A stretch of 64,000 nt of DNA. Source: Agrococcus casei LMG 22410 (GTDB lineage Bacteria; Actinomycetota; Actinomycetes; Actinomycetales; Microbacteriaceae). The stretch lies in contig NZ_FUHU01000035.1 of assembly GCF_900163565.1 (NCBI RefSeq), positions 1 to 64,000 on the forward strand, read 5' to 3'. The notes under the pieces were generated by a model. That model was not told where the DNA came from. It searched no databases and was given only the letters and a program-made list of their open reading frames with translations. Of the stretch, positions 1 through 64,000 are shown in pieces; the first letter of the stretch is position 1, and every line of letters starts with the position of its first letter. The position numbers were made by a program, and so were the translations under genes.

Positions 1-652
1 CGCAACCGCGGCCTGATCCACAAAGAGACCGTCTACAAAACTTGACACAGCCCAGATAGTGCGCCGAAGAGCCAGTCTCGCCGACGGTCCCCGCCGGCAT
101 AGTTGCATCGGGCGTCACTGTCCAATCAATGGACTGGCGTGCTTCCTGGACCACCAAAGGCGCGAACTCGGTCAGGGTGACCGCCTTGTACCTTTCGGGA
201 GTTGCGCCACCGGCCGGACTGACTGGCGCAGAAGGATCATTGACCTGTGCTTCAGCGCTGAGCTGCGATCCGTCAGCAGCCGTTATTGTGAACGTCTTTG
301 AGACGTCGGTCAGGTCGTAAAGAGTGCCGACCACGACACGGAAATTGGCCATGCCATTTCCGCTCCACCCATCAACTCCAACGCCACCAGCCCAGCCGTC
401 GATTGCAATATCCACTTCATCGACGCCGTCGTCATTGAAGTCCAGATCTTTCTCGTCGCGGGAGACGTTGCCTTCGCCGGGCTTCAAATAGGACGTAGTT
501 GTGTAACTCACGGTGTCGATGGGGCTTTCACAGACGACATCCGTAGGGTTTTCGGGCACCGCGGCAACCGCAGGCGATGCAACTGCCGCCTGCATGAGCA
601 ACAGGCCAGCCAAGCCTGCGGTAGACAGGATCGGGATTGTTTTCGATTTCAT
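1..652 (-). CDS. secreted protein of unknown function, 3' end outside window
   Basis: The minus-strand frame opens with ATG at 652 and stays open to position 1, giving at least 217 residues. The N-terminus is a clear signal peptide (MKSKTIPILSTAGLAGLLLM, then an Ala-rich stretch ending AVAAVP). The mature part is acidic, with a DLDFNDDGVDEVDIAIDGW segment resembling calcium-binding Asp-rich loops, and Gly/Trp-rich stretches. No family is recognised. The last 20 or so residues (LGCVKFCRRSLCGSGRGC) are Cys/Arg-rich and unlike the rest. The DNA encoding them may be an insertion-sequence end, so the gene could be interrupted near position 52. It belongs to a run of minus-strand surface-protein genes. 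Confidence 0.6.
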   Translation of the reverse strand, partial: MKSKTIPILSTAGLAGLLLMQAAVASPAVAAVPENPTDVVCESPIDTVSYTTTSYLKPGEGNVSRDEKDLDFNDDGVDEVDIAIDGWAGGVGVDGWSGNGMANFRVVVGTLYDLTDVSKTFTITAADGSQLSAEAQVNDPSAPVSPAGGATPERYKAVTLTEFAPLVVQEARQSIDWTVTPDATMPAGTVGETGSSAHYLGCVKFCRRSLCGSGRGC

Positions 653-968
653 TCAGGGCCCCAGGAGGGGACGGTACTGCGGGTGTGCGGGGTTCGAACA
701 GCTTGAACTGTCCTCAAAAGACACTAGTGTATTTTTCGCAAAAGCCATACGCGATCCGCGGCGTCCGCCTGGGCAGATGCACTGCACTTCAACTGACCAG
801 CCTCGGACGCCATCACTATTGAACCAGCCAGTATTTGAACAGACATCAATCAAGCAAGTGCCCGCGAAGCCAGTGTCAAAAGGTGGAACGCACGAGCTTA
901 GGTTCACCCTCGACTCGCGCGTTCGCCCTGTTCAGCCTCAGCTGCGAGCGTTATGGCGACATACGCTC
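653..968. other. intergenic stretch without a supported gene
   Basis: This 316-bp stretch separates the decayed LPDTSG gene from the secreted-protein gene. No reading frame here looks coding on either strand. It must contain the promoter of the minus-strand gene starting at 652. The only structures I see are a 10-bp palindrome ACACTAGTGT at 721-730 and a GGGCCC just upstream of the ATG. No convincing Shine-Dalgarno sequence precedes that ATG. Confidence 0.4.
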
Positions 969-1626
969 AACGATGCTGCAGCACCACGACCATGACGCCC
1001 GCTGCCAGCATCAACATGATGATCGCTGGGCCTCCACTAGTGTCCGGTAGATCGGTGTCGAGATCGCCTGACAGATGAGCCAGCCCCGGAGACACCGGAT
1101 CTGTCGGGCAGTCAAGTTCGGTCGTGTCCGTGTGGGTGATCTTCACCGTAGCGGGAATCGGTTGTCGTCACGGTCGTCGCGGTGTATCGGACCGGCGTGG
1201 GGCCGCCCTCGAAACCTTCGTAGGGCGTGGAGGAAATGTTGCCCTCCTCGTCCACCGGCCACATGCCCTCGCCAAGATCCGCTACAGGCTCCAGCGCCGA
1301 CTCAAGGGCCTTCGGTTTCCAGCTGCCGGTTCGTACCGTCTATAGCGGGGGAAGGAGCCGTCACCGAAGTGCCCTGCTTTCCCGTGCTGGCGACATCTGA
1401 GACATCCGGGAAGTTCACGGCCATCGCGGGAAGGGTCGTCGGGTTACGGCCAGCGTCGCACGCGTTGTGCCAGGTTGTCCTGAAGCGTTCCTCGGGGTAC
1501 AGATGACGCTGCCATCGCCCTCAACCCAGCAAATTCCTTCACCAGGAACCGTGACGGATGACGCACACGCGTCAGCACCTCAATCAATGTGCCATCGATC
1601 AGTTTTTGCTCGAAACCTTGGATCAT
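969..1626 (-). pseudogene. decayed C-terminal part of a sortase-anchored surface protein
   Basis: Reading the minus strand in changing frames gives a coherent protein remnant ending in a sortase signal: LPDTSG, a hydrophobic segment (AIIMLMLAAGVMVVVL) and a basic tail QHR, with stop TGA at 969-971. Upstream pieces read ADACASSVTVPGEGICWVEG, then TLPAMAVNFPDVSDVASTG, then GEGMWPVDEEGNISSTPYEG, then PIPATVKITHTDTTELDCP. They lie in different frames with apparent shifts near 1160, 1335, 1470 and 1585. No start codon or signal peptide remains. The fragment lies directly behind the terminator of the giant LPETG gene, so it is probably the relic of a neighbouring surface protein. Sequencing errors could explain one shift but hardly four. 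Confidence 0.65.
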
Positions 1627-1657
1627 TCAGCCGGCGCCGTTTCTTGATGCCGCAGAC

Positions 1658-1702
1658 AGCAGAAGACCCCGCCAGAACCTTCGTCCGTCGGGGCCTTCTG
1701 CT
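1658..1702 (-). terminator. hairpin terminator of the giant surface-protein gene
   Basis: Two 14-nt arms (AGCAGAAGACCCCG at 1658-1671 and CGGGGCCTTCTGCT at 1689-1702) pair with one G-T wobble around a 17-nt loop. The hairpin begins about 10 bases past the stop of the minus-strand gene that ends at 1713. There is no clear T-run on the minus side. Confidence 0.65.
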
Positions 1703-1712
1703 ATCTCTCGTC

Positions 1713-4700
1713 CTACTGCACGACACCGTCGCGAGTCCTGCGGCTCAGCAACACGGTTGCCCCAAGGGCAGCCAGGACCAGCGCGAGAAGGGCAATGTAG
1801 TAGCCCGAAACGTTCATGCCCGTTTCTGGCAATCCCGTTCCCGGATCCTCCGGGGTCGGGACACTGACCTTTGTGGAGTCGTCGTAGCTCGGGGGCTCCA
1901 TGCCTTCCGGCGGAGTTCCCGTCACCGACGCATGGTTCGCAATCGTGTCGAGCTCCAAGTCGGCGGCAGTGAGCTGGTAGGTCGCCGTCGCGGTCGCTGT
2001 CTCATCTGGGAGCAGCACACCCGGGCGTTCTGCGTTGGGCCACAGCCACGTGATCTGCGACAGGCCCTCCATCTGGTCATCGATCGCAACATCGGTCAGC
2101 GTTACATTGCCAATGTTCTTGACTTCAAAGGAGTAGGTTATCGTGTCACCGACTTCGCCGATTGCACCCTTCTCCATTGCTCCGGTCTTCTCCATCCAGA
2201 TTCCTGTCTCACGAGGAACCTCTGTGGTTGTCTCGTCCGGGGGAACCAGCGTCGGCGGGTTCTCACAGTCGGGGCACGGAGCCGGCGGCTGAGCGGTTCC
2301 AGTCGCACTGTTCGTCACCCCACCGGCGTCGATGTCACTCTGCTGGAGCGCGTATGTCGCCGTCGCAGTCGCGACCTCTCCAGGCAACAGGACTCCAGGG
2401 TTGTCGGCATCCGGCCACTCGTAGATGATCTCCGACAGGCCAGGCAGCTCGTCGATCACAGCAACATCCGTGAGCGTCGTGTTGCCCGCGTTCTCGAGCT
2501 TGAAGCCGTAGTCGATGACCTCGCCGACCTCGCCATTGCCGTTGTACGAGGAGGTCTTCTCAAACAGCAGTTCACTGTTCTGCTCGAGAGGGGTCTCGTT
2601 CTCAGTTGGAGTTTCGGGATCCTCGCCGTACGGGGGTACACCCGTCGCCGTCGCGGCATTCTCCACAACGCCGCCATCGATGTCACTCTGTGTCACGACG
2701 TACGTCGCCGTCGCCGCAACTGACTCACCCGGTGCGAGCACCCCTGCTTCGCCGGGCCACGTGTACTCGAGCTCGCTGAGTCCTTCCATTGGGTCGTCGA
2801 TGACGACATCCGAAAGGGTCAGCGTGCCGTCGTTGGTGACCACGAGCGTGTAGGTGATGACGTCGCCTACAGCAGCAGCGCCATCCGAATCAACCTCGCT
2901 GCTCTTCTCAAGCACCAGCGAACTGTAGCCGGGAGTCGGTGTCGTCACCTTGTCGTCGTCTTCAACAGGGTCTTCCGGACCAGGCACGTCGCCTGTCACG
3001 ACGACGGTGTTCTCCACCTCACCGCGGTCGAGGTCAGCCTGTGTCAGTGTGTAGACCGCTGTAGCCGTCACGCTCTCGCCAGGGGCCAGCACGCCAGCCT
3101 CACCAGGCCAGTTGTACTGAATCTCGCCCAGACCCTCGAGGGAATCCTCAAGCGTCACGTTCGACAGCGTCACGGTGCCGGTGTTGGTCGCGGTGAAATC
3201 ATAGACGATCTCATCGCCTACGAGTCCTCCGTCCTGCACCGAAGCCGACTTCTCTACATCGATTGCACCGACACTGTCGGTGCCGACCGTTGCGGTGTCC
3301 TCATCCGTGACGTCGCCGCCCAGCGGAGGCACCGCGGATGCGGTGGCCACGTTCTCGCGAACGCCGTTGTCGACATCCTGCTGCGTGAGTGTGTACTCAG
3401 CAGTCGCGGTGACGGACTCACCAGGAGCCAGCACACCGGTCTCGCCGGGCCAGTCGCCGTAGACGATCTCGCTCATGCCGACCAGCGGGTCGCTGATCGC
3501 GACATCGCTGAGCGTCACGTCGCCGTCGTTGACGACTTCGAACGTGTACTGGACGAGGTCGCCCGCAACACCGGACTGTCCCTCAGCCAGAAGGCCGAGC
3601 TTCGCCAGTCCGATCGAGGGGCTCTGAGGAACCTCGACGATCTCGGTGTCCTCGGGGACTACAGGGTCGCCATCGTTCGGCGGCGTGCCGGTCGCGGTCG
3701 CGCCGTTCTCGACGAGCCCCGCATCGATATCCGCCTGTGTGATCACGTACTCAGCGGTCGCCGTGACCCGCTCGCCCGGAGCAAGCTGTCCTTCGACAGC
3801 AGCCTCAGACCAGTCGTAGACGAGTTCCGAGAGTCCCTGCTTGGGGTCATCGATCGTCACGTCCTGCAGGGTGACGTTGCCGTCATTCACTGCCTCGAAC
3901 GTGTAGGTGATCGTCTCGCCAACCGCAGGCACCGCATCCGTCGAAGACGACTTCGCGAGGGTCATCGAAGGCGCCTGCACAATGGTCACGGTCGCATCGT
4001 CCTCGTCGTCGATCGGACCGATCGGTGAGGTTCCGCTGCCCGTAGCCGTGTTGTCGACTCGGCCTGCATCGATGTCTGCCTGCGTCAACGTGTGCACTGC
4101 TGTGACAGCGACAATCTCGCCCGGTGCCAGAACGCCTTCAGCAGACGCCGTGCTCCAGTCGTAGGTCAGCTCATCAGCCTCGAACATCGGGTCGCTCACC
4201 GACACGTCGTTCAGCGTCACGTTGCCGTCGTTGGTCACGACAATCGTGTATGCGACCGCTTCACCGACGGCGCCAGTCGAACCCTCTGGGAGTTCGGCTG
4301 TCTTGACCGTCGAAATGCTCGGCAACTGCGGCAGCGGGTAGACAACCTCGTCCGGCGACTCGACCGGCTCTTCGTTGTCAGGCACGCCTGACGCCACGGC
4401 TGCGTTCACGATCTCACCAGCGTCGATGTGCGCCTGCGTCACGGTGAGCTGTGCAGTCGCAATGACCGTCTCTCCAGGAGCAAGCTCACCCTCAACGGCC
4501 GCAGTGGACCAGTCCACAGCGGGTGCCGACAGGCCTTCAAGCCCATCGACGATGCTGATCTGACGCAGTGTCACCGTGCCGGCGTTGGTGATCTCGAACT
4601 CGTAGTCGAGTGTCTGGCCGACCTGAGTTGGTTCAGTCACCGTCGTCTTGTCAAGCTCGATCAGCGGTGTGCCCTCAAGGGCGACATTCGCGTCGTCATC

Positions 4701-7700
4701 GTCGGTGGTCGGGTTGCCGAGGAGGTCCTCGGCGTCGATCGTTGCCGTGTTCTCCACGAGACCGGCATCAACGTCTGCCTGCGTCAGCGTGTACTCAGCG
4801 GTTGCGGTGACGCTCTCACCGGGGGCCAGCTGCCCCTCGGTCGCGGCGGTCGACCAGTCGATGGTCGGCTCGCTGAGACCGTCGAGCGGATCGCTGAGCA
4901 CGAGATCGGTCAGAGTGCGAGTTCCCTCGTTGACGATCACGAATACATACGAGACCGTCTCGCCCGCAACCGTCGCGGGGCCGTTCTCAGCAGCAGCGGT
5001 CTTGTCGATCGAGATCGCCAGCGTGCCGGGCGTCTCAATGCGCTCGTTCGTCGGGGTCTCAATCGGGTCGCCCTGCGGCGGCTGACCGGTTGCGGTGGCC
5101 TCGTTGGCGACGAAGCCTGCGTCGACATCCGCCTGCGTCAGGGTGTACGTGGCGGTCGCCTCGACCTGTTCTCCCGGTGCGAGCACGCGCTCGGCATTCG
5201 GCCAGTTGCCGTAGACCAGATCCGACAGACCTTCCATGTCATCTGTCACGTTGACATCGCGAAGGGTCACGTCACCGGTGTTCGTCACGACGAACGTGTA
5301 GGTGACCTCGTCGCCTGCCTGACCGACTGCGCCGTCTGCGAGCTCCGCGGACTTGTCGATACCGATGGCAGGAGTCGTCTCGATCGGAACTTCCTCTTCG
5401 ACCGTCGGCTGCTCGGGCTCGCCTGTCGGCGGAACGCCGTTGCCGGTTGCCGAGTTGGTGACGCCACCGGCGTCCACGTCAGCCTGAGTGATCGTGTAGG
5501 TCGCGGTGGCGGTCACGATCTCACCCGGTGCGAGCACTCCCGCGTCGCCCGGCCACGTGTACTCAAGGTCGGAGAGCCCAGTCATCGGGTCGCTGATCGC
5601 GACGTCGACGAGTGTGACGTTTCCGGTGTTCTCGAGTTCGAATGCGTAGGTGACGACCTCGCCGACTGCGGGGCTGTGCACGTTCGCTGTCTTCGCAATG
5701 CGCATTTCCGGCGAAGAACCAAGAGGATCGGTCACCGAAGACTCGTCTTCGACTTCCTCACCGCCAGGTGTCGTGCCGACGACAGTTGCGTCATTGGTGA
5801 TCGAACCGCTGTCGACATCCGCCTGGCTCAGCGTGTAGGTCGCGGTGGCACGCACCTGGTCACCAGGAGCAAGAGTGCCCTCAGCACCGGGCCAGGTTGC
5901 GTAGACGATCTCACTCAGACCGTCGAGCGCATCCGTCAGCTCGATATCCGTGAGCGTGACGTTGCCATCGTTGACCACGACGAACTCGTAGTCGACTGTG
6001 TCGCCTGCGTTCGCACCCTCAACAGCAGAGGTCTTGTCGAGCGTGATCGTCGGCGTCTGTGTGAACGGCACCCTGTCGGTGCTTGTGCTCTCCACATCGT
6101 CACCCGACGGCGGCGTGCCGACTGCGGAGGCCGTGTTGTCGATCTGACCTGCGTCGACGTGCGCCTGCGTGACCGTCAGTGTGGCGGTTGCCGACACTGA
6201 CTCGTTCGGCAGCAGCACGCCTTCTGCAGCGGGCCATGCACCGTACGTGAGCTCCGAGAGGCCTTCGAGGGCATCCGAAGCAGCCACATCGCGCAGCGTC
6301 ACGCCACCCGTGTTCGTGACCACGAAGGTGTACTTGACGGTGTCACCGACTACATACGTGCCAGCCTCGTGCGACTTGGCGATGTCGATGCCGCCGGTCG
6401 CACCGAGGGGCTGCGTGTGGTCGTCGGTGTCTGAGACGTCGCCGTTCGACTGCGTCGTGCCGGTTGTCTCAGCACTGTTGTCGACCTGTCCGGCATCGGC
6501 ATCAGCCTGCGTGACCGAGTAATTCGCAGTCGCAGTGACCGATTCACCAGGCGCAAGAACACCGGTGTCTGCAGGCCATGCGCCGAATTCGATTGCGCTC
6601 AGTCCTTCGAGCTCATCGCTCAACTCGACATCCGTGATCGTCACGGTGCCTTCGTTCGTGATCGTGAAGGTGTAGTCGATGACGTCGCCAGCGACACCTT
6701 CGCCCGAGAGCTCTCCACTCTTGTCGAGGGTCAGGAGGGGCGTGCCGACAATGTCGACGATCGCTCCATCAGGGCTCTCGACCGGTTCGTCATTCGGAGG
6801 GGTGCCGGATGCGGTGGCCTCGTTCACGACCCCGTTCGCGTCGAGGTCAGCCTGTGTGAGCGTCCACGTTGCAGTTGCCTGAACCGTCTCGTTCGGCGCC
6901 AGTGTTCCAGGCTCGCCCGGCCACTCGCCAAACTCCACACCCTGAGGGAACATCGGGTCGTCGATGGTCACATCCGTCAGGGAGACGTCGCCCGAGTTGC
7001 GCACGACGAGTGTGTACTCGACAGTGTCGCCCACGGCACCGGTGGCACCGTCGGACAGCGCCGCAGACTTCACCAGCTCGATCGCCGCATTCTGCGACAG
7101 CGGCACGTCTGCGTCCGCGGAGTCTGTGACGTCGCCGCCTCGCACTCCGGTTCCGGATGTGGCGGCCGTGTTCTCAACAGCGCCTCGGTTGACGTCAGCC
7201 TGCGTGACCGTGTAGGTCGCTGTTGCCGCAGCGCTCTGGCCGGGGCTGAGGGTTCCTGCGTCACCGGGCCAGTCGATCTGAAGCTCACTGAGTCCTTCGA
7301 GCGGGTCGTCGATCGCGACGTCCGTCAGCGTGACGTTTCCGGTGTTCGTCACCGTCAGCGTGTATGTGATCGTGTTTCCAGCGACGCCCTCACCTGACAG
7401 GCTCGGAGTCTTCGTCAGCTCAATGGCCGGCGATGCCGGAAGTTCAACCGTGGCGTCGTCTTGGTCTTCGACCGGCTGATTCTGCAGCGTGATGCCGGCG
7501 ACGGTCGCGGTGTTGTCGACCGCACCCCGGTTCACATCGGCCTGCGTCAGCTCGTAGGTCGCAGTTCCGACGACAGTATCGCCGGGTGCCAGCGTGCCTT
7601 CTTCGTCAGGGATCGGCCACTCACCGAAGGTGACCGCGCTCAGGCCCTCAAGCGGGTCGGCGAGGTAGACACTGGTGATGGTGACCGGGCCGTCGTTGGT

Positions 7701-10700
7701 GACCGTGAACGTGTAGTTGATCAGATCGCCAGCTGCTGCTCCGCTCGCGAGCTCACCCTCCTTGACGAGGCTGATCGATCCGTCGGCATCCAGCGGCAGC
7801 GTGTGGCTGTCGGTGTCGTCGGTCTCTGCGCCGTCAGGCGTCGTGCCAACGGCAGTCGCGGTGTTGTCGACGCCACCAGCGTCGACATCAGCCTGCGTTA
7901 GGGTGCGAGTCGCCGTGAAGGTGACCGACTCGCCCGGAGCGAGCACGCCGTCTTCTCCAGGCCATTCGCCTGCAGCAGGTGTGCTGAGTCCCGGAAGGGC
8001 ATCCGTGATAGTCACACCGGTCAGTGTCGTGTTGCCGTCGTTCGTGACGACAAAGGTGTATTCCGAGCCGTCGTCAGCGACGCCGATGGCGTCGTCAGCG
8101 AGCTGCCCGGTCTTCTCGAGCACGAGCGAGGAGGTCTGCGGCATGAGCACGCGATCGCGGTCAGTCGTCGTGGGCGACTCTCCCGTGGGCGGGTTGCCAG
8201 TGGCTGAAGCAGTGTTGTCGACAAAGCCAGCGTCGATTTCAGCCTGGGTCAGCGAGTGCTGACCGACGCCGGTTGCGCTCTGGCCGGGAGCCAGGGTTCC
8301 CGCTGCGCCAGGCCAGGTCATGGTCGCGTCGCCGTCGAGCTGGTCATCACTGATGACGACGTCGGTGAGCGTCACGTTGCCGTTGTTGGTGACCGTGAAC
8401 GAATAGTCGATGACGTCGCCAGCGACGTGCATGTCACTGTCGGCAAGGTCACCCGTCTTGTCGAGCACCAGTGAAGGAGTCGAGACGATGGGCACGATCT
8501 CGCGGTCTTCATCTGTAGTCGGCGGGCCGTCGGGGGGCGTGCCGGTGACGGATGCCGTGTTCACGACGCTTCCCGCGTCCTGCTGCTGCTGGGTCACCGA
8601 CCAGGTCGCTGTCGCTGTCGCGACATCTCCTGGGGCGAGCACACCGGCTTCGCCGGGCCAGGTGTAGGCGATTTCGGCCGCTGCGAACGCAGGGTCTTCA
8701 ATGACTACGCCAGAAAGCGTGACGTTGCCGTTGTTGGTCACCTCGAACTGGTAGGCGACGGTGTCGTCTGCGACGCCGGAGCCACCAAGCTCAAGGCTTC
8801 CGGTCTTCGCGATTTCGATTCCCGGAGTCGATTCGACCGGGACAGTGTAGGAGTCCTCGTCTTCGACGGGGGTGCCACTCGGAGGCGTGCCGGAGACGTA
8901 GGCGGTGTTGTCGAGACGTCCTGCGTCAACCTCGTCCTGCGTCAGCGCGTGTGCCGCAGTGAACTGCATGGACTCGCCGGGAAGCAGCACGCCAGGCTCA
9001 GCTGGCCACGAGCCGACGGGCTGGATGTCGGCATCGGCGAACAAGGGGTCGCTGACAGCGACGTCGGTCAGGGTCGTGTTGCCGTCGTTGACCACGACGA
9101 AGTCATAGGACACGGTGTCACCGGCAACGCCGGTGCCCGAGAGCGTTCCGCGCTTCTCGATGTCAATCGACGGGGTCTGCAGCACCTCGATGCGTGCGGT
9201 TCCTTCATCATCAACCTCGGAGCCGCTCGGCGGTGTGCCGAAGACCGTTGCAGTGTTGTCGACTCGGCCGGCGTCGGCTTCAGCCTGGGTCAGCGGTGCT
9301 GTCGCGGTTGCGGTGACGGTCTCGCCAGGAAGCAGCACGCCCGCAGCGCCAGGCCACGCGTACTCGAGCGCGGAGAGTCCGGCGTGGGGGTCTTCAATGC
9401 GGACGTCAGTGAGCGTCACGTTGCCCGTGTTGCGAGCACTGAAGGTGTACTCGATGGGGTCGCCGGCCTTGCCGTCTTCAAGCTCCCCGCGCTTCACCAG
9501 CTCGAGCGCCGCGGCGCTCTCGATCGGGTGGCGTGCGTTGCCGTCGCTGGTGACCGTGTGGTCAGCCGCGTCGATTCCCGAGGTCTGGGCGTTCTCGTTG
9601 AGCACTTCGCCAGCGTCGACATCTTCTTGTGTCAGCGTGTATGTCGCAGTCGCGCGCACCGTTTCATTCGGGGCGAGCGTGCCGTCTTCGGTGGCGGTAT
9701 TGCTCGACGTCGACCAGTCGACGTCGAGGCCCTCGAGCCCCTGCATGTCGTCTGTGAGTGCAACGTTCGCAAGGGTGCTCGTGCCACTGTTGCGGATCAC
9801 GAAGGAGTAGTCGAGGGTGTCGCCCGCGCGACCGGTGTAGTCAGCGCCGGGTGCGACACGCTTGTCGAGGTCGATCGTCGAGACCTGCACCTCTGATGAA
9901 GCGGTCTTCTCTCGAAGCTCTATGCCGCCGCCGCCGACAGCGGTCACTGTTGCCGTGTTGATGTAGCCGACGTCTGTTGGTGGCCCTTCACACGTGTAGA
10001 TGTGCTCAGCACCAGCGGCCAGGTTGTCGAGGACGATGTCACAGGCAGGGGCGAGAGGGTCGCTCACGCGGACGTTGGTGAGATCCGTAGAACCAGGGTT
10101 GCGGACCACAATCGTGAACGACGGCTGCTCGCCCGGCAGAATCTGCTCGACGGCAACGCCGGTCTCGCCGTATCCCGTATGGTTCTTCTCGATCTCGACA
10201 TCTGCCACCGGCACCGCGAAGGCGGCTGCCTGCATGAGGTAAGAGTCACCACTGGTGCCGAACTGCAGCTGTGCCGAGGTGACACCGGCAACCACGTTGG
10301 GCATCTGAACATCGACGACATCGATACTGGTGTTGTAGAACGTGCCTGAACCGGTGTGGTAGCGCACGCCCGTAGGGGTGTGGCCGACGCCGATGTTGTT
10401 AGTGACCCCCTTGACGCCTGTCAGGGGCGTGAACCAGCCGCTTGCGCCAGGTCTGTACCTGGCGTAGTCACCATCGATCTGCGCGTCGCCTTCACCGATC
10501 GAGAAGCTGGCGTGCACTCCGGTGTCAGCCGCGAGGAAGCCCGAGAAGTCGACGGTGAGCGGGTTGTCGTTGGAAGCCAGACGCACGTGACCGTCGGTGA
10601 GGATCACGTTGCGAGCGACGCTCTGGCTGTTGCCCTGCACGTAGCTGCCGAAGTCGTAGACCACCGACATGGTCCAGCCGCCGAAGCAGCCGTGACCCTG

Positions 10701-11387
10701 CGGCAGCCACAAGTTGCCGACGGAGACGGTCTGCTGCGAGCCTGAGGGGAGCGCCTGCATGAGGCTGGTGACGTCGGCCCGAGCTGAGTAGTAGTAAGGC
10801 TGGTCGTTCGGCACGGTAGAACTCGGGTCGGCGGTGACCGACATTGCCGACTGCGCGACGCCGAAGACGCTGCCGCTGCCGATCTGGATGCGCGGCGCCT
10901 GCGTCGTGTATGAGCCGGAAGGCAGCGAGCGCGGGTCGCCGTTCGCGCTGCAACGGCCCTGAACGTCTCGGCCCCGGTCGTCCTTGATTATCCCGGTGTT
11001 GCCCATCCAGTAGAGCTCGGCGCGCACGACCTCAGCGCCGGCGGGCACGGTGATGTTCGCCGAGCTCGAGTTGGCACCCATCGCTGACGAGCCGCCGGTG
11101 TTCACCATGTTGAAGTAGTCGTTGTAGCCGGCGACTCCATTGTGCAGCTGCGTCCTTGACGTACCGCCGGTGAGAGCAGAGCCGCTGGCGACGAGGTTGC
11201 CGTTGCCGATCTTGATGTAGTCACCATTGACCACATCGTTGTAGCTCTGGGTCATCGGTTTGACCACTGCTGCCTCGGCATCGGTCACCTGCGTCGCAAA
11301 CACTCCTGTTGCAACCAGAAGGAAAGTGAGTGCGAACGCAACCGGCTTGGAAAGAACACTGCGAGTTCTGGACTGGCGTGTAGACAT
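1713..11387 (-). CDS. giant LPETG-anchored surface protein with about 24 DUF11-type repeats
   Basis: This 3224-residue cell-wall protein starts with a Sec signal peptide (hydrophobic core VAFALTFLLVATGVF, likely cleavage after DAEA). Residues about 40-390 form a unique N-terminal head with Gly/Ser-rich beta-type sequence, including AELYWMGNTG and the phrase ARADVTSLMQ. From about 395 to 3160 there are 24 tandem beta-sandwich repeats of about 115 residues. These are of the DUF11/TIGR01451 type (DUF7507-like). Each opens with a pattern like I.L.K.G.L..G.AGD and closes with LAPGESVTATATYTLTQADV followed by DAG.V.N.A. The C-terminus has LPETG at 3186-3190, a membrane helix and the basic tail RRTRDGVVQ, so sortase should link it to peptidoglycan. 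The architecture suggests a stalk-like adhesin carrying the head away from the cell. Ligand unknown. No sortase gene is in the window. Confidence 0.9.
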   Translation of the reverse strand: MSTRQSRTRSVLSKPVAFALTFLLVATGVFATQVTDAEAAVVKPMTQSYNDVVNGDYIKIGNGNLVASGSALTGGTSRTQLHNGVAGYNDYFNMVNTGGSSAMGANSSSANITVPAGAEVVRAELYWMGNTGIIKDDRGRDVQGRCSANGDPRSLPSGSYTTQAPRIQIGSGSVFGVAQSAMSVTADPSSTVPNDQPYYYSARADVTSLMQALPSGSQQTVSVGNLWLPQGHGCFGGWTMSVVYDFGSYVQGNSQSVARNVILTDGHVRLASNDNPLTVDFSGFLAADTGVHASFSIGEGDAQIDGDYARYRPGASGWFTPLTGVKGVTNNIGVGHTPTGVRYHTGSGTFYNTSIDVVDVQMPNVVAGVTSAQLQFGTSGDSYLMQAAAFAVPVADVEIEKNHTGYGETGVAVEQILPGEQPSFTIVVRNPGSTDLTNVRVSDPLAPACDIVLDNLAAGAEHIYTCEGPPTDVGYINTATVTAVGGGGIELREKTASSEVQVSTIDLDKRVAPGADYTGRAGDTLDYSFVIRNSGTSTLANVALTDDMQGLEGLDVDWSTSSNTATEDGTLAPNETVRATATYTLTQEDVDAGEVLNENAQTSGIDAADHTVTSDGNARHPIESAAALELVKRGELEDGKAGDPIEYTFSARNTGNVTLTDVRIEDPHAGLSALEYAWPGAAGVLLPGETVTATATAPLTQAEADAGRVDNTATVFGTPPSGSEVDDEGTARIEVLQTPSIDIEKRGTLSGTGVAGDTVSYDFVVVNDGNTTLTDVAVSDPLFADADIQPVGSWPAEPGVLLPGESMQFTAAHALTQDEVDAGRLDNTAYVSGTPPSGTPVEDEDSYTVPVESTPGIEIAKTGSLELGGSGVADDTVAYQFEVTNNGNVTLSGVVIEDPAFAAAEIAYTWPGEAGVLAPGDVATATATWSVTQQQQDAGSVVNTASVTGTPPDGPPTTDEDREIVPIVSTPSLVLDKTGDLADSDMHVAGDVIDYSFTVTNNGNVTLTDVVISDDQLDGDATMTWPGAAGTLAPGQSATGVGQHSLTQAEIDAGFVDNTASATGNPPTGESPTTTDRDRVLMPQTSSLVLEKTGQLADDAIGVADDGSEYTFVVTNDGNTTLTGVTITDALPGLSTPAAGEWPGEDGVLAPGESVTFTATRTLTQADVDAGGVDNTATAVGTTPDGAETDDTDSHTLPLDADGSISLVKEGELASGAAAGDLINYTFTVTNDGPVTITSVYLADPLEGLSAVTFGEWPIPDEEGTLAPGDTVVGTATYELTQADVNRGAVDNTATVAGITLQNQPVEDQDDATVELPASPAIELTKTPSLSGEGVAGNTITYTLTVTNTGNVTLTDVAIDDPLEGLSELQIDWPGDAGTLSPGQSAAATATYTVTQADVNRGAVENTAATSGTGVRGGDVTDSADADVPLSQNAAIELVKSAALSDGATGAVGDTVEYTLVVRNSGDVSLTDVTIDDPMFPQGVEFGEWPGEPGTLAPNETVQATATWTLTQADLDANGVVNEATASGTPPNDEPVESPDGAIVDIVGTPLLTLDKSGELSGEGVAGDVIDYTFTITNEGTVTITDVELSDELEGLSAIEFGAWPADTGVLAPGESVTATANYSVTQADADAGQVDNSAETTGTTQSNGDVSDTDDHTQPLGATGGIDIAKSHEAGTYVVGDTVKYTFVVTNTGGVTLRDVAASDALEGLSELTYGAWPAAEGVLLPNESVSATATLTVTQAHVDAGQIDNTASAVGTPPSGDDVESTSTDRVPFTQTPTITLDKTSAVEGANAGDTVDYEFVVVNDGNVTLTDIELTDALDGLSEIVYATWPGAEGTLAPGDQVRATATYTLSQADVDSGSITNDATVVGTTPGGEEVEDESSVTDPLGSSPEMRIAKTANVHSPAVGEVVTYAFELENTGNVTLVDVAISDPMTGLSDLEYTWPGDAGVLAPGEIVTATATYTITQADVDAGGVTNSATGNGVPPTGEPEQPTVEEEVPIETTPAIGIDKSAELADGAVGQAGDEVTYTFVVTNTGDVTLRDVNVTDDMEGLSDLVYGNWPNAERVLAPGEQVEATATYTLTQADVDAGFVANEATATGQPPQGDPIETPTNERIETPGTLAISIDKTAAAENGPATVAGETVSYVFVIVNEGTRTLTDLVLSDPLDGLSEPTIDWSTAATEGQLAPGESVTATAEYTLTQADVDAGLVENTATIDAEDLLGNPTTDDDDANVALEGTPLIELDKTTVTEPTQVGQTLDYEFEITNAGTVTLRQISIVDGLEGLSAPAVDWSTAAVEGELAPGETVIATAQLTVTQAHIDAGEIVNAAVASGVPDNEEPVESPDEVVYPLPQLPSISTVKTAELPEGSTGAVGEAVAYTIVVTNDGNVTLNDVSVSDPMFEADELTYDWSTASAEGVLAPGEIVAVTAVHTLTQADIDAGRVDNTATGSGTSPIGPIDDEDDATVTIVQAPSMTLAKSSSTDAVPAVGETITYTFEAVNDGNVTLQDVTIDDPKQGLSELVYDWSEAAVEGQLAPGERVTATAEYVITQADIDAGLVENGATATGTPPNDGDPVVPEDTEIVEVPQSPSIGLAKLGLLAEGQSGVAGDLVQYTFEVVNDGDVTLSDVAISDPLVGMSEIVYGDWPGETGVLAPGESVTATAEYTLTQQDVDNGVRENVATASAVPPLGGDVTDEDTATVGTDSVGAIDVEKSASVQDGGLVGDEIVYDFTATNTGTVTLSNVTLEDSLEGLGEIQYNWPGEAGVLAPGESVTATAVYTLTQADLDRGEVENTVVVTGDVPGPEDPVEDDDKVTTPTPGYSSLVLEKSSEVDSDGAAAVGDVITYTLVVTNDGTLTLSDVVIDDPMEGLSELEYTWPGEAGVLAPGESVAATATYVVTQSDIDGGVVENAATATGVPPYGEDPETPTENETPLEQNSELLFEKTSSYNGNGEVGEVIDYGFKLENAGNTTLTDVAVIDELPGLSEIIYEWPDADNPGVLLPGEVATATATYALQQSDIDAGGVTNSATGTAQPPAPCPDCENPPTLVPPDETTTEVPRETGIWMEKTGAMEKGAIGEVGDTITYSFEVKNIGNVTLTDVAIDDQMEGLSQITWLWPNAERPGVLLPDETATATATYQLTAADLELDTIANHASVTGTPPEGMEPPSYDDSTKVSVPTPEDPGTGLPETGMNVSGYYIALLALVLAALGATVLLSRRTRDGVVQ
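1907..10205 (-). repeat. about 24 tandem 345-bp coding repeats (DUF11-type domains)
   Basis: These are the nucleotide repeats encoding the stalk of the giant surface protein. The units agree in protein motif (WPG..GVLAPGE, LTQADVDAG) but differ widely in sequence. They therefore look old and diversified rather than recently amplified. Boundaries are approximate, from the spacing of the K-x-G openings. Confidence 0.8.
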
Positions 11388-11627
11388 ATAGGGGACGACC
11401 TGTTCTCTGTTAATGCTGAAAGCGGCGCATGTCAGCCACTTACGGCATGAGGCATCGGCAGTATCCTACTGTAAAATAATTCACCTTGGAAGACGTTTGT
11501 GAATTCTTCGCAGTTTGGCGCGAACCACACTGCTGACTCCCCTATATATAGGGCGCATCTGTCTGCGCCATCGGACTCGTGCCGCACGACTACGATGGGA
11601 GGGCACCCATTTCGCCTGAGGAGAGCC
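11388..11627. promoter_or_regulatory. divergent promoter region between the giant surface-protein gene and purL
   Basis: This 240-bp region lies between two divergent starts and is locally AT-richer than its surroundings (around 11463-11485 and 11540-11553). It contains a perfect 14-bp palindrome CCCTATATATAGGG at 11540-11553. A related CATATAGGGG lies across the start codon of the minus gene at about 11385. No consensus -35/-10 pair is certain for either direction. The palindrome could be a promoter core or an operator. Confidence 0.4.
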
Positions 11628-13916
11628 GTGACATACCAGCGCCCCGCCCCTGACTCCGTCGATGACGCGATCGCATCGTCCGAACGCGAGCAGCCGTTCG
11701 AAGCCCTCGGCCTCAAGGCCGACGAATACGCGCGGATTCGCGATATTCTCGGCCGCCGTCCCACCAGCGGCGAGCTGGCGATGTACTCGGTGATGTGGAG
11801 CGAACACTGCTCGTACAAGTCGTCGAAGAAGTACCTGCGCGCGTTCGGCCAGAAGGTCACCGACGACATGAAGAAGAACCTCATGGTCGGCATGGGCGAG
11901 AACGCCGGCGTGCTCGACGTGGGCGAGGGCTGGGCCGTCACCTTCAAGGTAGAGAGCCACAACCACCCGTCGTTCGTCGAGCCGTTCCAGGGCGCTGCGA
12001 CCGGCGTCGGCGGCATCGTCCGCGACATCATCTCGATGGGCGCCCGCCCCGTAGCGGTTATGGACGCCCTGCGCTTCGGCCACCCCGACCACGAAGACAC
12101 CGCACGCATCGTGCACGGCGTCACCGGCGGCATCTCGTTCTACGGCAACTGCCTCGGCCTGCCCAACATCGGCGGCGAGACCCGCTTCGACCCCGTGTAC
12201 CAGGGCAACCCGCTCGTCAACGCGCTTGCGGTCGGCGTGCTGCGCCACGAAGACCTGCACCTCGCGAGCGCGACCGGCGCCGGCAACAAGGTGGTGCTCT
12301 TCGGAGCCCGCACCGGCGGCGACGGCATCGGCGGCGCATCCATCCTCGCCAGCGACACGTTCACAGAAGACGGGCCCACGAAGCGCCCCGCTGTGCAGGT
12401 CGGCGACCCCTTCGCCGAGAAGGTGCTCATCGAGTGCTGCCTCGAGCTGTACGCCGACGAGCTGGTCAGCGGCATCCAAGACCTCGGCGCCGCGGGCATC
12501 TCGTGTGCGACCAGCGAGCTGGCTGCCAACGGCGGCTCGGGCATGAAGATCGAGCTCGACCACGTGCTGCTGCGCGACCACACGCTCACTGCTGAAGAGA
12601 TTCTGATGTCGGAGTCGCAGGAGCGCATGATGGCCGTCGTCGAGCCGTCGAAGCTCGAGGCGTTCATGGCCGTATGCGAGAAGTGGGATGTCGAGTACTC
12701 CGTGCTCGGCGACGTCACCGGCGACGGCCGCCTGGTCATCACCCACGGCGGCGTAACCATCGTCGACGTCGACCCCTCGACTGTCGCAGTCGACGGTCCC
12801 GTGTACGACCGCCCCTCAGAGCGGCCCACATGGCTCGACGCTCTGCAAGCCGACTCTGCCACGTCGCTTGAGCGCGCATCCGACGGCACCGCCCTGCGTG
12901 GGCAGCTGCTGCAGATGATCGGCAGCGCCAATCTCGCTGACACCTCATGGATCACCGACCAGTACGACCACTACGTGCTCGGCAACACCGCGCTGGCGAC
13001 GCCCGACGACGCCGGCATGGTGCGCATCGACGAAGAGTCGGGGCTCGGATTCGCCGTGTCGCTCGACTGCAACGCCCGCTTCTGCCAGCTCGACCCGCGC
13101 GAAGGCGCCCGCGCCGCACTGGCCGAGGCCTACCGCAATGTGGCCGCAACCGGTGCCACTCCCCTCGGCGTCTCAGACTGCCTGAACTTCGGCAACCCCG
13201 AGGTTCCGGCTGTGATGTGGCAATTCTCTGAGGCTGTTGACGGGCTCGCAGATGGCTGCGTCGAGCTTGGCATCCCCGTCACCGGCGGCAATGTGTCGTT
13301 CTACAACCAGACGGGTGAGACGCAGATTCACCCGACCCCCGTCGTAGGCGTGCTCGGCGTGATCGACGACGTCGACCGCCGCGTGCCCAGCGGCTGGCAA
13401 GACGAGGGCAACCTGCTCTACCTGCTCGGCACCACCCGCGACGAGCTCGACGGCTCGGTGTGGTCTTCTGTCGTGCACGACCACCTCGGCGGACGCCCGC
13501 CGCTGGTCGACCTCGCCGCCGAGAAGCGCTTGGGCGAACTCATGTCGAACGCCGCCTTCGATGGTCTCGTGTCGGCTGCACACGACCTGTCAGACGGCGG
13601 ATTGGCGACTGCGGTCGTCGAGGGCGCCATGCGGTTCGGCGTCGGGGCCAGGGTGGTGCTGAGCGAGCTCATGCAGCGCGACGGTGTCGACGCGACGGCT
13701 GCTCTGTTCTCTGAGTCAGGAGCCCGGATGCTCGTGGCGGTTCCGCGCGAGGAAGACGTGAAGTTCAGAGGCATGTGCGACGCTCGCGGTGTGCCCGTGC
13801 TGCGGATCGGCGTGACCGACTCCGAGGGCGACCAGGTCGAGTTCCAGGATCACTTCACGGTGTCGATCGACGAGCTGCGGGCGACGAACCGCGAGCCGCT
13901 GGAGCGGTTCGCCTAA
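11628..13916 (+). CDS. purL: phosphoribosylformylglycinamidine synthase subunit PurL
   Basis: This is the large subunit of the FGAM synthase that converts FGAR and glutamine-derived ammonia to FGAM in de novo purine synthesis. It is an ATP-dependent cytosolic step. The GTG at 11628 is preferred because GAGGAG lies just upstream; the frame is open further but that extension has no family resemblance. The 762 residues match the bacterial small-type PurL. Diagnostic motifs are [10 protein letters not shown] (residues 58-67) and [13 protein letters not shown] (about 106-118), followed by [13 protein letters not shown]. PurS and PurQ are not in the window, so this copy is detached from them. It ends at a large hairpin shared with the convergent neighbour. 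Confidence 0.97.
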
Positions 13917-13925
13917 GCGCTAGGC

Positions 13926-14006
13926 GCTGAAAGTAGTCGATTTTCGCCACCAGGCCGATTTTGGGCCCGATCTCGGTGGCAGAACCAAGAATCGACTACT
14001 TTCAGC
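13926..14006. terminator. nested hairpin between convergent gene ends
   Basis: Outer arms of 17 nt, GCTGAAAGTAGTCGATT at 13926-13942 and its exact complement at 13990-14006, enclose an inner stem GCCACC (13946-13951)/GGTGGC (13975-13980). It lies between purL and the convergent AbiEi-like gene and can serve both directions. Confidence 0.7.
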
Positions 14007-14012
14007 TCCCGC

Positions 14013-14858
14013 CTACCCGAACCTCAGCCGGGTTGGATGCCCTTGACTGAGGATCTGGCTGATGAGCTGCATCGTGCGCTCGAGATCATGCATGACATCG
14101 AAGTGAGTCACGCGATGCCAGCGACCACCGGCCCGCAGCACGTTCTGATTGCGTCGGTGGTCTCGGTCGTACTGCTCGAGGCCACTGTGATGCTCGCGGC
14201 TGTCGCACTCGACACACAGCCATCCCTCGAACACGGTGTCAAGCCGACCGCCTTCGAAGGGCACCTGCGGCTCGACCGTCCAACCGTGATCGAGGCCAGA
14301 GACTCGAACGATCGACTCGGTGCCGGACTCGGCCCTGGGATCGACCAGATCGAACCATGGCCTGCATCGCTCCGGCGCGCGGTCACGCAGCGCGGCCAGG
14401 CCGTCGAGATCCAGCTGCCCGCGATACAGCGCGCTGTCGAGCGTGGCGATAGCGTCGAGGCGCCCTGCCCGCTGCAGGTACTGCCACAGGGCGTCCGCCA
14501 CCGTCACGCGCCAAGGATCAGCATCGGCTGCGTGCTCATGCCAGACCCGTCGGATGCCGTTGAACTTCTTCTTCGAGCTGTGAGGCACGGTCGCCACATC
14601 GACGATGCGGGTCTGTTCGGTGACCCAGATGCCGTAGCTGCGCAGCGCACTTCCGCCGCCGAGGATCCCACCCGCGCGAAGAGCAGTGACCACCGAAGGA
14701 TCGACAGTCGGCAGGGCAAGCCACTGGCGGCCGATCCGCAGGAGACTGCCATGCATGACTTGTTGCTGCAGCTGCCGCTGAGTGAATCCATGAGCGTAGA
14801 GGGTGTGGCGGGGTGCGGCGCCGCCGAACGTTCGCAGCACTGAGATGAGATCGCGCAT
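14013..14858 (-). CDS. AbiEi-like / DUF559-type endonuclease-fold protein
   Basis: The 281-residue protein resembles a common actinobacterial family annotated as AbiEi antitoxin-like or DUF559 proteins. The N-terminal 80 residues form a winged-helix-like unit (VLRTFGGAAPRHTLYAHGFT, with LQQQVMHGSLLRIGRQW). The C-terminal part carries EGWLCVECDSREHHSGLEQY, DRDHRRNQNVLRAGGRWHR and VTHFDVMHD. This resembles the Vsr/DUF559 restriction-endonuclease fold, with acidic and His residues in place. No toxin gene (AbiEii) lies next to it, so a toxin-antitoxin role is not supported here. The start is uncertain: ATG at 14858 lacks a good ribosome site and the frame continues to a TTG at 14894. It stands alone between hairpins. 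Confidence 0.65.
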   Translation of the reverse strand: MRDLISVLRTFGGAAPRHTLYAHGFTQRQLQQQVMHGSLLRIGRQWLALPTVDPSVVTALRAGGILGGGSALRSYGIWVTEQTRIVDVATVPHSSKKKFNGIRRVWHEHAADADPWRVTVADALWQYLQRAGRLDAIATLDSALYRGQLDLDGLAALRDRAPERCRPWFDLVDPRAESGTESIVRVSGLDHGWTVEPQVPFEGGRLDTVFEGWLCVECDSREHHSGLEQYDRDHRRNQNVLRAGGRWHRVTHFDVMHDLERTMQLISQILSQGHPTRLRFG

Positions 14859-14952
14859 GGGAGGAGTGTGGATCCCGTGAGCAGGCCTGCGCAACTGCTC
14901 ACGGGCACCTGTGCACAGCTGTCCCCTGTGCAGAGTTCGAGATGCCCCGTGC

Positions 14953-15027
14953 TGAAACGAGTCGAATCTGCTTCCTCGGTCGTGCTGAAGCCACTTTCAG
15001 GCACGTTTCGTGAGAATCGACTCGTTT
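14953..15027. terminator. long-armed hairpin after the glutaryl-CoA dehydrogenase operon
   Basis: GAAACGAGTCGA (14953-14964) pairs with TCGACTCGTTTC (15016-15027) across about 50 nt. It follows the minus-strand operon ending at 15040. The arms resemble those of the hairpins at 13926 and 62891 (GTAGTCGA/GAGTCGA type). Confidence 0.55.
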
Positions 15028-15039
15028 CGCGCCGGCGAT

Positions 15040-16224
15040 TCAGCTAAAGGCAGCCTCTCCAGTCAGGTCACGCCCGAGCACGAGCGCGTGCACCTCGTCG
15101 GTCCCCTCGTAGGTGCGCACCGACTCGAGGTTGGCGATGTGGCGCATCACCGGAAACTCGCTCGTGATGCCGTCGCCACCCAGAATCGTGCGAGCCTCGT
15201 GCGCGACGCCGATGGCCGAGCGCACATTGTTGAGCTTGCCGACGCTGATCTGCGACCGATTCAAGGTGCCCGCATCCTTCTGGGCACCGAGGTGCAGCGA
15301 CAGCAGCGCAGCCTTCTCGTATTCGAGCAGCATGTCGGCGAGCTTCGCCTGTGTCAGCTGAAAGCGGCCAATCGGCGCACCGAACACTTCGCGCGTGCGG
15401 CTGCGCTCGACCGCGACCTCGAGACACGTGCGGGCAACGCCCACAACGCCCCAGACGATGCCGTAGCGCGCTTCATTGAGGCAGCTGAACGGCGCCGACA
15501 ACCCGCGCGCCCCGGGCAGCCGCGCCGACTCCGGCACCCGCACATTCGTCAGGTCGATGTCGCACTGCACCGACGCCCGCATCGACAGCTTGCCGTCGAT
15601 CGCGCGCGCCTCGAAGCCCTCAGTAGCGGTCGGCACGGCAAACCCGAGAATGCCTTCGTCGCTCTTCGCCCAGACCACGGCCACGTCGGCCAGGGTCGCG
15701 AGGCCGATCCAGCGCTTGGCGCCGTTGAGCACCCATCCGTCTCCGTCACGCACCGCCGTGGTCGTCATGCCTGCTGGGTCGCTGCCGCCCGCAGGCTCGG
15801 TCAGCGCGAAGCAGCCAACGGCGCGGCCGGCCGCCATCTCGGGAAGCCACTGCTGCTTCTGCTCTTCAGACCCGTACTTCGCAATCGCCGACATCGCCAG
15901 CGACCCCTGCACCGACACGAAGGTGCGCCAGCCCGAGTCGATCGCCTCGAGCTCCATGCAGACAGCACCGTAGGCGGTTGCCGACGCCCCCGCGCACCCG
16001 TACCCCTCGATATGCATGCCCAAAAAGCCAGCCTCGCCGAGCTCGGCAATGAGCTCTCGGCGGAAGTGCTTGTTCTCGAAGTCCTCTTCGATGTGCGGCG
16101 CGATGCGCGACTCAGCAAAGTCACGCGCCTTCTGCTGCCACTGACGGGCCTCGTCATGCAGCAGCGCGTCGAAGTCGAAGACGCCTGCGACGGCCTCGCG
16201 GCCAGCGGTTGCGATTGTACTCAT
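15040..16224 (-). CDS. gcdH: acyl-CoA dehydrogenase, probably glutaryl-CoA dehydrogenase
   Basis: This 394-residue FAD-dependent acyl-CoA dehydrogenase has the usual family length. ATG 16224 is chosen because AAGAGG lies upstream and homology begins here. The FAD/substrate motifs are CFALTEPAGGSDPAGM and LNGAKRWIGLATLADVAVVW. The C-terminal TYEGTDEVHALVLGR followed by DLTGEAAF is very like glutaryl-CoA dehydrogenases (TYEGT.DIHALILGR). It places the catalytic Glu near residue 373. That enzyme oxidises and decarboxylates glutaryl-CoA to crotonyl-CoA in lysine/tryptophan/glutarate breakdown. The start lies one base after the stop of the CoA-transferase gene, so the two are translationally coupled and should act in sequence. 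Substrate assignment is inferred from the motif and the partner. Confidence 0.85.
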   Translation of the reverse strand: MSTIATAGREAVAGVFDFDALLHDEARQWQQKARDFAESRIAPHIEEDFENKHFRRELIAELGEAGFLGMHIEGYGCAGASATAYGAVCMELEAIDSGWRTFVSVQGSLAMSAIAKYGSEEQKQQWLPEMAAGRAVGCFALTEPAGGSDPAGMTTTAVRDGDGWVLNGAKRWIGLATLADVAVVWAKSDEGILGFAVPTATEGFEARAIDGKLSMRASVQCDIDLTNVRVPESARLPGARGLSAPFSCLNEARYGIVWGVVGVARTCLEVAVERSRTREVFGAPIGRFQLTQAKLADMLLEYEKAALLSLHLGAQKDAGTLNRSQISVGKLNNVRSAIGVAHEARTILGGDGITSEFPVMRHIANLESVRTYEGTDEVHALVLGRDLTGEAAFS

Positions 16225-16225
16225 G

Positions 16226-17401
16226 TCATGCCTCTTTCGGGTTGTCGCCTGCGAAGGTCTCATCGGCACGGATGCGCGGGCCGACTCCAGGCGGTGGGCT
16301 GCTGTACCGCACGGGGGTGCGGCTGAAGGTGATGGGGTTGGCTACTTGCCTGTGACGAATGCCGTCACTCTCGATCTCGATGACGGGATCGAGCTCGAGG
16401 CACTCGGCGAACGCGAAGGCCTCAGAGACGGTGTTGATGACCGACGCGGGGATGCCGCGAGCGCGGAAGATCTCGCTCCATTCGGCGGCCGAGCGCTCGG
16501 CCAGCGCGCCTTCGAGCAGCGGCAGCAGCTCGGCCCTGTGCGCGACTCGTGCGGCGTTTTCGGCGAACCGCGCATCCGTGGCGATCTCTGGCATGTCGAT
16601 GGCCTCGGCAAGGGCCGCGAACTGGCGATCGGTGCCGACTGCGAGGGTCATGGCGCGGTCTGCGGTGTGCACGACCTCGTACGGCGCGATGCTCGGGTGC
16701 GCGTTGCCCATGCGGGCGGGTTCCGCGCCACCGGCGACGTAGGCCGACGCCTGGTTGACCAGTGCAGAAAGCGCGCTCGAGAGCAGGTTGACCTCGACGT
16801 GCTGCCCCTCGCCCGAGCCGCCAGCCCGGTCGCGCTCGATGATGGCCGACAGAATGGCCGTCACGGCATGCAGCCCCGTGATGACGTCGACCAGCGCGAC
16901 GCCCACCTTCGACGGCTCGCCATCGGTCTCACCCGTGATGCTCATGAGCCCGCTCGCAGCCTGCACGAGCAGGTCGAAGCCAGGCAGGTCGGCGCCGGCT
17001 TTGGCGCCGAATCCGGTGATCGAGCAGTAGACGAGCGCCGGATTCTCGCGCTTCAGATCGGCGTACCCGAGGCCGTAGCGGTCGAGCGTGCCCGCACGTG
17101 AGTTCTCGACCACGACGTCGGCCTGACGCGCGAGCCTGCGCAGCGCATCTGCGTCGTCGGGGTCGCTGAGCGATGCGGTGACCGATCGCTTGTTGCGATT
17201 CACGGATGCGAAGTACGTCGAGGTGCCGTCTTCGGCTTTCGGGGGTGCCCAGGCGCGGGTCTCGTCTCCGATTCCGGGTCGCTCGACCTTGATTACCTCG
17301 GCGCCCATGTCGGCGAGCAGCATCGTGGCGTACGGGCCCGCGAGCACGCGGGACAGATCGAGGATGCGCACTCCGTCGAGCGCACCAGGGGGATACTGCA
17401 T
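16226..17401 (-). CDS. CaiB/BaiF family CoA-transferase (class III)
   Basis: This 391-residue family III CoA-transferase moves CoA between carboxylic acids through an aspartyl-CoA intermediate. The opening LDGVRILDLSRVLAGPYATM and the phrase GAEVIKVERPGIGDETR are hallmarks. The catalytic Asp is D143 in GFDLLVQAASG. AGGAATCCC precedes the ATG. It sits 11 bases after chorismate mutase and 1 base before the acyl-CoA dehydrogenase. With a glutaryl-CoA-type dehydrogenase as partner, succinyl-CoA:glutarate CoA transfer (the human SUGCT reaction) is the best guess. Other dicarboxylates cannot be excluded. Confidence 0.88.
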   Translation of the reverse strand: MQYPPGALDGVRILDLSRVLAGPYATMLLADMGAEVIKVERPGIGDETRAWAPPKAEDGTSTYFASVNRNKRSVTASLSDPDDADALRRLARQADVVVENSRAGTLDRYGLGYADLKRENPALVYCSITGFGAKAGADLPGFDLLVQAASGLMSITGETDGEPSKVGVALVDVITGLHAVTAILSAIIERDRAGGSGEGQHVEVNLLSSALSALVNQASAYVAGGAEPARMGNAHPSIAPYEVVHTADRAMTLAVGTDRQFAALAEAIDMPEIATDARFAENAARVAHRAELLPLLEGALAERSAAEWSEIFRARGIPASVINTVSEAFAFAECLELDPVIEIESDGIRHRQVANPITFSRTPVRYSSPPPGVGPRIRADETFAGDNPKEA

Positions 17402-17412
17402 GGGATTCCTGT

Positions 17413-17778
17413 CTACTGCTGGGTGCCGTGATCGCGCTGGTCGTCGCTGCGCGCATCCGCTTCTGCAGAACCGGCCTGGTCTGTGCCTGCTTCGCGAGCG
17501 AAGTGCTCGTGGTGCCGGATGACCTCGCCGACGACGAAACTCAGAAACTTCTCGGCGAAGGCCGGGTCGAGGCCGGAGTCGCTCGCGAGCTGGCGCAGCC
17601 GCTGAATCTGGCGGTCTTCGCGCGCAAGGTCTGAGGGCGGCATCGTGTGCTGTGCCTTCAGACGCCCCACGGCCTGCGTCAGCTTGAATCGCTCGGCAAG
17701 CGTGTGGATGAGGATCGCATCGAGATTGTCGATGCTGTCGCGGTAGCGGAACAGGGCCTCGCGCGGGTCTTCACTCAT
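17413..17778 (-). CDS. chorismate mutase (AroQ type)
   Basis: This 121-residue all-helical AroQ-class chorismate mutase converts chorismate to prephenate for Phe/Tyr synthesis. Motifs visible are YRDSIDNLDAILIHTLAERF (helix 1), VGRLKAQHTMPPSDLAREDR (the conserved Lys, then the Pro/Asp-rich turn) and the last helix FLSFVVGEVIRHHE. A hydrophilic Gln/Asp-rich tail of about 25 residues follows. It is first in an operon with a CoA-transferase and an acyl-CoA dehydrogenase, which is not a biosynthetic setting. The pairing may simply be promoter sharing. There is no signal peptide, so it is cytoplasmic. Confidence 0.88.
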   Translation of the reverse strand: MSEDPREALFRYRDSIDNLDAILIHTLAERFKLTQAVGRLKAQHTMPPSDLAREDRQIQRLRQLASDSGLDPAFAEKFLSFVVGEVIRHHEHFAREAGTDQAGSAEADARSDDQRDHGTQQ

Positions 17779-17817
17779 GCCCCCAGCCTACTTGGGTCGG
17801 CCGCGCGGATGACTCTT

Positions 17818-17851
17818 CTGGCCGTTTCAGCACTTCTCAGCCAACGGCCAG
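17818..17851. promoter_or_regulatory. inverted repeat in divergent promoter region
   Basis: CTGGCCGTT (17818-17826) and AACGGCCAG (17843-17851) form perfect 9-bp arms, 14 bp before the plus-strand start at 17865 and 40 bp before the minus-strand start at 17778. Because both genes run away from it, it is more likely an operator or leader hairpin than a terminator. Confidence 0.4.
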
Positions 17852-17864
17852 TAATCTGATCACC

Positions 17865-19319
17865 ATGCCCGACCCTGCCGCCGACGCACCCGCGCGCAGT
17901 CAGCGACGACTCTCGCCGGGTCGAGTGCGCGGCGTGATGGCACTGTTCGTGGGGCTGCACTCGCTCAGCCTGCTGGCCTTGTGGCCCACGATCGCACGCG
18001 GCGAGGCCCTCGGCGACCTCGTGCTCTACCGCGACTGGGCGGTCAACGCGTTTCGCGGCGACGAGATCATGGGCATCACCACCGACTGGGTGTACCCGCT
18101 CATGGCCTGGCTGCCGATCGGCGTCGCCAACCTCTTCGGGCCCAACGCGTACCAGATCGTGTGGTTCGCGATGGTGACCATCCTGAACTTCTTCGCGACC
18201 GCGCTGCTCCTGCGCGCATCCGCCGACGCACGCCATCCGTATGCCGCCTTTGTCTGGCTCGGCACGATCGCGGTGCTCTCGCCCGTCGCGATGCTGCGCC
18301 TCGAGGGCGTCGTCGCACCCGTCGTGGTGATGGCGCTGCTGGTGCTCTCGCGGTTTCCGTTCATCGCCGGCGTGATGCTGGCCGTCGCCACCTGGATCAA
18401 GGTGTGGCCGGCCGCTGTGATCGCCGCGGTCGTGGCCGCTCGCCGCGGGGCCGGGCGCATCATTCCGGCGGGCATCATCGTCACGGCGGGCATCACCGTC
18501 GTCGCTTCGCTCACCGGCGGGCTCAGCCACCTCATGAGCTTCCTGTCTCTGCAGACGAGCCGCGCGCTGCAGATCGAATCGCCGCTCGCGACGATTCCGA
18601 TGGTACTCGACGGCCTGGGCGGCTCGGGCTTCTACCAGTACTACAACAAGGTGCTGCTGACGACTGAGCTCGGCGGGCCCGTGCCCGAGCTGGTCGCCGC
18701 GATCTCGACCTGGCTGCTGGTCGCGGTGATCGTGACGGTTGCCGTGATCATCTGGCTGCAGGGCCGCCGCGGCGTCGACACGCGCCAGCTCATGCTCACC
18801 GGCGCTCTCGCCCTCGCCACGGCGCTCTTCGTGCTCAACAAGGTCGGCTCGCCGCAGTTCATGCTGTGGATTCTGCCGATCGTCGTCGTTGGCATGGTCA
18901 CCACCGATTCGTGGTGGAGCCGCCCCGCGATGCTCACGGTCGCCGCGAGCGTGCTGACGACAATCGTGTTTCCGCTGATGTATCCGCTGCTGCTGCAGGT
19001 GCATCTGCTGCCGATTCTGATCCTCGCGGCCCGCAACGCGCTGCTGGTGTGGCTGCTCGTGATCGCCGTGATCCGGCTGGTCAGGTTCAAGACGCTGTGT
19101 CCTGCGACTGGGGATTCGGGGGACGGTTGTGGAGGCGATTCTGGGACGTTCGCAGGGTCGGATGCCGTGGCCGCCAGCGAAACTGCCTCTGGTGCTGAGG
19201 CGGGCAAGGGTGCAAAGATAGCCGATACTGACGGCAGCGCTGCCGCCGACGCAGAAGCCGACGATGCTTCTGCGCACCATGCCGCCTCACGAAGCGGCGC
19301 CTCTTCGGAACCTGCCTAG
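17865..19319 (+). CDS. polytopic GT-C fold (GT87/DUF2029-like) mannosyltransferase candidate
   Basis: This 484-residue membrane protein has about 9-10 hydrophobic helices. The first lies at about residues 25-45, and the last, near 395-415, ends in RLVRFKTLCP. The loop after helix 1, containing LYRDWAVNAF.GDEIM and TDWVYPLMAWLP, resembles the acidic first periplasmic loop of GT-C glycosyltransferases of the GT87 family. These use polyprenyl-phosphate-mannose in actinobacterial lipoglycan synthesis. The final 65 residues are a hydrophilic Gly/Ala/Asp/Ser-rich cytoplasmic tail without known motif. The family call is from overall pattern, so substrate is unproven. It is a single gene, with gdhA following after a 127-bp leader. 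Confidence 0.65.
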   Translation: MPDPAADAPARSQRRLSPGRVRGVMALFVGLHSLSLLALWPTIARGEALGDLVLYRDWAVNAFRGDEIMGITTDWVYPLMAWLPIGVANLFGPNAYQIVWFAMVTILNFFATALLLRASADARHPYAAFVWLGTIAVLSPVAMLRLEGVVAPVVVMALLVLSRFPFIAGVMLAVATWIKVWPAAVIAAVVAARRGAGRIIPAGIIVTAGITVVASLTGGLSHLMSFLSLQTSRALQIESPLATIPMVLDGLGGSGFYQYYNKVLLTTELGGPVPELVAAISTWLLVAVIVTVAVIIWLQGRRGVDTRQLMLTGALALATALFVLNKVGSPQFMLWILPIVVVGMVTTDSWWSRPAMLTVAASVLTTIVFPLMYPLLLQVHLLPILILAARNALLVWLLVIAVIRLVRFKTLCPATGDSGDGCGGDSGTFAGSDAVAASETASGAEAGKGAKIADTDGSAAADAEADDASAHHAASRSGASSEPA

Positions 19320-19364
19320 CCGCGCATCCGTTCGCCGTTTCACGCGAGCACGTGCCACCTGAGC

Positions 19365-20793
<1,429 letters not shown>

Positions 20794-20816
20794 GGCTGGC
20801 TCTGACTCACCCACAA

Positions 20817-20863
20817 GATGGAAAAGTCCCGTTGAGATGGCATCTCGCCGCGACTTTTCCATC
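20817..20863 (+). terminator. nested hairpin after gdhA
   Basis: GATGGAAAAGTC (20817-20828) pairs with its exact complement at 20852-20863, and an inner GAGATG/CATCTC pair lies at 20834-20846. It begins 24 bp after the gdhA stop codon. Confidence 0.65.
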
Positions 20864-20887
20864 CAGCGGCGCCCACGCATCCGTCCA

Positions 20888-20936
20888 AGGAGAGTTACGC
20901 AGATAAAGGCATGTGCTTCACCTGCGCAACTCTCCT
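20888..20936 (-). terminator. hairpin after purA
   Basis: AGGAGAGTTACGCAG (20888-20902) pairs with CTGCGCAACTCTCCT (20922-20936) with one mismatch. It lies 30 bp beyond the purA stop on the minus strand, so each convergent gene has its own hairpin here. Confidence 0.6.
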
Positions 20937-20965
20937 CGCGGCACCCACAGGCGCCGCCACAACCT

Positions 20966-22818
<1,853 letters not shown>

Positions 22819-22837
22819 GACATACTCCTGATAGTTA

Positions 22838-22864
22838 TTGCACTGACTGGTCAGTTCATAATAG
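22838..22864. promoter_or_regulatory. probable TetR operator overlapping the divergent promoter
   Basis: ACTGAC-TG-GTCAGT (22842-22855) is a 14-bp inverted repeat typical of TetR-family operators. It overlaps a plus-strand promoter candidate: TTGCAC at 22838-22843 with TAATAG at 22859-22864 (15-bp spacing, slightly short). It lies 24 bp upstream of the tetR ATG. Confidence 0.6.
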
Positions 22865-22920
22865 CATGGGGCAATCAGCAACGACCCGGCGCAGCTAGCC
22901 GCGAAAGGAAGCCACACAGC

Positions 22921-23541
22921 ATGCGAGTCGAGATCCGCGAAGTCACGAAGGGCACCTCGCTGCCCCCGACCACCGCACACTTCGCCTCGGGCAGCGTCAC
23001 GCGCGTTGTAGCCGAAACCGAGCAGCGACCGACCGTACTCGGCCTCATCGCCACCGGTCGGATGAAGCCCGAGACCGGAACCGTCACGATCGACAGCACC
23101 GAAAGCCGGCGTCAGCTCCGACGTCGAATCGCCCTCGTCGACGCCCCCGGCATCAGCGAACCCGAGCCCAACGTGACCCTTGGCGGTGCCATCGCAGAAG
23201 AACTGATGTACGCGGGACGCCCCAGCAATCCTGTCGCTGCCCGGCTGTGGGCGAGGAGCATGAACATGCTCGACTCGTTCGACCTGCCGATCTCAGACGT
23301 AGACCCCGGCACGCGCATCCGAGCCCTCGTCGAACTCGCCGCCCTGCGAACGAACGACGACAAGACACCGATTGGGGGCATCGTGCTCGTGAGTCCCGAC
23401 CGTCACGGCGGCGACCCCCACGAGTGGATGCGCATCGCCGGACTCATGGCAGACCGCGGCCTCGCCGTGCTCATCATTGCAGGCAGTGCTGCCGACCTGC
23501 TGCTCACCGAACACTCAGACACCTCGAAGGCCAAAGCATGA
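22921..23541 (+). CDS. degenerate ABC-type ATPase-like protein
   Basis: The 206-residue protein has the outline of an ABC nucleotide-binding domain, but its catalytic motifs are gone. Where the Walker A loop should be it reads ETEQRPTVLGLIATG. The phrase MKPETGTVTIDS matches the strand after Walker A in normal ABC ATPases. The Walker B region reads GGIVLVSPDRHGGDP without the usual DEP, and no LSGGQ signature is visible. It probably cannot hydrolyse ATP in the normal way. The stop codon overlaps the start of the YhgE/Pip gene (ATGA), so the two products are made together and may form a complex. Downstream of the TetR operator. Confidence 0.65.
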   Translation: MRVEIREVTKGTSLPPTTAHFASGSVTRVVAETEQRPTVLGLIATGRMKPETGTVTIDSTESRRQLRRRIALVDAPGISEPEPNVTLGGAIAEELMYAGRPSNPVAARLWARSMNMLDSFDLPISDVDPGTRIRALVELAALRTNDDKTPIGGIVLVSPDRHGGDPHEWMRIAGLMADRGLAVLIIAGSAADLLLTEHSDTSKAKA

Positions 23542-25349
23542 AGCTCCCACAGCTGGCGCTCGCCGAACTGCGCCGCCTCACCGCAACCCCCATGTCGCGC
23601 CTCGCACTGCTCGCGCTGGCGATCGTGCCGCTGCTATACGGCGGCATCTACCTCTGGGCAAACCAAGACCCCTACAGCAACCTCGACCAGGTGCCCGCGG
23701 CGCTCGTGGTCGAAGACACAGGGCACGGATCCGGCGACGATCGTCAGAACGTCGGACAGGACGTGGCCGAGAACGTGATCGAAGACGGCTCGTTCGACTG
23801 GCACCTTGTCAACGCGGAAGAGGCAGCGGCCGGTGTCGACAACGGCGACTACGACTTCTCGCTGACCCTGCCGAAGACGTTTACCGAAGATCTGCTTTCG
23901 GCATCGGGCGATAACCCGCGCGCGGCCACGATCGTTCTGACGACCAACGACGCCAACAGCTACCTCGCCTCGACGATTGGTGGGCAGGCCGTCAACCGCA
24001 TTCAGGCGCAGGTGCGTGAGCAGGTGGGCGAAGAGGCCGCGGTCAGGATGCTCACCTCGATTCAGCAGATTCGCGAAGGCATGGTCGAGGCGGCAGACGG
24101 GGCCCAGCAGCTGACCGACGGCCTGAGCACCGCAGAGTCGGGCGCGGCAGATCTCGCTGACGGCACAGCGCAGCTCGCCGACGGAGCAGCCGAGCTTCGA
24201 GACGGTGCCGCCACGCTGACCGACGGCGCCCAGCAGGTCGCAGACGGCAACGCACGCATCGCGGCGGCGGGCACCGAGGTTGCGTCAGTGACGGGCGACC
24301 TCGCCAACAGCGTCGACGGCACGCGTGCCGACATCGTGCAGAGGCTTGAAGCGTCTGGACTCACGGATGCGCAGATCGCCGAGGTCATGCAGCCCCTGGA
24401 TGCGCTCGGTCAAGACATCCGTGACGGCAACGGGCGCGTGCAGGAGGCCAACGGCCAGCTGCAGCAGCTCGCCGGCGGCGCGCAACAGGTGGCCGATGGG
24501 GCCGCCCAGCTGCGTGACGGTGCCGGCCAGCTCACCACCGGAGCCGAAGAAGCCACCGATGGCGCCGACACGCTACACAGCGGCATCGCCGATCTGCACA
24601 CCGGTGCCGCGCAGCTGCAGAACGGGCTCGACGACGGTGTTGCGCGCATCCCCGCCGCTTCTGACGAGCAAATTCGCGAGCAGGCCGGCACGATTTCGGC
24701 ACCCGTGCAGACCGACACCGAATCGGTCACGACCGCAGGCACGTACGGTGCTGGCCTCGCGCCGTTCTTTGTTGCGCTCGCCGCCTGGATCGGCATCTAC
24801 GCGCTGATGCTCATCATCAAGCCGTTTTCGAAGCGCGCGATTACGGCCCTGCGAAGTCCGCTGCGCGTCGGCGCTGCGGCATGGATCACACCCTCGTTCT
24901 TCGGCGTGCTGCAGATGACCGCACTGTTCGGTGTCATCGCGGTGTGGCTGGGCTTCAACATCGAGATGCCCGGGGCGACGCTTGGCCTCATGATGCTCTC
25001 GTCGGTCACGTTCGCCGCGATCATCGTTGCTCTCAACGTGTGGCTCGGCAGCGTCGGGCAGTTCCTTGGCCTCGTGCTGATGGTGTTGCAGCTGGTCGTT
25101 GCCGGCGGAACCTTCCCGTGGCAGACGCTGCCCGGGCCGCTCGCTGCGTTGCACCACCTCGTGCCAATGTCGTACACGGTCGACGGGCTCCGGCAGGTCA
25201 TGTATGGCGGCAACATGGCAGCGGCCCAGACAGACGCACTCGTGCTGCTCGGGTTCTTGGTCGCGGCCTTCGCGCTGATCGTCGCAGGTAGCGCCCGCAT
25301 GATGCATCACCGCACCATGCGCGACCTCCAACCGAGCCTCATTGGGTAG
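23538..25349 (+). CDS. YhgE/Pip domain membrane protein (ABC-2/MmpL-like exporter family)
   Basis: This 603-residue protein has one N-terminal helix followed by the family motif LLYGGIYLWANQDPYSNLDQ and PAALVVEDTG. A long extracytoplasmic region follows. It includes tandem short Gly/Ala/Asp repeats at about residues 175-380 (such as LADGTAQLADGAAELRDGAA), probably a coiled or beta-helical stalk. Five or six C-terminal helices start near LAPFFVALAAWIGIYALMLI. YhgE/Pip proteins are known as phage-infection and export-related membrane proteins (Pip of Lactococcus; YhgE and EsaA relatives). Start ATG 23538 overlaps the preceding stop. Transported substrate is unknown; TetR control suggests an inducible export or stress function. 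Confidence 0.85.
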   Translation: MKLPQLALAELRRLTATPMSRLALLALAIVPLLYGGIYLWANQDPYSNLDQVPAALVVEDTGHGSGDDRQNVGQDVAENVIEDGSFDWHLVNAEEAAAGVDNGDYDFSLTLPKTFTEDLLSASGDNPRAATIVLTTNDANSYLASTIGGQAVNRIQAQVREQVGEEAAVRMLTSIQQIREGMVEAADGAQQLTDGLSTAESGAADLADGTAQLADGAAELRDGAATLTDGAQQVADGNARIAAAGTEVASVTGDLANSVDGTRADIVQRLEASGLTDAQIAEVMQPLDALGQDIRDGNGRVQEANGQLQQLAGGAQQVADGAAQLRDGAGQLTTGAEEATDGADTLHSGIADLHTGAAQLQNGLDDGVARIPAASDEQIREQAGTISAPVQTDTESVTTAGTYGAGLAPFFVALAAWIGIYALMLIIKPFSKRAITALRSPLRVGAAAWITPSFFGVLQMTALFGVIAVWLGFNIEMPGATLGLMMLSSVTFAAIIVALNVWLGSVGQFLGLVLMVLQLVVAGGTFPWQTLPGPLAALHHLVPMSYTVDGLRQVMYGGNMAAAQTDALVLLGFLVAAFALIVAGSARMMHHRTMRDLQPSLIG

Positions 25350-25368
25350 TTCGAGCAGGGCACTGCGG

Positions 25369-25449
25369 CCCGAACGTAGTCAAATAGCCGGAGACAGGGC
25401 GATTTAGGCCCTGTCTCCGGCTATCTGCTCGAAAAAAACTACGTTCGGG
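25369..25449. terminator. nested hairpin between convergent gene ends
   Basis: Outer arms CCCGAACGTAGT (25369-25380) and ACTACGTTCGGG (25438-25449) enclose a perfect 17-bp inner stem (25384-25400 with 25408-25424, loop 7 nt). The right outer arm contains the stop codon region of the minus-strand symporter. An A-run (25432-25438) gives a T-run for the minus strand. Confidence 0.75.
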
Positions 25450-26863
25450 ACACGCCGGCGGTTTCAACCTGGCCTGTGACGGCCTCATCCTCGTCTTCGT
25501 CAGCGTCGTCGTTGTAGGCGACGCCTTCACGCTTGGCGTTGTAGAGCTCGAGGTCGAGGATGCCCTCGCGCTTGGCGACAATGGTCGGCACGAGCGCCTG
25601 GCCTGCGACGTTGAGGGCGGTGCGGCCCATGTCGAGGATCGGGTCGATTGCGAGCAGCAGGCCCACGCCTTCAAGTGGCAGGCCGAGCGTCGACAGCGTG
25701 AGCGTCAGCATGACTGTGGCTCCGGTCGTGCCCGCGGTGGCCGCCGAGCCGACGATCGACACGAACGCGATCATCACATACTGCCAGGCCGAAAGGTCGA
25801 TGCCGAAGAACTGGGCGACGAAGATCGCGGCGATGGCTGGGTAGATTGCCGCGCATCCGTCCATTTTGGTCGTCGACCCGAACGGAACCGCAAACGACGC
25901 ATACGAGCGGGGCACGCCGAGGTTGCGCTCGGTCACGCGCTGCGTGAGCGGCAGCGTGCCGATCGACGAGCGGCTCACGAAGCCCAGCTGCACCGCTGGC
26001 CAGACGCCCGAGAAGAACTGGCGAACCGAGAGTCCGTGCAGTTTCACGATCGCGGGGTACACCACGAGGAACACGAGCGCGAGTCCGATGTAGATCGCGA
26101 TGGCGAACCAGCCGAGCGAGGTGAGGCTCTCCCAGCCATACTGCACGACCGCGTTGCCGATAAGGCCGAGGGTGCCGATGGGTGCAATGCGGATGATCCA
26201 CCACAGCACGCGCTGGATGATCTTCAGCGCCGACTCGGTCACCTGCAGGAATGGTTCGGCTTTCTTGCCGACCTTGAGTGCTGCGATGCCGATCGCGAAC
26301 GAGACGACGATGACCTGCAGCACGTTGAAGCCGACGGATGCGGTGATCGAGCCGTCGTCAGCGGCGGATGCGGAGGCACTGAGTCCGAAGGCGTTCGTCG
26401 GCACCAGCCCGGTCAGGAAGTCAAGCCAGCCGCCGACCCTGCTGGGCTCGCCAGCCTCGAGGGCGCTGGAGTCTGCATTGGCGCCTGGGCGGATGACGCT
26501 GCCGAGGAGAATGCCGATGCCGACCGAAATCGCGGCTGTGATCGCGAACCAGAGCAGCGTCTGGCCGGCGAGGCGAGCTGCGTTCTGCACGCGGCGGAGG
26601 CGAGCGATGGAGGCGATGATCGCGGTGAAGATCAGCGGGATCACGGCGGCGCGCAACAGCGAGACGAACGAGGATCCGATGATCGAGAGGGTCTGGGCGA
26701 GCCAGTTGTCGGTGCCTTCGGCGCTCTGGCCGATGTCGCGGGCGACCAGGCCCAGAACGACGCCGAGCACGAGGGCCAGGGCGATCTGGAATCCGAAGGA
26801 CTTGAGGACGGTGATGAACTTGCTGGGAGCGCGCTCGGTCTCGGCGCGAGTGGTTTCAGACAC
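25439..26863 (-). CDS. dicarboxylate/amino acid:cation symporter (DAACS family)
   Basis: This 474-residue SLC1/GltPh-fold carrier takes up dicarboxylates or acidic/neutral amino acids with Na+ or H+. The serine-rich re-entrant loop appears as FVSRSSIGTLPLTQRV. PFGSTTKMDGCAAIYPA matches the conserved TM7 motif (NMDGT-type, here KMDGC). The second loop, AATAGTTGATVMLTL, and the TM8 segment AIDPILDMGRTALNVAGQ complete the binding site. About eight helices are visible and the C-terminal 45 residues are very acidic (DDADEDEDE). The GTG start has only a weak ribosome site. A good promoter lies upstream. Confidence 0.9.
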   Translation of the reverse strand: MSETTRAETERAPSKFITVLKSFGFQIALALVLGVVLGLVARDIGQSAEGTDNWLAQTLSIIGSSFVSLLRAAVIPLIFTAIIASIARLRRVQNAARLAGQTLLWFAITAAISVGIGILLGSVIRPGANADSSALEAGEPSRVGGWLDFLTGLVPTNAFGLSASASAADDGSITASVGFNVLQVIVVSFAIGIAALKVGKKAEPFLQVTESALKIIQRVLWWIIRIAPIGTLGLIGNAVVQYGWESLTSLGWFAIAIYIGLALVFLVVYPAIVKLHGLSVRQFFSGVWPAVQLGFVSRSSIGTLPLTQRVTERNLGVPRSYASFAVPFGSTTKMDGCAAIYPAIAAIFVAQFFGIDLSAWQYVMIAFVSIVGSAATAGTTGATVMLTLTLSTLGLPLEGVGLLLAIDPILDMGRTALNVAGQALVPTIVAKREGILDLELYNAKREGVAYNDDADEDEDEAVTGQVETAGVSRT

Positions 26864-26896
26864 AGGTGTGGGGTGCTTTCTACGAGGTAGCGCTTA

Positions 26897-26926
26897 TTTA
26901 TACCTCCCATAAGCACGGCTTTGCAA
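26897..26926 (-). promoter_or_regulatory. promoter of the DAACS symporter gene
   Basis: On the minus strand TTGCAA (26926-26921), an 18-bp spacer and TATAAA (26902-26897) form a near-consensus vegetative promoter about 33 bp before the start codon. Confidence 0.55.
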
Positions 26927-27010
26927 GCTCGCGACGAAATGTGACGCTACGTGACTCGCAGTCGAGGTCGGCAAATATAGTCAGCCGCAGTAGAGGCAGC
27001 CCCAGCCGCG

Positions 27011-27829
27011 TCAGCCGAAGAACTGCACCCAGGTGTCCCACGCGAGCTTTGCGATCAGGATCACCAGCACCACCAGAAACACCTTGCGCACAAAGCTGTT
27101 GCCATTCGCGACGGCCATCCGCGCGCCCAGCAGCCCGCCCGCGATGTTCGCAACCGCCATCGCCAGCCCGAGCACCAGCAGAATCTCGCCGTGGATGCCG
27201 TAGACCACGATCGCCGCCAGATTGGTCGTGAGATTCGCGACCTTCGCATTGACGCTCGCCTGCAGAAATCCGTAGCCGAGCATCGCGACGATCAGGATCA
27301 CGAAGAACGACCCGGTGCCCGGCCCGAGCACACCGTCGTAGAAGCCCACGATCAAACCGATCACGCCCGAGCGCCACGCGACAGCGAGCCGACCCTCGTG
27401 CTTGGGCTCATGGTGCAGCCCCAGCTGCGGCTTCGCGAACGTGTAGATCGCGACGGCGACCACAGCCACGAGCACCACCGGCGTCAGCACCTCGCGCGGC
27501 AGATACCGCGACACTGCAGCCCCGCCCGTCGACCCGCCATAGGCGCCCACGATCAGCGGCAGCAGCATCACCAGATGCACCTTGATCTTGCGCAGATACA
27601 CCCAGCTCGCCGACAGCGTGCCCGCAAACGACGACAGCTTGTTCGTGCCGAGAATGTACGGCGTGCCGATGTCCTGCGGCACACCGATGACGAGCGCGGG
27701 CAGCTGGATCAGCCCTCCCCCGCCGACGACTGCGTCGATCCAGCCGGCGAAGCCTGCCGCCACGACCAGCATCACGAGCACCGCGATCGAGACGGGAAGC
27801 CAGTCGGCGATCATGGAGGCATCGGGCAC
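27011..27829 (-). CDS. TSUP family permease (TauE/SafE type)
   Basis: This 272-residue membrane protein has about 8 helices in two related halves, a feature of the TauE/SafE sulfite/organosulfonate exporter family. The first half carries AGWIDAVVGGGGLIQLPALV and the second repeats it as GFYDGVLGPGTGSFFVILIV, the internal duplication expected for TSUP. GTNKLSSFAGTLSASWVYLR is also typical. The start is GTG 27829 (GGAGC upstream at long spacing) or ATG 27814. It is monocistronic; the neighbours do not suggest a substrate. Confidence 0.9.
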   Translation of the reverse strand: MPDASMIADWLPVSIAVLVMLVVAAGFAGWIDAVVGGGGLIQLPALVIGVPQDIGTPYILGTNKLSSFAGTLSASWVYLRKIKVHLVMLLPLIVGAYGGSTGGAAVSRYLPREVLTPVVLVAVVAVAIYTFAKPQLGLHHEPKHEGRLAVAWRSGVIGLIVGFYDGVLGPGTGSFFVILIVAMLGYGFLQASVNAKVANLTTNLAAIVVYGIHGEILLVLGLAMAVANIAGGLLGARMAVANGNSFVRKVFLVVLVILIAKLAWDTWVQFFG

Positions 27830-27916
27830 GGTTCGATCATGCTCCAGTCACGGGCAACGCGCCAATCGGCCACGGCCGCCATCAGGCGGGGCCGCGGCCG
27901 AGCAGCTCGAAGTCGT

Positions 27917-28567
27917 CTACGCCTGGCGTCGGCGCAGCATGGTGCCGACAGCGATCGCCACGACGGCGGCAGCCGCGAGCGCGATCAGCGTCCAGCCGGC
28001 GAAGCCCGTGTTGGGCAGGTCGTCGTCAGCGCCCGTGCCGTCGCTGTCTGACGACGCGTCAGGGTCAGCGGGGTCGGATGGGTCGGTCGAGCCGGTCGGG
28101 TCGGTTTCAGTCGGCTCGGGGTCGGTGGGATCCGTGGGCTGAGTCGGGTCAGAAGGGTCCGGCTCGGTCGGCTCAGAAGGGTCCGGGTCGGAAGGATCCT
28201 CGCGCGGCAGCAGCGGCGCCACGTAGCGGTTGTCGTCGGCCGTCGCGAGCGCGATGTCGTACTCCCCCTCGGGCAGGTCGACCGAGAACGCGTGCTCACC
28301 CGAGCCATCAAGCACCGCCTGCTCGACGAACGCGATGTCGTCGCCAGTCGGCTCAGCCGCCGTGCCGGCGTCGACGATGAGGATCGAGAGCTGGTCGTCC
28401 TCAAGCGCCACGTCGTACTGCACCGTCACATCGATGACGCCCTCCGAGGCCTCAGCACTGTGGCTGATCGGCCCATCAGACACACCATCCTCAGCAAGCG
28501 CAGGCGCAGCGGCGCCGCCGACCATCAGCGCAGCGACTCCGGCTGCGACGAGCATCTTGCGAATCAT
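27917..28567 (-). CDS. small LPNTG-anchored surface protein with a Pro/Asp/Thr-rich stalk
   Basis: The 216-residue protein has a signal peptide (MIRKMLVAAGVAALMVGGAA, cut after PALA) and a short beta-rich domain (about residues 30-110, GVIDVTVQYDVALEDDQLSI). A low-complexity spacer of P, D, S, T and E follows (about 115-180). At the end are LPNTGF (184-189), a membrane helix and RRRQA. It is thus a sortase substrate. Its start is five bases past the stop of the large PHP-metallophosphoesterase gene, whose product lacks an anchor. The small protein may hold or partner that enzyme on the wall (inference). No recognised family for the beta domain. Confidence 0.85.
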   Translation of the reverse strand: MIRKMLVAAGVAALMVGGAAAPALAEDGVSDGPISHSAEASEGVIDVTVQYDVALEDDQLSILIVDAGTAAEPTGDDIAFVEQAVLDGSGEHAFSVDLPEGEYDIALATADDNRYVAPLLPREDPSDPDPSEPTEPDPSDPTQPTDPTDPEPTETDPTGSTDPSDPADPDASSDSDGTGADDDLPNTGFAGWTLIALAAAAVVAIAVGTMLRRRQA

Positions 28568-28572
28568 TGCGT

Positions 28573-31500
28573 TCACTTTCCTTCTCCTGCGGTCTGCAGC
28601 ATCGGGCGCTGCTCGCTGTCGTTCCACTGCCAGATGCTGTCGAAGTCCCACCCGAGGCCGTCACTCCAGGTCGCCTGGTCCTGTGCCTCTGCGGCGGCCT
28701 TCGCCTCGCCGTTGATCGATTCGGGGCCCTCTTCATCCAGCGACTGCCCGGTCATCACGGTCGTGTCGACCGCGTAGTTGTTCTCGAGTGTGGCGTTCTC
28801 CGTGCCGAGCTCGCGGGCGACGACGCGGTGTGCATAGCTGCTGGCGGTCACCGACGAGTTCAGCGCGAACACTCCGCGGATCGTCGTGCCCTCATACGAG
28901 TAGCCCGAGATGCCGCCTGCGTTCATGTTGCCCTCGACTTCGACAGCTCCGGTTGCGTAGACGCGCTCGGTGATGCTGCCGCGACCGGTGATGCCCGCCA
29001 CTCCGCCTGCCTGACGCCCGGCGTTCGCCGTCACGTCTGCCAGCGAGTACGAGTCGCGGATCTCGCCGTTCAGGTACCCGACCACACCGCCGACGGTCGT
29101 CGGTCCTGTGATCTGACCCGAGGTCCAGACCCGCTCAACGAGACCATCGACATTGTCTGCGAGCAGACCGACGTTCTTGGTCGTTGTCGTCACGCTCGCG
29201 TCGGCCAGGCCGAGGTCGCGCACGGTTCCGACAACGTTCTTGAAGAGCCCGCCATCGACCGACGAGTAGCCCGTCAGCTGGTGGCCGGCGCCGTCGAAGA
29301 CTCCCGTGAATCCGCTGGGCGCGAGCTGCGCGGCCGTGACGCCAGTCAGGTCGATCGAGCCTGCGAGGCGGTACGACTCGGCCGAGAACTCGGTCACCTG
29401 CTGCAGGTCGTCAGCGGTCTCGATCAGGTAGAAGCCGTCGGCGTCCTGCTCGAGGTCGGGCTGCGGCTCGGGTGGCAGCGGCGGCTCGGGCTCGCCCGTG
29501 TAGTCCTCGGATGCGGTGAGCAGCGTCGGGCGCTGAGCGTCAGAGTTCCACTCCCACACCGTGTCGAAGTCAAATCCGAGCTGCCCGGTGTAGAACGACG
29601 TGTCACGTGCCTGGTGAGCCGTTGCGGTCGCGCCCATCCAGTTGGTCGCTGCCGGCGCATCCGTGTTCGACACGACGCTCGCCTCGAGCGTCTCGACAGC
29701 CCAGAGGTTGTCGAGCGTCGCCGTGTTGCCCGAGAGCACGCGGCCGAGCACGCGGTGGGCGTACGAGGATGCCGTCACCTTGTCGCCCAGCGCGATCACG
29801 CTGTCGATGACGGTGCCCGTGTAGGCGTAGCCGACGACGCCGCCGATGTTGCGGGTTCCGGCTGTGACGTCGCCCGTGGCGTAGACCGTGCTGGTCTCAG
29901 AGCCAGCAAGCGCAACACCCACGGCACCGCCTGCTTCAGTCGTGCGTGTGTGCACGTCTGCAGTCGAGTATCCGTCTGTGAGTGTGCCGCCCAGGTCGCC
30001 GAACAGGCCGCCGACTCGGCTCTGGCCCTCGATCGACCCGGTCGAGTAGACCCGCTCGTTCACACCGTGGCTGGCGTTGGCGATCAGGCCCACGGTCGCG
30101 CGGTCTGCGACCACGTTCGCGTCGACGACGCCGAGGTCGCGGATCTCGCCGAGCGACATCGCGATCAGGCCGCCCTGCGTCGAGGTCAGGCCCGAGATGC
30201 TGTGGCCTGCGCCGTCGAGCACACCCTGGAACGGCGTGTAGAGCGCCAGCGGCGACCAGTCGGCGATCGACGAGAGGTCGATGTCGGCTGTCAGCACGAA
30301 CTTCTCGGTCGGGAACGCGTCGATCAGCTGCAGGTCGTCGGCAGTCGCGAGCTCGTAGAACCCGTGCTCGTTCTGCTCGGCGTCGGGCTTCTGCTCGGTG
30401 ACGTTCTCTGCGGTCTGCTGCAGCACGGGGCGCTCGAGTTCGGCGTCCCAGGCCCAGACCGACTCGAAGTCCCAGCCCAGCTGGTCGCTGTAGGTCACCT
30501 GCTGCGCAGCCGCCTCTGCAGTGACCACGTGGCCCTTCAGGTTGTCGGCTGCGGGTGCGTCGGCGAGTGACTCAACAGCGATGTAGCTGCTGTCGACCGC
30601 CATGTTGTTGGTGAGGTCTGCGACGTTGCCCGCGAGCACTCGGCCGACGACCGCGTGTGCGTACTGCGGCGCCATGACGGTCGCGTTGAGCGACATGACG
30701 TTCTCGACCCGGGTCTCGGTGTAGCCGTAGCCGACCACGCCTCCGACGTTGCGCGCTGCCGCGCTGACGTTGCCCGTCGAGTAGACGTTCGCGGTGGTCG
30801 AGCCGGTGAGGCCGACGCCGACGACGCCGCCCGCTTCGGTCTTGGTCGAGTGCACGTTCGCAAGCGAGTACGAATCCTGCACGACGCCTTCGGAGTCACC
30901 GACGATGCCGCCGATGCGTCCGTTGCCCGAGATGTTTCCGGCCGTCCAGACCCGCTCGATGAGGCCCGTGTTGTAGTCGACGAGGATGCCGGCGGTTCCG
31001 CCGGTCGCTGCCACGTCGCCCACCGAGACTCCCACGTTGCGAATCTCGCCCTCGTTGGCCACGAACAGGCCTGCGCCCGTTGCGTCCTCTGCAGGTGCGT
31101 AGCCGGTGATCGTGTGGCCCTGGCCGTCGAAGACGCCCGAGAACGGCACGGTGTCGCCGAGCTGCTCGCGCGGGCTGCCGTCGAGCTCGAGGTCGTTCAT
31201 GAGCGCGAAGTGGCCGGCGGGGTCGATCTTCATCGTCTCGAAGTCGGCCCACGAGGTGATCTCGTAGGGGTCCTCGGCGGTTCCGTCGCCGGCGACCGCA
31301 GTGCGAAGCTGCTCGGCCTCCTGCAGCGGCACGCCGCTCGCGAGCGAGTCCCACAGGAACACGCGCAGCGTCATGTCTGACTCGACCGTCATCGGCTCGT
31401 CGAACGCGAGGAACTGCTCGCCGCCCGAGTGATCGAGCTCGACGTCGAGTGCGCGCGACTCGAGCACCTGCGTGCCTGTCACGTCGTAGGTCGCGGCGAC

Positions 31501-34266
31501 AGCGGTGAGGCCGTCGCGAGCGCCTTCGTAGCTCAGGAAGCCGAGGCCGTTCAGCGCAGCGTCTTCGATGTCAGCCGAGCTCATGCGCCAGGTGCCCGCG
31601 GGCTTGGCGAGGGTGAACGCGTCGACTGTCTCGCCGTCGATCGTGTACGTGCTCATGGTGAGCCCCGCATCCGTCACCTGCAGCGCCGAGCCCATCTGGA
31701 TGTCGCGGTCTTCGACTACGTCGTCCCACCAGTACTCGGTGTTGTCGTAGAACTTGGGGCCCGACGAGCCCATCGTGACGTAGCGCACGGCCTCTGCCTG
31801 CTTCTCGGCGTCGGTGATGAGTGCGCCGTCGAGAATGTCAGAGCGCTTGTACACGTGGTCGTGACCGGCGATGTAGAGGTCGACGCCGAGCTGCTCGAGC
31901 GCTGCGCTGACCGATGCGCGACCCGAGCTCATGCCCGCGTCTGATGCGTGGCTGCCGCCGAAGTACGAGAAGTGGCCGAGCACGACCTTCCAAGTCTTGT
32001 CGGTGGCTCGCATGTCGTCGACCAGCCAGTCGAGCTGCGTCTGCAGGTCGTAGTTCGAGTTGATCACCGAGAAGTGGATGTCGCCCTCATCGAACGAGTA
32101 GTTCGACTCACCGATCTCGCTGCCGTTCTTCGGGGTGTTGAACATGCCCGAGAAGATCGCGTTGCGCTCCGGCGACAGGGGCAGGTTGAACTCCTTGTCG
32201 CCGTAGGTCTCGTGGTTGCCGACCATCGGTGCGACCCTGAGGCCGAGCTCGTCGATCACCTCTTCGCCGAGCTGGTACCAGTACTCGCCGCGGCCCGCGT
32301 TGTCGACGAAGTCGCCGACCTGCACCATCGTGGTGCCGCCGGGCTGCTGCGCCTTGACCTGCTCGAGCGTCTGGTTGAAGAGGTCGAGCTCCTCGGGCTT
32401 CTGGCTGCTCACCTGCAGGTCGCCCATGACGTACACGGGGGCGTTCTCATCGGATGCGGGGCCTGCGAACGTGCCGCGCGCATCCGTCCATGGTCCGTCG
32501 GGTGAGACGCCAAAGCGGAACTCGTACTCGGTGCCCGCCTCGAGTCCGTCGAACGTGAACTCCTGCGAGCGCAGCGGCTGGCCGGTGATCTGGTCGTAGT
32601 AGTCGGCTGCCTCGGTGCCGATGACGTTCATCTCGAACAGGTCGGCCGACGTGTTCTCGACCGTCTTCGCGCTGCCCCAGTCGACGCCGACGGGCTTCAC
32701 CTGAGCCCAGGTCTGCTCGATCTGGGGGTCGGTGAGCACGGATGCGCCGGCCGAGTCTTCGGTCGCGCCGACAGAGATCGAGGGGGTTCCGTACTGGAAG
32801 ACGCCGTTGACGTCGAGCGTGTCTGCTGCCACCTGAATGCGCCGCATCTCGGCAGACGTGCTGCCCAGCGCATCCGTCGACTTCGTGACGATGAAATGGT
32901 CGGTGTACGACGAGATCTCGAACGCGCCGTCGGTGACTGCGACCTCGCCGGCCGAGTTGTAGACGATCTGCTCGACCGAGGGGGTGACGTTGCTGTCGTC
33001 GGTCGCTGTGGCCTCGGGCAGGGCGATCGTGTCGCCGAACGCTGCGGTCTCGGCAACAGGCGCGACCGTGATCTCAGGTGCGAAGTTGGTGCCCGCGGTG
33101 GTCTCGCCGACCCAGGCGGGGGCCGAGATCAGCTCGTCGCCGTCTTCCTGGATGGCCTTGACCCAGAAGTAGTCGCCGTCAGCCGCGTCGACCGTCGTCT
33201 CGAAGTCGGTTGCGCCGGCCACGTCGAACTCGTGCACCGCCTTGCCCTCGTTCGTGTAGACGACGACCGAGCTGAGCGCCTCGCCGTCTGCGTCGGTGAG
33301 CGCGATCTTGAGGTCGAGCTCTGCCGTGTCAGCGGGCAGGATCGAGCCCATCATCTGCTCGTTCGCCTCGAACATGAGCTGCGCGTTGTCGTCGAAGCTG
33401 GCGTAGACGCTGCGGTCGCGCATTGCGTCGTAGAGGCCGTCGATCGTCTGCTCTTCAGCCCAGACGCCCGTGAGCGCCGCGTTGCCGGTGCCCCAGGTCG
33501 GGCGGTGGTCGTCGCCAGACCAGGTCGGCGCGACGTGCCAGCCGGCGTCGAGCGCTGCGACGTAGGTGTCGAAGTAGTTGACGCTCTTGTACTCGATCAG
33601 CTGCATGCTGGCGTCGGCCTGCGGCGTGAGGTGTGCAAAGCCGTCCCAGTCGCCGTGCGACGAAGCCGGGTGGTTGAACATGCCGATCGCCTCGGGGTCG
33701 AGGCCCAGGCGCGCGAAGACCGTCACCTGGTCGTACATGACGTTGCCCGTGCCCCAGACGCCGCCCGAGCCCTCGCTCTTGGCGGTGACGCGCCAGTCGG
33801 CATTGAAGATGTTCATGTGGCCCGTGTTGTTGTACCAGGTGACCTCTTCGCCGATGAGGGCCTGCATCTCGTTGGGCTGGCTGTTCCAGTCGGCGGCCTC
33901 CTGGTGCGCGAACTTCCACTCGGCCGACTCGGCGTCGCGCCAGTCGCCGATGAAGTCGTCGGTGTTGCGGATGTCGTAGGTGACGTCGTGCTCGGTGATG
34001 CCGAAGAAGTCGAGGTCGGTGTTGTTCTCGACGTGGTTGAACGCGTCGATCGGCATGAGCTGACCGTCGCTGAGTGACGTGTGCGAGTGGAACTCTGCCG
34101 TGTAGTGCTGCTTGCCGAGATGGGGCTCTGCCTGCTGGGGCTGCTGGGCCTGGTTGGGCTGCTGGGCTTGGGCGTTCACCTCCCCGCCGATGAGGAGCGC
34201 GCCGGCGACTGCTAGTGCAGTGACGGCTGCGACGGATGAGCGGATGGGTTTGCCGAGCACGCGCAC
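28573..34266 (-). CDS. secreted multidomain PHP (CehA/McbA-like) + calcineurin-like phosphoesterase + GLUG repeats
   Basis: A protein of about 1897 residues. After a signal peptide comes a PHP/CehA-McbA-type metallohydrolase: EFHSHTSLSDGQ, FGITEHD, a GHMNIF segment, MFNHP and WSGDDHR supply the metal His/Asp set. After two beta-sandwich stretches, a calcineurin-like metallophosphoesterase follows with all motifs: YVMGDLQV, VQVGDFVDNAGRGEYW, MVGNHETYG, VVLGHFSYFGG and IAGHDHVYKR. The last 900 residues are three GLUG-type beta-helix units, each ending like QLGWDFESVWAWDAELERPV. GTG 34266 is chosen for the AAAGGTC upstream and because the signal peptide follows directly. The C-terminus lacks a sortase motif. 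Substrates are unknown; extracellular phosphate or nucleotide scavenging is plausible. Confidence 0.88.
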   Translation of the reverse strand: MRVLGKPIRSSVAAVTALAVAGALLIGGEVNAQAQQPNQAQQPQQAEPHLGKQHYTAEFHSHTSLSDGQLMPIDAFNHVENNTDLDFFGITEHDVTYDIRNTDDFIGDWRDAESAEWKFAHQEAADWNSQPNEMQALIGEEVTWYNNTGHMNIFNADWRVTAKSEGSGGVWGTGNVMYDQVTVFARLGLDPEAIGMFNHPASSHGDWDGFAHLTPQADASMQLIEYKSVNYFDTYVAALDAGWHVAPTWSGDDHRPTWGTGNAALTGVWAEEQTIDGLYDAMRDRSVYASFDDNAQLMFEANEQMMGSILPADTAELDLKIALTDADGEALSSVVVYTNEGKAVHEFDVAGATDFETTVDAADGDYFWVKAIQEDGDELISAPAWVGETTAGTNFAPEITVAPVAETAAFGDTIALPEATATDDSNVTPSVEQIVYNSAGEVAVTDGAFEISSYTDHFIVTKSTDALGSTSAEMRRIQVAADTLDVNGVFQYGTPSISVGATEDSAGASVLTDPQIEQTWAQVKPVGVDWGSAKTVENTSADLFEMNVIGTEAADYYDQITGQPLRSQEFTFDGLEAGTEYEFRFGVSPDGPWTDARGTFAGPASDENAPVYVMGDLQVSSQKPEELDLFNQTLEQVKAQQPGGTTMVQVGDFVDNAGRGEYWYQLGEEVIDELGLRVAPMVGNHETYGDKEFNLPLSPERNAIFSGMFNTPKNGSEIGESNYSFDEGDIHFSVINSNYDLQTQLDWLVDDMRATDKTWKVVLGHFSYFGGSHASDAGMSSGRASVSAALEQLGVDLYIAGHDHVYKRSDILDGALITDAEKQAEAVRYVTMGSSGPKFYDNTEYWWDDVVEDRDIQMGSALQVTDAGLTMSTYTIDGETVDAFTLAKPAGTWRMSSADIEDAALNGLGFLSYEGARDGLTAVAATYDVTGTQVLESRALDVELDHSGGEQFLAFDEPMTVESDMTLRVFLWDSLASGVPLQEAEQLRTAVAGDGTAEDPYEITSWADFETMKIDPAGHFALMNDLELDGSPREQLGDTVPFSGVFDGQGHTITGYAPAEDATGAGLFVANEGEIRNVGVSVGDVAATGGTAGILVDYNTGLIERVWTAGNISGNGRIGGIVGDSEGVVQDSYSLANVHSTKTEAGGVVGVGLTGSTTANVYSTGNVSAAARNVGGVVGYGYTETRVENVMSLNATVMAPQYAHAVVGRVLAGNVADLTNNMAVDSSYIAVESLADAPAADNLKGHVVTAEAAAQQVTYSDQLGWDFESVWAWDAELERPVLQQTAENVTEQKPDAEQNEHGFYELATADDLQLIDAFPTEKFVLTADIDLSSIADWSPLALYTPFQGVLDGAGHSISGLTSTQGGLIAMSLGEIRDLGVVDANVVADRATVGLIANASHGVNERVYSTGSIEGQSRVGGLFGDLGGTLTDGYSTADVHTRTTEAGGAVGVALAGSETSTVYATGDVTAGTRNIGGVVGYAYTGTVIDSVIALGDKVTASSYAHRVLGRVLSGNTATLDNLWAVETLEASVVSNTDAPAATNWMGATATAHQARDTSFYTGQLGFDFDTVWEWNSDAQRPTLLTASEDYTGEPEPPLPPEPQPDLEQDADGFYLIETADDLQQVTEFSAESYRLAGSIDLTGVTAAQLAPSGFTGVFDGAGHQLTGYSSVDGGLFKNVVGTVRDLGLADASVTTTTKNVGLLADNVDGLVERVWTSGQITGPTTVGGVVGYLNGEIRDSYSLADVTANAGRQAGGVAGITGRGSITERVYATGAVEVEGNMNAGGISGYSYEGTTIRGVFALNSSVTASSYAHRVVARELGTENATLENNYAVDTTVMTGQSLDEEGPESINGEAKAAAEAQDQATWSDGLGWDFDSIWQWNDSEQRPMLQTAGEGK

Positions 34267-34425
34267 AGAACGACCTTTGAGTTGTAAGCCTGGGGGAACG
34301 CGTGCAAACGTAAGCACGCAAAGTGTCTTGCACGTGAACCCCGATTGAACTCAGGTCGATGTGTTTTGCTCAGCCGGACTTGTGCTTTCAGTTGCGGCTG
34401 GGTTTCAGGCTGTCAATGCCGAGGC

Positions 34426-35043
34426 TCAGGCGCCTTGCGCGTGCACCCGCACCCATTCGTGCATCACGATCGCGGCCGCTGCCGCCGCGTTGAGCGACCT
34501 CGTCGATCCGAACTGCCTGATGACGACGGCGCTGTCTGCGGCGGCGACCGCCTCGGGGCTCAGGCCCGGCCCCTCCTGCCCGAACAGCAGCACGCACGCC
34601 TCGGGCAGGGCGCGCTGTTCGACGGGCACGGCATCTGGAAGCGTGTCGACTGCCACGATCGGCAGTGCATTGTCGGATGCCCAGCTTGCAAACCCAGCAA
34701 CCGTTTCGTGGTGGTGCACATCGAGGTATCTGTCGGTCACCATTGCCCCGCGCCGGTTCCAGCGCTTGCGGCCGATGACGTGCACGCCGGCGGCGTTGAA
34801 CGCGTTTGCGGTGCGCACGATCGAGCCGATGTTGAAGTCGTGCTGCCAGTTCTCGATCGCCACGTGAAAGCCGTGCCGCTGCGTGTCGAGGTCTGCCTTG
34901 ATGGCCTCGAGCGACCAGTAGCGGTAGTGGTCGACCACGTTGCGCCTGTCGCCCGCAGCCAGCAGCTCTTCGTCGTACCGCGCATCCGCCGGCCATTCGC
35001 CCTGCCACGGGCCGACGCCGACTTCATACTCCTGCTCACTCAT
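34426..35043 (-). CDS. TrmH/SpoU family RNA 2'-O-methyltransferase
   Basis: This 205-residue SPOUT-fold enzyme methylates ribose 2'-OH in tRNA or rRNA using SAM. Motif 1 is FNIGSIVRTANAF, motif 2 is LLFGQEGPGLS, and motif 3 is IRQFGSTRSLNAAAAAAIVM, all in correct order. The start is placed at ATG 35043 (GGGGGG upstream). The frame runs 15 codons further, but those codons lie inside the repeated palindrome at 35056-35102 and encode no family sequence. Target nucleotide cannot be told from the sequence. Confidence 0.9.
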   Translation of the reverse strand: MSEQEYEVGVGPWQGEWPADARYDEELLAAGDRRNVVDHYRYWSLEAIKADLDTQRHGFHVAIENWQHDFNIGSIVRTANAFNAAGVHVIGRKRWNRRGAMVTDRYLDVHHHETVAGFASWASDNALPIVAVDTLPDAVPVEQRALPEACVLLFGQEGPGLSPEAVAAADSAVVIRQFGSTRSLNAAAAAAIVMHEWVRVHAQGA

Positions 35044-35055
35044 CCCCCCAAAATA

Positions 35056-35102
35056 GTCGAAAAACTCTGGTGTTTGACCGTCAAACACCAGAGTTTTTCG
35101 AC
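35056..35102. repeat. dispersed palindrome, class B copy 1 (terminator-like)
   Basis: Perfect 23-bp arms around a single central base, with core GTTTGACCGTCAAAC. The flanks are GTCGAAAAACTCTGG and its complement. It starts 2 bp past the stop of the acetyltransferase gene and ends 13 bp before the TrmH start, so it can terminate the upstream transcript. It differs from the other two class B copies by AAAAA/TTTTT in place of AATAA/TTATT, changed on both arms. Confidence 0.8.
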
Positions 35103-35103
35103 A

Positions 35104-35598
35104 CTAGCGGTGGGCTTCGAGTGCGTCGCCGGTGAGGCGCATGGTGTCCCAGCCGTCCATCGGGAAGGCGCCGAGCGAACGGTAGAACGCGATCGACGGC
35201 TCGTTCCACTGCAGCACGCTCCACTCGACGCGCTGGTAGCCGCGCTCGGTGGCGATCTCGGCGAGGTTCACGAGCAGCGCCTTGCCGAGGCCGCTGCCGC
35301 GCGCATCCTGTCGCACGTAGAGGTCTTCGAGGTAGATGCCGTGGGTGCCCTCCCACGTCGAGTAGTTGAGAAACCACAGCGAGAAGCCGTCGATGCGGCG
35401 GCCGCTGCCCTCTTCGGCGTCGGCGACGTGCGCGAACAGCGCCGGGTTCTCGCCAAAGAGCTGGCCGTGCAGGGTCTCGGGCGTGAGCTTCACGGCATCA
35501 GGTTCGCGCTCGTATACGGCGAGCTCGATGACGAGGTCGACGATCTCTGCGACGTCGTCGGGAGTGGCTTCACGGATGCGCGGGTGCATGCGCATCAC
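35104..35598 (-). CDS. GNAT acetyltransferase (spermidine/spermine acetyltransferase-like)
   Basis: This 164-residue GNAT N-acetyltransferase uses acetyl-CoA to modify an amine. The order IREATPDDVAEIVDLVIELA, GIYLEDLYVRQDARGSGLGK (acetyl-CoA P-loop RxxGxGK) and VEWSVLQWNEPSIAFYRSLG is characteristic of the SSAT-like branch. The start region offers GTG/ATG at 35598/35595. It follows a paralogue after 10 bp (same operon), with about half its positions recognisably shared. Substrate, perhaps a polyamine or small amine, is inferred only from family resemblance. Confidence 0.88.
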   Translation of the reverse strand: MMRMHPRIREATPDDVAEIVDLVIELAVYEREPDAVKLTPETLHGQLFGENPALFAHVADAEEGSGRRIDGFSLWFLNYSTWEGTHGIYLEDLYVRQDARGSGLGKALLVNLAEIATERGYQRVEWSVLQWNEPSIAFYRSLGAFPMDGWDTMRLTGDALEAHR

Positions 35599-35608
35599 AG
35601 TATCGCGG

Positions 35609-36154
35609 TCAGGCGGCCGCGGGTGCTGCTGGGGCCGGGCCCGCGAGTGCTGCGACAGCGGCTTTGTCGAGCTTGTAGATGTCCCAGTCGCTCATGGGGC
35701 CTGCGCCCTGCGAGACGTAGAACTGGGCGCCCGAGACGTTCGACTTCAGCACCATCCACTGGATGTGGCCGTACTGGTGCTCGTCGGCGATCACGGCGAG
35801 GTTGCGCAGCAGTGCCTTGCCGGCACCGGTGCCGCGCGACTCGGGGCGCACGTAGAGGTCTTCGAGATGCATGACCTCGCTGCCCTCCCACGGCGAGAAC
35901 GCGGCGTACCAGAGCGAGTAGCCGTTGAGGCTGTGGGGCGCGTCGGCCGGAGCCTCGACGACGCGTGCCGTGAGCGGCGATGTGCCGCTGAAGATCTGGT
36001 CGGCGAGCTGCTGCTCGGTGACCGTGACGCGGTCGCGCTCACCGTGATATTCGGCGAGGTCGCGGATCATCTCGAGCAGCTCAGGAATGTCGTCCTGGGT
36101 CGCCGCGCGGATGACGGGCTCGTGGACAGCTGACTCAGTGATGGTTCGTTGCAT
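35609..36154 (-). CDS. GNAT acetyltransferase, tandem paralogue
   Basis: This 181-residue GNAT protein has the same plan as its downstream neighbour: IRAATQDDIPELLEMIRDLA, HLEDLYVRPESRGTGAGKAL (acetyl-CoA loop) and IQWMVLKSNVSGAQFYVSQG. It carries a short Ala/Pro tail. The pair probably arose by tandem duplication and then diverged; both belong to the SSAT-like branch. It is first gene of the two-gene operon that ends at the palindrome at 35056. Confidence 0.87.
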   Translation of the reverse strand: MQRTITESAVHEPVIRAATQDDIPELLEMIRDLAEYHGERDRVTVTEQQLADQIFSGTSPLTARVVEAPADAPHSLNGYSLWYAAFSPWEGSEVMHLEDLYVRPESRGTGAGKALLRNLAVIADEHQYGHIQWMVLKSNVSGAQFYVSQGAGPMSDWDIYKLDKAAVAALAGPAPAAPAAA

Positions 36155-36279
36155 ATCAACGACGGTACACGCGTGGTTCTTGCGCCGTAACCCCTTTTGC
36201 GCTCGCTACTGGCAGATTCGCACATTTAGTGCGCCAGCCCATCCGATCGCGCAAAACCATGCTGAACTACTGTGGAGTC

Positions 36280-37053
36280 ATGCGAACCCTTGCTGACGTA
36301 GAGTGCTGGCTCACCGACATGGATGGCGTGCTCGTGCACGAGAACAAGGCCCTGCCCGGAGCCGCTGATCTGATTCAGCAGTGGCTCGACCGGGGCACCG
36401 AGTTTCTCGTGCTGACGAACAACTCGATGTTCACCCCGCGCGACCTCGCTGCGCGCCTTCGAACCTCGGGCCTCGACGTTCCCGAGGAGCGCATCTGGAC
36501 GAGCGCGAATGCGACCGCCGAGTTTCTGAAGCAGCAGAAGTCTGACGGCACGGCGTACGTGATCGGGCAGGCGGGCATTATCACGGCGCTGCACGACGCC
36601 GGGTTCACGATGACCGACAACGACCCCGAGTTCGTGGTGGTCGGCGAGACCCGCTCGTACTCGTTCGAGTCGATCACGCAGGCGATCAGGCTCATCGACC
36701 GCGGTGCGCGCTTCATCTCGACGAACCCCGATGCGACCGGGCCCTCGCCCGACGGCATCATGCCCGCGACCGGCGCGATCAACGCGCTGATCACGAAGGC
36801 GACCGGCCGCGAGCCCTACATCGTGGGCAAGCCGAACCCGATGATGTTCAGGTCGGCGCTGAACCAGATCGGCGCGCACTCTGAGGTGACGGGCATGATC
36901 GGCGACCGCATGGACACCGACATCATCGCCGGCATGGAGGCCGGACTGCACACGGTGCTGGTGACGACGGGCATCTCGACGCGTGAGTCGATTGAGAAGT
37001 ATCCGTTCAGGCCCAATGAGATTCTCGATGGGGTGTTCGAGCTCGTTGACTAA
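36280..37053 (+). CDS. HAD-IIA family phosphatase (NagD-like)
   Basis: This 257-residue haloacid-dehalogenase phosphatase of the NagD/pNPPase type acts on sugar or nucleotide phosphates. The nucleophile motif is LTDMDGVLVHEN (Asp13, Asp15). Motif II is FLVLTNNSM, the cap region carries GQAGIITALHDAGF, and GKPNPMMFRSAL and MIGDRMDTDIIAGMEAGLHT supply the Lys and acidic motifs. ATG 36280 has TGGAG upstream. It may dephosphorylate GlcNAc-6-phosphate-type or nucleotide substrates, but nothing nearby settles this. It is divergent from the acetyltransferase operon. Confidence 0.92.
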   Translation: MRTLADVECWLTDMDGVLVHENKALPGAADLIQQWLDRGTEFLVLTNNSMFTPRDLAARLRTSGLDVPEERIWTSANATAEFLKQQKSDGTAYVIGQAGIITALHDAGFTMTDNDPEFVVVGETRSYSFESITQAIRLIDRGARFISTNPDATGPSPDGIMPATGAINALITKATGREPYIVGKPNPMMFRSALNQIGAHSEVTGMIGDRMDTDIIAGMEAGLHTVLVTTGISTRESIEKYPFRPNEILDGVFELVD

Positions 37054-37111
37054 CAGGTGATGCTCGGGTGATCGGAAGGTGGCGTCGAGCCGCCGCAAGT
37101 ACCTTCTAGGC

Positions 37112-37621
37112 ATGACCCGCCGCCTGACCGCACTCGCCGCAGCTGCCGCCCTGCTGCTCACCGCATCCTCCTGCTCCACTGACCAGACCGGCCCCGGCAG
37201 CCCGCCCGTCGCCGTCGAAGTCGGGTCGACGTATGCCGAGTGGAACGAGGGCGAGTCGCCCGAGCTGTCGGATGCGCTGGCCGACTACATGGACGACCAG
37301 CCCGAGTCGCTGCTCATCGGCAGTGAGGACCAGTGGCAGGAGTGGCTGGGCGAGCTGTCGCCGCCGCTCGACGAGCAGGTGTTTCCGCATCGGCCGAACT
37401 TCAGCGAGTCGGTGATCGTCGTCGGCTCCTACTTCGACTGCTTGACCGATGCGAAGGTGCTTGCCAGCGGCGACACGGTGCTGAAGTTCGTGACGCCCAC
37501 TGAATCCGAAGCCGACGTGGTCGAGTGCGACGGTGCGCCTCGCGTGGTGCTGCTGACCCTCGTCGAGTTCGAAGAGATCGGCGTCGAGACTGCCGACGAC
37601 ATCACCCTCAACACCGACTGA
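37112..37621 (+). CDS. secreted lipoprotein of unknown function
   Basis: This 169-residue lipoprotein has a short signal peptide (MTRRLTALAAAAALLLTASS) with Cys in the lipobox ASSC. The acidic mature domain (YAEWNEGESPELSDALADYM, and SVIVVGSYFDC with a second Cys in VVECDGAP that could form a disulfide) matches no family I know. The stop TGA overlaps the first base of the class A palindrome that separates it from the convergent transporter gene. No functional clue from neighbours. Confidence 0.8.
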   Translation: MTRRLTALAAAAALLLTASSCSTDQTGPGSPPVAVEVGSTYAEWNEGESPELSDALADYMDDQPESLLIGSEDQWQEWLGELSPPLDEQVFPHRPNFSESVIVVGSYFDCLTDAKVLASGDTVLKFVTPTESEADVVECDGAPRVVLLTLVEFEEIGVETADDITLNTD

Positions 37622-37675
37622 TGTTGCGAAGAACGCACCGGTTTGACTGTCAAACCGGTGCGTTCTTCGCAACAT
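37621..37675. repeat. dispersed palindrome, class A copy 1 (bidirectional terminator-like)
   Basis: Perfect 27-bp arms around one central base, with core GTTTGACTGTCAAAC, flanked by ATGTTGCGAAGAACGCACCG and complement. It fills the gap exactly between the stop codons of the lipoprotein and the convergent ATPase gene. Compared with the other class A copies it has GAAGAAC/GTTCTTC rather than GAAAAAC/GTTTTTC, a compensated change. Confidence 0.85.
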
Positions 37676-39316
37676 TCAGAGGTTGAGACCCGGGATGGCA
37701 GCCAGCAGCTCCCGCGTGCACTCCGCCTGCGGCTGCTCGAAGATCTGCTCGGGCGTGCCCGACTCGACGATTCGGCCGCGCTGCATCACATGCACCTCGT
37801 GCGAGATCATGCGCACCACCGCCAGGTCGTGGCTGATGAACAGGTAGCTGAGCCCCAGGTCGCGCTGCAGATCGGTGAGCAGCTCGAGGATCTGCGCCTG
37901 CACCAGCACGTCGAGCGCCGACACCGCCTCGTCGAGCACCACCAGATCTGGGTCGAGCGCGAGCGCCCGCGCAATCGCGACGCGCTGCCGCTGACCTCCC
38001 GAGAGCTGATGCGGATACCGCGGCCCGTAGTCAGCCGCCAGCATCACGTCGTCGAGCAGCTGCCCGACCTTCTTCGCCCGCTCTGCTCGAGAGCCGATGC
38101 GGTGCACCTTCAGCGGCTCCTCGATCAGCTCGGCGACCGTGTACCTCGGGTCGAGCGAGGCGAACGGATTCTGAAACACCGGCTGCACCTTGCGCCGGAT
38201 GCCCATGAGCTCGCGCCGTTTCAGCGTGCTGATGTCGTCGCCGGCGATCTCGACCGTTCCCTCGGTCGCATCTTCGAGGCCGAGCAGCACGCGCGCGGTC
38301 GTCGACTTGCCAGAGCCCGACTCGCCCACGATCGACACCGTGCGGCCGCGCGGAATCGTGAAGCTCACCTCACGAGCAGCCCAGAACGGCTCTGCCTGAC
38401 CGCGGATGCGGTACGACTTTCCGAGGCCGGTCACGCGGGCGAACGGTTCCGGGTCAGCGTCCGCGCCACCGGCAGCGGCACCAGCACCAGCAGCAGCACC
38501 GGCAGCGGGCTTCTCGACGAGCGACGTCGTCATGAAGCTCGGAGCCGCCTCGACCAGCCGCTTCGTGTACTCGTGCTTCGGCTGCTCGAGAATCTGCTTC
38601 GCAGCACCCTGCTCGACAACCTCGCCGCGATACATCACGAGCACCCGGTCGGCGCGCTCGACAGCGAGCGGCAGGTCGTGCGTGATCAGAATGACGGATG
38701 CGCCGAGCTCTTCTGTGAGTGCGTCGAGGCGGTCGAGCACCCGGCGCTGCACCGTCACGTCGAGGGCGCTGGTGGGCTCGTCGGCGATGAGCAGCCGCGG
38801 CTGGCACGCGAGCCCCATGGCGATCAGCACGCGCTGCCGCATGCCGCCGGAGAACTCGTGCGGATACTGGTCGATGCGCTGCTCGGCGTCGGGAATGCCG
38901 ACCATCTCGAGCAGCTCGACCACCCGCTGCCGCTTGTTCTCGCCGCCGGCGCCGTGGGCCCGCAGCACTTCGAGAATCTGGTCGCCGATGCGGTGCATCG
39001 GGTTGAGGTTCGACATCGGGTCTTGCGGCACGAGGCCGATCTGCGCACCGCGGAGGCTGTTGAGGTCGCGCTCGGCCATCGTCGTGATCTCGGCGCCGTC
39101 GAAGCGCACCGAGCCGCCCGAGATGCGGCCGTTGCTCGCGAGCAGCCGGTTGAGGCTGGCGGCGATCGTCGACTTGCCAGACCCCGACTCGCCCACGATC
39201 GCGAGCGTCTCGCCGGGCAGCACCTCGAACGAGACGCCCTTGATCGCCTCGAGCTCGCCGCGGGCGGTCGAGAAAGCGACTCGCAGGTCGTCGACCTTGA
39301 GCAGTGGTTCGGTCAC
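37676..39316 (-). CDS. fused DppD-DppF-type ATPase of the putative muropeptide ABC transporter
   Basis: This 546-residue protein with two complete ABC ATPase domains energises peptide-type import. Domain 1 has Walker A GESGSGKSTI, signature FSGGMRQRV and Walker B LLIADEPTSALD. Domain 2 has GESGSGKSTTARVLLGLEDA, LSGGQRQRVAIARAL and LVVLDEAVSALD. A Gly/Ala-rich linker (AAAGAGAAAGGADADPEP) joins them. Start GTG 39316 has AGGAGG upstream and overlaps the stop of the serine hydrolase by 3 bases. It is last in the operon with SBP, permeases, murQ and anmK. The fusion of the two usual ATPase subunits is common in actinobacteria. Confidence 0.9.
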   Translation of the reverse strand: MTEPLLKVDDLRVAFSTARGELEAIKGVSFEVLPGETLAIVGESGSGKSTIAASLNRLLASNGRISGGSVRFDGAEITTMAERDLNSLRGAQIGLVPQDPMSNLNPMHRIGDQILEVLRAHGAGGENKRQRVVELLEMVGIPDAEQRIDQYPHEFSGGMRQRVLIAMGLACQPRLLIADEPTSALDVTVQRRVLDRLDALTEELGASVILITHDLPLAVERADRVLVMYRGEVVEQGAAKQILEQPKHEYTKRLVEAAPSFMTTSLVEKPAAGAAAGAGAAAGGADADPEPFARVTGLGKSYRIRGQAEPFWAAREVSFTIPRGRTVSIVGESGSGKSTTARVLLGLEDATEGTVEIAGDDISTLKRRELMGIRRKVQPVFQNPFASLDPRYTVAELIEEPLKVHRIGSRAERAKKVGQLLDDVMLAADYGPRYPHQLSGGQRQRVAIARALALDPDLVVLDEAVSALDVLVQAQILELLTDLQRDLGLSYLFISHDLAVVRMISHEVHVMQRGRIVESGTPEQIFEQPQAECTRELLAAIPGLNL

Positions 39317-40416
39317 GCAGTGCCTCCTGAATTGCTGTTGAGTCGTGCGTCGAATGCGGCCAGGCCCGCTCGCCAGAGCTGGTCGACCGGGGCCAGGCGC
39401 GAGGCGGCGACCGGCTCGGCGTCGTGCAGACGGTTCGAGAGCCACGTCACCACGAGCGAGGGCTGCTCTTCGGTTGCAGGCGAGACGCCCACGAACGTGC
39501 CCGTGAAGCCGGGGTGCCCCACCAGGGTGCGCCGGCATCCGTCCCACTCGATGTCATAGACGCGAACGCCGCGTCCGATGCCGTTCACGGGCTCTTCGGC
39601 CAGCTCTTCGGCGATCTCGAGCAGCAGCTCGCCGAGGGAGAGCAGCCCCTCGGCCGTGCTGAACCAGCCGGCGTGACCGGCCGCGGATCCGTACGCGTGA
39701 TGCGCATTGCAGTCGTTCGTCTCGCCCTGAATGACCTCGGTGCGCCACGCAAAGCCATCACCATCGGCATCCACCGGATACGGCAGCCCAGTCGCCACCA
39801 TCTCGCGCTCGATCGCGTCGCCGACGCTCGAAGCGGCGCACGGCGACGGCACTCCGGCCCGCTCGTCGGCGAACTCTCGTCTGAACGCCGGACCGAGCAC
39901 GCTGCGCACGGCATCCGGGTAGGGCGTGCCGGTCAGCTCTTCGATCACAGCCGCGGCCACCTGCATCCCGAGATCTGAGTAGACGGTCTCGGTGTCAGGA
40001 GCCGACGCCGGCTCGTCAGCCAGGATGCTCGCGATCGGATCAAAGCCCGCAACACCAGCGCCCGCTTCGAGATACAGCGGCTTCCACGGCCGAAAGCCGC
40101 CGCGATGCCGCAGCAGCTGATCGACCGTCACCGAGCCATACTCCCCGGCCCGCCCGCCAAGCACGTCAGCCAGCGTCGTCTGCCACTCCACAAGCCCCGC
40201 CCGCACCAGCACGCACAGCGTGAGCGTCGTGACGAGCTTGCTGACCGACGCCAGATCATGCCAGTGGCCGACGGTCATCGGCTCGCTGGGCTGCAGTCGC
40301 GCAAGGCCCTCGCAGGCGACGTGCCGCGCATCCGCGACCTGTACCGCCATGCAGGCACCCGGAGGCACGTGCCAGTCGGCGTCCTGGTCGAGCAGCCGCA
40401 CGTCAAGCTCATGCAT
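39313..40416 (-). CDS. beta-lactamase-fold serine hydrolase, AmiE/YbbE-like
   Basis: This 367-residue serine hydrolase of the class C beta-lactamase/penicillin-binding fold has SxxK as SVSK (Ser57, Lys60), YSD at 146-148 as the YxN equivalent, and HPG near residue 303 as the third motif. No signal peptide is visible, so it acts in the cytoplasm. In Bacillus, AmiE (YbbE), a member of this fold, removes stem peptides from MurNAc and is encoded beside murQ. The same context here (directly after anmK with an 8-base overlap) suggests an N-acetylmuramoyl-L-alanine amidase acting on imported muropeptides. A D-amino-acid peptidase activity is the alternative. Confidence 0.82.
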   Translation of the reverse strand: MHELDVRLLDQDADWHVPPGACMAVQVADARHVACEGLARLQPSEPMTVGHWHDLASVSKLVTTLTLCVLVRAGLVEWQTTLADVLGGRAGEYGSVTVDQLLRHRGGFRPWKPLYLEAGAGVAGFDPIASILADEPASAPDTETVYSDLGMQVAAAVIEELTGTPYPDAVRSVLGPAFRREFADERAGVPSPCAASSVGDAIEREMVATGLPYPVDADGDGFAWRTEVIQGETNDCNAHHAYGSAAGHAGWFSTAEGLLSLGELLLEIAEELAEEPVNGIGRGVRVYDIEWDGCRRTLVGHPGFTGTFVGVSPATEEQPSLVVTWLSNRLHDAEPVAASRLAPVDQLWRAGLAAFDARLNSNSGGTA

Positions 40417-41584
40417 CAGCTGCCCCCTGAATCACGAGCGACGTGGGCGCGGGCCCAGCCGAAAGCGACAGCGGGTGCACGCCCGGCGTGATCGACCCCA
40501 AGACGGATGCGCGAGCAGCGCCGGTCGCAGACGCCACCGATCCAGCGTGGCCGTGGGCGGTGAGCCAGCCGAGCAACGCCATGAGCACGGCCTCTTTCGA
40601 GTCGGGTTCGAGCCCGAGTTCGCTCGACGAGGCGATGCGCACATCGGGCAGCAGCTGCTCGAGGCGTGCCATGAACGCGGCGTTGTGCACGCCGCCGCCC
40701 GAGGCGAACAGCTCAGCCAGGCCCTCACCCCGGACAGCGTCTGCCACGGTCTGGGCCGACAGCTCGGTGAGCGTGGCGACGAGGTCTGCGTCGCTCACCG
40801 AGAGCCCGTCCAGCGCGCCCTCGACGAAATCGAGGTTGAACACCTCTTTGCCGGTGCTCTTCGGGGCCGCAAGGCCGAAGTATTCGTGTGCGAACATCCG
40901 CTGCAAAAGCACCTGGTCGACCGTGCCGGATGCCGCGATCGCTCCCCCGTCGTCGTATCCCGAGGCGTGCAGGCCGCGGTCAAGCACCACCGCGTCGACG
41001 AGGGCGTTTGCGGGCCCGGTGTCCCAGGCGCGCACCTGCTCGCCGACGACCGTGACGTTGGCGATGCCGCCGAGGTTCAGCAGCCCCGTGACGCCCGGCC
41101 GCGAGCCGCCGACGAGTGCGTCGATGGTCGATGCGAGCGGGGCGCCCTGGCCGCCGGCTGCGATGTCGCGAGCGCGGATGTCGCTGACCACGGTGAGGCC
41201 GGTGGCCTCGGCGATCCAGGCGGGCTGGCCGAGCTGCAGCGTGCCGCGGGCGGTCTGCCCCTCGACCCAGTGGAAGACGGTCTGCCCGTGCGAGACGACG
41301 AGGTCGATGCCATCGAAGCGCCGCTGCATGTCGGCCGCGACCAGCGCGAAGGCCTGGCCGATGCGGGTGTCGGCCATCGTGACGGCGTCGATCGTGGTCT
41401 GGTTCGGCGGCAGCAGCGCGATGATCGCCTGCCGCAGCTCGGGCTCGTACTGCTGCGAGTCGGCCGCGACCACGGTGGCGTGCAGCTGCGAGCCGCGCTG
41501 CTCGAAGTCGACGACCGCTGCGTCGATGCCGTCGTGTGACGTCCCCGAGATCAGCCCCAAAACACTCATGCCCTGCTCGCTCAT
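40409..41584 (-). CDS. anmK: 1,6-anhydro-N-acetylmuramic acid kinase
   Basis: This 391-residue ASKHA-fold kinase opens and phosphorylates 1,6-anhydroMurNAc to MurNAc-6-phosphate with ATP. The ATP-loop motif is GLISGTSHDGID (residues 10-21, family consensus GTSxDGxD). VVSHGQTVFHW, QLGQPAWIAEATGL and LLNLGGIANVTV are highly conserved. DTGPANALVD and the C-terminal FASGGGVHNAAFM confirm the family. It overlaps murQ by 4 bases, so its product is handed directly to the etherase. Length fits. No MurNAc kinase (MurK/MurP) is in the operon, which points to anhydro-sugars or their peptides as the imported form. Confidence 0.95.
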   Translation of the reverse strand: MSEQGMSVLGLISGTSHDGIDAAVVDFEQRGSQLHATVVAADSQQYEPELRQAIIALLPPNQTTIDAVTMADTRIGQAFALVAADMQRRFDGIDLVVSHGQTVFHWVEGQTARGTLQLGQPAWIAEATGLTVVSDIRARDIAAGGQGAPLASTIDALVGGSRPGVTGLLNLGGIANVTVVGEQVRAWDTGPANALVDAVVLDRGLHASGYDDGGAIAASGTVDQVLLQRMFAHEYFGLAAPKSTGKEVFNLDFVEGALDGLSVSDADLVATLTELSAQTVADAVRGEGLAELFASGGGVHNAAFMARLEQLLPDVRIASSSELGLEPDSKEAVLMALLGWLTAHGHAGSVASATGAARASVLGSITPGVHPLSLSAGPAPTSLVIQGAADA

Positions 41585-42480
41585 TCGCCCTCCTCCAGAA
41601 CCGTGCGAAGTCTGCCGCCGGCTGCCACGAGCATCGCATCAGCGGCTTCGCAGCTCACGTCGCGCTCAATCATGACAACCGCCACTGACACCCGACCCTC
41701 GCTCGACTCGAGCGCTTGCTCTGCGGTGCTGCGCCGCGCATCCGTGATCTGCTGCACGATGCGCACCGCGCGCTCCCGCAGCTTCTCGTTGGTCGCCGAC
41801 ACGTCGATCATGAGCGAGCCGTAGGTCTTGCCGAGCCTGATCATCGTGATAGTCGAGAACATGTTGAGCACGAGCTTCTGCGCCGTGCCCGACTTGAGCC
41901 TGGTCGATCCGCTGATCATCTCGGGGCCGACGATGATCTCGATCGGGTGCTCGACGTGGCTCGAGAGCTCGCTGCTCTCGTTGCACGCGAGGCCGACGGT
42001 CAGCGCGCCGAGCTCGCGGGCGTAGTCGCACGCGCCGATGACGTATGGCGTGCGGCCGCTCGAGGTGACGCCGATCACGACGTCTGCGCTCGTCAGCCCG
42101 TACGCCTCGAGGTCGGCGGCTCCGGCTGCCGGGTCGTCTTCTGCGCCCTCGATCGCGTTCTGAATCGCGCTCTCGCCGCCAGCGATGACGCCGATGACGC
42201 GGCCGTGCTCAGAGAACGTCGGCGGAACCTCAGATGCATCGAGCACGCCGATGCGGCCCGGGGTGCCCGCGCCGACGTAGAACAGCCGGCCACCGCTCTG
42301 CACGCGCGCAGCGGCCGCCTCGATGGCCGGAACAATCTCCGCGAGCGCTCGCTCGACCGCAAGCGGCACGGTCTGGTCGGCCTCGTTCATGGCCCTCGCG
42401 AGCGACTCGACAGAGCGCTGGTCGAGGTCGTCGAAGGCGCGGTCGACGCTCTCGGTCGTCAGGGAACTCAGGTCAGACAT
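41581..42480 (-). CDS. murQ: N-acetylmuramic acid 6-phosphate etherase
   Basis: This 299-residue SIS-domain lyase removes D-lactate from MurNAc-6-phosphate to give GlcNAc-6-phosphate. The family signature is FYVGAGTPGRIGVLDASEVP, and DASE supplies the catalytic Glu84. IEGAEDD gives the second Glu near 111-114. SSGRTPYVIGACDYA and GSTRLKSGTAQKLVLNMFST are also diagnostic. It follows the permease order SBP-permease-permease and overlaps anmK. Its substrate should be produced by AnmK. The usual adjacent nagA/nagB genes are absent, so GlcNAc-6-P would be used elsewhere. Confidence 0.97.
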   Translation of the reverse strand: MSDLSSLTTESVDRAFDDLDQRSVESLARAMNEADQTVPLAVERALAEIVPAIEAAAARVQSGGRLFYVGAGTPGRIGVLDASEVPPTFSEHGRVIGVIAGGESAIQNAIEGAEDDPAAGAADLEAYGLTSADVVIGVTSSGRTPYVIGACDYARELGALTVGLACNESSELSSHVEHPIEIIVGPEMISGSTRLKSGTAQKLVLNMFSTITMIRLGKTYGSLMIDVSATNEKLRERAVRIVQQITDARRSTAEQALESSEGRVSVAVVMIERDVSCEAADAMLVAAGGRLRTVLEEGE

Positions 42481-42483
42481 CGG

Positions 42484-43365
42484 TCACCTGTCCTCTCGTG
42501 TCACGTCGAGCACGTCGCTCAGGCCATCCCCCAGCAGGTTCAGGCCGATGATCAGCAGCACCAGCGCGATGCCCGGGCCGACCAGCAGCCAGGGCGCGAT
42601 CGTGACGAGGGTCTGCGATTCGAGCACCATCGAGCCGAGCGAGGGTGCCGGCGGCGGGGTGCCGAGTCCGAGGTAGCTGAGCGATGCCTCGGTGAGCACG
42701 GCCCACGACAGCGACAGCGTCAGCTGCACGATCACGATGTTCGAGATGTTCGGCAGAATGTGCCGCCACACGATCGCGAGCGGACCCATGCCGGTCGCCT
42801 TCGCCGCGTTGACGTACTCGACCTCGCGCAGCGCCAGCACCGGGCCGCGGGCGACTCTGATGAAGATCGGCACGAACACGACGGCCACGGCGATCGAGAC
42901 GGTGAACCAGTTGCGAGCCAGAACGGATGCGAGCGTCAGTGCCAGCAGCAGCGACGGGAACGCGAACAGCACGTTCGAGACGGCACCCACGATGACGTCG
43001 AAGACGCCGCGCAGATAGCCGGCGAGCACGCCCAGCCCGATGCCGACGACGGCGCTGATGACCGTTGCGACCACGGCGACCATGAGCGAGTTGACGATGC
43101 CGGCGGCGACGCGCGAGAGCTGGTCGCGGCCGAACTGGTCGGTGCCGAGCCAGTGCGCTGCGCTCGGGGCCTGCATGCGCGCCGATGCGTCTTGCGCGAG
43201 CGGGTCATACGGCATGAGGCCGAAGAAGCTGAGCACGCCGAGCAAGACGATGAGCAGCACGATACACAACCCCACGGCGCCCGCGCCATTGCGCATGAGC
43301 TTCGTGAAGCGGCGCGACTTCGGCTTCTGAGCGTCAGCAGCCTGTGTGATGATCGCGGCGGTCAT
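42484..43365 (-). CDS. peptide-type ABC transporter permease (DppC-like)
   Basis: This 293-residue inner-membrane permease has six helices. DppC-family signatures are LGTDQFGRDQLSRVAAGIVN, the EAA-type loop YVNAAKATGMGPLAIVWRHI-LPN, and the end SWAVLTEASLSYLGLGTPPP. ATG 43365 overlaps the stop of the DppB-like gene (ATGA). Three bases separate it from murQ. Within this operon it should import MurNAc-peptides or anhydro-muropeptides rather than ordinary dipeptides. Confidence 0.92.
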   Translation of the reverse strand: MTAAIITQAADAQKPKSRRFTKLMRNGAGAVGLCIVLLIVLLGVLSFFGLMPYDPLAQDASARMQAPSAAHWLGTDQFGRDQLSRVAAGIVNSLMVAVVATVISAVVGIGLGVLAGYLRGVFDVIVGAVSNVLFAFPSLLLALTLASVLARNWFTVSIAVAVVFVPIFIRVARGPVLALREVEYVNAAKATGMGPLAIVWRHILPNISNIVIVQLTLSLSWAVLTEASLSYLGLGTPPPAPSLGSMVLESQTLVTIAPWLLVGPGIALVLLIIGLNLLGDGLSDVLDVTREDR

Positions 43366-44333
43366 TCTGCCCTCACTCTCGGGTCGATGCGTCGGTAGAG
43401 CAGGTCGGTCGCGAGATTCACGAGCACGAACAGCAGCGCGATGATCAGCACGGTGCTCTGCACGACCGCGAAGTCCTTCTGGTTGATCGCGAGCAGCACC
43501 TGGCGACCGAGGCCGGGCAACGAGAAGATCTGCTCGATCACGACAGCGCCGCCGAGCAGGAACCCGAACTGCATGCCTGTCATGGTGACGATCGGCAGCG
43601 ACGCGTTGCGCAGAATGTGGTTCCAGCGCACGCGCTTGACCGAGATGCCCTTGGCGCGGGCGGTGCGCACGAAGTCGAGCTCGCTCACTTCGAGAAACGA
43701 CGCGCGAGTGGTTCTGAGAATGGGCGCCGCGACGCTGAAGCCCAGCACGGCAGCCGGAATGATCATCTGGTTGAAATTCAGCAACGGATTCTCCCACGGA
43801 TGCGCGTACGGGAGTCCGTTCGGGTTGAAACCCAGCAGCTGGGCGGCGATCGTGAGGATCGCGGCACCGAGCAGGAACGTCGGCACGCCGAGGCCCAGCA
43901 GGCTGATCGACTGACCGAGCCAGTCGCGGAACTTGCCCTTGGCGGCCGCGGCCAGCACGCCGAAGCCGACCCCGATGACCAGTGCGATGATGATGGCCAG
44001 CAGCGCCAGCTGAAAGGTGACCGGCAGCGACTGCATGGTCATGTTCGCGACCGTCTCCTGGCCCCTCGTCGAGATGCCGAGGTTGCCGGTGAGCAGCTGC
44101 CCCGCCCAGCTGAAGAACTGCACGAACAGCGGCTGGTCGATGCCGTAGTACGCCTCGAGTGCCGTGCGCTGCTCCGGCGAGAGTGCGGCTGCTTCCGTGC
44201 CGTATGCGGCCTGGATCTGGTCGCCCGGCAGCGCCCGCAGCATGATGAACACGAGCACGGCCACGCCGATCAGTGTTCCGATCGCCGCCAGGATGCGCCG
44301 AAGCACAGGCGACTCGAAGAGTTTGCGAAGCAC
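43362..44333 (-). CDS. peptide-type ABC transporter permease (DppB-like)
   Basis: This 323-residue permease has about six helices, starting LRRILAAIGTLIGVAVLVFI. Family motifs are LRALPGDQ, YGIDQPLFVQFFSWAGQLL with GNLGIS, the loop DFVRTARAKGISVKRVRWNH-ILRNA, and IEQIFSLPGLG. GTG 44333 with GAAAGGGG upstream is preferred; the open frame continues upstream over low-complexity codons in the 100-bp gap after the SBP gene. Functions with its partner permease and the fused ATPase. Confidence 0.92.
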   Translation of the reverse strand: MLRKLFESPVLRRILAAIGTLIGVAVLVFIMLRALPGDQIQAAYGTEAAALSPEQRTALEAYYGIDQPLFVQFFSWAGQLLTGNLGISTRGQETVANMTMQSLPVTFQLALLAIIIALVIGVGFGVLAAAAKGKFRDWLGQSISLLGLGVPTFLLGAAILTIAAQLLGFNPNGLPYAHPWENPLLNFNQMIIPAAVLGFSVAAPILRTTRASFLEVSELDFVRTARAKGISVKRVRWNHILRNASLPIVTMTGMQFGFLLGGAVVIEQIFSLPGLGRQVLLAINQKDFAVVQSTVLIIALLFVLVNLATDLLYRRIDPRVRAE

Positions 44334-44391
44334 GAGGCCCCTTTCATCAGTGCGATGCCGCGCACCTGCAGTGGTTGCGGTGCGGGCCGCA

Positions 44392-44423
44392 GCTGCGGTG
44401 CCGCGTTCGTGCGACACCGCAGC
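44392..44423 (-). terminator. intercistronic hairpin after the SBP gene
   Basis: GCTGCGGTG (44392-44400) and CACCGCAGC (44415-44423) form a 9-bp stem with a 14-nt loop in the only sizeable gap of the operon. Such hairpins commonly stabilise SBP mRNA or partly terminate, giving more binding protein than permease. Confidence 0.5.
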
Positions 44424-44433
44424 GAGGGCGGTT

Positions 44434-45984
44434 CTAGCCGATCGACGCGTCGCGCAGACCGAGCAGGCTGCCGCTCACGAGCGGCTCGAAGCCCTGCACC
44501 TGCGGCGCCATGGCCGTGTAGTTGTAGCCGGTGAACAGCCAGATCCACGGTGCCTGGTCCTCGAGGTAGCCCGAGATCTCGGCGTAGATCTCCTTGCGAG
44601 CCTCGGGGTCAGACTCCGAGCGGCCCTCCAGGAACAGCGCGTCGAGCTCGTCGGTGCTGAACGCTGCGACGTCGTTCAGGTTGCCCGTCGAGGTGAAGTA
44701 GCGGCCGTAGGTCGCGTCGGGATCAGCGGATGCGCCATTCAGCGCGACAGCCATGTCAAAGTCGGTCGCGATCCAGCGGTCGACGTATGTGCCCGATTCG
44801 AGCGGCTCGAGTTCGACCTCGATTCCTGCCTCGGCGAGCTGCGACTGAATGGTCTGTGCCTCTGCGATTGCAGTCGAGTATCCGTCTTGCATGGCGATCA
44901 TCTTGAGGCTGAGCCCGTCTTCGTAGCCGGCGTCTGCCAGGTACTGCTTCGCCTGCTCGACGTCGCGCTCGGGGCACGGGCGGTCAGTGGGGTCGGACTT
45001 GAAGCTCGGCGACGTGATCGGACCGATGACCTCGCCCTCGCCCATCGCTGCCGACTCGAGCACGCCTTCGCGGTCGATCGCGCACGAGATCGCGAGGCGA
45101 ACGTTGACGTCGTTCATGGGCTCGCGCTCAGAGTTGAGCTGCAGCACGTGCATGTCGAGGCGCGCGGTCTCTTCGACCGTGATCTCGCCGCCGACCGTCG
45201 ATGCGACCGTTGCGTCGTCGAACACTGCCATCTGCACGTTGCCTGCCTGCAGCGCCGAGACGACTGCCGACTGGTCGGGGATCACCCGGAACTCGATGGT
45301 CTCGAGCGCCGGTGCGCCGTACCAGTAGTCGGGGTTCGCGGCGAGCGTCACCGACTGGTTGGGCGAGCGGTCCTGCAGCGTGAAGCCGCCGGTGCCGACG
45401 GGGTTGTTCTCGACGTCGGCGAGATCGACGTCTGAGGGCATGATCGCGGTGCCGAGGCTCGAGAGCTTCGAGAACAGCGCCGCATCGGGCTGCGTCAGCG
45501 TCATCTCGAGCGTGTGCGGGTCGGTGGCCTCCATGGCATCGATCGACGCGAGGTTCGCAGCCGACACAGCCGCGGTCTCGGGGTCTTGGATCGTCTCGTA
45601 CGAGGCGATGACGTCTTCTGCGTCGAACTCGCTGCCGTCGCTGAAGGTCACGCCCTCGCGCAGCTTGAACGTGACCGTCAGTCCGTCTTCGCTGACCTCC
45701 CACGACTCGGCCAGGCCGGGCCCCGGGTTGAGCTCTGCGTCGAACTCGACCAGCGACCCGTACATCTGGGTCAGCACATCGACCGCCTGGTACTGCGTGG
45801 CAGTCCAGGGGTTGAGGGAGTTGATGTCGGTCGTCACGCCGATGACCAGATTCTGCTCGGCGGCGCCGTCGCCGCCCGTCTGCTCATCCGTCGTCACGCC
45901 CTCGGCACAGCCCGTGAGGGCGAGTGCCGATACTCCGATGGCGGCGACGAGCTTGGGCAGCCGTCGTTGTCTCTTCGCCTTCAT
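44434..45984 (-). CDS. family 5 extracellular solute-binding lipoprotein, putative muropeptide receptor
   Basis: This 516-residue substrate-binding protein is of the DppA/OppA (SBP_bac_5) class. Its signal peptide ends in the lipobox LTGC. The family motif FKLREGVTFSDGSEFDAEDV is followed by YETIQDP. The region LAISCAIDREGVLESAAMGE and the C-terminal YTAMAPQVQGFEP also fit. The start at ATG 45984 is placed by the signal peptide. Some members of this family (MppA in E. coli) bind murein tripeptides, which fits the operon of murQ, anmK and an amidase-like gene. Ligand is inferred. First gene of the operon, divergent from the RpiR regulator. Confidence 0.9.
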   Translation of the reverse strand: MKAKRQRRLPKLVAAIGVSALALTGCAEGVTTDEQTGGDGAAEQNLVIGVTTDINSLNPWTATQYQAVDVLTQMYGSLVEFDAELNPGPGLAESWEVSEDGLTVTFKLREGVTFSDGSEFDAEDVIASYETIQDPETAAVSAANLASIDAMEATDPHTLEMTLTQPDAALFSKLSSLGTAIMPSDVDLADVENNPVGTGGFTLQDRSPNQSVTLAANPDYWYGAPALETIEFRVIPDQSAVVSALQAGNVQMAVFDDATVASTVGGEITVEETARLDMHVLQLNSEREPMNDVNVRLAISCAIDREGVLESAAMGEGEVIGPITSPSFKSDPTDRPCPERDVEQAKQYLADAGYEDGLSLKMIAMQDGYSTAIAEAQTIQSQLAEAGIEVELEPLESGTYVDRWIATDFDMAVALNGASADPDATYGRYFTSTGNLNDVAAFSTDELDALFLEGRSESDPEARKEIYAEISGYLEDQAPWIWLFTGYNYTAMAPQVQGFEPLVSGSLLGLRDASIG

Positions 45985-46228
45985 GTCAGCTCGTTTCTCG
46001 TGTTTCGTCAACGAGCGTTCCATGGTGCGGCGCGTCGTTGAACCGTCGTGGTGAGCCTGTGGGGCTCCTTGTGTGTGCTTGCGTGGTGCTTGCTGTGTTG
46101 CTTGCGTGTTACGAAAGTACACGGTTTCTGAATTTAGGGTTACGTTACTACATACTGCACAATGTCGATAGTGGCGTGTCGGGAATCTCGAAGGCGAGAG
46201 CCCGACGGCGAATGTGAAGGGAGCCTCC
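45985..46228. promoter_or_regulatory. divergent control region of the muropeptide operon and its regulator
   Basis: The region is locally AT-rich at 46108-46165 (most of the flanks are GC-rich). It carries GTTACG twice, as GTTACGAAAGTAC (46108-46120) and GTTACGTTAC (46139-46148), 31 bp apart. These are candidates for RpiR/MurR binding. The SBP leader contains TGCTTGC three times (46076, 46087, 46099). Promoter boxes cannot be fixed with confidence. Confidence 0.45.
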
Positions 46229-47107
46229 GTGACTGAGGCAGCACGCAAGGGCGCAGAGCCCATCATCGCGACGCGCGCCGCAATGCCCGCGCTTCGACCG
46301 GCTGAGCGCCGAGTCGCGCAGCTGCTGCTCGACGACCCGGCCGGGTTCTCGAAGATGAGCGCCGGCTCCGTTGCCCGCGCCGTGTCGACCTCGTCGACGA
46401 CCGTCATCAGGTTTCAGCACGCGATCGGCTACGAGCGATTCGTCGACCTGCGCCACGACCTGGCGCTCGACGCCGCCCGCGAGCGCCGTGCGACCGAGTC
46501 GATTCCGGCCGAGCCGCTCGACATCCAGCAGGGCGACACGCTCAAGCAGGTGATCGCGAAGATCGCGCGCGACGAGACGCTGTCGATCGCCGAGACTGCC
46601 GACGTGCTCTCGAGCGAGGCGCTGGCCGAAGCGGTGGAGGTCGTGACCGAGGCGACTCGAGTCGACATCTTCGGCATCGGCGCGAGCGGCATCGCGGCGA
46701 CCGACTTCCAGCGCAAGCTCACCCGAATCGGCCGCATTGCAATCGAGTGGTCGGATGCGCACGCAGCATGGACGAGCGCCTCCGTTCTCGAGACAGGGGC
46801 GGTCGCCATCGCCATCTCGCACTCGGGCCGCACCTTCGACACGATCGAGTATCTGCGGCTGGCGCGGGCGGCTGGCGCGAAGACCGTGGTGATCACGAAC
46901 TTTCCCGACTCCCCCATTGCCGAGCACGCGGATGTGGTGCTGCAGACCGCTGCGCGGGAGTCGCCGCTCAGGTCAGGAGCACTCGGCAGTCGCATCGCGC
47001 AGCTGATGGTCATCGACGCCCTGTTCGTCGGGGTTGTACAGCAGCGGTACGACGAGTCGATGGTCGCCATTCGCACGAGCTACGCCGCCGTGCGCCAAGC
47101 CACCTGA
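46229..47107 (+). CDS. murR: RpiR family regulator, probable MurR
   Basis: This 292-residue regulator has an N-terminal RpiR helix-turn-helix (LRPAERRVAQLLLDDPAGFS, then GSVARAVSTSSTTVIRFQHA) and a C-terminal SIS sugar-phosphate domain (IFGIGASGIAATDFQRKLTR, AIAISHSGRTFDTIEYLRLA). GTG 46229 has GAAGGGAG upstream. In E. coli and Bacillus the RpiR protein MurR represses murQ-murP and is released by MurNAc-6-phosphate. Divergence from an operon with murQ and anmK makes the same role likely. The symbol is by context. Its stop codon is part of the following palindrome. Confidence 0.85.
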   Translation: MTEAARKGAEPIIATRAAMPALRPAERRVAQLLLDDPAGFSKMSAGSVARAVSTSSTTVIRFQHAIGYERFVDLRHDLALDAARERRATESIPAEPLDIQQGDTLKQVIAKIARDETLSIAETADVLSSEALAEAVEVVTEATRVDIFGIGASGIAATDFQRKLTRIGRIAIEWSDAHAAWTSASVLETGAVAIAISHSGRTFDTIEYLRLARAAGAKTVVITNFPDSPIAEHADVVLQTAARESPLRSGALGSRIAQLMVIDALFVGVVQQRYDESMVAIRTSYAAVRQAT

Positions 47108-47163
47108 TGTTGCGAAAAACGCACCGGTTTGACAGTCAAACCGGTGCGTTTTTCGCAACATCA
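47105..47163. repeat. dispersed palindrome, class A copy 2, containing both stop codons
   Basis: Perfect 29-bp arms around one central base (core GTTTGACAGTCAAAC). The outermost triplets are TGA on both strands. The left one is the murR stop; the right one is the true stop of the convergent membrane-protein gene. A GC-rich stem followed by TTTTT in both directions makes it a bidirectional terminator. Confidence 0.85.
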
Positions 47164-47785
47164 GTTCGTGGTGAGCTGCCCGAACATGTGCAGAGCGAGA
47201 GCTCCCCCTGCCCCCGCCGCCACCGCAGCCGCTGCTGGCAGCACCAGCGCATCCGATCCGCGCATCCGATCCGCGCATCCGCGTCTCTTCTGCGTCGAGC
47301 CCGTCGAGCCTCGTCCACCCGGCGAATGCCCGCTCGCGCTGCGGCATGATGAGCATGACGATGCCGCCCGCGGCCGCGATCAGCAGCAGCGAGACCACGA
47401 TCTTCAGCGGTTCGACCACGCCTTGGCCTGCGACGGCGTCGAGGAAGACCGCGGCGCCCGTGCCGCCGACGACCGCGGGCAGCGCCCACCAGGCGGCGGG
47501 AGGGCCGAAGCCGCGGGCGATCATGATGCTCCAGAACACGGCGCCTGCGATGCCGACGAGCCCGACCCCCAGGCCGCCGAGGTTCGCGACCTGGCAGACG
47601 TCGTCGGCGTACTGCTCGCACACGCCCTGGTCGACCGAGAAGAAGCCGGCGATCGAGACGACCGCGAGGGTGACGCCGCCGCCGAGCACGAACCAGCTGA
47701 GCAGCAGCCCGACCCAGCCCGTGCCGACGCTGCCGCGCACGGTGGTGCGGGGCTTGCGGAAGAGCTTCTGTGAGAGGCGGAGCAT
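47161..47785 (-). pseudogene. small membrane protein, frameshifted by a 13-bp duplication
   Basis: The product starts MLRLSQKLFRKPRTTVRG and has three clear membrane helices: GLLLSWFVLGGGVTLAVVSI, VGIAGAVFWSIMIARGF and VVSLLLIAAAGGIVMLIM. A fourth follows in another frame. In the present frame the sequence after RMRGSDARIG becomes Gly/Ser-rich and runs on through the palindrome into the antisense of murR. Removing one 13-bp repeat unit at 47247-47280 restores RGSDALVLPAAAAVAAGAGG, then ALALHMFGQLTTN and a TGA at 47161-47163. That stop sits exactly at the palindrome edge. Function unknown; no family recognised. Could be phase-variable or a sequencing/assembly slip. Confidence 0.7.
47247..47280. 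repeat. 13-bp direct repeat GCGCATCCGATCC, 2.6 copies
   Basis: Units at 47247-47259 and 47260-47272, with a partial third at 47273-47280. The unit is not a multiple of three, so copy number sets the reading frame of the membrane-protein gene. The unit contains the genome-frequent heptamer CGCATCC. Confidence 0.85.
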
Positions 47786-47813
47786 GGTGACCCTATGATC
47801 TCACCGCCCGTTT

Positions 47814-47864
47814 GTTGCGAAAAACGCACCGGTTTCACCGTCAAACTGGTGCGTTTTTCGCAAC
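47814..47864. repeat. dispersed palindrome, class A copy 3 (imperfect)
   Basis: Arms of 25 nt with two mismatches near the centre (GGTTTCAC against GTCAAACT). It abuts the stop codon of the AEC permease gene (TGA at 47865-47867) and lies upstream of the membrane-protein start. It is the most diverged copy of the family. Confidence 0.8.
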
Positions 47865-48788
47865 TCAACCGTGCATGAGAGCGGCGATCACCAGCATCAC
47901 CGGCAGCGAGGCGAACGTCGTCAGCAGAATCACGTCGCGTGCGATGATCTCGCCCGTTCGGTACTGCAGCGCGTACTGATACATGTTCTGCGCGGTCGGC
48001 AGCGCCCCAAGCACCGTCACCGCATACACCTGCTCGGGCGGCAGCTGAAACACGAACTGCGCGAACACCCACGCGACCACCGGCATCACGACCGCCTTCA
48101 GACCCGCAGCGAACAGCACCTCGCGACGACCCGTGCCCGGCGCCAGCGGCTTCGAACCGCTCAGCGACGCACCGAACGCCAGCAGCATCAGCGGAACCGC
48201 AGCTCCGCCGAGCGTGTCGAGCGGCTGCACCACGAACTCCGGCAGCTCGAACCCGGTCACAGCGACGACCAATCCCAGCAGCGACGCGATCACAATCGGG
48301 TTGCGCACCGGCTGCGTCAGAATGCGTGCAGCCGACAGCCGCCCCTGCTTCTGCATGTCGAGCGCGCCGAGCAGCAGCGGCGCCATGATGATCAGCTGCA
48401 GCAGCATGATCGGTCCCACGTACTGCGCGTCGCCGATCACGTAGATCGCCACCGGCAGGCCGATGTTGTTGATGTTCGTGTAGACCGAGAGGTTCGTGCC
48501 CATCGCGAGGCGACCCTTGTCCTTGGTGAACCAGAGCCTCGCGACGACGTAGTAGATGATCCCGACCGTCACGATCGCGAGCGCCGAAGCGCCCAGCACT
48601 CCCGAGAACACGACCGCGACGTCTGAGCGCGAGATGATCATGAACAGCAGCGCCGGGCTCGCCGCGAAGAAGGCGACGCGGTTGAGCACGATGCGGCTCT
48701 CGCTGGTGACGATGCCGATGCGCGCGAGCAGCCAGCCCACGAAGATGACGAAGGCGATGATGCCGAAGCCCATCAGCACGCCCTGCAA
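47865..48788 (-). CDS. AEC family transporter (auxin efflux carrier type)
   Basis: This 307-residue membrane protein has about 10 helices. Typical AEC features are FVGWLLARIGIVTSESRIVL near the N-terminus, GTNLSVYTNINNIGLPVAIY (helix break with Asn/Gly/Pro) and LGALPTAQNMYQYALQYR before the last helices. These carriers move organic acids such as malate or aromatic compounds. The TTG at 48788 is supported by GGGAGG upstream; an ATG lies 15 bp further in. Single gene between pyrE and the frameshifted gene, no substrate clue. Confidence 0.88.
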   Translation of the reverse strand: MQGVLMGFGIIAFVIFVGWLLARIGIVTSESRIVLNRVAFFAASPALLFMIISRSDVAVVFSGVLGASALAIVTVGIIYYVVARLWFTKDKGRLAMGTNLSVYTNINNIGLPVAIYVIGDAQYVGPIMLLQLIIMAPLLLGALDMQKQGRLSAARILTQPVRNPIVIASLLGLVVAVTGFELPEFVVQPLDTLGGAAVPLMLLAFGASLSGSKPLAPGTGRREVLFAAGLKAVVMPVVAWVFAQFVFQLPPEQVYAVTVLGALPTAQNMYQYALQYRTGEIIARDVILLTTFASLPVMLVIAALMHG

Positions 48789-48825
48789 GCAGACCTCCCG
48801 GTTGCGGTGTTCTGTGGCGGATGCC

Positions 48826-49377
48826 CTACTGCGGAGTCAGTCCGAGGTCGTCGAGCGAGATGGCCGCCAGGTACGGAACACCCTCGGCTTCGATGACGCC
48901 CTGGGCGCCGGTCGCCCGATCGACGATCACAGCGACAGCCACCACTTCAGCACCCTCGCGCCGCAGCGCTTCGACGGCCTTGAGCGGGGATCCGCCTGTC
49001 GTCGACGTGTCTTCGACGACCACGACGCGCTTGCCCCGCACATCCGGCCCTTCGATCTGCTTGCCACGGCCGTGATCCTTCGGCTCTTTGCGCACGACGA
49101 ACGCGTCGAGTGCGAGACCGCGAGCGCCGGCGCGGTGCATGACGGCGTTCGCGAGCGGGTCGGCGCCGAGGGTGAGGCCGCCGACGGCGTCGATGTCGGG
49201 CAGGTCGGCGATGAGGTCGAGCAGCACGTCGCCGATGAGGGGCGAGGCCCTGTGGTCGAGCGAGAGCTTGCGCATGTCGATGTAGTACGTCGCCTTGCGG
49301 CCCGACGAGAGCTTGAAGTCGCCGTGGAACACGGCCTCGTCGCTGATGAGCTGGATGAGTTGGTCGCGCGCAGTCAC
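48826..49377 (-). CDS. pyrE: orotate phosphoribosyltransferase
   Basis: This 183-residue type I phosphoribosyltransferase makes OMP from orotate and PRPP in pyrimidine synthesis. The PRPP-binding motif is VVVVEDTSTTGGSPLKAVEA; FKLSSGRKATYYIDMRKL at the N-terminus and GGLTLGADPLANAV are conserved. GTG 49377 (with AGG upstream) fits the family length; the frame extends further upstream but overlaps the lipoprotein stop. It lies 10 bp after the lipoprotein gene, probably co-transcribed. Not near other pyr genes. Confidence 0.94.
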   Translation of the reverse strand: MTARDQLIQLISDEAVFHGDFKLSSGRKATYYIDMRKLSLDHRASPLIGDVLLDLIADLPDIDAVGGLTLGADPLANAVMHRAGARGLALDAFVVRKEPKDHGRGKQIEGPDVRGKRVVVVEDTSTTGGSPLKAVEALRREGAEVVAVAVIVDRATGAQGVIEAEGVPYLAAISLDDLGLTPQ

Positions 49378-49387
49378 GAAGTCGAGC

Positions 49388-49807
49388 CTACTCGTCGCCG
49401 TAGCACCCACCCTCGACATAGTCGCTGATGCGGTCGGGGTGGTCGTCGGCGATGACGGTGGCGTGCAGGGTGTACGAGCAGCCGCCTCCGCCCGCTGTCA
49501 TGCCGGCAAAGGGTGCGCACGCCATGGTCGAGTCGCTTCCGTCGTTGGCAACGACCAGGAGACATCCTCGCTTCTCACCGTCTTCTGTCTTCTGCAGCAC
49601 ATAGAGCGAATTGGTGTTGTCGCTGCCTGCGAGACGAACGCTCGAGGCGTCAACGCCCTCGGCCAAGTCGTCGGTGACTGCCGCAGGAAGGTCGGCGGGT
49701 TCGCCGTGTTCGAACGGACCGGGATCGGATGCGCATCCCACGACCAGCAGTGCCGCGGCCGCCATCATCCCGACGGTGATAACTCTCGCTCGCCTCTTTG
49801 CGCTCAT
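49388..49807 (-). CDS. small secreted lipoprotein, unknown function
   Basis: The 139-residue protein has a signal peptide and lipobox VVGC (MSAKRRARVITVGMMAAAAL start). The mature domain has five further Cys (RGCLLVV, MACAPF, GGGGCSYTL, GGCYGDE), suggesting disulfides. No family is recognised. It lies 10 bp upstream of pyrE in one unit. A class B palindrome is 37 bp upstream of its start. Confidence 0.78.
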   Translation of the reverse strand: MSAKRRARVITVGMMAAAALLVVGCASDPGPFEHGEPADLPAAVTDDLAEGVDASSVRLAGSDNTNSLYVLQKTEDGEKRGCLLVVANDGSDSTMACAPFAGMTAGGGGCSYTLHATVIADDHPDRISDYVEGGCYGDE

Positions 49808-49843
49808 GCTTCGACCCTAACCCACGCTCTCGTGGCCGTTTGT

Positions 49844-49890
49844 GTCGAATAACTCTGGTGTTTGACGGTCAAACACCAGAGTTATTCGAC
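49844..49890. repeat. dispersed palindrome, class B copy 2, in a divergent promoter region
   Basis: Perfect 23-bp arms around one base, core GTTTGACGGTCAAAC, flanks GTCGAATAACTCTGG. Unlike all other copies it does not follow a stop codon. It lies between two genes transcribed away from it. Each strand carries TTGAC at the centre, which could double as a -35 box. Confidence 0.8.
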
Positions 49891-49904
49891 GCTGCTTGCG
49901 GGGC

Positions 49905-49974
49905 AACTACTGCATGACATAGAGTAACTACTGCACGACATGAAGTAATCCGCCCCAACCGACCAGCAAGGAGG
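49905..49974 (+). promoter_or_regulatory. PadR operator/promoter: two tandem 21-bp repeats plus ribosome site
   Basis: AACTACTGCAYGACATRRAGT occurs at 49905-49925 and immediately again at 49926-49946. Two helical turns apart, these are well placed for PadR dimers to bind side by side and repress the downstream operon. AAGGAGG at 49968-49974 precedes the padR ATG. Confidence 0.65.
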
Positions 49975-49979
49975 TGCAC

Positions 49980-50315
49980 ATGCTCGCAAGCGACCTGGTT
50001 CGCAGCACGATCGACCTCGTGATCCTGAGCGTGCTCACCGAAGGCCCCTCATACGGCTACGCCATCGCCAAGCGCGTCGACCAGATCTCAGAGGGCGAAT
50101 ACACGACCAAAGAGACCACCCTCTACGCGGCGATCCGCAGGCTCGAAGCCCGCGGCGACCTCACCTCGTTCGCCGGCTCAGAGTCCGGCGGCCGCCCCCG
50201 CACCTACTACAGCCTGACCGAGTCAGGAACAGCCCACCTTCACCAGCGCATCGCCGACTGGCACACCGCCCAGCGCGCGATCGCACGGTTTCTCACCCGA
50301 GAGGCACATCAATGA
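49980..50315 (+). CDS. PadR family transcriptional regulator
   Basis: This 111-residue PadR regulator starts with the winged helix (VRSTIDLVILSVLTEGPSYG, then YAIAKRVDQISEGEYTTKET, TLYAAIRRLEARGDL). The recognition phrase GGRPRTYYSLTESG forms the wing. ATG 49980 fits the strong ribosome site. Its stop overlaps the start of the membrane protein gene (ATGA). Such PadR/permease-prefix pairs are usually autoregulated through repeats upstream, as found here. Confidence 0.93.
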   Translation: MLASDLVRSTIDLVILSVLTEGPSYGYAIAKRVDQISEGEYTTKETTLYAAIRRLEARGDLTSFAGSESGGRPRTYYSLTESGTAHLHQRIADWHTAQRAIARFLTREAHQ

Positions 50316-51301
50316 ACGACGCAATCCACACCTACATCAACGGCCAGTTCACGACGCTGCCACGCACGCCCGAAGTCGAGCGGGCACGCCAGGAGCTGCT
50401 GCAGATGAGCGAAGACAAGTACACCGAGCTGGTCGCAGCCGGCGTCAGCGCGAACGAGGCGACCGGCCGCGTGATCACCGAGTTCGGCAACCTCGACGAG
50501 CTCGCCGACGACCTCGGCATCCGCGCAGAGTTCGACGGAGTCTCAGCTGTTCCGCCGGTTCCGATCGCAACGAGAGCGGATGCCGACAAGGCCCTCGCAG
50601 GCGGCCGTCGCGGAGGTCTTCTGGTCGGCGGCGGGGTGCTCGTGATCCTGCTCGCCCTCGCCGCTGTCTCAGCGATGAGCGATCAGCTGATGACGCCCGC
50701 GGTGCTATTTCCGGCAGTCGCGATCGCGGTCGGGCTGTTCATCTTCGGAGCGTTCTCGATGCGTCCCGTCGGCCCCTTCAAGACCGGAGACGTGCGACTC
50801 GACTTCAGCGACGCATCCCACTTCCGTCAGCTTGCCGAGCGCAGCCAGTGGATGTTCATCACCGGTCTTGTCGTCGGCGTTGGCCTGCTTGTGCTGGCGC
50901 CTGGCGTGTCTGGCATTCTGAGCGGCCTCGACCTCGACGGAGCCGCGGGGCCCGGCTTTCTCGTGATGATCGGGCTCGGCGTATTCGTGCTTGTCGCTTC
51001 GGCAAATCAGCACGGCACGCTGCAGACACTCGCGAAGGCTGACAGGCCTGCCGCATCGATCGGCGCCGCATTCGGCGGATTCGGCGGCTCGTCTGAGGCA
51101 GAGAAGCGCACCAATTGGCGCATCGGCCTGATCGCACCGATCTACTGGCCGGCGATCGTCGCGGTGTACCTCGGGTGGAGCTTCATCTCGCGCGACTGGC
51201 ACATCACCTGGATCATCTGGCCCATCGCCGGCATCGCGTTCGCGGTGTTCGTCGGCATCCTGCGGGCGGCCTCGCAGTGGAATGGCCGCCAAGCCTCCTG
51301 A
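50312..51301 (+). CDS. membrane protein with permease-prefix (DUF1700-like) N-terminus
   Basis: This 329-residue protein has a helical cytoplasmic domain at residues about 1-75 (VERARQELLQMSEDKYTELV, then ANEATGRVITEFGNLDELAD), the permease prefix domain found next to PadR regulators. Six helices follow in pairs, including GLLVGGGVLVILLALAAVSA and IIWPIAGIAFAVFVGILRAA. It probably senses or responds to membrane state under PadR control; no enzymatic motif is visible. It ends 24 bp before a class B palindrome. Confidence 0.85.
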   Translation: MNDAIHTYINGQFTTLPRTPEVERARQELLQMSEDKYTELVAAGVSANEATGRVITEFGNLDELADDLGIRAEFDGVSAVPPVPIATRADADKALAGGRRGGLLVGGGVLVILLALAAVSAMSDQLMTPAVLFPAVAIAVGLFIFGAFSMRPVGPFKTGDVRLDFSDASHFRQLAERSQWMFITGLVVGVGLLVLAPGVSGILSGLDLDGAAGPGFLVMIGLGVFVLVASANQHGTLQTLAKADRPAASIGAAFGGFGGSSEAEKRTNWRIGLIAPIYWPAIVAVYLGWSFISRDWHITWIIWPIAGIAFAVFVGILRAASQWNGRQAS

Positions 51302-51325
51302 GCTGACGCGTCACGCTGACCCGAT

Positions 51326-51380
51326 CAGTGTCGAATAACTCTGGTGTTTGACTGTCAAACACCAGAGTTATTCGACACTG
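51326..51380. repeat. dispersed palindrome, class B copy 3 (bidirectional terminator-like)
   Basis: Perfect 27-bp arms around one base, core GTTTGACTGTCAAAC. It lies between convergent genes, and the stop codon TAA of the minus-strand gene (51368-51370) is inside the right arm (GTCGAATAA), so the last codons of that gene are encoded by the palindrome. Confidence 0.85.
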
Positions 51381-51934
51381 GCGAAAGGCTGGGGGCGACC
51401 GGCCCACGCCATGTAACGCGCGGTCGGGCTCGCGTCATCAGCCGCGGGCACCTCAGCGGCGAACATTGCCGGCTTGCGAATCAGCTCCTCGGGCGCGTGC
51501 TTCTTGAAGGCCTCAAGCCAGGTCAGCGTGCGCGAGTCGAACTCGAGCGGCTCAGTGAGCCCCACGTGCACGAGGCCGCCGCGAACATCCCAGGCGTGCA
51601 GCGTCATGTCGAGCGCAGGCAGCGTGAACCGATTGGTGATCTGGTCCGCGTCTGCGGACTCGAGCGCAGCGCGCAGCTCGTCGCGCACCGCATCCCACTC
51701 CTGCACCGCGGCGTAGTCGTTGACGTCGATCATGCCCTGCATCCGCCCGGGCTCCTGCCCGGCCAGCAGCCGCAGCGTCAGCTCGCGCTGCACGTGCACG
51801 ACGTGGCGGATCAGCTCGCCGATCGTCCATTCGCTGCACGCAGACTGCAGGCCGATGTTGTCGGCGGCATCCTGCACCTCGGCGTCGAACAGGGCAATGG
51901 CTGCGATGAGTCGCTCTTTGGTCTCCACAGCCAC
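51368..51934 (-). CDS. DinB-like / TIGR03086-type metal-binding protein
   Basis: This 188-residue four-helix bundle protein is of the mycothiol-dependent maleylpyruvate isomerase-like superfamily. The His ligands are expected in CSEWTIGELIRHVVHVQREL and in LDMTLHAWDVR, both present. The ending ASPTARYMAWAGRPQPF is characteristic of TIGR03086 proteins. Function of this branch is generally unknown; a thiol-dependent role is possible. Start uncertain: GTG 51934 is chosen because further upstream codons overlap the divergent exonuclease start. The final residues SVE come from the palindrome. Confidence 0.8.
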   Translation of the reverse strand: MAVETKERLIAAIALFDAEVQDAADNIGLQSACSEWTIGELIRHVVHVQRELTLRLLAGQEPGRMQGMIDVNDYAAVQEWDAVRDELRAALESADADQITNRFTLPALDMTLHAWDVRGGLVHVGLTEPLEFDSRTLTWLEAFKKHAPEELIRKPAMFAAEVPAADDASPTARYMAWAGRPQPFASVE

Positions 51935-51971
51935 GAGTCTGTCAGGCTTCGGGTGCTTATACGCTGGATGC

Positions 51972-52784
51972 ATGCGCATTGCCTCGTGGAACGTCAACTC
52001 GATTCGCACACGCGTCGGCCGCGTCGTCGACTGGCTCGAGCGCAGCGACACCGACGTGCTGTGCATGCAGGAGATCAAGTGCAAGCCCGAGCAGTTTCCG
52101 TACGAGCGGTTCGAGCAGGCCGGCTACGAGGTGCAGGCGCACGGCCTCAACCAGTGGAACGGCGTCGCGATCGCCTCTCGTCTTCCGATGACGGATGTGC
52201 GGCGCGACCTGCCAGCGCAGCCCGGCTATGCGAACACCGGCGATCCGATTGTCGAGGCTCGCGCGATGTCGGCTGAGGTCGAAGCCGTGCGGCTCTGGAG
52301 CCTCTACGTGCCCAACGGCCGCGAGCTCGGTCACGCCCACTACGACTACAAGCTCGAATGGCTGCGCACGCTGCGCGATGAAGCTGTGCGCGCATCCGAC
52401 CAGCTCGTCGCCTACCTCGGCGACTACAACATCGCCCCGCTCGATCACGATGTGTGGAGCATGGCCGCCTTCGAGGGATCGACCCACGTCTCGCAGCCCG
52501 AGCGCGACGCGTTCAACGCGCTGATCAGCGCGGGTCTGACCGACGTCGTGCGCGACTACGCCGAGGGCTATACCTACTGGGACTACAAGGCAGGCCGCTG
52601 GCAGAAGAACGAAGGCATGCGCATCGACTTCGCACTGACAACGCCCGCGCTCACGGAGCTCGTGACGGATGCGCACATCGACCGAGACGAGCGAAGCGGC
52701 GACTCCCCGAGTGATCACGTGCCGGTTGTGGTCGACTTCGACCTCGAGACCGAGCTCGACGACGATCGGCCGATGATCTTCTAG
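51972..52784 (+). CDS. xthA: exodeoxyribonuclease III
   Basis: This 270-residue AP endonuclease/3'-5' exonuclease of the ExoIII family works in base excision repair. MRIASWNVNSIRTRV, then VLCMQEIKC (metal Glu34), LWSLYVPNGRELGH, LGDYNIAPLDHDVW (catalytic Asp/Asn) and the C-terminal SDHVPVVVDF (catalytic Asp-His) are all intact. The ATG is followed at once by the family sequence. It is divergent from the DinB-like gene with almost no gap, so promoter elements overlap that gene. Confidence 0.95.
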   Translation: MRIASWNVNSIRTRVGRVVDWLERSDTDVLCMQEIKCKPEQFPYERFEQAGYEVQAHGLNQWNGVAIASRLPMTDVRRDLPAQPGYANTGDPIVEARAMSAEVEAVRLWSLYVPNGRELGHAHYDYKLEWLRTLRDEAVRASDQLVAYLGDYNIAPLDHDVWSMAAFEGSTHVSQPERDAFNALISAGLTDVVRDYAEGYTYWDYKAGRWQKNEGMRIDFALTTPALTELVTDAHIDRDERSGDSPSDHVPVVVDFDLETELDDDRPMIF

Positions 52785-52956
52785 CTGCCGGCAGCATGCC
52801 GAAACCGCTGTTTCGGTGTTTTTTGCCACTTCGCGCTCGATGATCGGCTCGCGCTCGAAACGCGCAATGCTGCGGGCCGCTCGCGCAACCCTTTTGCGCG
52901 AGCGGCTCTCTACGCTTGAAACACACAAGTTTTCGGCAATGAGAAGAGGCAGATCG

Positions 52957-54342
52957 ATGTCGATGGAAGCCACGGCAGTGAGCGCCGCAGAGCTCGCACA
53001 GCAGCCCGCATGGCAGCGCATGAAGTCGGCAATCGCCGAGCTGCAGCCCATGCAGAACAAGAAGGGCGAGGTCGAGAACACCGCCGACCACGCACGCGCC
53101 GCAGAGCTGATCGGCGAAATCGTTGCGACCATCCGCGAGCTTGCTCCGCTGTTCCCGCACAACGCCGAGTACATGGACCAGGTCGCGCTCGACTTCGAGC
53201 GCTGGGTCGAGGCAGGCGTCGGCACCGAGCCCGACTTCCTCGACTCGCTCGTGCTCTTCCAGCCGCAGCAGCACCGCATCGACGGACTCACGCACCTCGT
53301 GATCTTTCCGATGCTCACGCAGAACGGATCGCGCGAGCGCAAGGTCGAGGCAGTGCTCGTTGAGGCCATCTGGCCTGAGTTCATCGACGCGCTCGAGCAG
53401 GGCGACTACTCGAACAAGCTCTTCGTGCCGCTGCGATTCCTCGACTTCACCGCTGGCTACGACACCAACTCGGCAGTGCTGTTCCCCGAGACCGTCGCCA
53501 TTCGCGAGGTGCCTTCGTTCACGTGGGGCGCGATCTTCCAGGACCGCGAGGCCGCCCGCTACCGCCGCGTCGTCAAGGCCGCGACCGAGATCACGAAGCT
53601 CGAACTGCCCCCACTGGCTGCCGAGATGCTCGAAGACCAGCACCTCACAGAAGAGACCTTCGTGATGTGGGACCTCATTCACGACCGCACGCACATGCGC
53701 GGCGACCTGCCGTTCGATCCGTTCATGATCAAGCAGCGCATGCCGTTCTTCCTCTACTCGCTCGAAGAGCTGCGCTGCGACCTGACCGCATTCCGCGAAT
53801 CAGTCAAGATCATGCGCGAGCTCGAGAAGAAGGAAGGCCGCGACGAGGCTGACGAGAAGCAGCTGAAGATGGCGCAGGCCACGCAGTACGCGATCATCTT
53901 CGACCGCATCTTCCGCTTCACCGTCACCGGCGGCCGCGTGCGCAACTACGACGGACTCGGCGGCCAGCTGCTGTTCGCGTGGATGCACCAGAAGCGCGTG
54001 CTGCACTGGACCAACAACGCCCTCTCGTTCGACTGGGAAGACGTGCCCGACGTCGTCAACCAGCTCGGCGAGGCGATCGAACTGCTCTACTGGAAGTCGA
54101 TCGACCGCTCGAAGCGCGCCCACTGGGTCGCCGCCTACGAGCTCGTGTCGAGCGTCGTTGAGCCGCACCCCGCATCCGTCTGGAAGACCGGAAACCTGCC
54201 GTTCGAGGGTGCTCCGCGCGAGATGACCGACCTGGTGATGGACGACGAGTTCCCGCTGTCGATGTTCTACGAGGCGTTCGAGAAGAAGATTCGCGACGTC
54301 ATCGAGTCGACGAAGGGCATCACGGGCGCTTCCGAAGCCTGA
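52957..54342 (+). CDS. DUF6421-like family protein
   Basis: This 461-residue soluble protein resembles the actinobacterial DUF6421 family by length and general sequence. ATG 52957 has AGAAGAGG upstream. Notable stretches are PLFPHNAEYMDQVALDFERW, PQQHRIDGLTHLVIFPMLTQ, VPSFTWGAIFQDREAARYRR and DLIHDRTHMRGDLPFDPFM. The His/Asp-rich segment HDRTHMRGD could bind metal (inference). No signal peptide or membrane helix is seen. It is monocistronic, following xthA after 172 bp. Biological role unknown. Confidence 0.7.
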   Translation: MSMEATAVSAAELAQQPAWQRMKSAIAELQPMQNKKGEVENTADHARAAELIGEIVATIRELAPLFPHNAEYMDQVALDFERWVEAGVGTEPDFLDSLVLFQPQQHRIDGLTHLVIFPMLTQNGSRERKVEAVLVEAIWPEFIDALEQGDYSNKLFVPLRFLDFTAGYDTNSAVLFPETVAIREVPSFTWGAIFQDREAARYRRVVKAATEITKLELPPLAAEMLEDQHLTEETFVMWDLIHDRTHMRGDLPFDPFMIKQRMPFFLYSLEELRCDLTAFRESVKIMRELEKKEGRDEADEKQLKMAQATQYAIIFDRIFRFTVTGGRVRNYDGLGGQLLFAWMHQKRVLHWTNNALSFDWEDVPDVVNQLGEAIELLYWKSIDRSKRAHWVAAYELVSSVVEPHPASVWKTGNLPFEGAPREMTDLVMDDEFPLSMFYEAFEKKIRDVIESTKGITGASEA

Positions 54343-54345
54343 GTT

Positions 54346-54394
54346 GTTGCGAAAACGCACCGGTTTGACTGTCAAACCGGTGCGTTTTTCGCAG
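54346..54394. repeat. dispersed palindrome, class A copy 4 (one-base bulge)
   Basis: Core GTTTGACTGTCAAAC with 24-nt arms. The left arm has AAAA, the right TTTTT, leaving one bulge, and the outermost AAC is AGC on the right. It separates the stop codons of two convergent genes by a few bases on each side. Confidence 0.8.
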
Positions 54395-54396
54395 CT

Positions 54397-55572
54397 TCAG
54401 GCGAGCCAGAGCAGAGCGCGGGCAGCCTCATCAGGCACGCCGAGGTCGAAGCCGGTGAGCCTGCGAAACTGCGCGAGCCGATTCACCACCGTGTTGCGGT
54501 GCACGAACGTGCGCTCGGCAGTCACCTTCACGGATCCCGTTGCGCAGAACGCGCGGGCCGTGGCGATGAGCCGCGTGGCTTCACCCTCGTCAAGCTCGGC
54601 GAACGCCGACATCACAGGGTTGCCGATGCCCGGAAGCTCTGCCTCCAGAAGGCGGCGCGCGATGGCGAGCTCGGCATCCGCGATCGTGATGAGACCTCCT
54701 GCACCGCCTGCCGGCGCGACCTCGTCTGCCAATCGCGCCAGACGCCGAGCCCGAATCGCCGCATCGGGAACAGCGGCTAGACCGTGCACTCGGCGTACGA
54801 CGCTGCCGCGCAGGCTCTCATCGCGCAGGCCCGGATCCCGTAGGCCCGGATCGAACGAAGCGTCGTCACCGTCGAGTCGAAGCAGCACGAGCCCTTCGTC
54901 GACCTGCCACTCGACCACGGCGTCGTCGACGCCCACACGCAGCTCATCGACGTCGATCACGCACATCACGGCGAACAGCCCGTCAACGGGCATGCCCAAC
55001 GCAGGGGCCACCTCTGCCGCCAGCTCATCTGCTGCCGCGTCGGTGCTGAGCAGCCTGGCGAATGCTCGACGACTCTCGGTGCGCGAATCGCGACCCAGCG
55101 CATCGATTTCTCTGAGGTACGCGATCTGGACATCTCCTATGTAGGTCTCGACGACGGTCAGCACCTCCTCGGCGTGAGCGACCAGGAGATCGGCTGGCGC
55201 GTCGCCCTGCGCACGCACGAGTCCGCCCCAGATCACCCGAAAGTCAAGACGAACGGCTTCCAGCAGAGCCTCACGCTCGACGCCCTGTTGCGCCCGGCGA
55301 CGCCCGAGTCGCTCGGGCAGACCGCGAAGCCGCTCGGGAACTTCGGCGCCTGCAATCTGCAGAATGAGCATTTCGAGCGTCGTGTCGGCGTTCGACCAAA
55401 GGTCTTCGCTGCCCACGTCGATGTTCGAGTAGTAGCCCTGTTCGTCGAGCAGTTCCAAGAAGTGGTCAACGAGGGATGCGCGTTGCTCCGAAAGTCGTTC
55501 GAGGAGATCACCCCAGGCGGCCTCAGAGTCGGTTTGGGTCACGAAGGCCACCTCGCAATCATGCACTTGCAC
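54397..55572 (-). CDS. PucR/CdaR-type transcriptional regulator
   Basis: The 391-residue protein has a C-terminal PucR helix-turn-helix of about 55 residues (ATARAFCATGSVKVTAERTF, VHRNTVVNRLAQFRRLTGFD). The N-terminal half (LVDHFLELLDEQGYYSNIDV...) is helical and the middle a GGDEF-like sensory region without catalytic motif. PucR-family members activate purine/allantoin or other nitrogen-compound catabolism. It is divergent from a TPP enzyme and amidohydrolase operon, which it probably controls. A short repeat FDPGLRDPGLRDESLR occurs mid-protein (DPGLR twice). Confidence 0.85.
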   Translation of the reverse strand: MQVHDCEVAFVTQTDSEAAWGDLLERLSEQRASLVDHFLELLDEQGYYSNIDVGSEDLWSNADTTLEMLILQIAGAEVPERLRGLPERLGRRRAQQGVEREALLEAVRLDFRVIWGGLVRAQGDAPADLLVAHAEEVLTVVETYIGDVQIAYLREIDALGRDSRTESRRAFARLLSTDAAADELAAEVAPALGMPVDGLFAVMCVIDVDELRVGVDDAVVEWQVDEGLVLLRLDGDDASFDPGLRDPGLRDESLRGSVVRRVHGLAAVPDAAIRARRLARLADEVAPAGGAGGLITIADAELAIARRLLEAELPGIGNPVMSAFAELDEGEATRLIATARAFCATGSVKVTAERTFVHRNTVVNRLAQFRRLTGFDLGVPDEAARALLWLA

Positions 55573-55851
55573 CGTCGAAGCAAGCTTACGACGTGAGTTT
55601 GCGCCACACGAGCGGCCTCAGATTGGGCAAACAACCAGTGCAGTGTGTCAATTCATGTGCGGATGCCGATTGCCCGGCTGCGACCGCGCGGGGGTTAATG
55701 GTGAGAGCAGATCTGCGGCCGTGTCACAGGTGCGTGGCAGACTCGTAATGGATGGCGAGAAGCGCTTGACGACAACGAAGTCCGACCCCGAGCAAGCACT
55801 CGCCACGCGGCGAAACCCATCGCAGACCTGACCGAATCGAGAGGAGCCCCC
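55573..55851. promoter_or_regulatory. divergent control region of the PucR/TPP-enzyme cluster
   Basis: This 279-bp region separates the two divergent starts. No coding frame is supported. ATTGGGCAAAC (near 55624) and GATTGCCCGG (near 55668) contain opposed GGCA/TGCC halves that could be an operator. TTGACG near 55768 is a possible -35 box. The ribosome site GAGAGGAG precedes the ATG at 55852. Confidence 0.35.
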
Positions 55852-57507
55852 ATGACGGCCACCGAGACCACGCGCACCAGCGCCGGCCACATGATCGTCC
55901 GGCAGCTCGAGCGCGAAGGCGTGCAACGTGTCTACGGCGTGCCCGGCGAGTCCTATCTCGACGTGCTCGACGGCCTGCACGACTCGCCAATCAAGACGAT
56001 CGTCACCCGCCACGAAGGCGGCGCAGGCTTCATGGCGCTGGCCGAAGGCCGTCTCACCGGCAACGCAGGTGTTGCCATGGTCACGCGCGGCCCCGGTGCC
56101 GCAAACGCCTACATCGCGGTGCACACCGCCTGGCAGGACGCGACTCCGCTCGTGCTGCTGGTGGGTCTGATCCCCGTCGCCGACCGCGGTCGCGAAGCGT
56201 TTCAGGAGTTCGACATCACCGGCTGGTTCGGCAGCACCGCCAAGTGGGTCACGACGCTCGACGACCCTTCGAACGCCGCCGGCGTCATCGCGAAGGCCAT
56301 GCACATCGCTCGCTCCGGCCGCCCCGGCCCCGTCATCGTGGGCCTGCCAGAAGACCTGATTCGCGAGGCTGCAGATCCCGAGACGATCGCACCCACGCCC
56401 GACCGCGCATCCGCGGGCTCGGCCGCTGACCTCGCCGACCTCGAGCAGCGCCTCGCCGAGGCAGAGCACCCCCTCGTCATTGTCGGCGGCGACGGATGGC
56501 ACGGTCCAGCAGGTGCGCAGGTGTCGGCCTGGGCAGCGGCTCGAGGGGTTCCTGTGGCAGCCGACTGGCGCGCCCACGACGCCGTGCCCCACGACCACGA
56601 GGGCGAAGGCTTCGTCGGCATCCTCGGCTACAACCACCCGGCCTACCTCGGCCGCCTCTTCGACGAGGCCGACCTGCACGTGTTCATCGGGGTGCCGCGC
56701 CTCGACGTGCTGAGCGACGGCTACACGATCGGCCAGCAGACGCCCGCGATCGTCGTCACCCCCGGCGAGCCCTTCGGCCACGCGGGCAGGCTCGACACGC
56801 ACATTCCCGCCGACATCGTGACGTTCGCCGCTGCAGTCTCGGCAGCTGTTCCGGGTGTTCAGCCGACGGATGCGCGGGTGCAGCGAGTGCGCGAGGCACG
56901 TGCAGCGTTCTGCGAGTACCGGCACTGTGCGCCAGGCAATCCGGCAACTGGTGTCGACGTCAACTCGGTGATGATCACGCTGCGTGAGCGCCTCGATGAC
57001 GACGCCGTGCTCACGTTCGGCGCAGGCAACCACACGCTGTGGCCCATGCGCTACCTCTCGCACAACTCCCCCAACTCGCTCGTCGCGCCCCGCAACGGCG
57101 CTATGGGCGTGGGCGTGCCCGCCGCTGTCGCGGCAGCACTCGTGTTTCCAGGACGCCAGGTGGTCTCGATTGCCGGCGACGGCTGCTTCATGATGAACGG
57201 CCAGGAGATCGCCACTGCCATCGCCTACGGGGCCGAACCAATCACCATCGTCATCGACAACGGCATCTTCGCGACCATCGTCGAGCACCAAGAACACTGG
57301 TATCCGGGCCGCCGCTCTGGCACCGACCTCGTCAACCCCGACTTTGCATCGTTCTGCCGCTCGTTCGGCGGCTTCGGCGAGCGCGTCGAGTCCACCGACG
57401 AATTCGAAGGCGCCCTCGGCCGCGCGATCGAAAGCGGGCTCCCGGCCGTTCTGCACGTCGTGCAAGATCCGGCCGTACGCTCACCGAAGGAAGACGGCAA
57501 TGACTGA
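55852..57507 (+). CDS. thiamine pyrophosphate-dependent enzyme (acetolactate synthase-like)
   Basis: This 551-residue TPP enzyme of the POX/AHAS fold has an N-terminal Pyr domain with catalytic Glu55 in VTRHEGGAGFMALA. The middle domain includes PLVIVGGDGWHGPAGAQVSA. The C-terminal PP domain carries the Mg-TPP motif SIAGDGCFMMNGQEIATAIA ending in IVIDNG. It probably decarboxylates or carboligates a 2-oxo acid. It overlaps an M20 amidohydrolase gene by 8 bases and is controlled from the PucR divergent region. It is not the housekeeping IlvB, because no IlvN or IlvC lies beside it. Substrate unknown. Confidence 0.88.
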   Translation: MTATETTRTSAGHMIVRQLEREGVQRVYGVPGESYLDVLDGLHDSPIKTIVTRHEGGAGFMALAEGRLTGNAGVAMVTRGPGAANAYIAVHTAWQDATPLVLLVGLIPVADRGREAFQEFDITGWFGSTAKWVTTLDDPSNAAGVIAKAMHIARSGRPGPVIVGLPEDLIREAADPETIAPTPDRASAGSAADLADLEQRLAEAEHPLVIVGGDGWHGPAGAQVSAWAAARGVPVAADWRAHDAVPHDHEGEGFVGILGYNHPAYLGRLFDEADLHVFIGVPRLDVLSDGYTIGQQTPAIVVTPGEPFGHAGRLDTHIPADIVTFAAAVSAAVPGVQPTDARVQRVREARAAFCEYRHCAPGNPATGVDVNSVMITLRERLDDDAVLTFGAGNHTLWPMRYLSHNSPNSLVAPRNGAMGVGVPAAVAAALVFPGRQVVSIAGDGCFMMNGQEIATAIAYGAEPITIVIDNGIFATIVEHQEHWYPGRRSGTDLVNPDFASFCRSFGGFGERVESTDEFEGALGRAIESGLPAVLHVVQDPAVRSPKEDGND

Positions 57508-58732
57508 GATCACTGAGGCAGACGGCCGCTTTCTGGCCGACTTCGAGACCATGAGCGCGTTCGGCGCCACCGAGCGCGGCGGCGTCGACCGACAGGCAGG
57601 CAGCGCGCCCGATGTCGAGCAGCGTCGCTGGATGCAGCAGCTGCTCGAAAGCCACGGCCTTCGCGTCGAGTACGACCAGATCGGCAACCAGTTCGGGCTG
57701 CTCGAGACGGTGCCCGGTGCGCCGTTCGTGCTGGTCGGCTCGCACATGGACTCACAGCCGACCGCCGGCCGGTTCGACGGCGCCTACGGCGTGCTCGCAG
57801 CAGCCCATGCCGTGTTTCGCCTTCGCGAACAACTGGCCGACGCCAAGCTCAATCTGGCGGTCGTCAACTGGTTCAACGAAGAGGGCTCGCGATTCGTGCC
57901 CTCGATGATGGGCTCGTCGGTCTACACCGGTGTGCTGCCGCTGCAGACCGCGCTCGACACCCGCGACCCCGCCGGCGTGACCGTGCGCGAGGTGCTCGCC
58001 GACGCCGACATGCTCGGCGAGAGCACGGGCCCCAAGGCTGCGGCCTGCGCCGAGATCCACATCGAGCAGGGTCGTCTCATGGAAAGTGCCGGCACACAGA
58101 TCGGCCTCGTCTCGGCCAGCTGGGCTGCCAGCAAGTACGCCGTCACCGTGACAGGCGAGCAGGCGCACTCCGGTGCCACAGTCATGGCTGACCGGCGCGA
58201 CGCGCTGCTCGGCGCATCCATGCTCGTCGTCTACGCACGAGAGCTGGCGAGCCGCTTCGACGGCGTGCTGCACACCGCAGTCGGCAAGCTCGATGTCTAC
58301 CCGAACTCCCCCGTCATCGTGCCTTCCGAGGTCAAGCTGCTGCTCGATCTGCGCTGCAGCGACGAAGCCGTGCTGGCCCAGGCCAACGAGCTGCTGCGGG
58401 CGAAGATCGACGAGATCTCGGCGGACGCCCGGGTCGAGATCACGAGTGAACTCTCGCACGAGTGGGGCATCAACCCCTACCAGCCTGAGGGTGTCGAACT
58501 GGCGCGCGCTGCTGCGACAGACCTCGGTCTCTCCAACGACGAAATCCTCACCGTTGCCGGCCACGACTCGATCAACATGAAAGAGATCGTGCCAACCGTG
58601 ATGCTCTTCGTGCCAAGTGTCGAAGGCATATCGCACAACGAAGGCGAGTTCACCAGCGAGGCAGATATGCTCGCCGGACTCGCAACACTGACTGAGGTCG
58701 TGCGCCGACTTGCGCACGGCTCACTGAGCTAG
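57500..58732 (+). CDS. M20-family Zn-dependent amidohydrolase (allantoate/N-carbamoyl-amino-acid type)
   Basis: This 410-residue hydrolase is of the AllC/HyuC/beta-ureidopropionase class. Metal ligands: LVGSHMDSQPTAGRFDGAYG (His82, Asp93), WFNEEGSRF (Glu127/128), CAEIHIEQG and the C-terminal ISHNEGE. The dimerisation domain includes QAHSGATVMADRRDALLGAS. ATG 57500 has GAAGGAAG upstream. It likely opens a carbamoyl or amidino amide (N-carbamoyl-amino acid, ureidopropionate or allantoate). In the operon with the TPP enzyme it fits a nitrogen-compound degradation route (inference). Confidence 0.9.
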   Translation: MTEITEADGRFLADFETMSAFGATERGGVDRQAGSAPDVEQRRWMQQLLESHGLRVEYDQIGNQFGLLETVPGAPFVLVGSHMDSQPTAGRFDGAYGVLAAAHAVFRLREQLADAKLNLAVVNWFNEEGSRFVPSMMGSSVYTGVLPLQTALDTRDPAGVTVREVLADADMLGESTGPKAAACAEIHIEQGRLMESAGTQIGLVSASWAASKYAVTVTGEQAHSGATVMADRRDALLGASMLVVYARELASRFDGVLHTAVGKLDVYPNSPVIVPSEVKLLLDLRCSDEAVLAQANELLRAKIDEISADARVEITSELSHEWGINPYQPEGVELARAAATDLGLSNDEILTVAGHDSINMKEIVPTVMLFVPSVEGISHNEGEFTSEADMLAGLATLTEVVRRLAHGSLS

Positions 58733-58763
58733 GGCGCCCCGGGCAGCCGCGTCCTGCAAAAAG

Positions 58764-58800
58764 AGACGGCCCCGCTGGGATCCTCCGGTGGGGCCGTCTT
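58764..58800. terminator. intrinsic terminator after the amidohydrolase gene
   Basis: AGACGGCCCC (58764-58773) pairs with GGGGCCGTCT (58790-58799) in a strong stem with a 16-nt loop. An A-run before the stem gives a T-run on the minus strand, so it can also stop the convergent MHS transporter transcript. Confidence 0.75.
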
Positions 58801-58930
58801 CATATCTGCGTGCCTAGTGCTGACCTCAGGCCGACTGCTGGCTTGTCTGTGTGCTGCGGGTTCTTCTGCGCTCTGCAGCCGCGCATCCGCTTGTTCTTGC
58901 GCGCTCGCAGGCACCGCGCATCCGCCTGTT

Positions 58931-59008
58931 CCAAAATGCTGGGATTCCGATGTTTCGTGCCCAGATGCTGGTGCTGGACCAGCATCTGGGCACCTGCCAG
59001 CATTTCGG
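58931..59008. terminator. nested hairpin after the MHS transporter gene
   Basis: Outer CCAAAATGCTGG (58931-58942) and CCAGCATTTCGG (58997-59008, one mismatch) enclose a perfect 16-bp inner stem, GTGCCCAGATGCTGGT (58957-58972) with 58978-58993, loop 5 nt. It lies 16 bp past the minus-strand stop at 59024. The rest of 58801-59023 holds no supported gene. Confidence 0.7.
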
Positions 59009-59023
59009 CACGCGCGCCCCGGG

Positions 59024-60355
59024 TCAGTGCTTGAAGCCCGGAATCGCCACGCTCGCCTTGGGCGCCAGGATGCCGCCGACGACGGTCACTGCCGAGAGGA
59101 TGAACAGAATCGCAGCTGCCGGCCACCACTGGTTGCCAGCCGCGGCCACCCATGCGGTTGCCGCGAGCGGAACGAAGCCGGCGATCATGCCCGCGATGTT
59201 CTGCGCCCACGCGACACCCGAGTAGCGGGTCTTGGCGGGGAAGAGGCCGGTCATGACGGTTCCGGATGCGGCGTACGGCACCGAGACGCCGGCCACGGCC
59301 AGGGTCATGCCGAGGATGACGAGGATCGGCACCCCCGAGATGATCAGCAGGAAGGCCGGGATCGACGCGATGACCGACAGGATGCCGCCGTAGATGACGA
59401 CGCGGCTCGCACCGATCTTGACGCCGAGTCGTCCGCCGAAGTAGAGCACGGGGATCTCGACGGCAGCGGCGACGAATGTGCCGATGAGCATCAGGTCTTG
59501 CGAGTAGCCGAGGATGTTGACGCCGTACCAGACCACGAATGAGGTCACGAGGTAGAAGCCCGCGACGCCGACGACTGCGACGAGCACGCCGATGATGATC
59601 TGCAGCCAGTTGTTCTTGAAGATCGCGATGAAGGGCGCCTTCTCGACCTCGCCCTCTTCTTTGAGCGCCTCGAAGACGGGCGACTCCTCGAGCTTCGAGC
59701 GCAGCCAGGCGCCGACCAGCACGAGCGGGATCGCGAAGAGGAACGGGATGCGCCAGCCCCACGCGTCGAAGCTGTCTTGTGTGAGCATCACACCCATGAT
59801 GAAGAAGAAGCCCGACGACATGATTGTGCCGATGGGCGAGCCGATCTGCGGGATTGCGGCGTACAGCGCGCGGCGCTTGAGGGGCGCGTTCTCGACGACG
59901 ATCGTCATCGCGCCCGACCACTCGCCGCCGACGAAGAGCCCCTGCAGGATGCGCAGGAGGATCAGGAGGATGGGCGCCGCGACGCCGATTGCGGCGTAGG
60001 TGGGGAGCATGCCGATGAGCGCCGTGACGATGCCGATGCCGATCACCGTGATGAGCAGCACGTTCTTGCGGCCGACTCTGTCGCCGATCGCGCCGAAGAT
60101 CGCGCCGCCGACGGGGCGTGCCACGAGGCCGACGCCGAACGTGGCGAATGCAGCCATGGCACTGTCTGTGGCGCTGTCAGTCGCGAAGTACTGCACGTTG
60201 AAGACCAGCGCGGCCGCCGCCGAGAAGAGGAAGAAGTCGTACCACTCGATCGCATTGCCGACGAGTGCGCCGAGGGCCACTTTGTTGGCTTCTTTGGTCG
60301 TGATCTGGCTCGTGACTCTGTGCTCAGAGTTGGCGAGCTTGTCGGATTCTTCCAT
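59024..60355 (-). CDS. MHS-type MFS transporter (metabolite:H+ symporter)
   Basis: This 443-residue 12-helix major facilitator belongs to the ProP/ShiA/KgtP branch. The MHS opening is VGNAIEWYDFFLFSAAAALV. The MFS loop motif is GAIGDRVGRKNVLL, and LLRILQGLFVGGEWSGAMTI is the family signature with its Glu. ATG 60355 with GGAG upstream is preferred over an earlier in-frame start. It faces the amidohydrolase gene convergently and may supply its substrate, a carboxylate, betaine or ureide. Regulation not visible. Confidence 0.9.
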   Translation of the reverse strand: MEESDKLANSEHRVTSQITTKEANKVALGALVGNAIEWYDFFLFSAAAALVFNVQYFATDSATDSAMAAFATFGVGLVARPVGGAIFGAIGDRVGRKNVLLITVIGIGIVTALIGMLPTYAAIGVAAPILLILLRILQGLFVGGEWSGAMTIVVENAPLKRRALYAAIPQIGSPIGTIMSSGFFFIMGVMLTQDSFDAWGWRIPFLFAIPLVLVGAWLRSKLEESPVFEALKEEGEVEKAPFIAIFKNNWLQIIIGVLVAVVGVAGFYLVTSFVVWYGVNILGYSQDLMLIGTFVAAAVEIPVLYFGGRLGVKIGASRVVIYGGILSVIASIPAFLLIISGVPILVILGMTLAVAGVSVPYAASGTVMTGLFPAKTRYSGVAWAQNIAGMIAGFVPLAATAWVAAAGNQWWPAAAILFILSAVTVVGGILAPKASVAIPGFKH

Positions 60356-60543
60356 CAGTTCTCCAAACATCGGGCCCGGCGTTGGACTCTTGCACCACTG
60401 GCAGTGAGTATTGCAGGTCTGCTCTCTTCAGTCATTGAGCAATCACACGCAAACGCCGCCCTGTTGTTGTGCACCTGCATAAGCGCGCGTCGGGAATGCA
60501 ATGCGCGCATCCGTGTTTCCTTCAAAGACGAAAGGAACCCGCC

Positions 60544-61179
60544 ATGACCAAGATCACCGTGCTGGGAGCAACCGGCTTTGCAGGCAGCAGCATCGCGAAG
60601 GAGGCCGCCAGCCGCGGCCACGAAGTGACCGTCGTGTCACGATCGGCTGCCGACTTGGCAGGCACGCGAGCTGTGCAGGGGTCGGTGCTCGACTCGGCCG
60701 TGCTCGCTGACGCGCTGGACGGCGCCGAAGTCGTCGTCGGATCGCTGTCACCCCGCGGCGACATGGCTGGCCAGGTGCGCGGGGCGTACGCGAAGGTCGC
60801 CGAGCAGCTGGCGGGCGCGGATGCGCGGCTCATCATCGTGGGCGGGTTCGGCTCGATGCTCGCTGAAGACGGCAGCCGCATCGCTGATGGCCCCGGCTTT
60901 CCGGATGCGTTCAAGGCCGAGGCGCAGGAGCTGTTCTCGGTGCTCGAAGCGCTTCGTGCCGGTGAAGGCGTGCGCTGGACGTACGTGAGCCCGGCAGCCG
61001 ACTTCGGCTCGTACATTCCCGACCAGACGCGCCGCGGCGAGTACCGCAAGGGCGGCGACGTGCCGTTCTTCGACGCTGACGGCAAGTCGGCGATCTCGGG
61101 TGCTGACTTCGCGATCGGAGTCGTCGACGAGATCGAGGCAGCCGCGCACGTCGGCGAGCACATCTCGTTCGCATACTGA
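60544..61179 (+). CDS. NAD(P)-binding Rossmann-fold protein (atypical SDR)
   Basis: This 211-residue protein starts MTKITVLGATGFAGSSIAKE, with the GxxGxxG dinucleotide motif at residues 8-14 and Arg/Ser after the second strand (VVSRSA), favouring NADPH. LIIVGGFGSMLAEDG and VRWTYVSPAADFGSYIP follow. The Tyr-x-x-x-Lys catalytic pair of classical SDRs is missing, so it belongs to the atypical NAD(P)H-binding (NmrA/YwnB-like) group. AAAGGAACC precedes the ATG. Role unknown. Confidence 0.88.
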   Translation: MTKITVLGATGFAGSSIAKEAASRGHEVTVVSRSAADLAGTRAVQGSVLDSAVLADALDGAEVVVGSLSPRGDMAGQVRGAYAKVAEQLAGADARLIIVGGFGSMLAEDGSRIADGPGFPDAFKAEAQELFSVLEALRAGEGVRWTYVSPAADFGSYIPDQTRRGEYRKGGDVPFFDADGKSAISGADFAIGVVDEIEAAAHVGEHISFAY

Positions 61180-61195
61180 CTCACGGCCCTCTGCC

Positions 61196-61268
61196 GCCAC
61201 AACTCACGCCTGAGAGGCACCCCAAGCGCCATGTGTCGCTGGCACCTCTGAGCGCCGTGAGCTGTGGC
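61196..61268. terminator. long-armed hairpin between convergent genes
   Basis: GCCACAACTCACG (61196-61208) pairs with CGTGAGCTGTGGC (61256-61268) with one mismatch. An inner AGAGG/CCTCT pair is present. It lies between the NAD(P)-binding gene and the convergent PEBP gene. Confidence 0.6.
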
Positions 61269-61281
61269 GAGCGGGGGTGGC

Positions 61282-61803
61282 TCAGTTCTCCCAGATGCCG
61301 ACGAGCACGCCGCGGCCGATGACATGGCCGAACGCCTGGAAGTTGGCGTTGATCGGCGACGTGTCAGCATCGGCCTCGATCTCGATGTCGAGCGCGTGCA
61401 CCGCAAAGAAGTAGCGGTGCGGGCCGTGGCCCTCGGGCGGTGCCGAGCCGAGGTAGCCAGCGCCTCCGCCGTCGTGCTTGAGCGTCGTCGCGCCTGCCGG
61501 AAGATCGACGGATGCGCCGCGCGCCAGCGAGCGCAGGTCGGCGGGCAGATTCACGACGGTCCAGTGCCACCAGCCGGCCTGCGTGGGTGCATCCGGGTCG
61601 TAGCAAGTGATCATGATGCTCTTCGTGCCCTCGGGCACCTCGCCCCAGCTGAGCTGCGGCGACACGTCTTTGCCGCCCTTGCCGACGAACTCGGCAGTCG
61701 ACTCGAGGGGCAGCTTCTGCCCGTCTGCGAAGTCTTCGCTTGTCAGGGCGAGGTCAACGCCGCCGTCGATGCCGTCGAATGGATCACGCGGAGTTGTGTT
61801 CAT
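61282..61803 (-). CDS. YbhB/YbcL family PEBP (Raf kinase inhibitor-like) protein
   Basis: This 173-residue PEBP-fold protein has the ligand-pocket motifs GGKDVSPQLSWGEVPEGTKS, TCYDPDAPTQAGWWHWTVVN and PPEGHGPHRYFFAVHALD (the GxHRY signature). It is cytosolic, without signal peptide. Bacterial members have no settled function; phosphate or lipid headgroup binding is plausible from the pocket. The length is typical. Confidence 0.95.
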   Translation of the reverse strand: MNTTPRDPFDGIDGGVDLALTSEDFADGQKLPLESTAEFVGKGGKDVSPQLSWGEVPEGTKSIMITCYDPDAPTQAGWWHWTVVNLPADLRSLARGASVDLPAGATTLKHDGGGAGYLGSAPPEGHGPHRYFFAVHALDIEIEADADTSPINANFQAFGHVIGRGVLVGIWEN

Positions 61804-61913
61804 CTGCCAAGCCCATCACGAACCAGTGACAAGCGCAACGAGAAGCGCAATACTTAGGCCACGGAGCAGAGTCGCCCGCCGCAACCTCGCACAGGGCGAC
61901 GGATTGGAGCGTC

Positions 61914-62144
61914 ATGACTGACACCAACAACCACAACGAAGCCGAACACCGCGCTGACGGAACACCGCACGACGGCCACGAGACGACCGAGGAGAAGGCC
62001 GCGTTCGAGCCCCACGGCTCGTCGAATCCCGGCGTGACGACGGTCGACGACGAGGTCGAAGAGCTGCCGCACGATCAGAGCAACCCGGCTGAGCACCGTG
62101 CCGGCGAGGGCGAGCATGGATCGGCGAACCCGGGACCTCGTTAA
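61914..62144 (+). CDS. small acidic hydrophilic protein
   Basis: This 76-residue protein is rich in E, H, D, N and G with no hydrophobic core. It contains a partly repeated phrase: SSNPGVTTVDDEVEELPHDQ, then SNPAEHRAGEGEHGSANPG (SNP/ANPG motifs). GGAGCG lies upstream of the ATG. It is probably intrinsically disordered. It may be a stress-type protein, but no family is recognised. Confidence 0.6.
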   Translation: MTDTNNHNEAEHRADGTPHDGHETTEEKAAFEPHGSSNPGVTTVDDEVEELPHDQSNPAEHRAGEGEHGSANPGPR

Positions 62145-62203
62145 GCCCCGCTGACTGCGGCGCCCACCAGGCTGATTGAAACACCGCGCAGCCTCCCCAC
62201 CAC

Positions 62204-62240
62204 GTTGATTGAGGAGCCGCGCAGCGGCGTCTCGAAATCA
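62204..62240. repeat. REP-like palindromic element
   Basis: GTTGATTGAGGAGCCGCGCA-type element: GCCGC (62216-62220) pairs with GCGGC (62224-62228) and outer GAG/CTC extends it. A degenerate relative, GCTGATTGAAACACCGCGCA, lies at 62171-62190. I recall similar TTGATTGAG...CTCGAAA elements from many actinobacterial genomes. Confidence 0.5.
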
Positions 62241-62260
62241 CCATGCTCACAGTAGGAATC

Positions 62261-62297
62261 TGACCGAGAGTAGGAGCCTAACTCCTACCCTCAGTCA
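62261..62297. terminator. nested hairpin downstream of the small acidic protein gene
   Basis: TGACCGAGAGTAGGAG (62261-62276) pairs with CTCCTACCCTCAGTCA (62282-62297) with three mismatches. A second outer pair is GTAGGAATCTG (about 62252-62262) with CAGAAACTCCTAC (about 62304-62316). Confidence 0.5.
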
Positions 62298-62396
62298 TCC
62301 AACCCCAGAAACTCCTACCGCCGGCACGCGCTCGTGTCACCGGTCTGCTGCATACTGATGCAAGCACCGCCCCCATCACAGCAAGCAGGCACGTCC

Positions 62397-62870
62397 ATGT
62401 CTCAGTACCCGCCCGTCCAGCCCAACGAGTTTCCCGAGCCCGTCGACCCGCGGCAGCAGTTCCAAGGCCAGCAGCTGCAGCCATACTCCGCGCCCGCGCC
62501 GTTTGCTCACCACTCGGCGCCGGGCCCGATGCACCAGCCCCCGTACATGCAGCCGGTGTTCATCATGCCGCCGCCGCTGAAAGACTCTGCGGTCGCCTAT
62601 CTCCTCGCGATTTTGCTCGGTCAGTTCGGCGCCCACAACTTCTATCTCGGTCGCCCCGGATCAGCTGTCGGCCAGATCGTGCTGTGGTTCGGTTCGTGGG
62701 CGACACTGTGGCTGGGAATCGGCTTCGTTGGACTCCTCGCGTTCTTCATCTGGTGGATCGTCGACCTGTGTACGATCCCGGGGGTCATCCGGGCGATCAA
62801 TGACCAGCGGATGCGCGAATACAACGCGCGCAACGGCCACTTCCAGCAGCCCGGGTATCGGCCGTACTGA
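62397..62870 (+). CDS. TM2 domain membrane protein
   Basis: This 157-residue protein has a Pro/Gln-rich cytoplasmic N-terminus (about residues 1-65) and then the TM2 domain. That comprises AYLLAILLGQFGAHNFYLGR, a Gly-rich turn, a second helix GLLAFFIWWIVDLCTIPGVI and the DLxxIP-type ending. ATG 62397 begins the MSQYPPVQPNE sequence usual for this family. Function of TM2 proteins in bacteria is mostly unknown. Monocistronic. Confidence 0.9.
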   Translation: MSQYPPVQPNEFPEPVDPRQQFQGQQLQPYSAPAPFAHHSAPGPMHQPPYMQPVFIMPPPLKDSAVAYLLAILLGQFGAHNFYLGRPGSAVGQIVLWFGSWATLWLGIGFVGLLAFFIWWIVDLCTIPGVIRAINDQRMREYNARNGHFQQPGYRPY

Positions 62871-62890
62871 CCCCGCGGGGCGTGCGCCGA

Positions 62891-62961
62891 ACGTAGTCAT
62901 TTCTCGGCAACGCGCCGCACAGAAACTACGCAGCGGAACACTTCCCGAGAATCAACTACGT
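62891..62961. terminator. long-armed hairpin between convergent genes
   Basis: ACGTAGTCATTTCTCGG (62891-62907) pairs imperfectly with CCGAGAATCAACTACGT (62945-62961). The ACGTAGT/ACTACGT ends match those of the hairpin at 25369-25449. Confidence 0.55.
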
Positions 62962-62973
62962 ATCGGCACACGC

Positions 62974-63915
62974 TCACGGCAGCGGCGGCTGGCTCCACTT
63001 CACGCGTCGAGCTGCGGGCACCTCATGCATCGGCGGGCCGGCGACGATGCGGTTGCTGACGGTTCCGATGCCTTCAACGGTCATCGACACTTCATCGCCC
63101 ACGGTCAGAGGAGTCGGCACCTGCGCACCCGACCATCCCCAGAACTCCGCGAGACATCCGCCACCCGACGTGCCCGACCCCAGGATGTCGCCTCGACGAA
63201 CCCACGTGCCTCGGCTCGCGTACGAGATCAGTTCAGCGAACGACCACGCCATGTTCGCCAGCGAGTCGCCGCCGATCCGGTGACCGTTGATCGAGACTTC
63301 CATGTCGAGGCTGAGGCGATCACCGTCACGCGAAGCCGCAAGCTCATCAGGCGTCACGATCACCGGCCCGATGGTCGTCGCGGTGTCCTTGCCCTTTGCG
63401 GGCCCGAGCCCCACCCGCATCTCACGCTGCTGCAGATCGCGCGCCGACCAGTCATTGAAGATCGTGTAGCCCCCGATGTGCTCCCACGCCTCTTCGACCG
63501 ACAGGTTGTAGCCGTCGCGCCCGATCACGACTGCCACTTCGAGCTCGAAATCAAAGACCTCGCTGCCCGGTGGCATCGGTACGTCCTGGCCTGAGCCGAT
63601 CGCCGCATGCGGATTCGTGAAGTAGAACGCGGGCGCCTCGAACCAGGCTTCCGGCACCTCATCCTTGCCCGTCACCGCACGCAGCGACCCAGCGGTGTGC
63701 TGTTCGAACGTGATGAAGTCGCGCAGCGACGTCACCGGAAGCGGCGGATGCAGTGGCCCGGTCGCTGAGAACGGCACGGGTGCGTCCCACTGCAGGGCGA
63801 CTGTGGCGTCTAGCAGGCTCAGCGGATCCTGCCCCACGGCGAGCGGCACGAAGCTCTCGCCGTCTACGCGGCCAAAGCGGCGTACGCCTTCGACGTCAAT
63901 CGATGCGATTCGCAC
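62974..63915 (-). CDS. fumarylacetoacetate hydrolase family protein
   Basis: This 313-residue FAH-fold enzyme acts on 2-oxo or acyl-pyruvate-type products of aromatic breakdown. The divalent-metal and active-site segments are FDFELEVAVVIGRDGYNLSV (Glu/Glu/Asp set), GGYTIFNDWSARDLQQREM, GKDTATTIGPVIVTPDEL and the C-terminal GTSGGGCLAEFWG. The GTG start shares one base with the TAG of the upstream cyclase-family gene, so they form one operon. That partner also occurs in aromatic-acid pathways. Exact substrate is not determinable. Confidence 0.92.
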   Translation of the reverse strand: MRIASIDVEGVRRFGRVDGESFVPLAVGQDPLSLLDATVALQWDAPVPFSATGPLHPPLPVTSLRDFITFEQHTAGSLRAVTGKDEVPEAWFEAPAFYFTNPHAAIGSGQDVPMPPGSEVFDFELEVAVVIGRDGYNLSVEEAWEHIGGYTIFNDWSARDLQQREMRVGLGPAKGKDTATTIGPVIVTPDELAASRDGDRLSLDMEVSINGHRIGGDSLANMAWSFAELISYASRGTWVRRGDILGSGTSGGGCLAEFWGWSGAQVPTPLTVGDEVSMTVEGIGTVSNRIVAGPPMHEVPAARRVKWSQPPLP

Positions 63916-64000
63916 TAGTCCTCCTCGAAGATTGCGACGGCGCGGGTCCAGCCAGCGGACGCCTCGTGAATCTTGACCGGGAAGCAGACCACCTTGAAGC
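63915..64000 (-). CDS. cyclase-family (kynurenine formamidase-like) protein, C-terminal end only
   Basis: Only the last 27 codons are in the window, ending FKVVCFPVKIHEASAGWTRA-VAIFEED before TAG at 63915-63917. The pattern VV.FP.KI....G...RAVAIFEE matches the C-terminus of the cyclase/metal-dependent hydrolase family (PF04199). The stop overlaps the FAH-family start by one base. The 5' part lies beyond position 64000. Confidence 0.65.
   Translation of the reverse strand, partial: FKVVCFPVKIHEASAGWTRAVAIFEED

Follow-up and report, generated by a model that had tools for sequence, protein, structure and literature searches.

What are the near-perfect palindromes that recur across a 64,000-nucleotide window of the Agrococcus casei genome, and what maintains their likeness to one another? 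All seven palindromes reported by an initial annotation were confirmed in the window, which here means the whole stretch of DNA analysed; each spans 51 nt (two 25-nt arms around one central base) except for one of 50 nt (Table 1). Allowing up to two mismatches, the core GTTTGACNGTCAAAC is matched seven times in the window where 0.12 matches would be expected, and 0 of 100 shuffles reach seven. Comparison of the window with Rfam gave no match.

Table 1 Palindromes and a gene block within the window
Feature	Position	Form	Surroundings
Class B palindrome	35054..35104		Between two minus-strand genes; overlaps the GNAT gene stop by 1 nt (simple gene call); predicted SpoU methylase start 10 nt away
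Class A palindrome	37623..37673	Perfect 25-nt arms, GAAGAAC variant	Fills the gap between convergent stop codons 37619-37621 and 37676-37678
Class A palindrome	47109..47159	Perfect; pairing reaches 30-nt arms (47104-47164)	rpiR/SIS gene stop 1 nt before
Class A palindrome	47814..47864	Core mutated (GTTTCAC)	Flush with the stop of membrane-transport gene 47865-48788
Class B palindrome	49842..49892		Divergent intergenic region between a small gene and a PadR regulator gene
Class B palindrome	51328..51378	Perfect	26 nt past the stop of gene 50312-51301
Class A palindrome	54346..54395	50 nt, left arm short by one base	Between the convergent stops of a DUF6421 gene and a PucR-type regulator gene
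9.4-kb block	37676..47107		ABC transporter genes, anmK-like and murQ-like genes (named from reading translations, with no profile result) and an rpiR/SIS regulator; class A palindrome at each boundary

A genome-wide palindrome family

The palindromes extend throughout the Agrococcus genome (G000, 2.79 Mb), in which the exact core occurs 28 times and a one-mismatch core three times, and a search with a covariance model derived from 33 G000 copies recovered 35 separate loci. The 33 catalogued copies comprise 22 of class A, 10 of class B and a single odd 'class C'. The two sequence classes first proposed are therefore real but incomplete, as G000 contains more than two and a relative contains a further one. 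The ends of the copies read GTTGCG/CGCAAC, GTGTCG/CGACAC or variants of these. The core presumably resembles parS, an identity that we rejected on finding exact parS in 0 of 213 loci. In relation to ori/ter placement of the cluster of copies described below, one dif-like site was observed on contig C24.

Pairing between the arms is nearly complete, with standard pairs filling 96.7% of pair cells across 30 distinct rows. The arms also change together as initially described, with both sides altered in 16 of 25 base pairs compared with 8.7 in shuffles. The further claim that this covariation reveals a selected fold does not follow, because template switching during replication can likewise rewrite arms to match (PMC8794818). 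Because three copies on two contigs share one C.C mismatch and the same centre base, sequence comparison supports the view that the copies are a dispersed family that probably arose by copying, in agreement with the earlier suggestion that they are not ordinary, independent terminators.

A linked nuclease-like gene

Two class B palindromes in G000 bracket a gene encoding a Vsr/PD-(D/E)XK-like protein, and a gene of the same kind at a different locus in the congener G022 is bracketed by two palindromes of another class, class D. Class B alone has such a gene in G000; none adjoins the 22 class A copies in the DNA examined. Twelve further congeners carry the gene. A hidden Markov model search of 275 loci identified 14 such genes together with two partial views of two of them, 12 of the 14 having been found through the dcd neighbourhood, a common locus that makes them non-independent; the survey of genes and units left out G017 and covered 2.8 kb of dcd flank in G020.

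The 314-aa product is likely to be a Vsr-fold PD-(D/E)XK-like domain protein (MTES_1575/DUF559-like). All four proteins compared match the MTES_1575 profile at E values up to 1 (best 1.7e-8), with the G000 protein scoring 23.9 bits, below the Pfam cut-off of 38.2, and an acidic motif formed by D241, E252, E254, D261 and D268 is invariant across the four. Two of the four match PADLOC mREase_II, and one matches a model of AbiEi, a DNA-binding antitoxin. The long G022 open reading frame has no Pfam match at E 0.01, neither it nor the G000 protein matches NCBIfam, and a search of solved structures revealed no convincing relative of the linked protein (best E 0.12). Phage sequences gave no match to the protein and viral contigs no relative of it, and plasmids gave three weak partial matches.

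Gene and palindrome are linked in every case found: hairpin units of near-fixed length lie near all 14 genes, and the type of unit follows the nuclease clade, the unit measuring about 47, 51 or 59 nt depending on the clade. Each of the 10 genes in the GGTACC group has units of 46–48 nt no more than 500 nt away, and CACATG units of 58–60 nt occur on both sides of the G018 and G023 genes, under unit definitions fixed after the first examples were seen. A hairpin scoring at least 12 lies within 350 nt of 13 of the 14 genes compared with 13.8% of 196 control intervals, and on both sides within this distance for 6 of the 14 compared with 0 of 196 controls. Unit types are unmixed in the five genomes tested, and the 311 kb examined from nine congeners, in which the gene was not found, contain no unit of the three types. 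Taken jointly, four labels require three changes on the tree, which is the minimum and was equalled in 1 of 200 shuffles; single labels were equalled in 67 (GGTACC), 35 (CACATG) and 36 (51-nt type) of 500 shuffles, none of them significant, on a tree with 6 of 11 inner branches unresolved.

Congeners and possible signs of mobility

The exact G000 core is present in 0 of 23 congeners. G022 instead carries a sister family, class D, with eight copies in 479 kb that keep the 25+1+25 design around a rewritten middle. Three class D copies lie beside the G022 DEAD-helicase gene, two of them matching G000 copies in position and the third (L186 1736) having no G000 counterpart; this positional comparison covers these three copies, the other five not being comparable. 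In a genus-wide model search, in which blanks say little about distant types, the 150 candidates scored per genome included one class D locus and one weak match in G022 and one weak match in G017. Wide dispersal is seen in G000 and G022 alone; in G004, G005 and G018 only a small number of units lie elsewhere than beside the gene.

At two sites, comparison with a congener suggests the clean insertion of a single unit. At the pstB/mutT site, the two G011 stops are, as read, separated by 15 nt, and a related palindrome occurs in 0 of 21 congeners compared; at the site of the 47814–47864 copy, G022 has a gap of about 28–35 nt and no palindrome. G011 has an unrelated hairpin near the position of the 49842–49892 copy, after a gene missing here from G000. 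At the compared sites congeners have either unrelated hairpins or no hairpin, which is half of the pattern that the initial annotation had expected to speak against its reading; the other half, absence of a copy family elsewhere, is contradicted by the genome-wide copies in G000 and the sister family in G022.

Analysis of 31 copies for target-site duplication identified four direct flank matches at 2 nt versus 3.3 expected, and numbers at or below expectation at 1 and 3–6 nt. Plasmid and phage collections contain no match to class B and weak matches to class A that all fall outside the palindrome, viral contigs contain no relative of the palindromes, and a 33-nt pattern matched nothing in GTDB contigs, a set from which the species itself may be absent. 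Gene conversion between copies had also been proposed; its local form is not clearly seen, because neighbours within a class are not more alike (p 0.56–0.81; 21 copies, C41/C48) and all-class permutation p values for neighbours within 3, 6 and 12 kb (C41/C48) are 0.11, 0.12 and 0.04.

The genes of the 9.4-kb block have no match in the corresponding G022 stretch or in the other congener stretches compared. Location of palindromes at gene-order breaks was a strong first impression before testing. As a cause of such breaks they were rejected, because conservation is lacking at 14 of 15 boundaries that have a palindrome and equally at 37 of 42 that do not (p = 1).

Explanations for the family

We narrowly favour a pair similar to REP/RAYT in which a nuclease-like protein would replace the Y1 transposase and lone palindromes would be non-autonomous copies kept as possible bidirectional terminators. 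REP/REPIN elements and their RAYT enzymes (REPtrons) are described as intergenic palindromes that vary from species to species, occur as dispersed copies and also flank a linked enzyme gene (PMC3116915, PMC3733652). The Agrococcus palindromes likewise are extragenic, differ between species and flank a linked gene, here a nuclease-like one, but they are single units of near-fixed length, lack the GTAG tag at the ends of the G000 copies, and are linked to a Vsr/PD-(D/E)XK-like protein. The earlier proposal of a mobile element fits this linked gene; the REP-associated transposase that it suggested looking for is absent, as Y1 (IS200/IS605-like) transposase PF01797 has 0 matches in the genome while 5 of 14 control genomes are positive. 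CGTC-tagged REPs are also short palindromic families, described as apparently without a dedicated transposase (PMC3733652), whereas the present family has no CGTC end tag and does have a linked enzyme-like gene. Inverted pairs of DNA uptake sequences form terminator-like hairpins (PMC2267715) and are similar in being a repeated sequence, although here the class A arm, the only arm tested, almost never stands alone outside a palindrome.

In such a two-component system, the palindromes would be the dispersed non-autonomous part and the nuclease-like gene, with clade-specific palindromes at or near its borders, the second component. The protein would recognize the palindrome cognate to it, either in duplex form or extruded as a hairpin, and then cut or nick DNA, repair would copy the unit to new intergenic sites, and concerted rewriting of arms within a species would be a product of that copying. 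Surviving copies would pile up just past stop codons, because a hairpin of 25 bp bearing A/T tracts would do no harm there or would be useful as a bidirectional terminator. We infer from sequence the activity of the putative nuclease, its recognition and spreading of palindromes, and termination by the copies.

The main rival is that the palindromes are plain bidirectional intrinsic terminators, one strong terminator having been copied or selected many times and bracketing the nuclease-like gene to insulate a hazardous gene; we regard this as unlikely, though a serious contender. Like such terminators, the copies place a hairpin directly past stop codons, with an A-tract and a T-tract that vary between arms, and the seven in the window have predicted energies of −38 to −54 kcal/mol. 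According to placement with our own simple gene predictor and four hand corrections, 29 of 33 copies neighbour a gene 3′ end (28 of the 29 within 30 nt), 23 of these 29 lie no more than 5 nt from the neighbour's stop codon, and 10 of 15 copies in co-directional gaps lie within 5 nt of a stop compared with 2.6 expected. Streptomyces terminators likewise have long hairpins and weak U-tracts (PMC12207403). A T-run of five is present in 26 of the 44 arms of class A and 7 of the 20 of class B, and a simple terminator scan flagged two of the seven window copies. Against this reading, the copies are near-identical at unrelated loci, and the T-tract is often broken, with a run of just 2–3 in 15 of 44 class A arms and 13 of 20 class B arms. 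Moreover, 4 of 33 copies occupy divergent gaps, unit type tracks nuclease clade when labels are taken together, and searches that turned up no gene turned up no unit either.

An improbable alternative is that the palindromes are immobile protein-binding sites, serving the linked protein, or a different dimeric one, as operators or chromosome-organizing sites. Consistent with binding, the dyads of both G000 and G022 are near-perfect around a TGACNGTCA-like centre, one linked protein matches the AbiEi model, and two contigs representing 9.5% of the genome carry 25 of the 35 copies. Against it, the copies favour the 3′ ends of genes over promoters, at 51 nt they would be long operators, and unit lengths differ between clades. 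Slightly less probable still is that the palindromes are MITE-like relics of a classical DDE insertion sequence with the arms as its ends: the inverted units, the two apparent insertions and an A or T immediately outside the palindrome in 60 of 62 flanks are set against border direct repeats that are not in excess, class A arms that outside palindromes yield only four two-mismatch matches in the G000 genome, a lack of palindrome relatives in plasmid, phage and viral collections, and the absence of a full-length element with class A arm ends from the draft genome, whose 48 contigs could conceal a multicopy insertion sequence (the class B arm was searched in selected loci only).

For the favoured repeat/enzyme pair, a stronger version is that the system is selfish, with a Vsr-like nuclease that would home on and copy its own clade-specific palindrome, so that enzyme and palindrome would change together and dispersed hairpins would be rewritten in concert between sister species; we advance this tentatively, as possible rather than probable. 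No report pairing such palindromes with a nuclease-like gene was found in the open-licence literature, a scope outside which most subscription papers fall. If true, the system would represent a selfish bacterial element of a new kind. REP/RAYT is the known example of palindromes served by their own enzyme; a palindrome family tied to another enzyme fold, in 14 species and three types, would suggest that repeat–enzyme pairs arose more than once, and the pairing would open a route to the question of how short intergenic hairpins spread and how their two arms are kept matched.

Palindromes of Agrococcus casei and their placement

The seven palindromes that the initial annotation reported in the window are all present, and their cores, which contain TGA, are expected 0.12 times per window in shuffled sequence versus the 7 observed. 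Units span 51 nt (50 nt in one of the seven), with 25-nt arms and one free central base that varies between A, C, G and T from copy to copy; the arms read GTTGCGAAAAACGCACCGGTTTGAC in class A and GTGTCGAAAAACTCTGGTGTTTGAC in class B, with variants. Extending the core search to the whole genome, as had been proposed, recovered 28 exact cores and 3 with one mismatch from the A. casei assembly (2.79 Mb, 48 contigs, with the window part of contig C41). A covariance model built from 33 copies located 35 loci, with 16 on C41, 9 on C48 and the remaining 10 spread over six further contigs. C41 and C48 comprise 9.5% of the genome yet carry 25 of the 35 loci; we infer that they are chromosomal neighbours, because DUF6421 and dcd, which they carry, lie 95–178 kb apart in 12 of 15 congeners with both on one contig (more than 500 kb in G003, G006 and G013). 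The exact core is absent from all 23 congeners searched and occurs once, in one of 298 other family genomes sampled. The palindrome-free part of the window contains two very long minus-strand ORFs, and a second small set of similar hairpins in A. casei, with AGCGGGGGCTCG-like arms and a CCAC/GTGG centre, has four members in the 164 kb of sequence to which clustering was applied.

Tabulating position relative to stop codons, another proposed check, placed 23 of the 29 copies with a flanking 3′ end within 5 nt of a stop. Based on approximate gene calls for 33 copies (all but those on C24 and at C41 120521), 14 have convergent neighbouring genes, 15 co-directional and 4 divergent ones; 10 of the 15 copies in co-directional gaps lie no more than 5 nt from a stop, versus 2.6 under random placement. 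Four predicted ORFs extend 24 nt into a unit and end at the core TGA, with C-termini that we read as, for example, VAKNAPV. The sole class C copy lies beside dcd and may mark an ancestral site; in 12 congeners the linked gene described below is found near this locus.

Coordinates of palindromes and accompanying features
Feature	Location	Remark
Class C palindrome, sole copy	C48 130588-130638 (L022)	7 nt from dcd stop
Class B units bracketing linked gene, A. casei	C48 17984 and 19062	
Class D units bracketing linked gene, G022	L186 3949-3999 and 5040-5090	
Units entered by ORFs	C21 33537; C34 59545; C41 78696; C41 105644	
Second hairpin set	L016 19962; L018 2328; L021 6359 and 8555	
Minus-strand ORF, window	1713-11387	3224 aa
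Minus-strand ORF, window	28573-34317	1914 aa
mutT-type gene, G021, equal-scoring matches	C3 14611-15561 and 378430-379380	assembly listed with 8% contamination

Orthologous sites and the probable copying of units

Comparison of orthologous sites, also suggested initially, revealed that the pstB/mutT palindrome and that at 47814-47864 are lacking in the congeners compared, so that both read as insertions. At the conserved pstB/mutT junction, 15 nt separate the two stops in G011 by our reading, whereas in A. casei the stop is followed by an A, then the 51-nt unit, then 17 nt; a related palindrome is absent from all 21 congeners compared; the G022 counterpart of 47814-47864 is a gap of about 28–35 nt only. 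Downstream of mutT, some congeners (L130-L148) carry other repeated-looking motifs, such as GTCGAGTAG...GTATCGAGAC, GAGGACGGATG and CGCAGAGTTCCGGCACTCTGCG, and the mutT-type gene of G021 has two equal-scoring matches. Direct flank repeats show no excess across 31 copies. In 60 of 62 flanks the unit is followed outward by A or T; further out both flanks tend to A, C and G-rich sequence, a trend that may reflect either a preferred target or an outer portion of the repeat that has degenerated.

The congener G022 has a sister family, class D (GGTGCGAAAAACTTCGAAACATGAC N plus complement, with variants), found as 8 copies in 479,110 sampled bases and identical to the A. casei units in length, outer GCGAAAAAC and inner TGACNGTCA, with a different middle. 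Three copies adjoin the DEAD-helicase gene, and among these, the copies compared by position, two match A. casei copies: one, with similar flanks, about 210–230 nt ahead of the helicase gene, and one directly upstream of a conserved segment resembling a promoter of an ABC-transporter operon. The third is without an A. casei counterpart. The palindrome has thus been kept at two sites, with its middle replaced species-wide.

Changes on both sides affect 16 of 25 arm pairs, bearing out the paired substitutions from which the annotation had concluded that the fold is selected; that conclusion does not follow, since dyad selection would yield such pairing but template switching can do so too (PMC8794818). 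Leaving class differences aside, the position that varies most interrupts the T-run, which disfavours strict selection for a terminator. Three copies spread over two contigs have the same C.C mismatch and centre base, suggesting that copies descend from other copies.

A linked nuclease-like gene

Two class D units bracket a gene in G022, and two class B units bracket its A. casei homologue (61% identity); a unit abuts the stop codon of the A. casei gene, and the core TGA ends the G022 ORF. In an alignment of four of the proteins, all have matches to the MTES_1575 REase model with E up to 1 (best 1.7e-8), a domain reported as a novel Vsr-type REase (PMC3710099), and two match DUF559. The A. casei match falls below the Pfam cut-off and the long G022 ORF has no Pfam match at E 0.01. 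PADLOC assigns two proteins to mREase_II and one to AbiEi, and the D/E residues that never vary would be consistent with a PD-(D/E)XK site. No linked gene accompanies class A in the sampled DNA, the main gap in this account.

Homologues in G003 and G004 are situated near dcd, and one dcd flank from each of 18 more congeners yielded the gene in 10. An HMM run over all 275 loci sampled (3.43 Mb, overlapping) found the resulting 14 linked genes and 2 partial views. Hairpins scoring at least 12 lie within 350 nt of 13 of the 14 genes; for 196 control intervals the share is 13.8%. Such hairpins occur on both sides of 6 of the 14 genes but of none of the 196 controls. In G003 the score-12 hairpin differs from its GGTACC unit, which scored 10, and G019 was missed by the scan yet has a GGTACC unit. 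Only 6 of 14 genes have more 9-mers common to both flanks than the control (0.03 or less). Since looking near dcd supplied 12 of the 14 genes, the three unit types and the three loci count as the most independent points.

Beside the 51-nt type, GGTACC units (46–48 nt) lie within 500 nt of ten linked genes (19 units), with 2 elsewhere in G004 and 2 distinct ones elsewhere in G005; control searches of those ten genomes with eight hexamers produced 7 matches in total, G004 accounting for 5. CACATG units (58–60 nt; controls 0) flank the genes of G018 and G023 on both sides, with one further unit elsewhere in G018. Sampled DNA of these genomes is mostly near the linked gene, except in G004, G015, G018 and G009. 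In nine congeners whose sampled DNA (311 kb, 163 kb of it from G011) lacks the gene, that DNA has none of the three types, and no mixture of types occurs in the five genomes tested. On a tree with 6 of 11 inner branches unresolved, the four labels (G019 labelled 'none') jointly need the minimum of 3 changes, a number that 1 of 200 shuffles equalled; single labels are not significant (as low in 67, 35 and 36 of 500 shuffles for GGTACC, CACATG and the 51-nt type).

A proposed repeat-enzyme pair

A search for a REP-associated transposase, as the annotation had advised, found no Y1 transposase in the A. casei genome, and the palindromes lack the GTAG tag, which sets them apart from REP/RAYT. Given the copying, clade-matched pairing and exclusivity, palindromes and gene are most simply explained as a repeat-enzyme pair that would work like REP/RAYT without being a member, and a putative terminator function is a likely reason that copies are retained.
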